In this document: positions 1-64,000 of the stretch, in pieces | Layout: every line of letters begins with the position of its first letter | Numbering within the stretch: the stretch's first letter is position 1 | Assembly: GCF_037975245.1 (NCBI RefSeq) | Contig: NC_092569.1 | Span: 20,205,001 to 20,269,000, forward strand | Length of the DNA: 64,000 nt | Direction: 5' to 3' | Source of the DNA: Apostichopus japonicus | Taxonomy: Eukaryota > Echinodermata > Holothuroidea > Aspidochirotida > Stichopodidae | Made by a program: the position numbers and the translations under genes | The notes under the pieces: model-generated | Told to the model about the DNA's origin: nothing | Database searches by the model: none | What the model saw: the letters and a program-made list of their open reading frames with translations, nothing else

Positions 1-332
1 GATAATAACAGTGCAAAATAAAGCTTGAGGGTGGAATTCTGTTCTCTTCTTGCAAATAAAATATTATTTAAATACAAGTTTATTTGATTGGTGTGTGTGT
101 CTGTTTGCATTGTTTCGTCTTGTATTTGAAAAAAAAGGTTTAATTAACCATTTCTCTCTGCTTGTACAAGATTGAAGATAGTATATTGATAGTATATTGC
201 ATACAGTGAACCATAGATGCTTAATTATATGTTTTGTCTTTCAAATGTTTTTGTCCTAATTTTCCTGTCGGTTTTATTTAAATCATAATTTAACTTTTGA
301 ACTCTTATGACTTGATTTCTCTTTTGATTCAG

Positions 333-3300
333 AATGGTTCGCTTCTCGTGAATGAAGACTGTACAAGGATTTCAACCTGTGATAATGGAGTAATGAACTA
401 CAATGATCTCTACCAGTGTAGCTCTGATGCAGTTTGTGGAGTCCGTAACGATGTACGCAAATGTTACTGCATGAGTGGTTACCATGGTAATGGAGTGAAT
501 TGTACAAAACACATGACCGACTGTAAGGATTGGTACGATGCTGGAAACACTACTAATGGTATTTATACCATCATACCAACTAACTGGAGTGGAGCATCAT
601 TTGATGTTTCCTGTAATATGACTGACGGAGGAGGATGGACGGTAAGTCTAGTATGACATCCTATAGTATAGATGATGCATTGTATATGTATAATATGACT
701 GACGAAGGAGGATGGACGGCAAGTCTAGTATGACATCCTATAGTATAGACGATATATTGTATATGTATGATATGACTGACGAGGGAGTATGGACGGTAAG
801 TCTAGTATGACATCATATAGTATATATGTTATATTGTATATGTTTAATATGACTGACGGAGGAGGATGGACGGTAAGTCCAGTAAGACATCCTATATTGT
901 AGACGATACATTGTATAATATGACTGACGGAGCAGGATGGACGGTAAGTCTATTATAACTGCCTTTAGTATAGACGGTATATTTGATTTTCCTAGAGAGG
1001 GGAGGTGTGACACTAAACCCAAACAGCAACCCTATTCCACCCAAACAAACCCCACCCCAACACAACCGCACCCAGACACCACCACAACCCCGTATCTGCT
1101 CACCGTCTACAGTTTTACAGTGTAAAACTGTTCCTCTTTGCGTTATAATTTTCTACATTACTCATTGAGGTTGTAAAAAAGGCATAATCATTTTCTTTTT
1201 TCATTTTAATGCATTGCATAATTTACACTAACACTTTCCTTTACATCCTTTGACCACATAACCTGTGCAGTGGCGGAGCGTCCATACAGTCAGGGGGGAA
1301 CGGATGCCCCCCCCCCCCCCACCTGAAGGACTCAAATTGACTGCGGGCGCCCTTTTCAGCTCTTTACCACTTTTTACTTATTCACGATTATTGACTTTTT
1401 TATTGCGCTCTCATCTATAAATATTGACATTTGTCACATTTTGTTGGTGTAATTTGGCGATGACACCTATTTAATTCTTCGTTTATCTGCAAATTAGCCA
1501 GGCCCGGAAAGGGTCATTTCCGGCGATCTAGGGAGTATCCTTACTTAAAAAAATTGTGTACGCTACGCGCCAACCTGTGGTGGCGCTCCGCTTAGATAGG
1601 GTTGAAAGCGCCCCTTCAGACCATTCTCGCCCCCCCCCCCTGACCAATACCCTTAGCTCCGCCACTGAACCTGTGGCGTTTTACGTTGATGAGTAATGCA
1701 CTATAAGCGATCAGAATATGATATCCTATTTACACATGTGTAAGGTTGTGGGCATTTTTGACCTTATTACGTCATAGCTCACGTAGGAACCACATCTATT
1801 TTGTCATTTTGATATATACAACGATGGGCCATATGCAGTTTTTACCTCTTGGAGTTTCACCTCTGACCTTGGGCGCTATGATGAATGTCTTTTCTTTTCC
1901 GGATTGAGAATGGGGGAGAAGTTGCTGGCATCTTTAGTTTAGACAACCACATGCATGTAATTTAGTTGCTTGCTTCAATATTTGAGAATAAATAACATCT
2001 CTTTTAAAAGAAACTGGTATAACAGTTTTAGTATAATATTTTTCTCTCCCCATCATCAGGTATTACAACGTCGCGTTAATGGTTCTGTTGATTTCAATCG
2101 GACCTGGATCAGCTACAAAGGAGGCTTTGGTGATGTCAGTCATGAGTTTTGGTTGGGTAACGATAAATTGTATCACCTCACCAATCAAGGCAATTATCAA
2201 CTCCGGATTGATTTTGTGAGCAGAGATGGTGATCCATTCTATGCTAAATTTGACCGGTTCCGTATCAACAATGAAAGTGACAACTATCGACTGTCTAGAA
2301 TTGGAGAATACAGCGGAAATGCAGGTTTGTAAACAGTTAGGCTATTGTGTGATTAGATAATCAATGCTCAAACGTCGTAAAACAAATATACTCATGTCGG
2401 CCATGTTAATGATGCATTCGTGGTGATAATCAAAGAGTAATATATATTATTATAACCTTGTATATTCTATGGCGTCGGTGCATGGGGTAACACCGATCGG
2501 TAGAGGGCACATACGGTATTTACAGCCTGGGGTAATGACTTATTGATTTATAAAGATAGTCTATGGAGCCTAGCAAAAATAAGTGACTGCGATATAATCG
2601 ATTAAGCAAAGTTGATTTTCCCTTGATTTTTGTCTCTTTCTTCTCTGAAATTGATACGATGTAATCAGGATTTAAAATCCAAACAGTTAAATTATAGTTG
2701 TCGTTGCTTTAATTAAAATATCAATGTGAAACCCTTCTGTTTAGAATGATAATGTCGGGGCGATTGCAACAAGCCCGCCCTAGAAACTCGAGGGGGACTA
2801 ATATGATGATATGTTGTATTCAAACTTGTGATTGGTGGACAAAAGAACACCTCTAAAGTATTAAGTAGTACATCGCTCAAACGAGCTATTCCCAAGCAAA
2901 GCCAAACAATCGATCAAAAAAGAAAAGGTAAACCACATTATTTTCTTAATTTGTTTGAAATATTCGAGCGTGAAAAAGTTTAGTGAGCACGTTCCAGTGA
3001 TAAATGTAATGGGAATTATAGGAGCTTACATGGTACATTAAATATATATTAGACTGTAATACATACTGACACTATCCCTGATAATTTTCACGATACATTC
3101 GCTACAGTAGTTTTGTTACCAATATGATTTTGTGGAAATATCCGTTTGAACTTACTTATGTATGTTTCTACAGACCATACACAGATATACGCTAATGTAA
3201 AATAACAATGTCTTTTGGACCATACTCAAGTTTACTGTTAGTAACTCAAATGCAGGTGTAGCGGGAAGAAATTCAATTGGAGAGTGGGAAGGGGGGGGTG

Positions 3301-3945
3301 GGGGTGGGAGTGCAAAACCTTTCAGGGACAGAGAGGCATGTGACATTGCGAAAATCACGTCCGTGAGAAAGACCCTATGTCAATTTTAGTTTTTGCTTTT
3401 CAACGGCACATTATTTTTCGTTAAAATTGTATTTAAGTTGTCAAAATTGAGCCTTTGCACAAAATTGGGAGGAATTGAGAGATTCATGCCCAGCCGTCTG
3501 CCCGGATCTTCTTCCCTGTAATTTTGTTTTATCTTTATCTTCAGACATTATAATATGATAATAGAGATTGGATAGTTGATAATATTGTAACTCATGATGT
3601 TTAGAGATAATTTCCCAACTATGATGCATACCATCTATCACGACGTTGAATGTTTATGTTTTATTTCAACTCAATAGACATTACTATAGTTTTATTGTTT
3701 AATGTTCAGGTAGTGGTTCAACTTTCAGGAACCGCTTGAATAATATCTTCAGTACCTCGGACAGGAACAATGGAGGATGTTCGGATGACTACCATTGTGG
3801 CTGGTGGTTCCGGGAATGTAGGACACGTTCCCGCAACGGTGACTATCATGCAGCACTGAATGTAAAGTCAGGTATATCCTGGTATACACCGTCTGGTTCC
3901 TATGATAATATCAAGTATACTGAGATGAAGATAAGGCCTGTCTAG
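333..3945 (+). CDS. Fibrinogen-related protein FREP-1, 3' part
   Basis: Three exons are visible: 333-641 (phase 0 to 0), 2060-2324 (0 to 1) and 3710-3945 (ends TAG), all with AG/GT borders. The first encodes an EGF-like module with C-x5-C-x8-C-x-C spacing, then the start of a fibrinogen C-terminal domain (DCKDWYDAG, CNMTDGGGWT). The second has QRRVNGSVDFNRTW and FWLGNDKLYHLT. The third has HCGWWFREC and ends YTEMKIRPV. Such domains bind sugars or acetylated ligands in ficolins and invertebrate FREPs, so a secreted recognition protein is likely. The upstream exons (signal peptide, stalk) lie left of the window; their form can be read from the paralogue at 44635-58767. No break is seen in the 270 visible codons. 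The family call is secure; the ligand is unknown. Confidence 0.93.
616..975 (+). repeat. 77-bp tandem repeat carrying FREP-1 exon end and splice donor
   Basis: The last bases of the first visible FREP-1 exon, its donor and about 45 bases of intron are repeated five times. The shared ATGACTGACGG starts at about 618, 695, 772, 849 and 920. Each unit still shows a form of GGATGGACGGTAAGT; the second has GGCAAG in place of GGTAAG at the donor. Reading on past the first donor meets a stop within five codons (TVSLV then TGA), so the later donors cannot extend the frame. Confidence 0.92.
1268..1667. mobile_element. hAT-like non-autonomous element (MITE)
   Basis: A 400-bp insertion with terminal inverted repeats CAGTGGCGGAGC / GCTCCGCCACTG is flanked by the 8-bp direct repeat AACCTGTG (1260-1267 and 1668-1675). 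The empty site is intact in the other block copy near 56550, where AACCTGTGGCG is continuous. TIR form and 8-bp duplication fit the hAT superfamily. No coding capacity is present. It inserted after the duplication or was lost cleanly from the other copy; insertion is more likely because the target repeat is present only here. Confidence 0.88.
2420..3195. other. FREP-1 intron segment not shared with FREP-2
   Basis: Flanking intron sequence aligns with the other copy up to the run near 2440 (57350 in the other copy) and again from AAAATAACAATGTC near 3197 (57995). The interior has no visible similarity to 57357-57993. I see no gene and no clear terminal repeats in it. It may be a replacement, or two different insertions or deletions. 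Confidence 0.6.
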
Positions 3946-6900
3946 TGCGTTGTAGATGTTTAGACTAATTTCTCAGTTTTGAATGATCTAGAGATAACTT
4001 AAACATCATACACAGAGAATGATGATAAACTGATCACCATCGGCAGTGACAAAAAAAATCATTAATGTTGAAAATCAAGAAACAGGACACATTAAAATTA
4101 GTTAATTGTTAAATATCCGTGTTTAGACCTCCTGCTATCATTCTTATAATGATGCATATTTAATGTTTGTAGCACAGAGTGAACCTGTAAGTATTTTGGT
4201 AAATAGCTACTATAATCCCCTTTATTTTAATTTAATATGTAATCTGTAGACTGACATTACGATTCAAGTAAGTGTCTGGAAGTTAGCAACTTCCTTATTT
4301 TGCTTGGTTGTCGTGTTTTTTTCTGTTTGTTCCTTTATGTTATATTAATGATGTTATAATAACTGGTTACCTTACACACCTCACATATCACTAGTGGATT
4401 GACTGATGTGTGTGAATCGTTGCCTGTAGTTTCTGAATGATAAAAACAGATTTACGTTAGAGCTGATAATAATAACCTCAGCTGACAGACTTACTTAGAA
4501 ACAGAATTATTCTAGTACAGATGCTTATTAGGCAAAGTGAATTAGTATAATTGTTCTATTGTTTGCAGGTTAAATTCATCGGTTATTACAACGTGATAGG
4601 TAAATACTGACGTTTGTTTTAAATTGTTACTGACATACTTTCTCACCAGGATTTAATCATCTACTCTGGCTGTATGTTAACAAACTATAAATAAATTCAA
4701 AGCAGGAAAAGTTATCGTTGTTAACATTCTACATTAATGATTCTAAAACAGTCTATGTACTATCATTCTTTATAAAAACTTCTGTCGATCCAGAAATTAT
4801 AGGCAATTTATTCGAGAAATATCTGCGAAGAAGAAAAAAACAAAAAAGAACATCAAGAAACAGAGATTAATATTAGTATATATTACGTAATTTGTTGGGC
4901 GACGATATCAGTAATAGTCTAAAAGTTGTAGGCAAACACGGATAATGCCGGACGAAGAATTGGCTAAGATTTTATTTATTCGCTGATCATTAATGGTACA
5001 GGCGAAGCAAAGCCATATCAATTATCTATTTCTAGTTAATATCCATCCTCTTTCCCTTCCCTTCTCATCGTGTTCAATTATCATTGATTATCATTTCACT
5101 TTAATCTATTACAAATGATTATAGAAAGAAAAATAAAATCATATTTTAACATATATTTATAAATGTCATTTGAAGATTCGTTGAATATATGTAGTCACTC
5201 AAGAGTCAGCTTATTTCTTGTTATTGCCCTCTCTTCGTCGTTCTTTCTGTCTCTATTGTGTCTCCAAAATCTCTTCTAACGTTTTAAACAATTCCAGATT
5301 AACCAACCACTATCGTGCAACAGATATATTAATAGGATTATCCATCCGTAATATGCCAATTTACTTAATTCCCGACTCCCAAAGCTGATAATTTACATAA
5401 TCCGTCCTCGATATATCACTTTAGAAACCTTTTGTAGTTTCCATCCTTAAAGATACTGTCATTATCCATCCCCCTCCATCCTCCCCATCAGCATCGGAAT
5501 CAGTTTCCCTACATCGGAACCAGCTTCAACGGTCCCACTTCTTCCTTTTTTTAAATCCAGGATTCGCCTCAGATGACAATACGTAATTGCAATGACTTAT
5601 GACTGTTAAGTGAATGCAGTATTAAATTTGACATTTTCGAGACAATTAAGGACATCAAATCTTTAGTGTGCGTGTGTGGAGGGGGAAGGGGGGGTGGGGT
5701 GGTTGCAGGGGTTAAGCTGGGTTATCTAACATTTTAAATATTCATTGTCACCGGGCAATTAAAATAAATATGAACATCACAAATGACACTCAGTTACACA
5801 TATTAGACATTATATTCCATGAGAGTTGCTCTCTTTCTCTCAAAGTATTTAACATAACATATGGATAATTTAAATAAACACATTTGTATGTGAATTGATT
5901 GCCTGTTACTGATTTTCCACCTCAATAAAATTATTTAATACAAGTAAAGAATAACACATATCCACTGTTAATTATTACCACATGTCTTTAGTACGTCAGT
6001 ACGTGAAGAGTTGATATATTTCTAGGTCGGATAATTACTGTAGGCTGAGTAAAGTGCGGAGGTCTACTATTATCTTTAATTTGTTCATATTTGGCAAACC
6101 AGTAATATCACACTAAACCAAAAATAATCCTCCAGCTCAACTAACTTGAATTAATTACATTAAGCTGTCTCTGATTGGTGAATAATTAGTCGAGACCCTA
6201 ATTTGGGTGACTGACGGACGAGGCGCAGCCGAGTTCATTATTGCGTAAACTGTTGGGTCGAGACTGCTTGTTCACCAATAACAGGCAGCCTAAATAAATT
6301 ATTCCTAATATAACGGATGGTCAGAATATGATGTCATAGCATCCAATCATATACGCAATAATGAAATAATAAAAGATAAATACAGGGAGATTATGAAGGG
6401 TTCATAATATGGGTCTGTTTTCTGGGGATGGTTAGTGTATGAGTTGTCTGCATTCGATAATTTGATATTATGCAGTAATAACTCGCTTCTGTTTCCTTAA
6501 TGAATGATGACGTTATGTCCAGCTAGTTAGCGGGCAAAATACTTCTTTGAATAACACCCTCATTTGGAATTCTTTTAATCCTCTTTATATTTTCGTGTGT
6601 TTCTTTATTTCCCCACTTGCTCTAGAATGACAAAGATATACCATACACCCACAACACTTTTAAGATTTAGCAATCAATCCAGTTTTACCATACATGTAAT
6701 CAATGTCGTTTTACAAACTTATTATGAATGTGAATTTCTATGGTTTTATTATTCAAATTGGAAGTAAAGCTGGAACAATATACAAAGTACTTAAATAACT
6801 TTTCGATAGTGTGCCTTCTCTCGAGTCAAAGCCTAGCATAATCCCTGTCCTCAAAGATCTCGAGAATATCTGGCAACCGCAGAGTAAAGATAAATGGTTC

Positions 6901-8538
6901 ATACTTCACATATCTCATTCTTTATGCTTGACCCTAAGTAAATCAAAGGTATCTTGCTCTCAAGACTCTGTTCCTGGAAGTTGGAATTGAAGGGTCCACT
7001 AAACTATTCACGTCCTATATCAACAAGTTTGTGGATCATACCTTAATGATTACTTTCGGCAGACAATAAATGTTGTTATGTTGTAAATCGTTAACCGGAT
7101 ATCAGTCAATAATTTACATTGAACCATTTGAAATGAGCCTTTAAACATCTCGCGTCAATAAATTAAAGTGGGAAGCCGACTTTGTCTAACACGTTGACCA
7201 TTGGCTCAGTTCATCAATTGTACACACAATCTTAATAGGAAATCATGTTGTGGATAAATGACATGTTGTCAAGGACAAATGATGTCATCCAATGGTGTTC
7301 TGTGGTTTATATGAAGGTAAAAGCACATATTTTGGTTGTTTTATTAGCATTATTAAAATAATAGGTTGATATTAACATTTAGGCCTACAGCGACCTACAG
7401 AACTAGCAATAAAGTCTTCCCTTTGTCTTGAACTAAGGGAAATCGAAAGTAAGATTCTGCCAAAGTCATCGTTTAGTATCTAACGGATGATAACTTTGTA
7501 TCGTTAAAGGTTTTTTCCTGGCTTTAATGTTATTACTATATATAAAGGTATGAAAATATGAAGGGTTTTTACAACCGTCTTTGTTATCTTAAACTGCAAC
7601 TTGTGTTTAATTAATCACACATTGGTGGTAGCACACTCAAGCGGTGAAGGAAAGATACTTACGATAGTTGAAAACGTTACCCTGTTACTTCACTCCAAGA
7701 ACATAGCAAGGGTTTCAAATGTGAAAACATCACATTAACCTTTCGGGGTAAAAAGTTGTCTTAGTTTATATTAACTATGACAGTACAATAATATGAAATA
7801 GCCCAATGTTTGTATCCAGTTAGGTATATTTCTTATAACAGAAGCCGTTACCCAATAATCCTTTAATATTATACGCTTTGTTCAGAATATTAAAACGTTG
7901 CAATTCATTTCATGAAAGCATGTACACATAAATATACTTTAATTTGTAGTTGATTGAAACAGGTCTAATATTCATCATTGTTTTGCAAGGAACGAATATG
8001 AAATATCTATTCGTATATTATCTGGCTTAGTTGCATGTAAAGTAATGTATAAACTTTCGTTTTTGCGTCGATTACCTTTTTTGACAGTTGAACAATTCTG
8101 AAAGGGAAAGTTAAGCAAACGATAAACCATTTTCTAAACAGACAATGTCATGAGAAGGTCTTGTTCAGTTTTGCTTATCCTCAGTTTGCATTCAACCCAA
8201 TTTTAATTGAATTGAACTGACACATATATAATGGGCATTCATATCCATGGATTGTTATTATTATTTTTACTGCCTATGGTGTAACATACTTCTATTTCAT
8301 GACTAATAGCACAATGGACAATATGTGTTGTAAAAATACATGCATGCGGCGCGTACCGAGCTATATTCGTTATTTTTCAAATGATACCTTACTGTGGGTC
8401 ACTGTCCAAAAAAGACAAAGATGAGACGATGAAAACAGTAAATAAAAAGGGCCCCAAAGTGCAACTTCTAGGTATCATGATTGTTGTTTTTCTTTGACAC
8501 AATAATCTTACTGTATAAACCGTACCCATCAGCACGCT
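3946..8538. other. Intergenic, FREP-1 to receptor A tail
   Basis: About 4.6 kb between two converging genes. No supported coding exon is seen. It contains G-rich tracts near 5680-5710 and a small inverted-repeat element at 6161-6293. The whole stretch is present in the other block copy (58768-63526) with scattered substitutions and indels, so its similarity reflects duplication and is not proof of function. Confidence 0.7.
6161..6293. mobile_element. Small inverted-repeat element (MITE), block copy 1
   Basis: About 135 bp with imperfect inverted ends. The left end reads AAGCTGTCTCTGATTGGTGA and the right end, reverse-complemented, reads AGGCTGCCTGTTATTGGTGA; both continue inward to GTCGAGACCC. 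The centre is a GC-rich GACGAGGCGCAGCC segment. It has no coding capacity. It is present at the matching place in the other block copy, so it is older than the duplication. Superfamily not assigned. Confidence 0.65.
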
Positions 8539-11500
8539 CTATTCAGAACTGCTCTCCTTGAGTGTAGCATACATTATAGTGTTAGAAGCAGAATGATGAC
8601 AACATGAACTAACATTCTTAGTTGCAGTCACACTTTCCCTTTGCAAAGAACTAGGACCCTGAAGCTGTTCGAAAAGTCGTTTAGCATTTAGAAATGTCGA
8701 ATTAACATCATTACTATCTGTGGAGTGAATATCATTGATTCCCCCACGAGCTGTCGGGTCCCTTTCAATATGTTCTTCCCCTTCTTTATTTAGAAAAACT
8801 ATCTTCTTTTTCCGACATTTAAGAGTGTCTGTTTCATAGTTGAGTTTATCTTGCGTTGGGCAATCTGTCACACCTGGTATTTGATGCGCTCTACATACCT
8901 CAATATCAACGACAGCGTAAGGCTCTATGAGTTCATGAAAGCATGCTGAACTAGTTTCGCCCTTCTCGTCTTCTTCAATATTTTGAAGTTCATCAACCTC
9001 TTCATGATCCTGAGAAGATGGAGAATTAGTTGATTCCAATATTTCTTTTACTGATTGGTCAAAGAATTGACATGAAGCTCCTCTATATGTCTTGTATGTC
9101 ACCACACCAGGTTCAACTTCAAGATTGCTATCTTCAATTGCAATATAAGTTGAAGGTTGATCCATATCGACAGGAGCAGATATTTTGAAGGATCCCACGT
9201 GATAAGAATGTCTAACACAGCATCTATTCCTTTCCATTGTAATTTCATCTTCATTATCTACATTAAAGGCGTCACAGTTATTTATTCCGCTACCTGTGCG
9301 TGACAAATACGAATCCAGTGGACACTCCCGTGCTCGTCGCCACCATCGTGTTATGCTCCTTAAAACACCCGGGCGGCATCTGTGAATAGTAATATGGAAA
9401 AAAAAACATGAAACAAGACAAACACAATAAATAACCCTCAAACTAAAACAGAACATATATCTTTGAAAATAGCCCCTCGTCTTTCACTTCCTATATCCCT
9501 CGGGCCAATATTTAACCTGCACCAACACAATGACAGTTGTAACGCCATAATTCTTCTTAACATTTTTTAGCTTTGCAGCATAGGCATTGGTACTACAGGA
9601 ATAATGTTCAAGACAGGGATTATTCAGATGATCGGCTGTTTTGGTAGAACCTTGTTCAAATTCTCCCTATATTCACAGTTTTTTTTGGTAAGTTTTTTCA
9701 TTCTGTAATTTTCCCAATGTTGCTGTTTGCTTTTATAAAAAAAAATACTGCATAATGATTATGGAGCTACCTAGAGTTATCCAGTCCCCAAACTATGGCG
9801 TCGAGCTCATGCGTATGACAAACGTTTGACATAGACCATTCTATACTTACTTGGAAATGAAATAGACCGAGCCAATAACCGACATGCACCCGAGGATAAA
9901 TGACGTAGAAGATATAAGGAAATAAATTCCACCGAAACCGCTTTCTGTAAATTAAAATGATTCACCAGATCAAACCAAATAAATTGGATACTGGATATTT
10001 CGTGAACCAACATAAGTTTCATTTTACACTGCCATTAACAGTTTATTCAAAACGATATAACTTTTTTGTCTTATTGAATTTAATGCTGTAAGCTAATTAC
10101 AATTGTTTAGCCATAGAATTTTGAATCGAGACAATAACTCAAATAATAATAATTTTATACCGCAATAACTTGTTAATCATTAAATGTAAGATAAGAGATA
10201 AGATAAGATAAGATAAGATAAGATAAGATAAGATAAACTGTATTGCATCCGATAGGGAAATTACATGCTTGCAGATAAAACAGTAAGATATAAAAACGAT
10301 ACTATACAACAATAAGAGAACAAACAGCAGGACAATAAAAGCATAAGAAATGCTAATAACAATGAACGGGAACAGATGGGCCGAAGCTCACAGAATGGCA
10401 AGGAATAAAAAGTATAAACAAATCACAAACGGTAAATATGATAAGAACCCAATGAAAGAAGGAAAGACAAAGGCAAGAGATTAGCGATTAAAAGATGCAT
10501 TAAAAATTCTAACAGCTTGTCCCATGAAAGATGAGGGGCAACGATTAGTATGAGCCTTCGGAGGTCTCATCCTCCCACTACGAGGGATAATACAATTATT
10601 TAATGGAGCGTGGAGAGGGTGATCGATATCCTTGAGAACTGAATGAAGCTTATCATCAACCCGACTATCAAAGACCTCGTCAACCATTGGCAAGCGTTTC
10701 CCAACAGCCCTACCTGCCCGTATAACAGTATCATCTAACACTTTCTTGGATGTCTTATTTATGTTACCAACCCAGGAAGTTATGCGGTATGACCAAACAC
10801 TACTAATAATAGAGTTGTAAAAAATGGATAAAATGTTCTGGTTCACGTCAAAAGAGACGTTTGGCAACATACTCAACATGTGCATCCCACTTTAGCTGAT
10901 CATCCATAACTACACCCAAATATTTGTACTCAGTTACCCTATCCACTGTCTTACTGTCAATGACCACAGGTTCGGGCTCTATCTTGTTCGCTCTCCGGAA
11001 GTCTATAATGAGTTCCTTCATCTTGCTGACGTTAAGATGGAGATAATTCCTGTCGCATTCAGCAACAAAATTGGCAATTTGTTCACGGTAGATCCGGTCA
11101 TCGTCATTTTTAATCCGGCCAACGAGAGCAGTGTCATCCGCGAACTTGATGAGCGGACAGCTGAGGTCAGTGGAGCGTATTCCGGAGGTATACAGAGTGA
11201 ATAGGAATGGTGCTAACACAGTGCCCTGTGGTGCTCCAGTGCTACATTCCATAATGTCAGATACAACATCACGACCGATACGTACAAATTGTGAGCGGTT
11301 AGTGAGATAGTCCAATACCCATCGAACCAAAGCATGTGGCACATCATCAGATCCAAGTAAAACGTTAGCTAAAATATGAGGTTGCATCGTATTAAAAGCA
11401 GATGAAAAATCAAAGAACATGATGCGAGCGGAGACGTTACCAGATTTAGAGTCTTCGAGATGGGAGTATAATGTGTCCAATGTGAACAGGAGTGCATCGT

Positions 11501-14500
11501 CAGTGTTGCGTCCCTTCCTATATGCGAACTGGTGATCATCCATTAGGTTTACAGTTAGCCTTTTGATATACTGCAATATAAATCTTTCACATGATTTCAT
11601 GGCTACGGAAGTGAGCGCCACCGGACGAAGATCATTCATGCTGGTGATAGTTGACTTTTTGGGCACCGGAATAATACAGGATTGTTTCCATAGGCGAGGG
11701 ATGCACTGGGTCCTAAAGCACAAGTTGAAAATGTGGGTGAAGATATATGACAATTGATGGTTACATAGTTTCAAAACTCGCGGTGAGAGTTTGTCCGGTC
11801 CAGCTGATTTTGATGCGTTCAGCCGGGAGAAATCTCGAAGTACATCATCCTCTGTTATGGTTAGGAAAGGCGCGGACTCCCCGGAAGTTACTCTGAGAAT
11901 ACGTTCGATTTCATCCGTGAAATCGTGGCAATCGAACCGGTTATAAAATGAGTTCAGTTGATTGGCGTAGGTTTGGGAGTATTCTAGTAATGAGCAATGC
12001 TTCGAGCTACCGTTAGTATAACCGCTCATCAAACGCATGCCGGTCCACACATCCCTAATGTTGTTTGTTGTGAAATTATTTTCGATTTTCCGTTTATAAG
12101 CATCTTTCTCTTGTTTGATTACAGAGTTAATCTCCTTCTGAATTAGCTTCAAGTCATTTTTAGAACCCGTTCTGAATATCAGTTTCTTCTTATTGATCAA
12201 CTGTTTCACCCTTTTAGTAATCCATGGCTTGTTATTGGGGTAACATTTGACTTTCTTCGTGGGAATGATGGCGTCCTCACAAAATTTGATATAGGAGCTG
12301 ACGGTGTCCGTTAATTCGTGAATATCATCGGCAGTGTCAACAAACATTTTCCAGTCCGTGCGATCAAAACAGTCTTGGAGTTGATCCAGGGCATCATCCG
12401 ACCATTGTTTGATTGTAATTACCCGCGGCTTTTCACGCTGGACGACAGGCCTGTACTTTGGTAACAGGAGAACGAGGTCATGGTCGGCTTCACCAAGCTT
12501 AGTCAACTGGGATGATACATAAGCGTCTTTGACGTTGGTGTAACAAAGGTCCAGAGTCGATTCCCCCCGTGTTGGACAATTGACGTGTTGATAAACCGTA
12601 ATCCCGGGTGTTTCATTGATCCATGGTTGAAATCTCCATTAACCACAACAAGGGCATCAGGGGCTTTAGCTTCCAAATCTTGAATGGCCTTAATCAACTC
12701 AGCACTACCCGCCTTGGCAACGGACTTGTCCGGTATGTAAACAGTACAGACTAAAACGTGTGAGAACTCCCGCGGTAGATAAAATGGCCGTACAGAAACA
12801 GTTAACATTTCCAGGTGGGGGGGTGCAAACATAGTCCTTTCTGTAAACATTATTCGGGTGACACCACTTCTGGTTGACGTAAACACACACACCTCCTCCA
12901 CTGCATTTACCAGCCGCTTCCAAATCCCTGTCACCACGTACCAGTTGGAATCCGTCGATGTTAACATGATCGTCACTATGGTTACCTGTCAACCATGTCT
13001 CTGTGAACGACACAATACAAGTATTCCTGAAGTCCGACAAATATCTCACACTCGCACAAAGTTCATCCATCTTGTTGCTGAGAGATTGAACATTTCCCAT
13101 TATGATTGAGGGTAAATAAGGCCGGTTCTTACACTGACTATTCCTTCGTTTGACACCCCCTGCTTTCCCACGCTTTCGTCGCCTCATCTCTTTTGGTAAT
13201 AGCATATCTGGTAGTCCTGTACCGACTGCGCATCTAGTACCGATTGCGCGAAATTCCGATGGAGTGTAATAGAAGACTGTCCGGGGGCCATTATGAAAAA
13301 CCTCGCCATTTCCGTGGGAAACGATACAAACAGTCCCAAACACAACCAACAAAACGATAAACATCCACTTAGAGCACATATTGACAGCATTCGGTGGATA
13401 AAACAGCGACAATAGAACGATGAAACATGGAATTCGAGAGGAAACTGCAAGCTGTGTCGCCACGCGAGCAGCGCCACATATATAGATGTACCACATTCAA
13501 TTACAAATGGAATTATGCAAAATAATCATTTTCAAAATATTATATTTTGGTTGGAAACGACAGTACTTGGAACGTGATCCTGCAACATTTCTGGTATGTT
13601 TAAAAGTCATAAATCGGACCCTTTTCTTAAAGTTCACCCTTTATACCAAACCCAAAGTATTATGTATATATATATATTGTTTCTTGTTATAATTTCAAGG
13701 ACTTGAATAAATGTGTTTCAAACTCAACGACCTTTTATACATATTTCATGTAACATTTATATAGCAAATAAGAAAAGGGATTATTTAAGAATAGGTTGCA
13801 ATATACAAGAAGGTAAATATTGTTTACCAACAGTGGCAGCAAAACTTGGTACAGATCAACATCAAGTGTGAACATAATAGCAAATACTTATGATACTGTA
13901 CGAGCACGATTAAAATGTCACCATTACACTATTTTACCACAATGTTGAAGAGGATAGGTCAAAATTCATCCAAATCCTATGAAATGTCGAATTGAAAGTG
14001 AAATAGTAAGAAAAAGTTGAACTTACTCCTCTTAGCAGCCTTTTGTTTCCAAATTGCAATTCTTCCACTGCCTCCGCATTTTTCGGCTCCCGAACAAAAT
14101 ACACCATTTTCAAAGCAAGACTTCTTGTGCACATCTTTAGAAGGGAGTACGTCTTCGCACAAGCATTCGTTACCTCCAATGAGACCGTTGAATGAATGTG
14201 ACATACATTTACGTTGACATAACTCTAAAGTTAAATCCGGAAATTTACCACCGAAATGGAAGATTTCTGAACTATCATTTGAAGAATGATGAAAGCAGCC
14301 CTGGTATTGATCGTCTTAATATGTAAATAAATATGAAATATGCAAACACGTAAATTAGGTATTCGGATATTCATTTAATGAAGTAATACATGTTGATCAA
14401 TGAAATCGAATATGAAATACAGACTCAATGACGAACGCACAAGAAAACGACACTGTGAATTGAAATAGTTCACGATGTTCCTTGAGTAGTTTATCCGAGG

Positions 14501-16432
14501 TAAAAACTCAATAACAGACTCCAGAAAGACAACATAATAACATTGTTAATATACAATTTGTAAAAACATACAAAATTACGACCTCACAATGGATTGCTAC
14601 GTCATCGTTTAATTGAGTTCTACACGGTGTTCTTTCATTGTGTAATATGAAGTACTAACTCAGAAATGGACTCCAGAAGACATAGTTATGACAAATTGAA
14701 ATTGAGTATTACATGCTGTTCTTTGATGCAGAATCTAGAAATACAGATGCCCTAACGACCTCACCAGTAATCATTACGTTATCGTTTAAACGAGTACGAC
14801 ACGGTGTTCTTTCATTATGTTTTTTGAAGTACTAACTCAGAAATGGAATATAAACAATGTCAAGCTTTGATGTAATATGGAGAATAATAAAATCGAAACT
14901 AATTGACATTGTTAACATGTGAAAGTATATGCTGCCTAAAATCCAAGCTGTAACATTGCCGTGGTAACTTAGCAAACTTTACAATGAGCAAAGTTAGTGT
15001 TTATTTTATTGGGCTTGAAGATTAATTTAATAACTTTTTTATTTCCGTTAATGTTACTTTATTGAATGTATTTTTTTTTTTTTATTTGCATGATAGAAAT
15101 TTTGGAAGTTGGTGTAAGATGGTTGCCAAGACAAATGAAGATAAAATGAGAACAATTAAGTCACGTGATATAATTGTCCACAGGCTATTACATCGTTTTA
15201 CGGCGTATGATATATCGTATAAGTGACCATAGGAAAACCTAATAGAATATAACAGTATCAATATTTTCTCTTCTGAAGTGCTTTGGTATCTTAAATGAAG
15301 ATGAGTCATTTTCTTTCCATAAGCATATAAGAAATGTTGGTTTAGAGGTATGCAAACCCTATCCTTAAAATGTTGACAACAGTCGCTGTCTTTATATCCT
15401 TATTCTTATTATTAAGTTTTTCTTCTTTTTTTTTCTTTTTGGGGAGTCTCCTACTTTGTTAAGCCTTGCAGGCTTTATAGGAGACTTCCCGTCACACTGT
15501 AAATTGTGATGAAACAAATAAATATACAAATACAAAATATCCTACCTTGATACACGGCCAGAGCCTGTTCTCCGCCACATTTCACAGCTCCCGCACAGAA
15601 TGTATTGCACTCTTTGTCAGAAACATTTGTGAGTTTTTCATATAGGCCGTCATCCCCGTTTCTGCAGTGGCAATATGTTCCATTTTCCAAGCCGAAGTGT
15701 GTATAACTCCCAACGGCACAAAACCGAGAGCAATTTGAATGGCTTAAATCACTTTGATAGAGCCGTATTTCAAATTTTTCGTCAAAGTTACCAGAAAAGC
15801 ATCCTAAGTAGTCTCTGTCTGTTTAAGAACAAACAAAAATGATCTTGGTCGGATTGGGTGAAGCGATTTACGAAAATAATATGATGACATCGAAAAGAAA
15901 AACTGGTTTACTGAGGTCACGAAATGGGTCAGCCAACATTTCTCAAAAAGTTAACCGTCTTGAGAATTTTAATTGATTTACACTATTAGTTTTATCTTAA
16001 GTTGAAAATGTGCACGTCTTTTCTGCACGTCTTCCTCTTCTATGTCCTAAATGCTCTTCAAGACAAGAAGCATTTTCGTTAATGTTTAGCATGATTATAC
16101 CTTTATATAAACTTTAGCCCTGTTTACGCATTGATGAAACACTGAATAGTAGGAGGTATACCGTTCTGGAATTCTCTTTGTCTAGAAATTATAGCAATTT
16201 AAATGTTCCTTATTCTAACATAGTTGAAATATAATGATGTTGAAAAGAAACGCATTGTGAATTTCAGAGGAATTCGCCCCGTATCTTACTATGAAGGTTG
16301 TATTGTAGATTCATTATGTAACACAGAACGAGTTCATATTTTTCAGACAACAAAAGTGAGCTCACCTGCAAAACACAGCATTGTTTCACACAAAATCACA
16401 ATTATAAATACTTCAGTGCTTGAGAAACACAT
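8539..16432 (-). CDS. WSC-domain receptor A with ITIM-like tail
   Basis: Five exons on the minus strand: 16432-16366, 15818-15546, 14314-14027, 9944-9851 and 9379-8539 (TAG). All have AG/GT borders and phases 1,1,1,2, giving 520 codons without a stop. Residues 1-22 are a signal peptide (MCFSSTEVFIIVILCETM..). Residues 23-113 and 114-209 are two WSC domains, each with eight Cys and the closing KCGG motif; WSC domains are small Cys-rich modules thought to bind carbohydrate. Residues about 213-238 span the membrane (GGIYFLISSTSFILGCMSVI). The 280-residue tail is acidic and Ser-rich. Its tyrosine motifs include STYIAI (Y319) and TIMYATL (Y511), both fitting the ITIM pattern, plus EPYAVV (Y395). 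The LINE at 10190-13480 lies in intron 3, in sense orientation. Signalling is inferred from motifs only. The start is the ATG opening the signal exon; a short upstream ORF precedes it. Confidence 0.85.
9452..9850. other. Intron 4 of receptor A
   Basis: Together with 9380-9451 this lies between the membrane exon and the tail exon. Apart from short T- and A-runs nothing is recognised. Confidence 0.6.
10190..13480 (-). mobile_element. L2/CR1-type LINE, frameshifted
   Basis: A nearly complete non-LTR retrotransposon on the minus strand. A basic leader (about 13190-13130) precedes an apurinic-type endonuclease with NVQSLSNKMDEL, FTETWL and GDFNHGS. The reverse transcriptase follows with DFSSAFNT, GAPQGTVLAPFLF and FADDTALVG, then a C-terminal part (FYNSIISSVWSYRITSWVGN). 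The 3' end carries a (TATCT)n tail, read as AGATA repeats at about 10190-10236, a simple-repeat ending typical of L2-like elements. The frame is broken at least three times: near 12815 at a run of seven G, near 12595 where one base appears lost, and near 10850 where a short deletion removes several residues after KRLF. It cannot make an intact protein. The 5' limit is uncertain and no target-site duplication was found. Confidence 0.9.
13497..14026. other. Part of intron 3 of receptor A
   Basis: AT-rich sequence between the LINE 5' side and the second WSC exon. No exon, RNA gene or clear repeat is seen. Confidence 0.55.
14315..15545. other. Intron 2 of receptor A
   Basis: Separates the two WSC exons. 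A stretch of about 45 bases around TTAC/CGTTTAA..GAGT..ACACGGTGTTCTTTCATT occurs at about 14600-14660 and again at 14770-14840, a short diverged direct repeat. No further exon is recognised. Confidence 0.55.
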
Positions 16433-19400
16433 GATCAAATGTATCCATGTAATCCTGTGCAAAGATTATGACTTCAATTCCACCATAATATGGTACAGAA
16501 GAAACTGTCTCATTTCAATCATGAACAGTTACTCGTACAGTGTGCCTCATGCCGTACTTGCTACAAACCAACCTTCAAAGTTGTCTTCGTTGATTAAGAA
16601 CATAACATATATGAGAATATGCCTTTATCGACTGCACGCTAACCTATACCGAAACCAAAAGCATCGATATGCTTCATTAGTATCCTGTATAATGGTATAT
16701 TTAAAGAGAATATTAAGATATATCGGTTATAAAGAAACCGAAACATGCTTACATGCATTTCAGTGATTTAGAAATATATGCTACATTATTAAAATGAATA
16801 GCTGTGTATTCTATACAATTCTTATAGCAAGGCCTGCATTGAAAAACCGAACAGAAAGTATTACCTGAGATAACACTCGCATGCCTAACACTTTATACTG
16901 TTTTAGTTTGCTACAGTAATTGACACTGATATCGTAGTCCTGCGGATTATTTTAGCTTATTCGCTTCTCAATCTTTCTTGTATATGTGCACCCGGTTTAT
17001 AGCCTTATCATTGAAACTCAGTTTAAAGATTTATCAGTTAAAAGTGCGAGAAACCGTTAATCAGTTAAAACTGAATGTGTGTAAAAATTTCTTAACATGT
17101 GTTATTTCCTACCGAGAAAGAATTAACAACAGAATGCCGAAACACACGAAGCGGCGCATAACGACTGATATGTGTTAACTCCTTACCAAGACAGGATTTG
17201 ATTGATTCGTGGCAATTTGCCATTTTGCCAATTTGCCAATTTGCTACAAGTCGCTTATGTGGGTTTCTACTGTCCTGGCCAATACGATATGATAGGACAA
17301 TGGCAGTCCTGTAAAGTGATTCGACTTATTAGATTCTACATTGTTATGTCATGGTTTTCCTTAACCTATCCGGGAAATTTTAATATCGTGTTACAGTTGA
17401 AAGAATCCGAAAAAACATGTTTTGGCACGGGGGACGATGTGTGTGGTGGCCGTTGGTGTCCAAAGTCCTCGGAAACTTGATTTCGGTGTTTTCTTCTTTA
17501 TTGGTTACTGAACTCGTTTTCAGAAATATGCTGTTTTAATTGAACACCGTTTCCTCTTTATATTAAAACATGGGATATTAAAATATCTAAAGGTGAATAT
17601 TGCCCTCATTTCCATTTGAAGTTTAACTGAGATTGACATTTGCCTATTGCAAAGAAGAAAAGAAATCACAATAAATATAAAAACCTTTATTTGAAGGAAC
17701 TACATAGTGAAGTAAACCGGCCCATCGCTTGATTGCTCAACATTCAGTGACAACTTCCGTGCGTAATAATTTTGTCCTCGCCACGGAGGTTTGTGGACGT
17801 AAAGTTTGTTATCAAGAAAATGCATATTGTCATGCATATTGAAATCCCTAAACTGTCTCACGAAACAATTTCAACTTGATAATTTGTTATGCCATTTCAT
17901 CATATCATATCAATATCATTAACAGTAGTTTTACAATAGTTATCTTCTGTCGTTGCTGATTTCCAGATCTCTGCGTTAGGTTGTAAATTGATATGGTATC
18001 ATTATTTTCGATTTTTCGTTGTGATTACGCATTTGCAAGAGGACAGTTCCATGGGGTCAAATTCAAATACGGATTTACCATATTGTTATGTAGTAACTTC
18101 AAAGTTGTATCAATACCGTTCTATACTGAGTTCAATATATCGCGAGCGGCTCATCACAGTTAATTTACTCCATTACTCCTATTGATAGCGGTAAGGAAAT
18201 GTATAGATTAGAGGAGGACCTTGCCACATTACAATATTCTGTGTCAGTTAGCTATTTCGTCTACATCTGCCCATGTAGGCAGATGCTTTCAAAAATTACA
18301 TTCCTAAAACAAGTGTTTGTATTAATCATTGAAATTGTGACATCTGGAATATTAGCTCAATATGTCAATGCTCGTTGCATTTTGAATTTTAACAATTTCT
18401 CTTTGAGTAGAAATAGTAGTTTTCTTTTCTCTGTAGATAACTGTTTTACAGGAAATAAGGAAAGACGAAAGCCTTGTTTACATTACTTATAATCATACAG
18501 TCTGCTGTTCACAGATGCATTCACAAATTATCGCTAAATTTAAACCAGAAATGCAAAAGTGCACGGTGCTTATGTAAATAGTCGTGCGTTTGTGGTATCT
18601 GAGACTAGAAGGTTGCGGTCTTTAGATATCATGGTTCCTAAAGTTTCCACGATTTTATCTATGTCACTGAAATGAAACGACCTCTCAATTGTATGTTTAA
18701 ATTCAATGTATGTTTAAATTTAAATTCATTTCAAATAGTGAATTGTACCATCTATCCGTATTTATGCACCGGCTAATTAGTTGATATGTATTCGTGAGTT
18801 TCCTTAATTTGTTGTAAGATTAAGGGTTTAAAATGTTTGATTTTATTTCCCACTTTCACATTATTCCAAACAAGACCAAACATTTAAAAGGAAGAAAAAG
18901 ATAATCTTTCAACAATTGTGAAAAACAGAATACACACTTTGCTAATAAACTATAAATATATCAATTAATGAACTCGTCCATCCAGACCTTTTCATATCGA
19001 TGTACATTATTATCATGCATGACAATAACCCTTGACCTTATCCAGGAAGAACCCCCGACAAAGTGCAGTGATTGTTTGAAATAAACATCAAATATATATC
19101 AACTGTTTCAGGCATTTCCTTAGGTCATCATTATTATAATCCAAAGTAATAACCGTTGACCTTCGCGAGGCTTGTGACGATGTGATGTGATTGCTGGTGA
19201 TGATGTGATGCGATTGGTTGAGAGAAATAGTACTGCAACCAATCTTACGTTTTAACTGTAAAATAGTAAAGAAGGCGAGAGATCCAGGTTTGAATCATCC
19301 TTCCCTTTGGCTGCAGATAACTGTATTTGCCCTTTGCCCTCCTAATCCTGGTAGTGGGTTCTTCTTCTCACGTGAAGCACCTAAGTACAACATATGAGAT

Positions 19401-20639
19401 ATTATTGAGATATCTTGTCACAATCAAAGCGTTACAGACAAGTACGAGTAAACACACATTAACAAGCATACCGTCATGGCTTTTTCTTACGATACAAATC
19501 AAAACCAAACATTCAGATCTTCGACATATAAAGTGCAAACAAAAAATAGTTGTAGTGTTCAGCTCTTGTTAAATGAGTATAAACCAATTTATCTCTCCAC
19601 GTTGTTCTAGTCCTCATGTTGATGGAATTGATATATTCATTGATAACAGTGCAATACCTCTTGTCGGTCAATCGCGCTATAAATTTCTCTGTGTTTATCT
19701 TGAGTGCCAACGGAAGTTGTAGCATAATATTGGCACTCATATTTAGACAACATTTGACAGTGTTGTTGTTAGATTTATTGGTGATAGGGGTAAATATCCA
19801 TGAGCAAAACAATATACATGTTAAATCTCCAATAAAGTTTGTATGATGATTTTTTTTTTAATTTAATGTGTTAATATATCGCACTCCCTAAAATAGAACC
19901 AACGTTTAAGTGACTTCCTGTTTGTCACGAAACACTGTTAGTGTAGAGAAGAGGGCAACGAAAGTTAATTTATTTGTTGCAGACAATAATAGTATTGAAT
20001 GAAACCAAAAGATAATCATAACAATGTCAGTAACATATTGAAAGAAAATTAAAGAAAGGGGTTGATAAGTTAATTTCATACTGATGATAAAATAGCTCCT
20101 GTATATTGCTATAAACTGTCACGTATCGAAACCGATGTTGTACATTAAACCGACATATTTTATTAGTAAACTGTGAATCTGCTGCGATTCAGGTAAAGGA
20201 AGAAGGAAAATAAAAACAGTAAGAAAGAGAGTAAAAAATAAACAGTGCTATTGTTGAGTGAATAAAACGACGTAATTGAAAGCAATGAAGCCTGTCATTT
20301 GGGAGGTCATGGGTTCGATCCTCGGCATGCCCAATTAAGGTGGGTGATTTTTTTGATCCAGGCGAAGTTCCCATCTGAACTGGCCTTAAAAATTGTTTAC
20401 AATTTAATAATTATCCAAGACTGTAAATCGGAAGTGTAAGTAATAACCCATTTATGGATTAGGCATACGTGGCTGCCTAGCGTTGTAAAGTAACTGCCTT
20501 CCGTGTCGATATATACACTCGCTTCAATCTTATATACTTAAAGTTATAACTAAGCGAAATCAGCTATAACACTAAACTCCACTTCGTGTTCTCAATAACG
20601 GTAACAGTGGAAAAAAAAAACTCCTCGTACATTTCGTGT
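16433..20639. other. Intergenic, receptor A 5' side to receptor B 3' side
   Basis: About 4.2 kb. It must contain the promoter of receptor A (transcribed leftward); TTTGCACAG just upstream of its ATG could be a splice acceptor, so the true first exon may be non-coding and lie farther right. A SINE-like fragment sits at 20262-20395. Open frames here, including 180 codons at 16224-16766 on the + strand, overlap real minus-strand exons or lack recognisable content. No other gene is supported. Confidence 0.55.
20262..20395 (+). mobile_element. tRNA-derived SINE-like fragment
   Basis: GGTTCGATCC near 20313 is a good RNA polymerase III B box, preceded by GCCTGTCATTTGGGAGGTCA, the D-to-anticodon region layout common in tRNA-derived SINEs. 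It is followed by GATCCAGGCGAAGTTCCCAT. A full tRNA cloverleaf and a clear A box are not seen, so it is not a tRNA gene. Tail and target duplications were not identified. Confidence 0.45.
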
Positions 20640-23600
20640 TTAGATATCATATAACCCTAATCCATACGCATCAAGTGAGTCAGCTTCCTGTGAAGGTCCC
20701 GTCTCCCTTCCTACCGTTACATTGCCTGTATCTTGTAAGGAATGATCTATTGATTCACAAAGAGTTCCATGATATGATTCAACAACATACTCCACGTCGG
20801 TCATATCATCCGGGTTCTCAGCTAAATATGAATGACGTACATCTATATTTGGTCTTCTTTCGTTATCATATTTAATTGTCGGTTTGGGGCGCATCTGCGT
20901 AAGGTACCAACGTGAAATCGTAGATCTGGTGGCAAAATGTAAGATTAATGAAGATAAACTAATTTTAAAGAGAGAGAAAAAATACACCAAGTCTTCATGA
21001 CATTACGGCATGCAGAGGTGCGCTCGAAGTTATGTCAAAGTGAAATGGTGTACCCAATGTAGAGATATAAGACTATTTGGTCATTTTGATGGATCAGAAA
21101 AAGTTGAACACGCGCATTATCTATCTGTGTTGACATATTCTGATGTAGACACTCAATTCTTATATAAACTATTCCAAATTTATCTTATTTGATTTTTTCC
21201 TTGATGTAGGATTTTTTCGGTCACATTAAAATATTGTTCATTCATACTTAGTAAAGATTCCTAAATCCTATTGGTCCGTTCAGGTCAGCTGACCGTGGTT
21301 AATCCTGTGAGTAACGCACGGTAAAATTACCGGTGGATGAATACAATTGTTACCATGTTTTGTCGTCTGCTTTGCTGAGCTATTGAAATTCATCAAAAAC
21401 ACAAAATCTTGTTCAAAAGTCTTGCAAGATGCCATCACAGGTAAAGGACGCGAAACCATGGATCCGCACTCGAGTCTAGGCCAAAGTGTAGGCTGCACAG
21501 CTGTTGCCTCCAACAATGACATTAACGTTACTGCTGCTGTTAGGGCTGAAACGTCTAACATGTCCAAACTGTTTTCCAAATGTTCTTTCCAAAGTCCTGC
21601 GAATGTTTACTACCAAAATTCATAGTAATATCCGTATTAAAACACCAAACAGTTGTGGATGCTTTGAGTTTAAATATATCCAGTATCTGTCCGTAATTAA
21701 GTGTTCGCAAGGTCGTTATGTTGCTCATAGTGTTATAAAGTTAAAGTTAACGACCGCAGTGCCAAGCACTGTGTAGTGTGTACGTTCAAGTGAGTGTACG
21801 TGTTCAATACAAGGCCTACTATGTTATCGTATGGCTGTATACCATACGTACATGTTTGTCCCTAGAATGGTTGCTATGGGAACCAGAAGCTGTAGGGCAT
21901 TGATATGATGAAGCCAATTAGTAATTGTTTGTAGTTCCTTGTTATTGAGACCTTTCAAAAATAGTTTTATGGCCGCAATATTGCCAAAAATTAGTTAAAT
22001 ATTATTATGGTTCATCTTTTATGAATGACAGCCTTTCAAAGACGTTTCCTTTATCATTATTCACTATCGTTCAGTATTACTTTATAATTGCACATGTACA
22101 TTAATGTTATGCTGGTTGTTAATCGTTAATTCGACTTACGGGGCATCACTTTAATAAATCTTCGGTTATATTTAACCAAAAATGTTTTTATTATGATTTT
22201 TCCCCCACACAAATGGTAGTGTATGAATGAACGGGGTTAATCAACGGTCTAGCGTATGGCGGGCCATCAGTCTCAAATCATGGGAGATCGACTTATACCG
22301 ATTTAAATCGACATATACCAGTTTCCTTCGACATATACCAGTTTCCCTCGACTTATACCAGTTTCATTCTACATATCATCGATTTAAATCGACATATACC
22401 AGTTTACTTCCACATATCATCGATTTAAATCGACATATACCAGTTTCATTCTACATATCATCGATTTATTTTACTTATCATCGATTTAAATCGATGATAA
22501 GTAAAATAAATCGATGATATGTCGAAGGAAACTGGTATATGTCGATTTAAATCGATGATATGTAGAATGAAACTGGTATATGTCAATTTAAATCGACATA
22601 TCATCGATTTATTCTACATATCATCGATTTATTTTACTTATCATCGATTTAAATCGATGATAAGTAAAATAAATCGATGATATGTCGAAGTTAACTGGTA
22701 TATGTCGATTTAAATCGATGATATGTAGAATGAAACTGGTATATGTCAATTTAAATCGACATATCATCGATTTATTCTACATATCATCGATTTATTTTAC
22801 TTATCATCGATTTAAATCGATGATAAGTAAAATAAATCGATGATATGTCGAAGTTAACTGGTATATGTCGATTTAAATCGATGATATGTAGAATGAAACT
22901 GGTATATGTCGATTTAAATCGACATATCATCGATTTATTCTACATATCATCGATTTATTCTACATATCATCGATTTATTTTACTTATCATCGATTTAAAT
23001 CGATGATATGTAAAATAAATCGATGATATGTCCATTTAAATCGACATCTACCAGTTTAAATCGATGATATGTCGAATTAAATTGGTAGAAGTCAATTTAC
23101 GTGGACTTATACCAGTTTCTAGCGTCTCAAATCGACATATACCTATTTAAATCGACATATCATCGATTTAGCTCATTAACATATTCCAAATCCCGATTTC
23201 GGTGATGATTGACATGTGGAGATACATCACGTGTAGTCACCTGACAAGGCGGGCGAGTAATTTAATAGTTCCAAAATTACGAAGCTAGAAAGGGTGTTCA
23301 TCATGGTTATACAGTATGTCAATGGTAATTATGAACAATTACTTGCAAAAAGATTTCGGTGTAACAATAAGGCTGAAATAACAGATATGTCAATGACGTG
23401 CAATTATCTCAATGCAAACTGGGCTTGTCTACCCGAACACGTGGCGCTATAGTATAGGAATACACATGCAACTGAATAGGCCCACAGTACGTACACAGAT
23501 GCAATTACCTACTCCAGTTACACCATAAACAAAGATGATATTGTTCTGCAGTGAGGCCTACTGTAAGGTTACGTTTTAATGTAGCTAAGTATATACCCAT

Positions 23601-26600
23601 GGGGTTTAACAGTTACAGTATTCAAGCTCAAATCATGCATTCCACTGTGCTCGTGTTTATTTTCAATTATTCGCCCGCCTTGTCAGGTGACTTCACGTGA
23701 CGTATCTTCACATGTCAATCATCACCGAAATCGGGATTTGGAATATGTTAATGAGCTAAATCGATGATATGTCGATTTAAATAGGTATATGTCGATTTGA
23801 GACGCTAGAAACTGGTATAAGTCCACGGAAATTGGCTTCTACCGATTTAATTCGACATATCATCGATTTAAACTGGTAGATGTCGATTTAAATGGACATA
23901 TCATCGATTTATTTTACATATCATCGATTTAAATCGATGATAAGTAAAATAAATCGATGATATGTAGAATAAATCGATGATATGTCGATTTAAATTGACA
24001 TATACCAGTTTCATTCTACATATCATCGATTTAAATCGACATATACCAGTTTCCTTCGACATATCATCGATTTATTTTACTTATCATCGATTTAAATCGA
24101 TGATAAGTAAAATAAATCGATGATATGTAGAATAAATCGATGATATGTCGATTTAAATTGACATATACCAGTTTCATTCTACATATCATCGATTTAAATC
24201 GACATATACCAGTTTCCCTCCACATATCATCGATTTATTTTACTTATCATCGATTTAAATCGACATATACCAGTTTCATTCTACATATCATCGATTTAAA
24301 TCGACATATACCAGTTTACTTCGACATATCATCGATTTATTTTACTTATCATCGATTTAAATCGATGATAAGTAAAATAAATCGATGATATGTAGAATAA
24401 ATCGATGATATGTCGATTTAAATTGACATATACCAGTTTCATTCTACATATCATCGATTTAAATCGACATATACCAGTTTCCTTCGACATATCATCGATT
24501 TATTTTACTTATCATCGATTTAAATCGATGATAAGTAAAATAAATCGATGATATGTAGAATGAAACTGGTATATGTCGATTTAAATCGATGATATGTAGA
24601 ATGAAACTGGTATAAGTCGAGGGAAACTGGTATATGTCGAAGGAAACTGGTATATGTCGATTTAAATCGGTATAAGTCGATCTCCCATGATTTGAGACTG
24701 ATGGCCCGCCATACTAGCGTGCGTTACTCACAGGATTAATGCACGATCGGGGGATAATGCAAGCGATGCACGAGGGCGGAGCCCGAGTGCATCCACGCTA
24801 GACCGTTGATTAACCCCTTATTGAAAACCTCACAGACGCAAGGAAACTCGTTCGGGAGCTGCGTGATTTCCTTGGGGTAAACTCATGCCGCATGTATATG
24901 CCAACAGATGACAACAACAGTCATGTTTTTTTCAATAAATATTTGCAAGGATTGAGTATCAGCATGCCTATTCATTAGTCTATTTCATTGTTGAAAACGT
25001 AACCCTTGCTCTTTCTCTATATATCGTGGTATTATGACATTGCGTCATGTAGTATAGATAGAGGAACGGTGATGGGTCCCATCTCTCACACTGGACCCGG
25101 GGCTTCTGAATCCTTAGCATTACACAATTGATATATTATTATTGTTATAACTAGTTTATTTTATGATATAGTAGAATATCGATATTTACCTGCACAATAC
25201 AATTCCGGCAATCCCACCAATTAACACTCCTTCAACAAACAGGAACGCTGTGATGAAATACCTGCTGGAAGTCACGACAGCAGGATCTGTGCTAATGAAC
25301 AATACAAGCTTCCAGAAGGTAAATACAAATAAATAAAACGAGTAGTACATAACCTACACACACACAGGGGAGTAAGAGCTTGGGGGCAAAACATCAGAGG
25401 GGCACTTTCACAACCACCACTCGTTATGCTATATACGATACACACCGGCCATGTCACTTAAATATATATAATGTGTTAGTATGCTATCAATACTAGTATG
25501 GTGCACGTGACTCTATCATCCTGCATACTGTACTACATACTGTACTTCTGTCCATCCATAATTTAGAACTTTCCGAAAAAATCCTCCTGTGTTCATTACT
25601 TGAACAAAAGTCTTTAGCAACCTCGGTTAAATCCTTAGCATGTACAGTTTAAAGATAAATAATTAAAATAAAATATTAAAATTAAAAAACGCTTAAGATA
25701 TCCAAAAGACAGTTCTTCATCAAAGGGGAAAATATTTATTTACCAGTAGGGCACATTTGCTATTTTGAAAAAAAGTGGGGGAGCACGTGCCCCTAGTGCC
25801 CCCTGGTCCTACCCCCTGCACACACATATGTATATGTATACCATAAAATACACACACACACACCTATGTATTATATATATATAGCAAAGATTCAGTTGTT
25901 CATTTCCTGCTGTAATACTGCTCAATGCATGAAAGTAGAGCAAGTGCATAATATAGTATACGTAGCCTATATTTTATGGTAACCTACATCACGTTGCTAC
26001 TCGAGGTTGACGGTCAATGCGGCGATCATAATACAACAGCATAGTTAAGCATGATCATTCTCGTTAGTTAACAATTTTCTCGCTTTGATAATTTGCTTAG
26101 GTCATTGTAAATTGGATTCGTTAACCTGTAACCAACTAATATACAATCCCACGTGAAAGGTAATACATACCTTGAGATGGAGTTGCTTCGGTTGTCAAGT
26201 TGACCTCAACAGGAATCGAGTATGGTGCTAACATAGAAAAGAGAAAAATTTATAGTAAACAGAACATCTGATTCAAACTATTTCAACATTTCCTATTTAA
26301 GTAAGTAAATTTGAAGCAATTTTCACCCTGAGGAAATGTTTTCAATGTAAAATATGTCACGTCACATAACGGTTTTTCCAAGCTCTAAATTCGTGATAAT
26401 TATATGACTGGGGCAATTTTGTAATATTACCACGAATAGCAATAGACTCACTTATATTTTTTAGTTCCTTAATGTGGTCCCAGATTGCAACATATCCATA
26501 ACCTCCACAAGTCTCCCCACCTGGACAAGTTATTCCTTCCTCTACACATTAATGGTCTTCAAGAAACTGAGAGTTGTTTCCGTCCCGCGGAGACTCGAAG

Positions 26601-28506
26601 CTACAGAAACATTTGTTTCCTTCTGCTAAGCCAATGAAAGGATAGGCTTGACAACGTTCCATGCATGATCTAAGAGTTAGTTCGGTAATTGATCCCATGA
26701 AATGAAAGTCGTGGTCAGTCGTATGGTTCAAGCATCCAAAATAAGTAAAATCTGTAGGAAAACAAAACAGGCCAAGTAAATATTTCAGACATTGCAGTCC
26801 TGGATTCTGCTGTAAATTTAATTTTAAAAGAAGCTTTGTTTTTAATTGTGTTCTAGCCGATATTGTCTACGTACGATGTATTGTTCGTATATCTTCAAGA
26901 CTCAACTTGATGTGTGTTACTTGTACAGTACTGTGGTTCCTACGAACACTATATTTAAACAGAAACATCTATGAGTGACTTGCAACAACAACATTGGAGC
27001 TCTTCGTGACGTGTTTGAAAAAGTTGATTTCATAATAATGTGTTCATAGTTCTTAAAGAAGATCAAATTGACCTCATGTCGACGAAACAATGAAAGACAA
27101 TATTTCAGTGACTTACAGTAGCATCAATGCGATGCATTTGTATTTTGTTTTTATGTTTTTGCTCTTAATAGTGTCAATTTAAATGTTTTGTCATATTTAA
27201 CCCACCTTATGTTTTTATATTTAACAACTTACTAGTGTAGACCGCCATTGCCTGTTTACCACCACACGTTGGTCCACCTGAACACAAAGTATCACACCGT
27301 GTATCTGTAACAGTATTGTAAGCCTGGTATTGACTTCGATCCGTCCCACAATAACAGTAAGATCCACACTGAAGCCCCAATAAAGTATAGGTATCCACGT
27401 CGCATATTCGGGCACAAAGTGAGACCGTTAGATCGGTTCGGATTTTTCTTACATCAAGTACACTGGAATGGTTACTGCTATAGCAACCAAGATAGTTCCC
27501 ACCTGTTGGTAGAATGAAACATGCGGTCACAGAATCATCCTTAAAACAAATTCAAAAAAGGTATTGTAGTAACATGAATACGTTAACAAGTAACATTCAC
27601 ATTTAGTTTGTTATTTTTACGAATAGATTTACTAGTTAAACTCTAAAAGAACATAATGTTAGAATAACAGAAAGGACAACACAAACATTGGAAGGAAACT
27701 GACACGTTCATGGTGACATATTCCGTAAATAATAAGTTTCAAGTAAATAAATCCAAAATCTATGACTGGAATTATAAGAGACGAAGAACCTGTGTATATT
27801 TAACAATATTATATCTGATTAGAAAGTTGAAAACAATACTTTGAGATACATACAGGTGGTTTCATGTGGATGAGTTGTCGATCAATATAACTTAGTGTTT
27901 GTTACTATGACAAGTCTGCAGTACATTTATTTCAAATATATGCTAATTATTGTTTTATACATTATCTTACTTTTACCCAATATCATGGTATCTCTTCATC
28001 ACAACTTTACAGAAACAGATAACAACATGTCTTGTGCATTGGTCTTAGTTGTCACGTTAGGGCCTTGTTATTGTAAAAAAAAAAGCAACCTGTGTGAATT
28101 AATTCAGTACACCACAAGTGTTAATACATCTGATTTACTCAAAAAAGTCACACATTTCATATTTTCTACTTCCAAGGAGTTTCGACGAAAAACCTCCTTG
28201 AGTATTTCAAACTTCTATCTAATACGGAATATCGATTATAGATGTAAAATAGCATTCCGTTTATTCTTGTGCAGTATTTACACGAAAATTTGAGAGAAAA
28301 CAAACGTTTAAAAGACTGCCAAAATCTGAGGTTTTACTCACAGAAAATAGATCATTTGCATAGACTATTTATTATGGTAGGGGAATAAAACGTTTGCTGA
28401 GTATAACGTTCATACAACAGAAAGATTTTCGTTACTCACCAACTATACTGACATCCGATATTCCTACCAAACTCATACACGTCACAAGCGTTGTTACATA
28501 ATCCAT
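20640..28506 (-). CDS. WSC-domain receptor B, in-frame stop in second WSC exon
   Basis: Six minus-strand exons: 28506-28440, 27502-27233, 26751-26452, 26227-26171, 25286-25190 and 20925-20640 (TAA), with consistent AG/GT borders and phases 1,1,1,1,2. They total 359 codons. Residues 1-22 are a signal peptide (MDYVTTLVTCMSLVG..). WSC1 is residues 23-112 (NYLGCY .. TCGGKQAMAVY). WSC2 is residues 113-212 (TYFGCL .. TCGGYGYVAIW). A Thr-rich stalk, a membrane span (YFITAFLFVEGVLIGGIAGI) and a 95-residue tail with several Tyr follow; YDNE fits a Grb2-type YxN site. Codon 180 (26551-26549) is TAA, inside WSC2. Every other codon is open. That exon is 300 nt and symmetric (phase 1 to 1), so skipping it would restore a 258-residue one-WSC receptor. 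It may instead be a null allele, a pseudogene or a base error. Confidence 0.78.
22233..24817. mobile_element. 120-bp MITE split by the foldback element
   Basis: Left end GGGGTTAATCAACGGTCTAG (from 22233) and right end CTAGACCGTTGATTAACCCC (to 24817) are perfect inverted repeats, 24 bp long once the inner insertion is removed. The remaining interior (24720-24793) contains GAGGGCGGAGCCC. Net length without the foldback insertion is about 120 bp. No clear flanking duplication was found, and no superfamily is assigned. Confidence 0.72.
22255..24713. mobile_element. Foldback element: 2.46-kb palindrome of sub-repeats
   Basis: Both ends read TATGGCGGGCCATCAGTCTC inward and are flanked by the 6-bp direct repeat CTAGCG (22249-22254 and 24714-24719). 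The arms, about 1.0 kb each (22255 to about 23266, and about 23662 to 24713), are inverted copies around a unique loop of about 390 bp. Most of each arm is a mosaic of units around ATCGATTTAAATCGA, ACATATACCAGTTTC and TTTTACTTATCATCG, themselves often palindromic. The inner arm ends carry CTGACAAGGCGGGCGA and its complement. It has no plausible coding sequence. The structure resembles foldback or FB-type transposons. It must form a very stable hairpin in RNA or single-stranded DNA. Confidence 0.88.
25365..25818. mobile_element. hAT-like MITE in a CA repeat
   Basis: Ends CAGGGG..CCCCTG with imperfect inverted repeats: G-rich, with GGGGGC and GAGGGGCAC on the left and the complement of GGGGCACTAGGGGCAC on the right. 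Flanking CACACACA (25357-25364 and 25819-25826) would be an 8-bp target duplication, but it lies in a CA repeat, so that evidence is weak. No coding capacity. It lies in intron 4 of receptor B. Confidence 0.55.
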
Positions 28507-29774
28507 ACTTCCCAAAGCGGAAGAGTTCCTGCTTTATATTAGAAATTCTCTGTTCAGATGTATGAAATATTGTTTTTCATTAATTCGACGACAGCTTTGT
28601 CTAGCTTTTATATTCGTGTGTACAAGCAGTCCAGTAATGGACAGTTTTACAAAGTGCATACACTCTTGAATGAGAAACAATGCCTAGCACAAAAACCCGT
28701 TACAAATTCTTTATGGATTTGTGTTAATTATTAACATTTAACGTTTATAAAGTGAATGAATGTTACTGATGTGAACAGCGAAACAGACAGTAAATCATTA
28801 GCTTGCCTATATAGCCAGAATATTAATTAAAATATCGCACAAGGAAATGATGCCTTCTGTCAAGGGTGACCGACGAGGTCTGATTAATTCCACATACATT
28901 AAGTTTACGGCTGCTTTTTGGCAGAAGACTGTAATTGCTCTGGCTGGAAATCGTTTCTTCGACAGTTTCAATCCAAACGAACCATTATTTTTGCTTTCAA
29001 AATTAAGAAATACTCCTTTAAAAACTACATTTATTGGTGTAATCAGCATTTCAGCGGTGCAGAGTTTTTTGTTTGACCCTCTTTTTCGTTACTTTGCTCT
29101 AGCATGTTTATATTAAGCCATTGGAGTTGTGTATGACATTTCGATGTCATTTATTATCCTGACATGTAAGACAACAAAACTATCGCTGCAAAATACATTT
29201 GTGAATCAAATTTGGTGAAAATAGCATTCAAATGATCTAGTCTAAACCTATGCTGTTTGTCGGTAATAAATCAATTTAATCAATAAAATCTTACTCTGAC
29301 TGAATAATGGCGATTGTTTCAAAAGATAACTTGTTTCCTTTTCTTTTTTTAAATACCATCAATTTTGAGTTGAAGATAATAATACAAACATGATTGTCAA
29401 TTAGTAGCAAATGTTTCTTGTTTATTGCTTAGTTAGTTCGTGATATTTCTTATCAACGTGATTGAAAGAACTTTACACTAAATAAATAAGACAACAGAAA
29501 CTGTCGTTGTTCGTTGTTTCAAAATACTGCTCCACGGACGATCTGCCGATTTAAAGCCAAACGAACACCGTCTTCCATATTTAAACGAAATAGTTAATCG
29601 GTAGTTGCCAATTCCCGCGCATGCGTTCCGATCACGAGCAATGACTTTTAAAGTCTCACCAACGTACATTATACTCGTCTTGAATCATGTCACATTAAAT
29701 AAACAAACTACTATCTCATATGTATAAATAACGTAACAAATGCAATTTATTTGTATCTGTGTGTTGCATTGAGT
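28507..29774. other. Intergenic, receptor B 5' side to receptor D 3' side
   Basis: About 1.3 kb. It should contain the receptor B promoter. A GC-richer patch near 29570-29650 includes CCCGCGCATGCG, which resembles an NRF1-type promoter site, and a minus-strand donor-like CAGAGTAAGAT occurs near 29297. A non-coding first exon there is possible but unproven. The poly(A) signal of receptor D is at 29746-29751. Confidence 0.45.
29746..29751 (-). terminator. Poly(A) signal of receptor D
   Basis: AATAAA on the minus strand, about 24 bases after the receptor D stop codon. The position so close to the stop implies a very short 3' UTR if it is used. Confidence 0.5.
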
Positions 29775-32460
29775 CTACTCCATCGTTGCGTATACTTCGC
29801 CTACATCGAAATATATAATAGAATCACAATCCGCATCATATCTATCAGCTTTGTCGACGGTCGACGCAGATTCAGAACCACACGTTTTGTCCCGATGAGA
29901 TCTACTGGTATTAACATGATCATCCTTTTTATTAAAAGACAGTGACTTCAGTTTCAGAGATTTCTTTAACTCTGCTTTACCCACAGTATCTTGTATCGCA
30001 GACGGGTTAGTATCATCTGCTTGGTAATAAGTAGAATCTCCAGGTTCGTCTACTGCTGCTGCTGAGGTGTCAGTCAAAACTTTAGGAGGATCTCGCTGAA
30101 ACTTCGATAGGAAGAAACTTGTTGCATTTATCAGCTTCGGGCTGTCAGAAATCAAGAGAGATATAAAGGTCAAATATAGTGTTGGGAAGTTCGTTTCGTG
30201 AAAGACGTTAGACGTTATTCTGATTACAAAATCCAGGAGGTAGACAGATTTCGGTCTATGATTTATTGCTCACAGAATGGAGTGAATGGCGATATATGAT
30301 CTACAATATACAACATTCCGTGTGGAGATATTTATATTTTACTTACCACAATTCGACGAAGCATGAGCAGATATGATGAATAAAAGACACATATTTTAGT
30401 ATATTATATGAATTTACACAGTACCTTAGTGTTAGATATGATGTTACCGATCCAGCTGCAAGGCCAATGCACAGAATTCCAATGACAGCAATGAAGAGAA
30501 AAACTGCACCGTTTCCTCCTGATTAATTTAAGAGAACCATGATTATGATAACAGTTTCTATCCAAAGAAAGCTAATATGACTACACTACATTATATACTT
30601 CATTCCTTGCATCTTTTTAATACTTCGTAGCATCTTTTTTACACATGAAAAGATATGTGATAGCTGTTGGTGTTATTTTACCATGAACGGATTATTACTA
30701 CGTAAGATAAATGGATTAAAATCAAATGAAGACATTGGTAAACAAAGAATCAGCATACGAAATGACAAGAAGATATTAACTGGAGGACAAAACAGTACAA
30801 CTGAGGGCAATTAAAGGAAAAAAATCAATTAATGAAAATGATTATGTTAAGCTATCATCTCAAGATGGTTGTGTTAATTTAAAATAGAAAGTTCGTCCTC
30901 AAAGAAAAATTTGAATAAATAGCAGAAACTTGTTGTATATCATAGTCGTATAATACAAAGGTTAAACTAACACTATCACACGTAAGCACAGAATGACAGG
31001 AAACAAGATCATTTTACTTTCGTTTCCAAATAGATTGAAATGTATATTCCTGAAAGTAACAGTATACAACTTGTTTAAAGTATATAAAATGAAAGGGACT
31101 TTGAAGAAGCCATTTGGTGCAGCCAAAATAATGAATTTCTTGATCATTTCAAAATGACAACAAAATTAAAAAACTAGATGAAATGCCATTCGCCCTACAA
31201 TCTCCAAATGAGTCATGTAGGCCTTCGACAAAATTCGGCAATATTTGTGAATTTACATAATCCTTTTAACAAATCATTGCTTTTCTGTCATAACCGTAGG
31301 CAAAGTGAGAGTGAAATGTTCATCATCATAAAAATACAACAACATGTTATGTGTTTTTACATATTTATGTGTCCTTATTTGTACTCACTTGCAGTGATGT
31401 ATGACTCATTATAATTGCTATTAACTAACAATTTCTCGGTAGACTTCTGACTTAATGGATCTAAAAGAAAAAAAAAGGAGTGCATAGAAAAATACTGTTG
31501 TGAAAGCTGCTTGTCTGCCTAACTACTAGTTTGAAGATTAATCACATATACTTTATTTAATAAGTATACTTGTAAAATCAACACTACATTATAAGGTTAA
31601 GGCTTATCAATAACATAATGCTGACGGCCCCAAGATTTCTTATCATATAAAGAAAATCGACTAAACTAGGGATGAAACGTTATTCAGCCCACGGTGATGT
31701 TAAGAAGAACTTTGGTTTTTAGTACGGCAAAATAAGCTACAATGGTAAACTGTGGTCTGTAGATTTCTACATGGCCCACTTGGCCCATGGTACTATGTGA
31801 TTACATAAAGCCGTAGCTAAATTAAACTTGAAGATTTATTACACTCATCAGCAGTGGTGGTTAATAATTCATTTTCTGTTGAATAATTTTCTGACGTGAG
31901 ACTGTTGTCTGATGACACAATTGAGGTTATCCATTCGTGGTCAGTGGTCCTTCCCTCACCTGAGTGTGAAGCAAAATCCAACTAGATATAATATATCCTT
32001 CATGTAAAGACTAACACACCTTACAACTATATGTTTGCCTTGAGTTTGGCACAATCTGATAGTATGACACTGGACCGTTACAGAATCGAGAACAGATTAT
32101 ACACATATGCTAGCAGTTATACACGTCAATTGATTATATAATGAAGCAGTAAACATGAATCTTCTTTCACGTATATCTATTAGTGTGGGATCAGAATGAT
32201 TCGATAAGAGTAGTCGGTATAGTTTTATCGATGTAAGTCTCTTACACGATTGACTTCCATCTAGTTACAATGGAATGTTACATGGCTTTTATCAGAGCAA
32301 GGTAAAACGTAAAATTCAGCGAAAAAATACAGACCACAAAACAACTCAAAGGACTTGAAGATTACTCAGTAATGAATACATTGAAAGATGACAAACCTTT
32401 GATAAAGGAGAAAGCGCTGACCAAACAAGCAGTTAGCAGTAAAATATGTTTGCTATTCAT
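29775..32460 (-). CDS. Receptor D: WSC-receptor chassis without WSC domain
   Basis: Five minus-strand exons: 32460-32397, 31959-31843, 31460-31389, 30518-30425 and 30141-29775 (TAA). Phases are 1,1,1,2, as in receptors A and B, giving 237 codons with no break. Residues 1-22 are a signal peptide (MNSKHILLLTACLVSAFSF..). Residues 23-84 are a Ser/Thr/Asn-rich ectodomain with several N-x-S/T sites and no Cys pattern. A membrane span follows at about 88-108 (GAVFLFIAVIGILCIGLAAG), encoded by a 94-nt exon of the same size as in receptor A. The tail (about 116-237) is Lys/Asp-rich and ends GEVYATME; SIIYFDV (Y226) fits the ITIM pattern, and VYATM resembles the MYATL end of receptor A. The exon 2 donor (GAGT|GTAATA) is weak, so that junction is the least sure. 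Function is not known. Confidence 0.68.
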
Positions 32461-33110
32461 AGTCTCGTGTGGCTGATGAGAAAACAAACTTTTCGAAAAG
32501 TGTCTGACAATTTCCTCTCAGGTAACAATACCGAACTACCGCAGGTTCTTGTCTACCTTATCTGAGATTAAAGGAAAATTCACTGTATAAAAGCAAACAA
32601 TGTCATTGCGATTTTTTCTTTTGCTGTGTTATTAAAATTAAATGGGATCAGTTTCTCTAAGTAGATCAAAACGTGAGTAAGTCTTAAACAATTTGAATAC
32701 CTCGTAAACTTAAACCTGATTCTTGCAAATTGTTAAGTAACTGCAAAACGAAGGAAATGGTGCTTTGTCATTCGATCTATAAGGATTTAATAATTATAAG
32801 TACAATGCAATGCATGTTTAAAGTCAACCGCACACTGTCCGACTGAATGATATGCGACTTACCTCAACTCGGCCGTTGAAACGTACTAAGATAATCAAGG
32901 AAAACCGAAAACAAACTGCTCAACATGTTGCGTTTACTCGACTGTTCGAAGGTGACTACCTTGGGATGTCAAAAATGTAACTTATTAAAGCACCGTGAAT
33001 AACGTATGGAACATCGGTCGTCGTTAACAGACAACATCGCGGGAACAAATCAACTCAAATGGTAAGAAAACGTGCCAATTACTTACCTTGTCGATACCGG
33101 TCATCTTCAA
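32397..33110 (-). promoter_or_regulatory. Possible alternative 5' non-coding exons of receptor D
   Basis: A good acceptor (TTTTCTCATCAG) lies 12 bases upstream of the receptor D ATG, at 32473-32484. Two strong minus-strand donors lie upstream: GACAAG|GTAAGT (exon end 33087) and GTTGAG|GTAAGT (exon end 32863). Either could be the end of a non-coding first exon. No TATA box is obvious. Confidence 0.35.
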
Positions 33111-36100
33111 ATGTTGCAACTTATTATAGCAAACACGTCTTTCATCACCCGGAAATTATATGTTGTCTTCTTCGCATTATAATAAACTGAATGACGAAAA
33201 GGAAACTGTCATATAGAGTTCAACAACCTTTCGATTTGTTTTTGACAACTGTGTTCAGTTAAGAAACACTTAAACGGTAATTCAAGATTCAATGTTCATC
33301 GACAGAGATGACAGTTCTGAAAAAAATACTTAAAATGAAAGTTGTTGTCAAGTACGTAACTCTTAAAGGAAGAAAGAAAAGTAAGATCATTAGTTTAAAA
33401 GTACGTTGTTAAATTTGAATTGAAAGAGAAACACTGTCAACATTACTTGTAAATTGCAGGGATATCTCTGTAGACAAAAGATGTTAGCGATATTAAATAT
33501 ACAAACAAGATAGTTCAAATCAGCTGTCCTTTCGATAATTGGGTCGTAAAAATTTCATGATCATATAAACTGTAGTTGTTGTGTACACTGTGTAGTCAGC
33601 AGAATAAATCGTTCGAAGCATTAACTGACAGATGCATGATAGTAGACCTTCTGATGAAAACAACACTACGTATCAATGCAATCCTACATACAAATCCCCT
33701 TATCATACAGGTGTAGATTTACCCTGAAAGTGATTAAGGATCAAATGATGTACACGTAGTATTTTTAAAACGTTTTTCGTGTCACTTTTTGAGAGTAAGA
33801 AACTCTCTTGAGTTCATAAAACATAAAGAGTTGGCAGAGTATCAAGTTTGAACAAGATAATGTTCGATGCATCTCATTGTTCGTCTTGTAATTGAGTTAC
33901 TCTTAAGAATTCCTAAGCATGATAATGCGTTAATTAATGTATAACCATTGATCAAAGATTTAAAAAAAATAACCATGTTTTAACATAACTTGGCAGCAAG
34001 CATTATTGGATTGATATAATTGCCTTTTTTGGAAGTACTACTATACAACGATCAACTATAATTTAATATGGCAAGATGGCAAAAAGTGGTTTAAACTGTA
34101 AACAAGAAAAAGTACAGGCAAGTTCACCATGAGTCGAAAGGGTAAATGAGTCTTCTTTTTTATGTGCTAGAATAAAATGTACAATTAAACGTTGACCTAC
34201 TATATTATATGGTTATTTCGTACAAAGACTTACATTTGTCACATTGGTACCTATACTTACTTAGATTTCTTCCCGAGATTTCTTGTAATTACAACAAATC
34301 TGTTCAATTCCTACAAGTAAAACAAGAGGGTTATCAGTGGAGTTGCATATTTCAACGCCTTCAAACCGTTTAAGAGGAGTTTTTGAAACGACATTACCCT
34401 TTGCCTCGAATCACATTACCTTTGACCTCGGTTCCCACGGCAACCACCTATTTTGATAGAACTATACCATTTCCATTATACCCATGGCGGTTCTATGTCA
34501 ACCCAATGTGTTCCCTTGGAGTTAAAACAAGAACGAATTTCCAAGAGAATACAAGTTTTGTAAATTCCTGTCTATGAACCCTATGACTAAGTTTGAGCTC
34601 AGAACCCGTTTCTCCTACATACCACTTTCAACAGTCTAAGCAGGTCAGCAGGATAATAATATCTCTTTTTCGAACAATTAAAATCCCATTGTCCATTGAA
34701 GTCAGACCAGTATTGTACTTTTCAAACGCGCTTTTTGTTTTTGGTTTTGAGCGTTTCACAAATTTTACCAGGTGTCTTGAAACATTCCTTATTTTATTAT
34801 TAGCCATAAGTTACATTTTTAAATATTTGGGACATTGTCTGTAAATAACAGCTGGTGGTTAACTTTGAACATTTCCTTCATCCTTTGAGGGAGCTGTAGA
34901 GTGGAAATATCTTTTGATGATTTTTCTAAAAGAAGAGAGACGAGGGTAACCACCAAGGTGTCTTGTTTTGGCTGCCTTCTTCAAGTAGTGTCTTCCTATA
35001 CACTATACTCTAAGATTTCTATATTTCCCCATTTACAATGGAAACAACACTCTTTTAGTAAGGTTGTTACAAACGGTGTTTGAATTTCTTTCAGTACTTT
35101 TCTCAATGGAATAAATCGTTTGGTACGAAGTGTCTGGCCATAAGCAAGGGTACGCTTATTATGTAAAGGATCATATTAAAGGTACATGTTCTGAAAAAAG
35201 TGGCTTTGACATAAGGGCCATAATCCTCTTGTACTTCTTTTGTGAGTTTATATATTAATATTACCGAAGGGATATAATCCAATTCAAAAGACGTAATAAA
35301 TTCAACGATCTTTCATAAGGTCATAAAAGGCTTCATGCCCACTGGCAATCACCAATATAATGACAACACACTATATACGTAAGTTGGCAGAGCTCTATAA
35401 TCTTTCTTCAACTGTAGTATTATCATCACTTGAAATGGGAAAATAAGACGCAGTCAAATTGATTTATTGCCCAGTATTGATTTTACATAATGTTTCATCA
35501 TCTCTGTGCGTATCAAAAGAAATTAACTAACGCCACTATGACTAAATAAGAACTTACGTTGTCATCTTGGTGAAACTAAAATACACACATGAATGTACGC
35601 TTCGCGACAAACAGTCAAACGCCATCAGTGGCAAAGTTAGTGCCAAGAGACGGTTTAGGAGTCTATTTAATAACTTCAATATGAGTCGATAACGTGCTTG
35701 ACTGTCTTATGAATTCAAGCAGCATTGGAACAGCTTAGTCTGTTGTTGCTTCCGTGCACGCTATCCCGTTGTAGTCTGACTAGAAATTCAGAGTAAGCAT
35801 TTGCGTAGCAATGTTATGCAAACGTTACTCATTAGTTTCTCTTTAAAGTGCTTTGGTTGTTTCCAAGTTGTCCAAACACAGGTTTGCACATTATGCCAGA
35901 TATTGCATTATAACTTTATTCTGTAATGAATATTGAGCCTGATATGGCCGATACATATTAACTTGACACATTATCAGCATCATTTCAGCAATATTTAATT
36001 CTGCATTTTTGTTATCATGTAGTAGAAGAGGTTTGTACGTTGGAAGGATATGTTACAATGATATTCATGAGCTACCTAGTTCATATCTAAATCAAAGAGA

Positions 36101-36315
36101 GAGGAAAATCTGCTAAGGCATATGTACTGATGAAAGCCTGTTTAGGCTAAATATGTAAAAGTTAGATTTTTTCCGTATCTCTTATCGTGTTCTTAAAAGT
36201 TTGTTTTCGTTCTAGTTTGCCTTTGAAGAAGATCCTGCTGAGATCGAAACTTCAGACCGTCTAAGTTTTACGTAGTTGGTGTACATCCAACTGAACTGCC
36301 TGTCCATCTGTGTAT

Positions 36316-36642
<327 letters not shown>

Positions 36643-39600
36643 ATTAAGCAGGTTACATTTAATCAACCACATTTCGAGTTAGCGACCAGATATTGAGATG
36701 GAGCTCCAATTGTAGACAGTAAGGAATCGTTTTCACTAACTCAATGAAAGTATTTGCCTGGACTGCCACAGAAATGATACCATGTAGGATAGAAGGCGTT
36801 CATCTTAAATGCATTACTCTATTAGCTTAGCAGCATGTTTCTGATTTATACGCTGGGTCTACAGAGCACAGGGGCACATACGCACATACGGTCAATTACG
36901 CAGATATGTCGGTAATATAGGGGAAGGTAAACTCGTTGTGTCGGAGAAGGGAGTGGCAGAACTGGATCAGGGTGGGATATTGTCGGATTTCTGAGACAGT
37001 GACAATTAACATCTGACGAACCACCTGATAAACTTACCTCGTGGGTTGGTCCAACTTGGTAACTAAACGTACATTTTTACAGTTTTCTCATAGAGTTCAT
37101 AGATCCATTGAGGTCAGGCTAGGTCTGAAACGTTGTAAATATGATTATGTAACTGCAAAAGAATACTTGTATGAACTCCAGACCTGGTGTCTAGATCCTC
37201 ACGAGCTAGTATAAGAATACTAGTGTATACGTTCTGCCGTGAACTGTAAATATAACTTGATATTAATAGGTGAAAATCCGAGAGAAAAAATTAGATAACT
37301 TAGATAATTCCTTTTTGTGTGAATTCCGTACTTTGTCAGTAAAAAATCAATAGCCTGTAATAAGAAAGTCAAAGGTCACTTGTAATCAACAATAATGAAA
37401 GTATGACAACTGTTAACATCCGATATCTAAATAAAGTACAGTATCATATAACTGTTTTATGATTTTATGTATGAAGCCTTTATGAATACCATATTTAAAA
37501 TAACTGTTTCTTTTATCTTGTTTGTTTCTTTGTTACTTTCTTTCATTGTATGTAAAAAAAAAGTAAAAGTAAAAGTAACAAATGTTAAAACCGCGAATAT
37601 TCTCTCATAACGTTCACTTGGTTTATAAGTGTAAATGTAATACGTAGATAGAAGTCAATCTGAATCTTCTAACTTGTATCTATTACTTTCAAAACAAACA
37701 CCAATATATAATTGTTGGACCTTAATAATTATTCGTGCAATTTACAGTGTGCAGCATTACAAGTTACAGTACCAACGAAAACAAAGCACAGGCCAGTATA
37801 TGTTACTCGTACGTACGTTCATAGATGCCCTATTATTTTCATTTGCTTGCTAAGATCATTAATATGAATACCAGAATACCGAGCTATTTGTCAGAAATGC
37901 AATCAAACCAGGATTCTTCGAACTTTGAACTGTTAGGCAACGAATCTGAAACACTCGTAACTCTCTGCAGAAGAGCGTGACGTGATTTAAATTGTGTCAT
38001 ACGGTAAACGTTGTAGTGTGATAGTTATATAGTAATATAGTGATCTATTTCCACACCGTCACTATTAAACAACAGCTCATTATATGTTGGATGTTATTAC
38101 AGGAAGCGTCAGGCCCGAACGAGTGTACTCAACAGTCTAACACTGGGAGCGTATAGTCTGCATGGTTTGTACAAGGATTCGTTTATAGATTTCCGTATAC
38201 ATTGGATGGTTTGGTATAGAATTTAATGATCTTAGCACTAACCATACGCTATTGTTTAGGTACTATCGCCATTCATAAACCATGTTGTATGCCTATTGTA
38301 TTCAATTTACGCTTTTTTTCATTTTTTGTGATTTCATTTGTTGATTTCATTAGTAATATCAATGTCATAATACAGTACGCCATATTCTCAAATCTAGGCA
38401 TAGTTGACCTCAAACGACCTACGAGAAAACAGCAATATCTGCCGGTGTATATTTGTTTGTGTATCCTCACTTTATCCTGAATAACGAAGTACGCGAAAAT
38501 CCTTTTAATAATCCAATGGAATGCGTAGTTTATAGGAAGCTGATTTAAGTTCCTTTGAAAACAACTGAGGAGAGAGTCTCAGTTTGGTTGATTGAATCTT
38601 TAGTCACGTTAAACTAGTATTGACTGTCTTGGTATAGTTTTGATCAATGCTACTGTCATTCCATGGAAGAAGGAACGAAGGTGTACTGAAGATATTCCAG
38701 AAAAGCTGAGCTATTTACATACAAACGATTACACAAGGTCACCGTGAAGGAAGAAAAGTTGAGGGATGACCATCGAAAGACGACCACGTAAGTATGCATT
38801 CAAAATGATGCATCTCGCGTCAGTATGGACAGCGGTAGATGTGGACACAACCGTTTACATGCCCTACTTCTCCCCTGTTTGATAATGCTTCGAAGGTGCC
38901 TCAAATAAGCTCATGCTTACCATTGGATTGAACATGTACCTACAGTACAGATATGCGTCACTTTTAAGATGAACGGCGAGGTAATTATGACGTCAGCGAT
39001 AAGTTTGTTTTTCATCTTCTAGCGAAGATGTTCACAAGTTGTCATTGCGCAGTCGTCAACAAATCAAGAGTATCACAGCACTTCCAGAAGATTGACGAAA
39101 GGTTGAACGTGACCGAGATCGCTTGATTAAACTCGTTCAAGGCGCTCTTCAAAGAACATGACGTCATGTGTATCCAACATCGACGGATCCAAAAGTAATC
39201 TCAAACTGTAGCAAAAGCTGAAAGCTAGGACAAATCGGTTTGTCTACAAACTTGAGATAATTTCCATATTCAAATTTTAGTAACTGATTGATATACCAAT
39301 ATGGTTTTATCTATCTTGTGACTGTAACAGTTGAACAGAAAGTATTTTCATTTCTAGTTACATCAGCTAATATGATTATGAATCAGCAAAGTGACTTTTT
39401 GGGTGTATTTTTTTTTTTTTGCTGTAGGTTCTATTCAATGGCATTACAATGTAAGACTCTTGTTTCTCGATCACTGAAAAATCTTTATTCAGCTCCATAC
39501 ATACAGGGTGGATATATACATACTGAAGGATTTTCGTCAGGGACATTAAATGTCACCATGTGTTGCAAACTCGTAGACCTTACTAGAGCAGACATGTCTC

Positions 39601-39884
39601 TGTTTTCCAATTTGACAATCAATACCGTTAATCTCTGCTCCTTCATGTGTTGCTTCAATTTGAACAAATTATAACTTTAACTTGATATGGTCACAATCGT
39701 TCTTGTTACACAACGCTGCTTTATTAATTAACAGTTTGAGAAGGTGGCTGATTAAATTGCTTTCATCCTGATTGTGTATATTCGTCATTTGTAAACTATA
39801 TAAATATAAACCTTATTGGCCAAAACATATATGATTAGTTTGCTTTATTATAATTATTGACTCCTTGTTTGCATGTGAACCGTA

Positions 39885-41770
39885 CATAATGCATATAAAA
39901 TAAAGCCATGCAAAGTAGGAGATGATAAAAACTGGAATGATCATTACAAAAACACCCACTTGGCAGCTCCTCTATATGGGCAAACAGGACGCCATTATGA
40001 GAATAAAAAATAGGAGATTAATGAAAAGAATATAAATCGTACGTTGCTAGGAGGAACCGAAATTTGTCAACACTGTGAATTAAGAAGATATGACATAAAA
40101 GAAACCTGTTCATAAGATTAACTACTCTTCAGCAGACTGGTGTGTACTTAATTGATTTACTATATACTGAATATGGCATTATATTGGCAAGTTTATGATT
40201 TAAACCTACATTGTAAATATTAATTATTCTTCAACAGCCTGGTGCGTATTCAAGTTGATAAGCTATAAACTGTATATGGCTTTAGTGTACTAAGTGAGCG
40301 ATTGGCATCTAAGTTGTCTATAATAGTAACAAGTTGCAATAACCAATGCAATATCACTGTCTGTCTATCTATCTGTTCTGTGACATGATTGTACAACATC
40401 TGACTTTTTTTGACCGTACTAAGACACACTCGATACTAATAGCTAGTACAGTAAATACTGTCCATGTTCCACAACCCTGCATCGGTAACTACTGCCCTGT
40501 GTTCGCAACACGGTAACATGTGTTACAGGTGGCACAGTAATTACTGCAAAGCTGTTACACGTCGCACTACGAGTCCGAAAGTTGGAAATGGGCAGCGGCT
40601 GGGTAACGAAGACTACTCACTGGCCGTACAATACGGAGTACGTGGTCGGCGCTGGCACAACACGTAGCCGACACACTGCGGTGGTTATTTTATACTGCAT
40701 GCGAGATTCAGATGGTAGCCTAACTTTTCTTGAATCGTATTTGTAAATCCATTTGATTGAAACATTCTTCACGGACAGGTGAGTGTGTGAAAATCTCAAA
40801 TAGATACAGAACAGATACACAAAATGCAACCTAAGGTGGTGGAGGGGGGACCAGGATTTGCCTTATGGGTAGTTCCACGTCTAAATTAGGCATTTACATA
40901 GAATTATTACCAGCATTTACATTAACATGTGAACAAATTGTTATTTTTTCAATAAATCATCCTCGTTTAGTTATATGGAATAATATGTCCTGCACTGTTC
41001 ACAACACGGAGAAATAATGTTTCTAAAAGGAAGTTTCTAAACTATATCAGAAGAGATGTGAGAAAGCATTATTATTAGCAAGACTATTTTTTATCTGTAA
41101 TAAATGTCGTGTACATATATCAAACAAAAACACGACCTCGTGCTTTAATAACGCAAGCCTTTTGCCTGTGCAGTCATTATTAGTTAGCGATCCTTGCTGT
41201 AAATTCATCATTTACTCGTGTTGTATTGATTATGGATATGAATAACATGTCAATCATTTGATATATTATAAAATAGATATAGAACGACACAAGAAACAAT
41301 TGACATCTCCAGCATTTCCATCTTACGTATCTATGTTACGTATTAATTGAAACTATCAGTTGATCCCCTTAATAAGTCCCTTTAGCATATGAGCCGTATA
41401 AAATGCATATAAAATAAAGCCATGAAAAGTAGGAGATGATAAAAACCTGAATGAATATTACGAGAAAACAAAAACCGACAGTTCCCAGTAAAGTTCAAAC
41501 AAGACGCTATTATAAAAAAGCAAAATAGAAGATTAATGAAAAGGAAATAAATCTAAGATTGCTAGGAGAAACCGGGATTTTAAAGACTGTGAATAAGGGA
41601 GAAATCAATTATGAAAGAAACCTGATATAGAACGACACAAGAAACAATTGACATCTCCAGCATAAGGGCAAATATAGCCTCATTATGAAAAACAAAATAA
41701 AAAGAGAACATTAATAAAGAGGATAAAAATGTATATTGTGCCTTTTCTAGGATGAACAGTCCTTTTTCAT
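39885..41770. repeat. Diverged direct repeats
   Basis: A segment of about 200 bp containing TGCATATAAAATAAAGCCAT occurs at about 39890-40105 and again at 41395-41625, with a shorter, more diverged third copy at about 41660-41770. GATATAGAACGACACAAGAA is repeated exactly at about 41276 and 41625. A further pair of about 85 bp (TTCAGCAGACTGGTGTGTA / TTCAACAGCCTGGTGCGTA) lies at about 40125 and 40230. No coding content. Confidence 0.7.
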
Positions 41771-42462
41771 TCACTATGTAAAGGGAAAAGGAGAAAGAAA
41801 CGAAAGCCGTCCATACTCATTAATATGAATTTAACAAGTCGGTTAATTAATATTTGTCCTGATTATACTGTAAGGCATAGACGATATTAACTCCAGCTAT
41901 ATGCTTCGTGTGGCTTTAGATTGCGAAGTGTTTGAATTACGCCTACATTCAAAGTGACTTATTGCAGTAAGGTATATGTGTGTATCAACTCCTGTTTGTT
42001 TCTGTTCACGTGACAAAAACATAAAAATGCATGATCCTATATTTCCCGAGCATTACATGTCGAACACACATATACTATTCATGACCGACTATTTAAGATG
42101 TGGTAAGTAAACTCCATAGAAATTTAACGGTAATTCATAGCATCGTACCATTCTGTTTGCACAGAAACCTATACACCTGAGTAACTTTGACCATGATAGT
42201 ATTACCATGACGTGGTACAGTAATTCTTCTATACGGATAATAAACCTATGTTATCAGTAACATTGATTTAATGTATAATTGATATTATTACAAACAGTGG
42301 TTTTCGTGTAATGGAAGACCCGACTGAAAGGTATCTTTACCGTTTCGATTTCATTGATAAAATAGTTCGAGGTGAATCTTTGCAGCTGTAGATCATTTAC
42401 CACCATCCTTCGTAACAATCTCATAAACAAAATGTTTGAAAATGAAACTCACCCCACTCAAT

Positions 42463-42530
42463 CCGTCCGTCCGTCCACCTATCCATCCATTCCGTCCGTC
42501 CAACCATCCATTCCGTCCGTCTATCTTATA
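42463..42530. repeat. TCCG/TCCA microsatellite
   Basis: Imperfect tetranucleotide array of CCGT and CCAT units. Confidence 0.7.
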
Positions 42531-43769
42531 TCGGCTACTTCCATTTTCATAAGTGACAAAAAGGCTTTAAATTACAACCATGAGGGAATTGATGAATATC
42601 CATGAACCTTTTAATTGCTCGACAATATATGTCAATTTCTAAAAATCGATATAGTACATCAGAACAGGTGCCAACATTCGGAATTAGACTGCTGAAATCT
42701 TAGAAAAATTTACATATGAACTTCTGTCATAACTAATAACCAATTAAAACGCCTTTTTTGTATAATAAGGAAATAAGAAATCAAAGTCTCAGCTCTTTGA
42801 CTGCATATGTGGAAAAGAAAACGAACCGATTTTGGAACAAATTTAAATTTAGGAAATGAGTTAGAAACAGATTTAACTAACATTTCTTGGAGTTGATATC
42901 TACAGTTTATCAATACTGCGCAAACACAATGTATCCTGGAAAGTATTATCGTCTACTTGAAAAGAAAATTAATGTACGCTTCCCTGCCTGTTGCGACCAT
43001 CGTGTGTTGTAATAGGATGTTCTTTTTAATATGTTTTTATTTTCACTTCTTTATCAAAGTTTCACAAGCTTTGAGACACTGAAATAGATATGTGTTTTCC
43101 CAAAAAACTAGACCCATGTTGATATTAATAACCAAAGATGAGATATTTATTTCATTCACCTACTGAAAAACTCAGCAAATATCATAAATAACCATTGCCA
43201 CATATTTATTTGGTTGCGTACCCCTGCATGGTGCCTATATTCGAACCTCTTCTCCTCCCCCACCTCTTCTCAAATTTAGGTAGATTAGATCAACAAATAC
43301 AAATGTCCATCCTAAAACCAAGTGCAAACATGACTATAAACTGAATTTTTGTGGGACTCTAGACTTATGCTACCATGTGATATTATACGGGCAACCCCCC
43401 CCCTCCCCCACCACCCACCCATACAACAGTTATGGTGAAGACAATGGATCGAGCAAAGAATGTTTGGAATACTCATTCTGTTTCACTTCTTTCTTTTTAT
43501 GCCAATAGTACAACACAGAGTGCAGCTGTAAGACTACAGATACAGCCAAGATACGCAGTTAACCACGTTCTGTTATAAACACTAGCCAACTTTTACACGC
43601 GTATAGATCGCTTGAATTTTATACTATTTATTCAATATACTGAGTAAGTACACTCCAAGGATACAATAGGCAATTTAAGTAGTGTCCTACATGTGAAGCA
43701 ATATATGATTCCACATGTATAGTGTATACTGCATTAGTATACAACGTCAATGAACTTTGACCGTAACGA

Positions 43770-44200
43770 TGGTGTTGGCGATGACAGTGATAATGAGAAT
43801 GAAACAATGGTCAGGAGGTGATGAGCTGGATGTTAAGATGAGGCCGATGAAGAAAATAATGATAGACCAGTGAGGAAGCTTAAAACAACGAAGACGACTT
43901 TGCAGATAACGATGGTGAGGATAGGGATGACTAGGATGAAGATGATGTTACAAAAATGGGGAACGCGACAAAGAGGAGGACGGCGAAATTGATGACAGTG
44001 GTACGATGAATATGAAGATGGTGACGATGAATATGACAATGGTGACGATGAATATGAAGATAAGAATAAAGATTGTTACAAGGATGAGGATTAGATGAGT
44101 ATGAAACGGTATATATGATGAAGTTGATGACGATGAGGAATCGAAAACGATGAAGTGGGTGACGACGTAGGTGCAGATGATAATGACGATTGCGATGAAC
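43770..44200. repeat. GAT-rich minisatellite
   Basis: Purine-rich GATGA-type repeats with a clearer 21-bp unit (GGTGACGATGAATATGAAGAT and variants) repeated about three times near 44010-44065. The open frames on the opposite strand are by-products of this composition. Confidence 0.65.
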
Positions 44201-44634
44201 ATACGATGATGCATATGGTCGAAAGTACAAACAATCAATGGATTGGTTAAAATTTCACGTTAATAAGGAAAGTGTTATAAATTGATTAATTCTTATCATA
44301 TTGGATTAACATTTGACTTGTTCAGTACAATTTCAGCCAACAATAGTCAAACAAACCACCATTGCCTGAAAACTGCAAATCTCTCGTTTCCATGCCAATA
44401 TGTTATTTACTTTTTATTTAAAATGACGTGTCATTAGTTACGAAGAGCCAAATGACAAAATAGACATTAATATCAGCAGAGCGATCTAATTGGCTGTTTA
44501 AATGCCGTACACGACCGTCATTAAACCATCATGCCACTTCAGATTGTTAAAATCCGTTAGGTACTTCGCAGTTCTTGATCTGGATTTGGAAGTTTCATTT
44601 CATATTACCGAGGTTTGAATCAGGAAACAGAAAC

Positions 44635-47600
44635 ATGAAGTCCACCGTTAGTTTGCTTTTGACAGTAGCTTATGTAGCCCTGATCAGAGGTAAGCCTATT
44701 GTAATTTCTTCTTAATGTTACTTAATGTCCATTCATATGTAAAACAGTGTAATGTGAAAGATGTTGACTAGTTCACGTCTTCGTTTAATGTTTATTTTGT
44801 AATAAAAATCCTCCCATTTAAAAAAACTAATATATCTGCTTTTTAATACTACCTTCTATTATCCGTATACATCGATACCTACCTTAGTTGACATTAGAAA
44901 TGAAGCTCGAGTTTTAAGAAGCTAATAGATTATTATGGCATTGCATATCGAACAGTACCAATAAATCTACTCAAAGGATGGCTAAGAAAGCGTATGATAT
45001 CACTAATATGTTTTTTTACAAACTTCACACAAAATTGTGTCAGTAATTGTTAGATCGACTTATATATTGAGTATATTGTAAAGTTGTATAATTCTGAGCC
45101 AAGGCAAGCCATACTTACAAATTACTGAATAGCCACTCGGTCGTAATTAGAAATCTGTGCGGTTACAATTATTATAGTAATCAAATGTATATAGTTTTTT
45201 TTTCCGTTTGATACAGAATCTCACGAACCTTTAGGTACAGAAGCCCTTAATTTCGAAATCTAAGCTACCTTTTAGACACATGATTTTATCATATGTTGAC
45301 GCCTTTTATGGTACATGGATTAACTTTATATTATAGTTATGAGTATTTTATAGAAACCTTTTATCAGTTCAGAGTAGTTTTTAATTCATTTAATACGTGT
45401 TTGATACCTAAATAGCAAAACTATCAATGTTATGGATTGAATATCATTTCAAATAACAAAGGAAAGAACAAAGAATACTATGGAATTTTCCAATTGGCAT
45501 GTTACACTAATAGAGAGGTAATTCTATGCGACAAAGCCTTGGTGATCAATTGTTTTTTTTTTTTCAAATCAATTAACTATTTGCTCGTTAAACTGAATCA
45601 TTTGGTGGCAATTTTAGTTCTTCTGATCAATGAAAGTCTCATTTTAAGTGATTTTTTTTAGCTTAAAATTGATCAATGAAAAGTGAGAAAAAAACTGCAG
45701 TATGGGTTGACTGTGTTTGTCTCAAAGCACTGCTTTAATGGTCTATTTTGTAATCAAAGTTTATTTTGCACAAATTTAAATATATTCCGATGGTAGGGGT
45801 TGATTTGTCAATAAACGTACAGGAAATTTTCTGCATATTTAGATCAAAATCACATCCTTACAGTATTTTTTATGACGAACAAAGGATTACATTTTCAAAT
45901 TTGATTGTATTTTGTGAATGTATCTAGCGAAAGATGAGTGAATGGTGTTGTCACATCAACTCAACTGGAAATTTATTTACTTTCTTTGTAAAGCTGAACT
46001 TACTTATTTCGCAGAGGCCAAACATATTTCTACAAAAATAAAGTTGTTTTTTTCTTTAGCGTAAAATGAGCCGATGAAAAGTACAAAAGAAAAACAAGCT
46101 TTATGGGTTGACTGTGTACGTCTCATAGCACTGGTTTGATGTTATATGTTGTAGTCAATATTTTTGGTATATATATAATTATATTCCGATGACAGAAGTT
46201 GATATGTCAATAATCGTACATGGAGTTTTCTGCATATTTAGATCTAAATCACATCCTTAAAGCATATTCTATGGCGAAGAAAGGAACATTTTCAAATTTG
46301 ATTGTATTTTGTTAATGTATCTAGCGAAAGATGAGTGAATGGTGTCGTCACATCAACTCAACTGGAAATTTATTTACTTTCTTTGTAAAGCTGAACTTAC
46401 TTATTTCTTAGAGGCCAAACATATTTCTACAAAAATAAAGTTGTTTTTTCTTTAGCGTAAAATGAGCCGATGAAAAGTACAAAGAAAAACAAGCTTTACG
46501 GGTTGACTGTGTATGTCTCATAGCACTGGTTTGATGTTATATGTTGTAGACAATTTTTTTGTATATATATAATTATATTCCGATGACAGAGGTTGATATG
46601 TCAATAATCGTACATGGAGTTTTCTGCATATTTAGATCTAAATCACATCCTTAAAGCACATTCTATGGCGAAGAAAGGAACATTTTTAAATTTGATTGTA
46701 TTTTGTTAATGTATCTATAGGCCATCAGCTGAAACTCAAAAAGAGGCTGTAAAATCAGTTTCGTTCCAGCAACACTGGGTCTAGATTTTTAAAGCATTTT
46801 TGGGTAGTTCAATGCATCACAGACATTATATCAAAAGTTCTCCAAAAAATTTCAGGCAGTATTTTCGTAACGCACCCTCGAAATTGGGTATGTTATATAG
46901 ACATTAAGTGCTACGATGCTATGTATTAGGAACACATGTGCTAACGTTAGATTTGGTACAGTGGTGCATACATACCACTCTTTTCTTATATGTTTAATTA
47001 CGACTGATATATTCTTTTTGTATAATAGTTGGGTCAGGGTTACAAGAATGGTGGAAGAGAATTCTGGTCTAAGGGTCGATGAGGGTTGTTTTCAGGCATT
47101 ACAAGTTGTTCCCTCCCCCCCTCCCTCCATTTTCGCCAAAATGGTAAAAAATCACATTCTCAACTTTGAAATATGAAATACAATTTTTGCACATTATAAC
47201 TTAAGGGTTTTAATTATAAAAAATGTACCACTTTTAATAAACTCAGATATAATGCTTTGTAATAAATCAAATATTTTTAGATTTTCCCCCTATGTTATGA
47301 ATGCATTTCTTCTGTGCATGTATGCGTAAATATACACATATAATGAAAAGTTCCTCTCCATAATTGTTACACTCCCCATCCAAACTGTTTTACACATGTG
47401 ACCCCCTCCCCCTCTACTTTACATGTAGCTAAATCTCTAGTTACAGTGAGATGTGCCAATGCCCCAAGACCAGGGAGCTATTTCTTTTGTATAAATCAAT
47501 ATATAAGTTGGCACACTAAGACATCACGGCATATCGTAGATGTGAAATAAAGTTAGTCGGTATATATCCGTTACCTTAGTACTCTTTCTACAGTCTTCTG

Positions 47601-50600
47601 CAAAACTAGGTACTTTCTCCAGGTTACGGAAACGACATGTTTATAATTCGTATTCCTGCAAAAAGTGTTTCCAAGGAAGTTAACGTATAAAAGAAAAGAT
47701 CGACAAGGTTTTGAATAGTATTTTGAATAATAATAGTTCTATATTATACAAATAATATGAATAATAAAGGTGAATGGTACAAATAAGTGAATAACGAAGA
47801 CAGTTAACTTAAGCCCCAGATAGAAAGAAATAATGTATCTATTAAGACTGGGTCGATCCACTCAATGGTGTAGTAGAGCTGGGCCTTTGCGATGATTCAA
47901 GATACAGGTTCTTCATCAAAAGGCGCGGCGCGGAATTAATAAGTGATTAAAAGTTCATCCAAGGACAGTTGTACTAGTTATAACAGGATCCACTTCAATT
48001 CACTGCATGGAAGTCAGATATGGTATGGAAAAGGGAAAGTCCATTCCGTAGTAGAGGTGAAGATAATTAGATGCAATAAAAGTCACTAAAGACTTGAATA
48101 TCCTTCAGTCAAAACTTGCACAGATGCACAATACGTGTTAACAATATGAATAAAACAGGTAACGAAATGTTACGGCAAAACAATAAAGAACCGTGATATT
48201 GGAACAGGGTCAGGGGCGATGGTTCCCCAACAACAGTATATAAACCTCTGACTGGTTTCAGGACGCGGTATTTGCGTCATCGTCATCAGTAAATGTAGTT
48301 GTGAATATGCAAGAGGTAAAGCATGCCCATAACACCCTCCTCCCCCTCCCCTCTCAGCAAAAAAAAGTGTATTTTGAAGAAAATGTGGATATTTATCATA
48401 ACGTGTCTGGTAAGTAGGGTAATCTACGTAAAACTACTAATAGCTAAAATGAATATATGAATAAGATCATGTTTTCTGGTTCCTTTAAACTCTGGGGAAC
48501 AAAATAATGACAACATGACTTTGAAAAAGTTAACCCTCTTCACAAACTTCAAACTTGATTAAAATTTCAGACTAAGATATCAAGATTTAACACCATCATA
48601 GTTCATCCTCCAAATCATCTTCCCCTGCATCAACAATCTCAACATCTTCTTGGAAGTTGCTGCAATTTCTATATTTACATAGGTCTGTACACGGTAGTTG
48701 TGCATTCATTCAGGAACATCTTCCTTTAAGACATTTGCCGACTCTACAGCTACTGCTGACACACTGAAGCAAAACATCTGGGTCAGGTTGCTTCGTCATC
48801 CAAGTGATTATAAGGTCATCATTTTCAAGTTTCCATCCATGTCCCTCTGGTGAGAGTGCATCAATCCTTTGCTGCAATGCCCTACTGTGAATAGCAGCCT
48901 GGTTGGTGGAGCGCTTAACATGCTGGATCAGAGCATCTTTTGTTGGTGGTAAACTCTGCTCTGATGAGGAGATGAACAGAACACCTTGTACCATGAAATT
49001 GGATATTTTTGAGTCTCACATTTTATGATGGGGTACCAATATAATTACAATTCAGCTAGAAATATGTTGCAAATTACTTTAATAATTTCAATGGAAAGAT
49101 TAACCTGATATTGCATCTCAAAGCGTTTAGAGAATTTTTTAATTTTCCTTGGGGGAGGCCCCCCATATTCCAAAAGTCCTAGATCCACCCCTGAACACTC
49201 AATGAACCACACATTGAAGAGAGTACTTTACCTTTCAAGATCTGTATGTCTTCCTTATAAAGAATCGCATCTAGTTCCTTCAACATAGAGAGTGGTACCT
49301 CACTTCAATGGCAACATGGTCTTTTCCTCTAATATTCATAAAATCTGGGCTCATCTTTTTTCCGCTCTGCTGCTTGTCGAAGCAATTTTTTAATAAAATG
49401 AAATAAAAAAAAGCAATTTGTTTTGCATTTTCTGTTGATCAAAATGTAAGTTTGAACAAATAAGAACTAAGACAATTTTATTTATATACCATGTGATCTG
49501 CTCATCTTCTATGGACAAACAAAGACACATTCAAATTTTGCAAACCAGTGTCATGCAAAAAAAGAAATAAAACAGGCTTTTTTTTGACAGTACAGTACAT
49601 TATCTCTTAATGTTATGGTTTAAATTATACAATGGTAGATTATATCTGTTACTAATAATAAAGGAGACAGATACTTGTTCATTTTGGTAAAGCTAGACAG
49701 GCTGACCATAAGACCTTGCAAACCTAACCTTATTGCACCTTTGTTACACTTATTTTTCTAACTAATATAATATCTCTATCATTCAAATAAAGGGCCACAG
49801 TAAGAAAACTATGAAGCCTGTATTTAGCACTTAGGCTAGTGCCCCAGATGGAGAATTTGAAACAAATTTCCGTTCCTACCACCTTATAACAAAACAAATC
49901 AGATGACCATGCCACTAATTATATTATGTTCAGGTCCAACACTGTGCCCTTTGACTTGGATTCTATCCCTCAAGAGCTACTGATCTTGTATTATGCAACT
50001 TCTCTTAACACTTCAACTATGCCACAGAAGTACAAGTAGAGTCGTGTAGTATGATAAGGCTTACCTCCATCGAAAGTCTCTGCCTGCTGCAGCTTGTCCT
50101 GCACCCGTTTGCAACGCCGAGTAATGTATTGTTTCTTTCCCACATACAATAAATTGAACAGGCAATACACCAGAGCTTCTGCTTGGTTTCCTCGATCTTT
50201 TCCGTCAATTCTTAGTTTAAAATCATATGGGTCTGGTACTGTCCGTTTTCTTGCAGCAATGTGCTTGCTATCAATGAACCGCCTGTAACACTTATCGTGG
50301 AACCCCATCATACTATGCTGTTGAACACACGCTTGATCGTAGTAGGCCATGGAGTAATCAGTATTATGGCAATATCACTGTCTCCGCCGCTGAGATTAAG
50401 CCAATCTTTAGTGCAGGAAGTAACTTTAGTCCATCGTTTATTCGTCAGTGCCTTGACTGCTTCAAATTTTACAGATTCAATGTGCACTGAGCACTGTAGA
50501 TTTCTGTGTGTCGGAGACTGACTAGCGCCCGTGGGAGCCGCCATGTTTGTTGTTTTCTACAAAGATTGCACACAGAACTCATGGCTCATTGGACAATTCA

Positions 50601-53600
50601 TATCACATGGTACAGATATCTCACGGGCGCACAACTTTTGAACGTAAAAGTTTCTTAACATACGCAATAAAAAATATAGTTCGATCTTTCGAGCGGAATT
50701 GCAATAAAACTGCAGGAAAGTACGTGGAGAACTTTTCGATCATTAATCTTAGTTAATTTATGTATTCAATGCTGTAGAGAAATATTAGACCCGCAGTTGC
50801 TGGAACGAAACAAGCGAATTTCGACCTTCAGCTGATGGCCTACTAGCACATGATGCGTGAATGGTGTCGTCACAGTTAACTATGCTGCAAATAGGAAAAT
50901 AAAATGATTTTTTTTACAGTCATTCTAGATTAACATAAGTAGTAAAGCTTCATCGACCGACGAGGTAGCGAAAAGTAACATTCAAGTGCAAATCCATAAT
51001 TATATATTTAAAAAGTGAATATTTCGAAAAAAAAATCGATATACATTCAATAACATTGGTATTGTACTGTATTGTAACTCCATGAATGATCGATACTGAA
51101 ATCGAGGTAAAGTATATTTTTAAGTACTCTTTCAAATTGCTTTTATCCAAATTAAACAGCTCGTGACTCTGACGTTCGTGGATACTTTAAATGCACAAGT
51201 AAAGTCGCAGAGAAGGAAGACATGCATGTACATACTACAAATGAAGGTAAGATGGACGGTGTGAACCTTCTTTCTAGTTTACGGACAATTTCATTGTAGA
51301 AACCGTTTCATAAAATTATACCAAATATTTCAGGCTTGATAATATAGAAAAAAATAATTTTAATATGTTACATCAAAAGCACACGCGTCAGTCAGAATTG
51401 TTTTACTTGTACTTAAACCATCAATGAATCATTAAAAAGAACATGCCTAATGGACTAAAATGACCTTTTTTCCCTTTTCCTTCACTAGCCAACCATCTCT
51501 TAACAAATTAAAAGGCCATTAAAATATCATTTTACACCAAAAATGCGATATCTACCTAATGAATGGAATGAATGTTATACGCCACTTACCTTGACATACT
51601 AGTAAAAAAATTACAAACACCTTACTAAAGCAGATATATCTCCAAAAGGAACGATAATTTTGCCAGCTGTCTTATCGTACAGACAAGCATTTCTGTCGTC
51701 TAAGACAGAAACGACCATTAGACTTACATCTTAATTAATACCATTGGCGACTCACCATCTATATCTCAATTTGTAGGCCAGCTATCAATTTCCGTCATTT
51801 TGTTTTGAAATTTAATATCGACGACAGAACAAATATAATGTGTTCTCAGTATATGAACATGTATCCCAACAAAGCACCCAAGTATATATAAGCAGTTTTT
51901 ATTGTAACATCAGATTATTCAGCGTTGGATTAGTTTCTGATTTTAAACGTCACCATGCTTGATTCAATCAAGAACCCTCTCACTCACAAAAAAAATATCT
52001 TACCACCCCACCCCCACCACCACCCCCACCCCCACCACCTCCTCCGATTCGCCTAATTGGGAAACTTCTAGAAAATCAGACATTAAGTAAAATATAGAAG
52101 CATTTGGAAATTATTCATAATTCTGGACTCCTTTCTCCCATGATATTAAACGTATTCTAGTTACAAGTGCACTTGGTTCAGATAATGAGGTTACCTCGCC
52201 GTTGACACCACGTCATACACCACGCATAGAATATTTAATCAATTATGTTCATTGGAGAGTCGTATATAAACTGCTCTGGTCCGTTGAGATGAACATTGCC
52301 CCAAATACCTTACATTTGAATCCTTCCTTGGCATTGTAGAACACTTCTTACTTTTGTTTTGTTTTGCCTGTAATACTTTCATTGTGAAACTTAGTCATCA
52401 TGTTTAACACGGGCCGCGAATTTTTTTCCCAAACAGGTTTGCAATTGTGTGTAAATATAGTCGCTCATGATTGGTCGGAAAAGTTACGTCATAACAATGA
52501 AATCTTCACTTCGAAGTTATCAAAATGTCTGCATCCATTCGTTGCAACGAAGATATACCCGTTCAAAATTACCCGCAGCTTTTCGTAAATATATGGAGAT
52601 GTGTTTGGAATTGGTTTAGACATATTGAGCCCACTAGTATTGTACGATCTACTTTGATCGAAGATTTCTGTGAAGGCATTAATCGATAACATCGCACAGT
52701 GAAAGTTTCGTACAGGGGTACATAAAACATGCGCTGTAGGCCTATATGTATTAAAACTATGTATAGTAAAGGCTTCACAATTGACGCACCCCGTAATTGA
52801 CGCACCTTCAATTATTACTAGCAACGATACAGCAGGCCACTTAAACTTTTTGCAGTCAAGCAGAGTTACATCTTTCACGAGTTTGAATGCATTTCAGCTA
52901 TTTAATGACCAAATTGTGGTACTTTTTTAAGATTTTAACACCCTTCCCCTAGTTTTGCACGTATTTTGGGCATTTGGAAATCTTACACCCTAAAAATAAC
53001 CAACGTTACCTCAATATGATAACACTACTCTCTGGGACCTGACTTGTCTGACCTTAGAGGCTCAGAGCATAGCAAACGGCATATAAAGTCAATGGATGTG
53101 TACTAAGGCCTACACTACAGTTAGCTTATCGACGAATGTGTCAATTTAGGGGTATGAAAGAACTTGATACGGCAAACATTTTGTGATCAAATTCTGCTCA
53201 ATTGTATAGTGCATAAGCACAGAATCTTAAATATTTTGAGATCATAACATTTCTGAGGAACTACTCATATGAAAAACACATACAGTTGAGTGATTTGGAT
53301 TTTTCCTTGATAGTTATCGTTGAACAAATCCTTAAGTGCGTCAATTATGAGCCCACCACAGTGCAGTGACGGAAATATATCATACTGTACACTATACTGT
53401 TTTGCGTATATTCATTCAAGACTACTCGCGTCGTGAAGATGATTTTGGTGTAGGCCTACCCATTCCACGAAACGAATTCTGATTTCAATAGAACGGCTGA
53501 CGAATCTTGGATGACGTAAACACGAACCCGATAGAATGTAGCGTATGTATCATAAGTAAGGTCAACATGTTGTCCAACCATTAAAAGTAAAGTTAGGGCG

Positions 53601-56600
53601 TTTGCAGGGAAACCGCGTAACAAGACTTCATTAAGTGTCAGTGTGTAACTCAGTGAATGCCTTCGAACTTCCAAGCGATGGTCATTATTGATGCTGACGT
53701 CACGAGCAATTGATTGGCTGAAAATTCCGGAATTGCAAACTTGTTTGGGAAAAAAAAATTCGCACACGGGCCTAGGCTGGATGTAACAATGTTGTAGGAC
53801 CATAGCCATATGCCTAGGCTATCATGTGATTTTACACTGTAATTAAGGACTTCAGGCGATATTACCCTCACCCTATAATATGTTTGGTGCAGACAGTGGA
53901 TCAAAGAAGATCAAACAACGAATATTTTGAATACTAATTCCGTTTCACTCCTTTCTTACATGTACTTACACATATTAGTTTCCAGTGGACCTAACACCAC
54001 GCCATACGCTATGACAAAAGAGGAACAGGACGTATCTACCACCAAGGATGGTAGGCTTGTTTGTTAATTTTGTTTAGTTAAATTCAATTTATTCCCCACC
54101 TCCCCCCAGTAAAAAAAAAAAAAAAAAAATGTGCAATTTACTGTTAGTTAATGTACCTAAAGGAGAAGTAAGCCTAAAGACCATTGATAACATTATACAC
54201 TTACTTTCATGGTTATCATAGGAACGTCAAATAGAGAACGTTTGGAATACTAAATCTGTTTCACTCATTTCTACCATGATATTACTCACATTCTAGTTAC
54301 CAGTGAACCTGGGTCAAGTAATGAGGGTACCTCGCTTCCGGTTGACACCACATCATACACCACGATCCGTACAAACTGTGTTACGAGTAATGGCAGTGTT
54401 ATTCAGGTAAGAGTTAGGAACAGCCTTATTTCGATAATGTTTCGATGTAATTCAAATATTTAATTATCATAGCATTGCTATTATTCAGTTGCATTTAGTC
54501 AAGTTTCATTTTAAGAATGATTAGAGTGCAACTTATTGAAAGTTTCAGTCCACTCTTGCGTTTTACATGTTGGAAAAATGGATAAAGAAATGATGGGAGC
54601 CAGATGGAAACATTAAATATTTGTTCATTAACCTTCATTTTCAAGTTATATAATAACCTAATCGGATAAGCCTGATTGTACAGTTGTTGACAATATACGG
54701 CAGATTTTGGTTTCAAGTTGTTTGTAGAATTGACGTGACATATTTTTTTGTTAACAACGGAAATATAATTATATCTGCATAGAAGAATGTACCAATGAAC
54801 TCGCTGTTCTTGTAAGAAGACAATGAAAACACGCAAAACAAAGACAAAGGTTTAATCAACTGTACCATGAAACAAATATCAGTGAAGTGATTTGCGAGCT
54901 AATTTGGACCGTTATGTGTCTTCTCAGATACAGTAAAGTGAAACTGCATCTTAACTTAGCAATTTAGTGTGAAGTTAGTCTTTTTCTGAACAAGCAATAT
55001 CATCTTCACGCACCCGCTCAATATAGCCAAGTTGATTTTACGCTGTTAGAACCATTTGAATTCATATTAAGTTATTGTGCATTTGGAATACAGACAATTT
55101 TGTATCCTACATAATTTAATCTAAGATGATATTTTAACCTAACTTGGAATCTTTGGGGAGTTTTAACAAGATTGTACAATTTCTTGTACGAGTTTGATAG
55201 ACTAAAATTAGAGTAAATCAATAAAATGGCCTAAATTATTAGTATTCTTTCTCTTTTTGGAGTGTTGATTTCGGTAATGCCATATTATGATAAATTCAAT
55301 GCAAAATATAGCTTGAGGGTGGAAATCTGGTCTCTTCTCGAAAATAAAATATTATTTAAGTACAAGTTTATTTTATTGGTGTTTGTGTCTGTTTGCATTG
55401 TTTTGTCTTCAATTTGAAAAAAAGAAAGTTTTAACTAACCATTTCTCAATGCTAGACAAGCTAGAAGATAGTATATTGATAATATATTGCATACAGTGAA
55501 CCACAGATCCCTAATTATATGTTTTGTCTTTCAAATGTTTTCGTCCTAATTTTCCTGTCGGTTTTCATTTCATCATTTTACTTCTGAACTTCTTTTGACT
55601 TGATTTCTCTTTTGATTCAGTATGGTTCACTTCTCGTGAATGCAGACTGTACAAGGATTTCAACCTGTGATAATGGAGTGATGAACCATACTGATCTATA
55701 TCAGTGTAGCTCTAATGCGGTTTGTGAAGTCCGTAACGATGTGCGCAAATGTTACTGCATGAGTGGTTACCATGGTAATGGAGTGAATTGTACAAAACAC
55801 ATGACCGACTGTAAGGATTGGTACGATGCTGGAATCACTAAAACTGGTATTTATACCATCAAACCAACTAACTGGAGTGGAGCATCATTTCATGTGTCCT
55901 GTAATATGACTGACGGAGGAGGATGGACGGTAAGTCTAGTATGACATCCTATAGTATAGATGATGCATTGTATATGTATAAAATGACTGACGGAGGAGGA
56001 GGATGGATGGTTAGTCCAATAGGACATCCCATAGTATAGACGATATATTGTATATCAATAATATGACAGACGGAGGAGAATGGGCGGTAAGTCTAGTATG
56101 ACATCCTATAGTATAGACGATATATCGTATATTTATAATATGACTGACGGAGCAGGATGGACGGTAAGTCTAGTGTGACATCCTATAGTACAGACGATAT
56201 ATTGTATATGTATAATATGACTGATGGAGGAGGATGGACGGTAAGTCTAATATAACTGCTTTTAGTATAGACGGTATATTTGATTTTCACTGGAGAGGGG
56301 AGGTGTGACACAACTACCCCATCGGCAACCCGATTCCACCCCAACACAACCATACCCAGACACCATCCCCACCCCATATCTGCACACTGTCTACAATTTT
56401 ACAGTGTAAAAATGTTTCTCTTTGGGTTATACTTTTTTACGTTATTCATTTTATTTGTAACAATGCAAACCCATTTTCCGTTGCTCTTTTTAATGCATTC
56501 CATAATTTACACTAACGCTTTCCTTTTACATCTTTTGACCACATAACCTGTGGCGTTTTACGTTGATGATTAATGTATTATAACCGATCAGAATATGATA

Positions 56601-58767
56601 TCCACATGTTTAAGGTTGCGGGTATTTTTAACCTTATTAAGTCATAGCTCACGAAGGAACCACATCTATTTTGACATTTTGATATATACAGCAATGTGCC
56701 AGATGCAGTTTTCACCTCTTGGAGTTTCACCTATGACCTTGGGCGCAAGGATGAACTTCTTTTCTCTTCCAAACAGAGAATGGGGGAGAAGTTGCTGACA
56801 TCTGACATCACAGTTTAGACAACCACATGCATGTAATTTAGTTGCTCGCTACGATAGTTGAGAATAAATAACATCTTGTTTTAATGATACTGGTAAAACA
56901 GTGTTAGTATGATATTTCTCTCTCCCCATCAGGTATTCCAACGTCGCGTTAATGGTTCTGTTGATTTCAATCGGACCTGGATCAGCTACAAAGAAGGCTT
57001 TGGTGATGTCAGTCATGAATTTTGGTTGGGTAACGATAAACTGTATCACCTCACCAATCAAGGCAATTATCAACTCCGGGTTGATTTTGTGAGCAAAGAT
57101 GGTGATCCATTCTGTTCTAACATTGACCGGTTCCGTATCAACAATGAAAGTGACAACTATCGACTGTCTGGATTAGGAGAATACAGCGGAAATACAGGTT
57201 TGTGAACAGTAAGGCTATTGAACAGTAAGGCTATTGTATGATTTAACTTCATAACAAATAATCAATGCTTAAACGTTGTAATCCTAATTCAGTTATATCG
57301 GCCATTTTAATGATGCATTCGTGGTGATAATCAAAAAGTACTATATATTATTAGATCCACATCTGAATTTAAAATCACTCTCGTAGGACGAATCCAAGTC
57401 TATGTAAAGTTTTATACTGAGCCTATCATAACAATTCAATCTACCGCCACATCTGTACAGTCCACGGACGCTTTTCAGGCACATCCAATATCATGTTAAT
57501 ATTAAGAAAAAGAAATAATGAAACCAAATGTTACGGTTGACGTAAAATGTTAAGATCGTAGGATAATATAGACAGATGGAGAAGTATAATCATTATAATA
57601 TTAATATCATTCGTGAATGGAATTTACAATATACTGGTAATATTTGGATGTCGAATATGTTTGGACTAAGTCTAGAAGTTTTTTGCTATATGTAAGCTGC
57701 AGGTTGTCATACCATGGTAATACACGCAATAATAATATGAATGTAATATTTCACACAAGTTTTTATCAAAGATACTGTTTTTTTTTTACATTGATTTCGC
57801 TTACGTAAATTATGAGTAACTCCTTACCCGTTGAAAGTTTGCCTTTCATCACCACCTTGATGTTTAAAATTTTACATTTTAATTGATGGCATTACATAAA
57901 AATAATCTTTCCGTTTATGAGACAGTAATCTTAAAAAGTATACAAACCACACGTTTAACAGTTTGTCGGCATATCAAAAAAATTAAAACAATGTAAAATA
58001 ACAATATCTTTCGGACCATATTCAAGTTTACTGTTAGTAACTCAAATGCAGGTGTAGCGGGAAGGAATTCAATTGGGTAGTGGGAAGTGGGGGGGGGGGG
58101 GGATGGGAGTGCAAAACTTTCCAGGGACAGATAGGCATGTGACATTGGGAAACTCACGTCCGTGAGAAAGACCCTGTGTCAATTTTAGTTTTTTTTTTTT
58201 GTTTTTCAACGTCAGATTAATTTTCATTAAAATTGTCTTTAAATTGTAAAATTAAGTATTTTTACAAAATTGGGAGGAAGTGAGAGACTCATCCCCAGCC
58301 GTGTGCCCGGCTTCTCTGCCCTGTAATGTTTATTCACTTTTATCTTCAAGCATTATAATATGATAACAGAGATTGAATAGTTGATAATATGATAACTCGT
58401 GATGTTAAGAGATAATTTCCCAACTATGATGCATACTACGGTACTCTATCACGACGTTGACTGTTTATGTTTTATTTTCAACTCAATATACATTACTATA
58501 GTTAAATGCATTCATTTTATTGTTTAATCTTCAGGTGGTGCTGGTCGTGTTAATCGTTTCAGTTCACCCTTCAGTACCTCGGACAGGAACAATGGAGAAT
58601 GCTCTTATGACTACCATTGTGGCTGGTGGTTCCGGGAATGTCATATACGTTCCCTCAATGGTGACTATCATGCAGCACTGAATGCAAGGTCAGGTGTATC
58701 CTGGTATAGATATCATCATTACTATGATAATATCAAGTATACTGAGATGAAGATAAGGCCTGTCTAG
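44635..58767 (+). CDS. Fibrinogen-related protein FREP-2, complete
   Basis: Seven exons: 44635-44689, 51160-51246, 53979-54050, 54297-54406, 55621-55929, 56933-57197 and 58535-58767 (TAG). Phases are 1,1,1,0,0,1 and all borders are AG/GT, giving 376 aa with no break. Residues 1-18 are a signal peptide (MKSTVSLLLTVAYVALIR). Residues 19-108 form a Ser/Thr-rich stalk built from three small exons. An EGF-like module with six Cys (C124, 137, 143, 152, 154, 165) follows, then a fibrinogen C-terminal domain (C172 to the end, about 205 residues, near the usual length) with CNMTDGGGWT, HCGWWFREC and YTEMKIRPV. The protein is probably secreted and binds surface ligands, as in ficolins and invertebrate FREPs. 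The calcium-loop region reads STSDRNNGEC, shorter than the usual Asp-rich loop. Intron 1 (6.5 kb) holds a tandem repeat and a DNA transposon. It is the paralogue of the gene at 333-3945. Confidence 0.92.
45660..46714. repeat. Tandem repeat of about 400 bp, three copies
   Basis: The unit containing GGGTTGACTGTGT recurs at about 45704, 46105 and 46500 (periods about 401 and 395). Units share ATATTCCGATG, CATATTTAGATC and GAATGTATCTAGCGAAAGATG. The third unit is interrupted at 46717 by the DNA transposon and resumes after 50842 with CTAGCACATGATGCGTGAAT. It lies in FREP-2 intron 1. Confidence 0.85.
46718..50842 (-). mobile_element. DNA transposon of unrecognised family, decayed
   Basis: A 4,125-bp insertion with 16-bp perfect inverted ends (TAGGCCATCAGCTGAA) and a second inverted match further in (GTTTCGTTCCAGCAAC at 46758-46773, complement at 50796-50811). 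CTA is duplicated on both sides (46715-46717, 50843-50845), and the empty target is visible in the neighbouring tandem-repeat units. Protein remnants lie on the minus strand. At about 50544-49991 is an N-terminal part with HDKCYRRFIDSKHIAARKR. At about 48994-48607 is a C-terminal part with LPPTKDALIQHVKRSTNQA, then GHGW..N and a Cys-rich end (VGKCLKGRCS, then LPCTDLC), followed by an acidic tail. The same C-terminal layout occurs in many unnamed invertebrate proteins. At least two breaks are present. No known transposase catalytic core was recognised. The 3-bp duplication would fit PIF-Harbinger or CMC types but does not prove either. Confidence 0.8.
49128..49197. mobile_element. End fragment of a hAT-like MITE inside the DNA transposon
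   Basis: AGATCCACCCCTG at the right end, preceded by GGGGGAGGCCCCCC, has the look of a hAT-type terminus (reverse complement CAGGGGTGGATCT). The opposite end was not found, so this is probably a truncated copy. Confidence 0.35.
51985..52045. repeat. C-rich CCACC microsatellite
   Basis: Imperfect runs of CCCCA and CCA in FREP-2 intron 2. No other content. Confidence 0.7.
52161..52230 (+). pseudogene. Decayed copy of a FREP-2 stalk exon
   Basis: Begins after an acceptor-like ATTCTAG and matches the start of exon 54297-54406: TTACAAGTGCACTTGG against TTACCAGTGAACCTGG, then GACACCACGTCATACACCACG against GACACCACATCATACACCACG. An indel near TCGCCGTTG shifts the frame, and no donor follows at the matching point. 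The intron just upstream is also related to that before exons 53979 and 54297, so whole exon-intron units were duplicated here. Confidence 0.7.
55904..56256 (+). repeat. 77-bp tandem repeat carrying FREP-2 exon end and splice donor
   Basis: Five units as in FREP-1. ATGAC motifs lie at about 55906, 55983, 56063, 56140 and 56217 (periods 77, 80, 77, 77). Donor forms are GGTAAGT in four units and GGTTAGT in the second. Because both genes have five units, the array existed before the block duplication. Confidence 0.92.
57357..57993. other. FREP-2 intron segment not shared with FREP-1
   Basis: Counterpart of 2420-3195 with unrelated sequence. No terminal repeats, no exon recognised. Confidence 0.6.
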
Positions 58768-61700
58768 TGCGTTGTGGATGTTTAGAATAATTCTCAGCTT
58801 TGAATAATCTAGAGATAACTTAAACATCATACACAAAGAATGATGATAAACTGATCACCATCGGTAGTGAAACAAGACACATTAAAAATAGTTAATTGTT
58901 TAATATCCATGTTAAGGACCTTCTGCTCTCATTCTTATAATGATGCATATTTAATGTTTGTAACACAGAGTGAACCTGTAAGTATTTTGGTAAATAGCTA
59001 CTATATTCCCATTTATTTTACTTTAATATGTAATCTGTAGACATTACGATTCAAGTTAGTGTCTGGAAGTTAGAAGCTTCCTTATTTTGCTTGGTGGTCG
59101 TTTTTTTCTGTTTGTTCCTTTGGTTTTGTCCATTATGTTATAATAACTGGTTACCTTTCACACCTCACATATCAATAGTGGATTGACTGATGTGTGTGAA
59201 TTGTTGCCTGTAGTTTCTGAATGATAAAAACAGATTTACGTTAGAGCTGATAATTATAACCTCAGCTGACAGACTTACTTAGAAACAGAATTATTCTGGT
59301 ACAGATGCTTATTAGGCAAATTGAATTAGGATAATTGTTCTATTGTACAAGGTTGCAGTTTGTAGGTTAAATTCATCGGTTATTACAAAGTGATAGGTAA
59401 AATACTGCCTTTGTTTTAAATTGTAACTGACATACTTTCTCACCGGGATTTAATCATCTACTCTGGCTGTATTGTAACAAACTACAAATAAATTCAAAGC
59501 AGGAAAATGTATCGTTGTTAACAATCTACATTAATGATTATAAAAGAGTCTATGTACTGTCATTCTTTATAAAACTTCTCTGTCGATCCAGAAGTTATAG
59601 CAAATTTATTCGAGAAATATCTACGAAGAAGAAGAAAACAGAAAAGAACATCAAGAAAGAGAGATTAATATTAGTATATATTACGTCATTTGTTGGGCGA
59701 CGAAATTAGTAATAATCTCAAAGTTTTAGGCAAACGCGGATAATGCCGGACGAAGAATTGGCTAAGATTGTATTTATTCGCTGATCATTAATGGTACAGG
59801 CGAAGCAAAGCCATATCAATTATCTATTCTAGTTAATATCCATCCTCTTTCCCTTCCCTTCTCATCGTGTTCAATTATCATTGAGTATCATTTCACTTTA
59901 ATCTATTACAATTGATTATAGAAAGAAAACAATCTTTTTTTAACATATATTTATAAATGTCATTTGAAGATTCGTTGAATATATGTAGTCACTCAAAAGT
60001 CAGCTTATTTCTTGTTATTGCCCTCTCTTCGTCGTTCTTTCTGTCTCCATTATGTCTCCAAAATCTCTTCTATCGTTTTAAACAATTCCAGATTAACCAA
60101 CTACTATCGTGCAACAGATATATTAAATGGATTATCCATCCGTAATATGCCAATTTACTTAATTCCCGACTCCCAAATCTGATAATTTACATAATCCGTC
60201 ATCGATATGTCACTTTAGAAACCCTTTGTAGTTTCTATCATTAAAGATACTGTCATTATCCACCCCCTCCATCCTCCCCCAGGAATCAGCATCGGAATCA
60301 GTTTCCCTCATCGGAACCAGCTTCAACGGTCCCACGGTCACACTTCCTCCTTTATAAAATCGTGGATCCGTCTCAGATGACAATACGTAATTGCAATGAC
60401 TTATGACTGTTAAGTGAATGCAGTATCATGTTTGACATTTTTGAGACAATTAAGGACATTAAATCTTTAATGTGTGTGTGGAGGGGGGGGGGGGTGGTTG
60501 CAGGGGTTAAGCTGGGTTATCTAACATATTAAGTATTCATTGTCACCGGGCTACTAAAATAAATATGAACACCACAAATGACACTCAGTTACACATATTA
60601 GACATTATATTTCATGAGAGTTGCTCTCTTTCTCTCAAAGTATTTAATATAACATATGGATAGTTTAAAAACGCTTTTTAATGTGAACTGATTGCCGTTT
60701 ACTGATTTTCCACCTCAATATAATTATTCAACACAAGTAAAGAATAACACATATCCACTGTTTTTCATTATCACATGAAGTTGATCGCATAGTATTTATT
60801 ACGTCAATATAGGTGAAGAGTTGATATTTTCGAGGTCGGATAATTACTGTAGGCTGAGTAAAGTGCAGAGGTATACTATTATCTTTAATTAGTTCATATT
60901 TGGCAATCCAGTAATATCACACTAAACCAAATATATCCCAAACTGGAATCTATTTTACCAAAATAATCCTCCAGCTAAACTAACTTGAATTAATTACTTT
61001 AGGCTGTCTCTGATTGGTGAATAATTAGTCGAGACCCTAACCTTGGGGGACTGACGGACGAGGCGCAGCCGAGTTCATTATTGCGTAAACTGTTGGGTCG
61101 AGACTGCTTGTTCACCAATAACAGGCAGCCTAAATTAAATTATTCCTAAAATAACGGATGGTCAGAACATGATGTCATATCAGCCAAGCATATACGCAAG
61201 AATGAAAAATGACATATAGGAAGAGTATGTATGGTCATAACATGGGTCCGTTTGCTGGGGAAGGTTAATGTATGAGTGGTCTGCATTCGATAATTTGATA
61301 TTATGCAATAATAACTCGCTTCTGTTTCCTTAATGTATGATGACGTTATGTCCAACTAGTTAGCGGGCAAAATACTTCTTTGAATAACACCTCATATGTT
61401 ATTCTATTAATCCTCTTTTATTTTCGTTTTTTATTCTTTATTTCCCCACTTGCTCAGGAATGACAAAGATATACCATACACCCACAAAACTTTTAATATT
61501 TAGCAATTAATCCAGTTTCACCATCTAACAGTATAAAATTAGTGCGCATTTGATATGGAACTAACATTAAACATAAGACAACTATAAACATGTTAATGTA
61601 CAGAATCATCCAAGGAATGTAATCAATGTCGTTTTACAAGCTTATTATGGATGTGAATTTCTATAGTTGCATTATTATTCAAATTGGAAGTAACGCTGGA

Positions 61701-63526
61701 AAAGTATACATAGTAGTGAAATAACTTTTTGGTAGTGTTCCTTCTCTCGGGTCGAAGCCTAGCCTAATCCCTGTCCTCAAAGATCTCGAGAATATCTGAC
61801 AACCGCAGAGTAAAGATAATTGGTTTGTACTTCATATATCTCATTTTTTCTTTATGGCTGACCCTGAGTATATCTCTTAGCGTTTAAAGGTATCTGGCTC
61901 TCAAGACTGTGCTATTGGAAGTTGGAATTGAAGGGTCCATTAAACTATTCACGTCCTATTTCAAAATGTTCGTGGATCATATCTCAATGATTACTTTTGG
62001 CAGACAATTCATTTTGTTATGCTGTAAATCGTTAACCCAATGCCATCAGTCAATATTGTACAGTAAACCATATGAAATGAGCCTTTAAACATCTCGCGTC
62101 AATAAATTAAATTGGGATGCCGACTTTGTCTAACACGTTGACCATTGGCTCAGTTCATCAATTGCACACAAAATCTTCATAGGAAAACATGTTGTGGATA
62201 AATGACATGTTGTCAAGGATATAATAATAAAGTCTTCCCCTTTATCTTAAACTAAGGGAAATCGAAAGTAAGATTCTGCCAAAGTCATCGTTTAGTATCT
62301 AACGGATGATAAATTTGTATCGTTATAGGTTTTTTCCTGGCTTTAATGTTATTGCTCTATATGAAGATATTAAAATATGAAGGGGTTTCACAACCGTCTT
62401 TGTTATCTTAAACTGCAATTTGTGTTGAATTTATTACACATTGGTGGTAGCACACTCAAGCGATGAAGGAAAGATCTTTACGGTGGATGGAAACGTTACC
62501 CTGTTGCTTCACTCCAAGAACATAGCAAGGGTTTCAAATGTGAAAACATCACATTACCCTTTCGGGGTAAAAAGTTGTCTTAGTTTATATTAACTATGAC
62601 AGTACAATAATATGAAATAGCCCAATGTTTGTATCCAGTTAGGTATATTTCTTATAACAGTAGCCGTTACCCAATAATCCTCTAATATTATACGCTTTGT
62701 TCAGAATATCAAAACGTTACAATTCATTTCATGAAAGCATGTACACATAAATATACTTTAATTTGTAGTTGATTGAAACAGGTCTAATATTCATCATTGT
62801 TTGGCAGGGAACGAATATGAAATATCTATTCTTATATTATCTGGCTTAGTTGCATGTAAAGTATTGTATTAACTTTCGTTTTTGCGTTGATTGCCTTTTT
62901 GGACAGTTGGACAATTCTGAAAGGGAAAGTTAAACAAACGATAAACCATTTTCTAAAAAGACAATGTCATGAGAAGGTCTTATTCAGTTTTGCTTATCCT
63001 CAGTTTGCATTCAACCCAATTTTAATTGAATTGAACTGACACATATATAATGGGCATTCATATCCATGGATTGTTATTATTATTTTTACTGCCTATGGTG
63101 TAACATACTTCTACTTCACAACTAATAGCACAATGGACAATATGTGTTGTAATAATACATGCATGTGGCGCGTACCGAGCGACATTCGATATTTTTTGAA
63201 ATGATAACTTACTGTGGGTCACTGTCCAAAAGAGACGAAGATGAGACGATGAAAACAGAAAATAAAAAGGGCCCCATCCCCCACCCCGCCTACCCATCCC
63301 CACGTCTACAATGACTCTATAGTAAGTTACAACAACTAATATTCTGAATTATTACATATTTTATGGAGAAGAACGTTGCGACTTCCGTAATGGTCACTCA
63401 TTGAATCCCAGCAATTCTTGTGTCATGCATATATATGCGTGCCAAAGTGCAATTTCTAGCTATCATGATTGTTGTTTTTCTTTGACATAATAATCTTACT
63501 GTATAAACCGTACCCATCAACACGCT
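58768..63526. other. Intergenic, FREP-2 to receptor A' tail
   Basis: Matches 3946-8538. Contains the second copy of the small inverted-repeat element (60999-61134) and a G run near 60483-60493. No supported coding exon. Confidence 0.7.
60999..61134. mobile_element. Small inverted-repeat element (MITE), block copy 2
   Basis: Ends TTTAGGCTGTCTCTG and CAGGCAGCCTAAA, slightly better preserved than the copy at 6161-6293. Same GC-rich centre. Confidence 0.65.
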
Positions 63527-64000
63527 CTATTCAGAACTGTTCTCCTTGAGTGTAGCATACATTATAGTGTTAGAAGCAGAATGATGACAACATGAACTAA
63601 CATTCTTAGTTGCGGTCACACTTTCCCTTTGCAAAGAACTAGGACCCTGAAGCTGTTCGAAAAGTCGTTTAGCATTTAAAAATGTCGAATTAACATCATC
63701 ACTATCTGTGGAGTGAATATCATTGATACCCCTACGAGCTGTCGTGTCCCTTTCAATATGTTCTTGCCCTTCTTTATTTAGAAAAACTGTCTTCTTTTTT
63801 CCGACATTTAAGAATGTCTGTTTCATAGTTGAGTTTATCTTGCGTTAGGCAATCTGTCACACCTGGTATTTGATGCGCTCTACATACCTCAATATCAACG
63901 ACAGCGTAAGGCTCTATGAGTTTATGGAAGTATGTTGAACTATTTTCGCTCTTCTCGTCTTCTTCAATATTTTGAAGTTCATCAACCTCTTCATGATCCT
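63527..64000 (-). pseudogene. Tail exon of WSC receptor A', frame-shifted copy, partial
   Basis: The last-exon counterpart of receptor A; the rest lies right of the window. The frame from the right edge matches receptor A (HEEVDELQNIEEDEK, EPYAVVDIEVC, LKCRKK), then changes at a homopolymer. The + strand has six T at 63795-63800 where receptor A has five (8807-8811). The shifted frame stops a few residues later (EDSFSK then TAA). Beyond this point the old frame continues almost unchanged for about 90 codons to IMYATLKENSSE and TAG. As read, A' would lose the C-terminal ITIM-like motif. It could be a real truncated tail, a recent null or a one-base sequence error; the well-kept sequence beyond the shift favours a recent change or an error. 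Confidence 0.75.

Follow-up and report, generated by a model that had tools for sequence, protein, structure and literature searches.

WSC-domain receptor genes with tyrosine-containing tails in a tandem array of the sea cucumber Apostichopus japonicus

Introduction

The WSC domain is chiefly familiar from the stress sensors of yeast and from Kremen. Fungal sensors of the Wsc1 type possess one WSC domain, a Ser/Thr-rich stalk, a single transmembrane (TM) segment and a cytoplasmic tail of the Rho1 pathway, and the Kremen architecture is kringle-WSC-CUB; neither the fungal WSC proteins nor Kremen are known to depend on ITIMs. Polycystin-type proteins such as PKD1/REJ and s-Themis are not known as two-WSC single-pass receptors. 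Tandem arrays of related single-pass receptors are exemplified by KIR, LILR and SIRP, which have Ig-fold ectodomains and an ITIM in some members only, and for these clusters ITIM function has been proven.

Among invertebrate deuterostomes, passages of one paper (PMC8211107) describe amphioxus BbLcLRR, in which LRRs and a WSC domain are combined with a TM segment and an ITIM-like tail, and which in Jurkat cells suppressed the NF-kB activation triggered through the TCR; those passages make no mention of a tandem array for this gene. Polycystin-1-family receptors are represented by PKD1/REJ in the sea urchin and s-Themis in Ciona, where, according to passages of PMC7018956, the gene next to s-Themis is of the fibrinogen-domain (FReD) type, with a fibrinogen-like egg-coat protein linked in opposite orientation to a polycystin-1-like sperm receptor. 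The sea-urchin SpREJ paper contains the term "WSC domain" (PMC1934368).

Here, we describe genes A, B and D of Apostichopus japonicus, all on the minus strand of a 64,000-nt stretch of DNA (the window). A and B share with the Wsc1-type sensors a WSC ectodomain, a single TM segment and a cytoplasmic tail, but differ in the number of WSC domains, in the stalk and in the tail. As in Kremen1/2, WSC belongs to a type I membrane protein, but the A and B models hold two WSC domains and a tyrosine-containing tail with no further Pfam domain, and in their number of WSC domains and single-pass form they also depart from PKD1/REJ and s-Themis. The likeness to KIR, LILR and SIRP lies in tandem single-pass receptors with ITIM sites in some members; the ectodomains are not Ig folds, and ITIM function is suggested for the WSC array. 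BbLcLRR resembles A as an invertebrate-deuterostome single-pass receptor with WSC and a tyrosine-containing tail, but its LRR ectodomain encloses one WSC domain, as opposed to two in A and B, and its ITIM-like site is HDYDDP, as opposed to STYIAI and IMYATL in A (passages of PMC8211107). It is nevertheless a precedent for coupling WSC to an ITIM-like tail, a combination of which an earlier note on this DNA, made from the sequence alone, knew no description in a gene cluster. Among the matches listed in a search of non-subscription literature, we found no two-WSC receptor with a tyrosine-containing tail.

Gene models

Gene A begins with a signal-peptide exon of 67 nt (16366..16432), which was found in 7/7 A copies, followed by two phase 1-1 WSC exons: WSC1 (15546..15818; Pfam PF01822 E 2.8e-10, 40.7 bits) and WSC2 (14027..14314; PF01822 E 3.8e-8, 33.9 bits), both above the curated Pfam cut-off of 27.8 bits. 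A 94-nt TM exon in phase 1-2 (9851..9944) and a single cytoplasmic tail exon (8539..9379) complete the model. A LINE is inserted within one A intron.

Gene B has a 67-nt signal-peptide exon (28440..28506), a WSC1 exon (27233..27502; PF01822 E 1e-12, 48.5 bits), a 300-nt WSC2 exon in phase 1-1 (26452..26751), a 57-nt stalk exon (26171..26227), a 97-nt TM exon (25190..25286) and a tail exon (20640..20925); a satellite tract sits in one of its introns. In the window copy an in-frame TAA (26549..26551) interrupts WSC2, of which the part before the stop matches Pfam with E 1.6e-7 and 31.8 bits, and five other B copies (c1, c2, c3, c4 and c7) have Gln at this position. The window B is probably a dead copy, or encodes a product cut short ahead of the membrane segment, unless the WSC2 exon is skipped.

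Pfam finds two WSC stretches in A and two in the intact B copy c4, and no other domain in the A and B models, scanned over their exons alone. As modelled, A and B therefore do not fit Kremen, WSC being present without kringle or CUB. Against PDB sequences, the A ectodomain matches 7pz2 (E 3e-5), which we take to be a yeast Wsc domain although the molecule name of the entry is silent on that, and Kremen1 (E 7e-4).

Gene D consists of a 64-nt signal-peptide exon (32397..32460), two phase 1-1 ectodomain exons (31843..31959 and 31389..31460), a 94-nt TM exon (30425..30518) and a tail exon (29775..30141). The exon plan that had been proposed for all three genes holds, with a signal exon of 64-67 nt, phase 1-1 ectodomain exons, a TM exon of 94-97 nt and a single tail exon, to which B adds its stalk. 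The WSC ectodomains, attributed to all three as well, must be limited to A and B because neither ectodomain exon of D contains WSC: Pfam finds none in the D model, and the genome search gives a PF01822 match at 0/6 D copies. This rules out D as a WSC receptor. D is a membrane protein encoded beside A and B that follows their exon plan but lacks WSC and has no clear homology to either.

The wider WSC family

A search of the 671.6-Mb genome returned 82 WSC matches, 67 of them on the chromosome of the window, and a second cluster with further WSC-WSC-TM-tail exon sets. Over their WSC, TM and tail exons, two sets of that cluster, L035 and L036, match the A/B plan in exon order and phases. Eight Cys are invariant in the WSC alignment (18/18 rows). 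In a WSC tree of six genes, with moderate support and long branches flagged, the WSC1 rows form one group (76/86) and the WSC2 rows another (78/73); the paired-WSC plan therefore looks inherited.

The TM segment of A resembles that of L035, with 0/1000 shuffles scoring equally high. Tail similarity is weak (z 3.1 for A-B, 3.0 for A-L036 and 2.8 for B-L036), and in every tail comparison the top of 300 shuffles outscored the observed alignment. The tails of A, B and L036 have RHSY in common, any such 4-mer occurring in 130/3000 shuffles. Because of the WSC tree and the tail similarity, the sequences support placing A and B in one family, as had been claimed for all three genes; for D such kinship is at most possible, as compared with A it has a tail z of 0.8 and a TM P of 0.69, and its two weak signals come from the TM (P 0.017 against L036 and P 0.062 against B, uncorrected over 10 pairs). 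That a clustered family of WSC-WSC-TM-tail receptors exists, as the earlier note had it, we consider very likely given the genome matches and the second cluster.

Tail tyrosines

We defined an ITIM-consensus site as [SIVL]xYxx[ILV] in a cytoplasmic tail. The four motifs singled out beforehand are present. A has STYIAI (9136..9153), which fits the consensus as STYI[AV]I in 7/7 A copies (STYIVI in c1), and IMYATL (8560..8577), kept in 6/7 if copy c7 is taken in a shifted frame, the exception being IMYATF in c5, whose WSC1 carries a stop. D has IIYFDV (29802..29819), which fits in 6/6 copies with D or N as the +2 residue. YDNE of B (20859..20870) is read in 6/6 B copies; it had been listed among the tail tyrosine motifs and is a YxN-type site outside the consensus, and the B tail has no ITIM-consensus site at all. 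Such persistence has little power, as it is judged among near-identical tandem copies of one genome.

The counts are near chance, with no clear excess: three sites in A, B and D (two, none and one) vs 0.93 expected (P 0.063), and four in six family tails vs 2.53 expected (P 0.25). Three second-cluster tails have 0, 1 and 0, with none in L035 or L038. Nor are the ITIM sites conserved above the remainder of the A tail, as variable residues number 1/6 and 1/6 in the two sites vs 46/279 elsewhere. At the level of the family, the ITIM label that the earlier note had given these tails is not supported.

These counts, the lack of special conservation and a pN/pS of 1.15 in the A tail are what one would expect if A and B were real WSC receptors for adhesion, scavenging or matrix sensing whose long tails contain tyrosines as a matter of chance and serve no ITIM-type signalling, and the ITIM-free function of fungal WSC proteins and Kremen fits as well. 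We regard this explanation as the strongest competitor, though a somewhat unlikely one. Against it stand 7/7 B-tail and 7/8 A-tail tyrosines that are identical across the six copies compared (a test of low power) and the RHSY common to three tails. Around their tyrosines, six tails resemble one another more closely than shuffles do (P 0.023 for the sum and 0.067 for the best pair). The pattern Y[AE][VI]x[DEHN][VI] also occurs four times vs 0.025 expected, once each in A and L038 and twice in L036, an excess that we do not count as evidence because the pattern was picked after looking.

As to possible partners, the genome has 82 SH2 matches. On C11, two PTP exons (15.571 and 15.574 Mb) are preceded on the same strand, about 30 kb upstream, by two SH2 exons (15.540 Mb), the layout expected of an SHP-type gene, with stops inside the matched stretch of one of the two SH2 rows. 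Inhibitory signalling by the WSC receptors is possible.

The tandem array

In the array that contains the window, the A and B tails are each present in seven copies and the D tail in six; every copy of the A and D tails in the genome lies within it. Exon divergence is lower than flank divergence in 16/16 comparisons, and splice AG/GT dinucleotides are retained at 159/162 sites, with no loss in A or B and one acceptor missing from D copy c3. Since they recur in six to seven tandem copies with this lower divergence and splice-site retention, the A, B and D exons are more than chance readings.

The same copies also show decay. A stop or frameshift occurs in 2/7 A, 2/6 B and 2/6 D copies read, and the seventh B copy, outside the six read, has a TAG inside its tail match. 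The pN/pS values are 0.80 for A, 0.93 for B and 0.70 for D, near enough to 1 to leave room for relaxed constraint. One might therefore see the array as a decaying segmental duplication, most of whose copies are relics of little function, and the LINE and the satellite tract in the introns would suit such a history. We think this improbable, given that 5/7 A, 4/6 B and 4/6 D copies are open (D c3 among them), that exons diverge less than flanks throughout and that A and B have kept all their splice dinucleotides.

An EGF+FReD gene adjoins A in the window and in all three array units read whole. Together with the linked Ciona pair (passages of PMC7018956), this adjacency could point to a ligand and its receptor being inherited together, as in s-Themis/v-Themis, and serving to recognise self and non-self or gametes, but it may mean nothing because FReD domains are extremely numerous, many on the same chromosome (2731 first-look candidates, 150 of them scored; 106 on the window's chromosome among the 150 matches listed), and, no FReD lying within the second WSC cluster among the matches listed, we consider such a module very unlikely. 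FReD abundance on the same chromosome weakens the case for a FReD ligand by linkage.

Proposed function

At the DNA level, the analysis shows the receptor architecture, the kinship of A and B, tandem amplification, lower divergence in exons than in flanks, and decay of some copies. We lean, by a modest margin of confidence, toward A and B being fast-evolving, rapidly duplicating sea-cucumber WSC receptors whose tail tyrosines probably signal. They would be type I receptors with a signal peptide, two WSC domains, a stalk in B, one membrane helix and a single-exon tail with multiple tyrosines. Judging from WSC biology in general, the ectodomain would bind a glycan or glycoprotein ligand, upon which a Src-type kinase may phosphorylate the tail tyrosines and SH2 proteins be recruited. 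With its two ITIM-consensus sites, A could recruit an SHP-type phosphatase and so inhibit, and B, which has a YxN site and no ITIM site, would recruit other adaptors. For tyrosine signalling through the tails we see the chances as evenly balanced; ITIM/SHP-type inhibition by A in particular is doubtful.

A bolder and improbable extension is that the paired-WSC receptors, expanded in the sea cucumber, are an invertebrate counterpart of the vertebrate paired-receptor clusters, with related ectodomains joined to tails of differing sign, tuned by tandem duplication, and FReD genes as a possible source of ligands. The two ITIM-consensus sites of A would then be set beside the YxN, TxYxxV and Y-A-V-x-x-V motifs of B and second-cluster tails.

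If the tails do signal, an echinoderm would possess arrayed receptors of the glycan type whose tails bear tyrosine motifs, a second invertebrate-deuterostome case beside BbLcLRR for the origin of inhibitory or switch receptors. Whether or not ITIM function is involved, a recently amplified, multi-unit receptor array is a useful and testable locus in an animal whose regeneration and expanded gene families are under study.

Gene models in the window

The candidates A, B, and D, on the minus strand, are real genes, with the following exon plans. A runs from a signal exon of 67 nt (16366-16432) through two WSC exons (phase 1-1) and a membrane exon of 94 nt to a single tail exon of 841 nt (8539-9379). 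B (28506-20640) follows the same plan, with a stalk exon of 57 nt added and a membrane exon of 97 nt, and D (32460-29775) comprises a signal exon of 64 nt, two short phase 1-1 exons, a membrane exon of 94 nt, and a tail exon. Using Pfam, WSC was found above the curated cut-off in each of the two WSC exons of A and of B, although the second one of the window's B could be scored only up to a stop, and no domain besides WSC was found in the A model or in the intact B copy of c4, another unit of the same tandem array. The stop is an in-frame TAA within the second WSC exon, at a codon that reads Gln in units c1, c2, c3, c4, and c7, and the window's copy of B is probably non-functional.

The earlier note had placed all three genes in one WSC family with ITIM-like tails. 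A regex scan of the window returned WSC-type exons in A and B alone, Pfam gave no WSC in the D model, and a genome-wide WSC search gave no match at any of the six D copies; D is therefore not a WSC receptor, and it should be set apart from the A and B receptors.

Repeats are found within the introns of both receptors. The A intron preceding the membrane exon carries a LINE-type element with reverse transcriptase (10190-13500; RVT_1, E 2e-21), and this intron is long in the window, c2, c3, and c5 and short in c1, c4, and c7. In B, the intron between membrane and tail exons contains a long satellite-like tract in which direct as well as inverted repeats occur, at spacings of 20, 41, 61, and 143 nt (22223-24720). 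A long simple repeat with a 3-nt unit, whose translation is poly-Leu/Ile/Asn-like, is located at 36230-36670.

The tandem array and the state of its copies

A search of the genome (671,581,487 bases in 35 contigs) placed seven A, seven B, and six D tails, every one of them within an array that spans about 19.81-20.29 Mb of chromosome C9 (37.5 Mb), and no further match to these tails with E < 0.8 was found elsewhere in the genome. The window itself corresponds to C9:20205001-20269000. The window and the three units that were read completely have the gene order FReD(+) A(-) B(-) D(-), where FReD denotes a gene with EGF-like and fibrinogen C-terminal (FReD) domains; its two copies in the window (294-3945 and 55588-58792, plus strand) are convergent to A and were duplicated along with it. 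Window positions 1-9011 and 55000-64000 represent successive units, with pieces 86-97% identical. Copy c7 of A, located at the window's right edge, runs beyond the window, and its tail is frameshifted. The FReD domain is extremely abundant in the genome, and C9 seems to concentrate expanded receptor and lectin families, with 67 of the 82 WSC matches in the whole genome and 106 of the 150 FReD matches listed.

All seven A copies, six of seven B copies (that of c5, where the genome-wide search gave no WSC match, was left out), and all six D copies were read, the window's included. Full-length open copies number 5/7 for A, 4/6 for B, and 4/6 for D. Stops are present in WSC1 of A in c5, in WSC1 of B in c2 (a separate stop of its own), and in D of c1 and c7; signal exons of B in c2 and of D in c7 were not found in the sequence read, and D of c3 is missing the splice acceptor at its first ectodomain exon. 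Splice AG/GT is retained at 159 of 162 sites, the three exceptions all being in D, and coding exons diverge less from the window copy than non-coding flanks (within 400 nt) in 16/16 comparisons.

The pN/pS values over pairs, which are not independent because the copies are interrelated, point to weak constraint. Six copies of A give 0.80 overall, with 1.15 in the tail and 0.19 in the membrane exon. Six copies of B give 0.93, with 1.59 in WSC2, 2.59 in the membrane exon, and 0.44 in the tail, and four copies of D give 0.70. Parts of these copies are possibly under diversification or relaxation.

A wider WSC receptor family

In a second cluster on C9 (9.10-9.55 Mb), three stretches were read. 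Two of them, L035 and L036, have WSC-WSC-TM-tail exon sets with phases as in the array genes, the scan covering their WSC, TM, and tail exons; L036 includes a stalk exon resembling that of B and a TM exon of 94 nt, and the TM exon of L035 is 91 nt. The scan of the third, L034, showed a WSC pair and found no TM exon. At a further locus, L038, a tail-like reading frame lies close to another WSC pair. In a WSC tree of 18 rows, the WSC1 domains of six genes group together, as do their WSC2 domains (76/86, 78/73; moderate, with long branches flagged), and from this clustering the paired-WSC plan looks ancestral. The receptor family itself is real and expanding.

A TM segment is common to A and L035, with 0/1000 shuffles scoring as high. 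The tails of A, B, and L036 are weakly similar (z 3.1, 3.0, and 2.8), the best of 300 shuffles exceeding the observed score in each comparison; the 4-mer RHSY is common to all three, and any such sharing arises in 130/3000 shuffles. Comparison of D with A shows no similarity in tail (z 0.8) or TM (P 0.69). The TM of D gives P 0.017 with that of L036 and P 0.062 with that of B, likenesses that, uncorrected over 10 pairs, are suggestive at most.

In sequence searches, the A ectodomain matches PDB 7pz2, taken here as a yeast Wsc domain (E 3e-5), and Kremen1 (E 7e-4). Amphioxus BbLcLRR already combines a WSC domain and an ITIM-like tail in one receptor (PMC8211107), so this pairing has a published precedent. 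No two-WSC receptor of the A/B kind was found among the open-licence papers listed in literature searches. A published table includes A. japonicus "putative WSC domain-containing protein 1-like" genes, in passages that make no mention of ITIMs (PMC12784826).

Tyrosine motifs and possible signalling

The genome contains 82 SH2 matches, and on chromosome C11 two SH2 exons are followed by two PTP exons on the same strand, a stretch consistent with an SHP-type gene. From these, machinery for tyrosine-tail signalling probably exists in the genome; this is silent on its use by the A, B, and D tails. Many PTP exons among the matches listed are on chromosome C2, an apparent expansion (150 of 548 candidates scored).

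The tails are better described as tyrosine-bearing than as ITIM-like: sites matching [SIVL]xYxx[ILV] are present in A (STYIAI and IMYATL) and D (IIYFDV), but B has none, and their rate is not clearly above chance (3 vs 0.93 expected, P 0.063; over six family tails, 4 vs 2.53, P 0.25). Among six A copies (window and c1-c5), 1/6 residues vary in each motif and 46/279 in the tail, and 1/8 tail tyrosines varies. STYIAI aligns with HSYLAE of B by computed alignment, or with VEYVVE if placed by eye, neither being an ITIM. The sites are genuinely present in the tails but are unremarkable in number and, as measured in A, in conservation.

Tail motifs in the second cluster include TVKYSTL, AYAVSEV, and EYAVSHV in L036 (6557-7696), TEYTRV in L035 (7606-8001), and AYEISHV in L038 (617-1414). 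A post hoc pattern, Y-[AE]-[VI]-x-[DEHN]-[VI], occurs in L036 (twice) and L038, and PYAVVDI of A fits it too.

Across the six tails, tyrosine-centred windows resemble one another more than shuffled ones do, with P 0.023 for the sum and P 0.067 for the best pair, which speaks in favour of some tyrosine code common to these tails.
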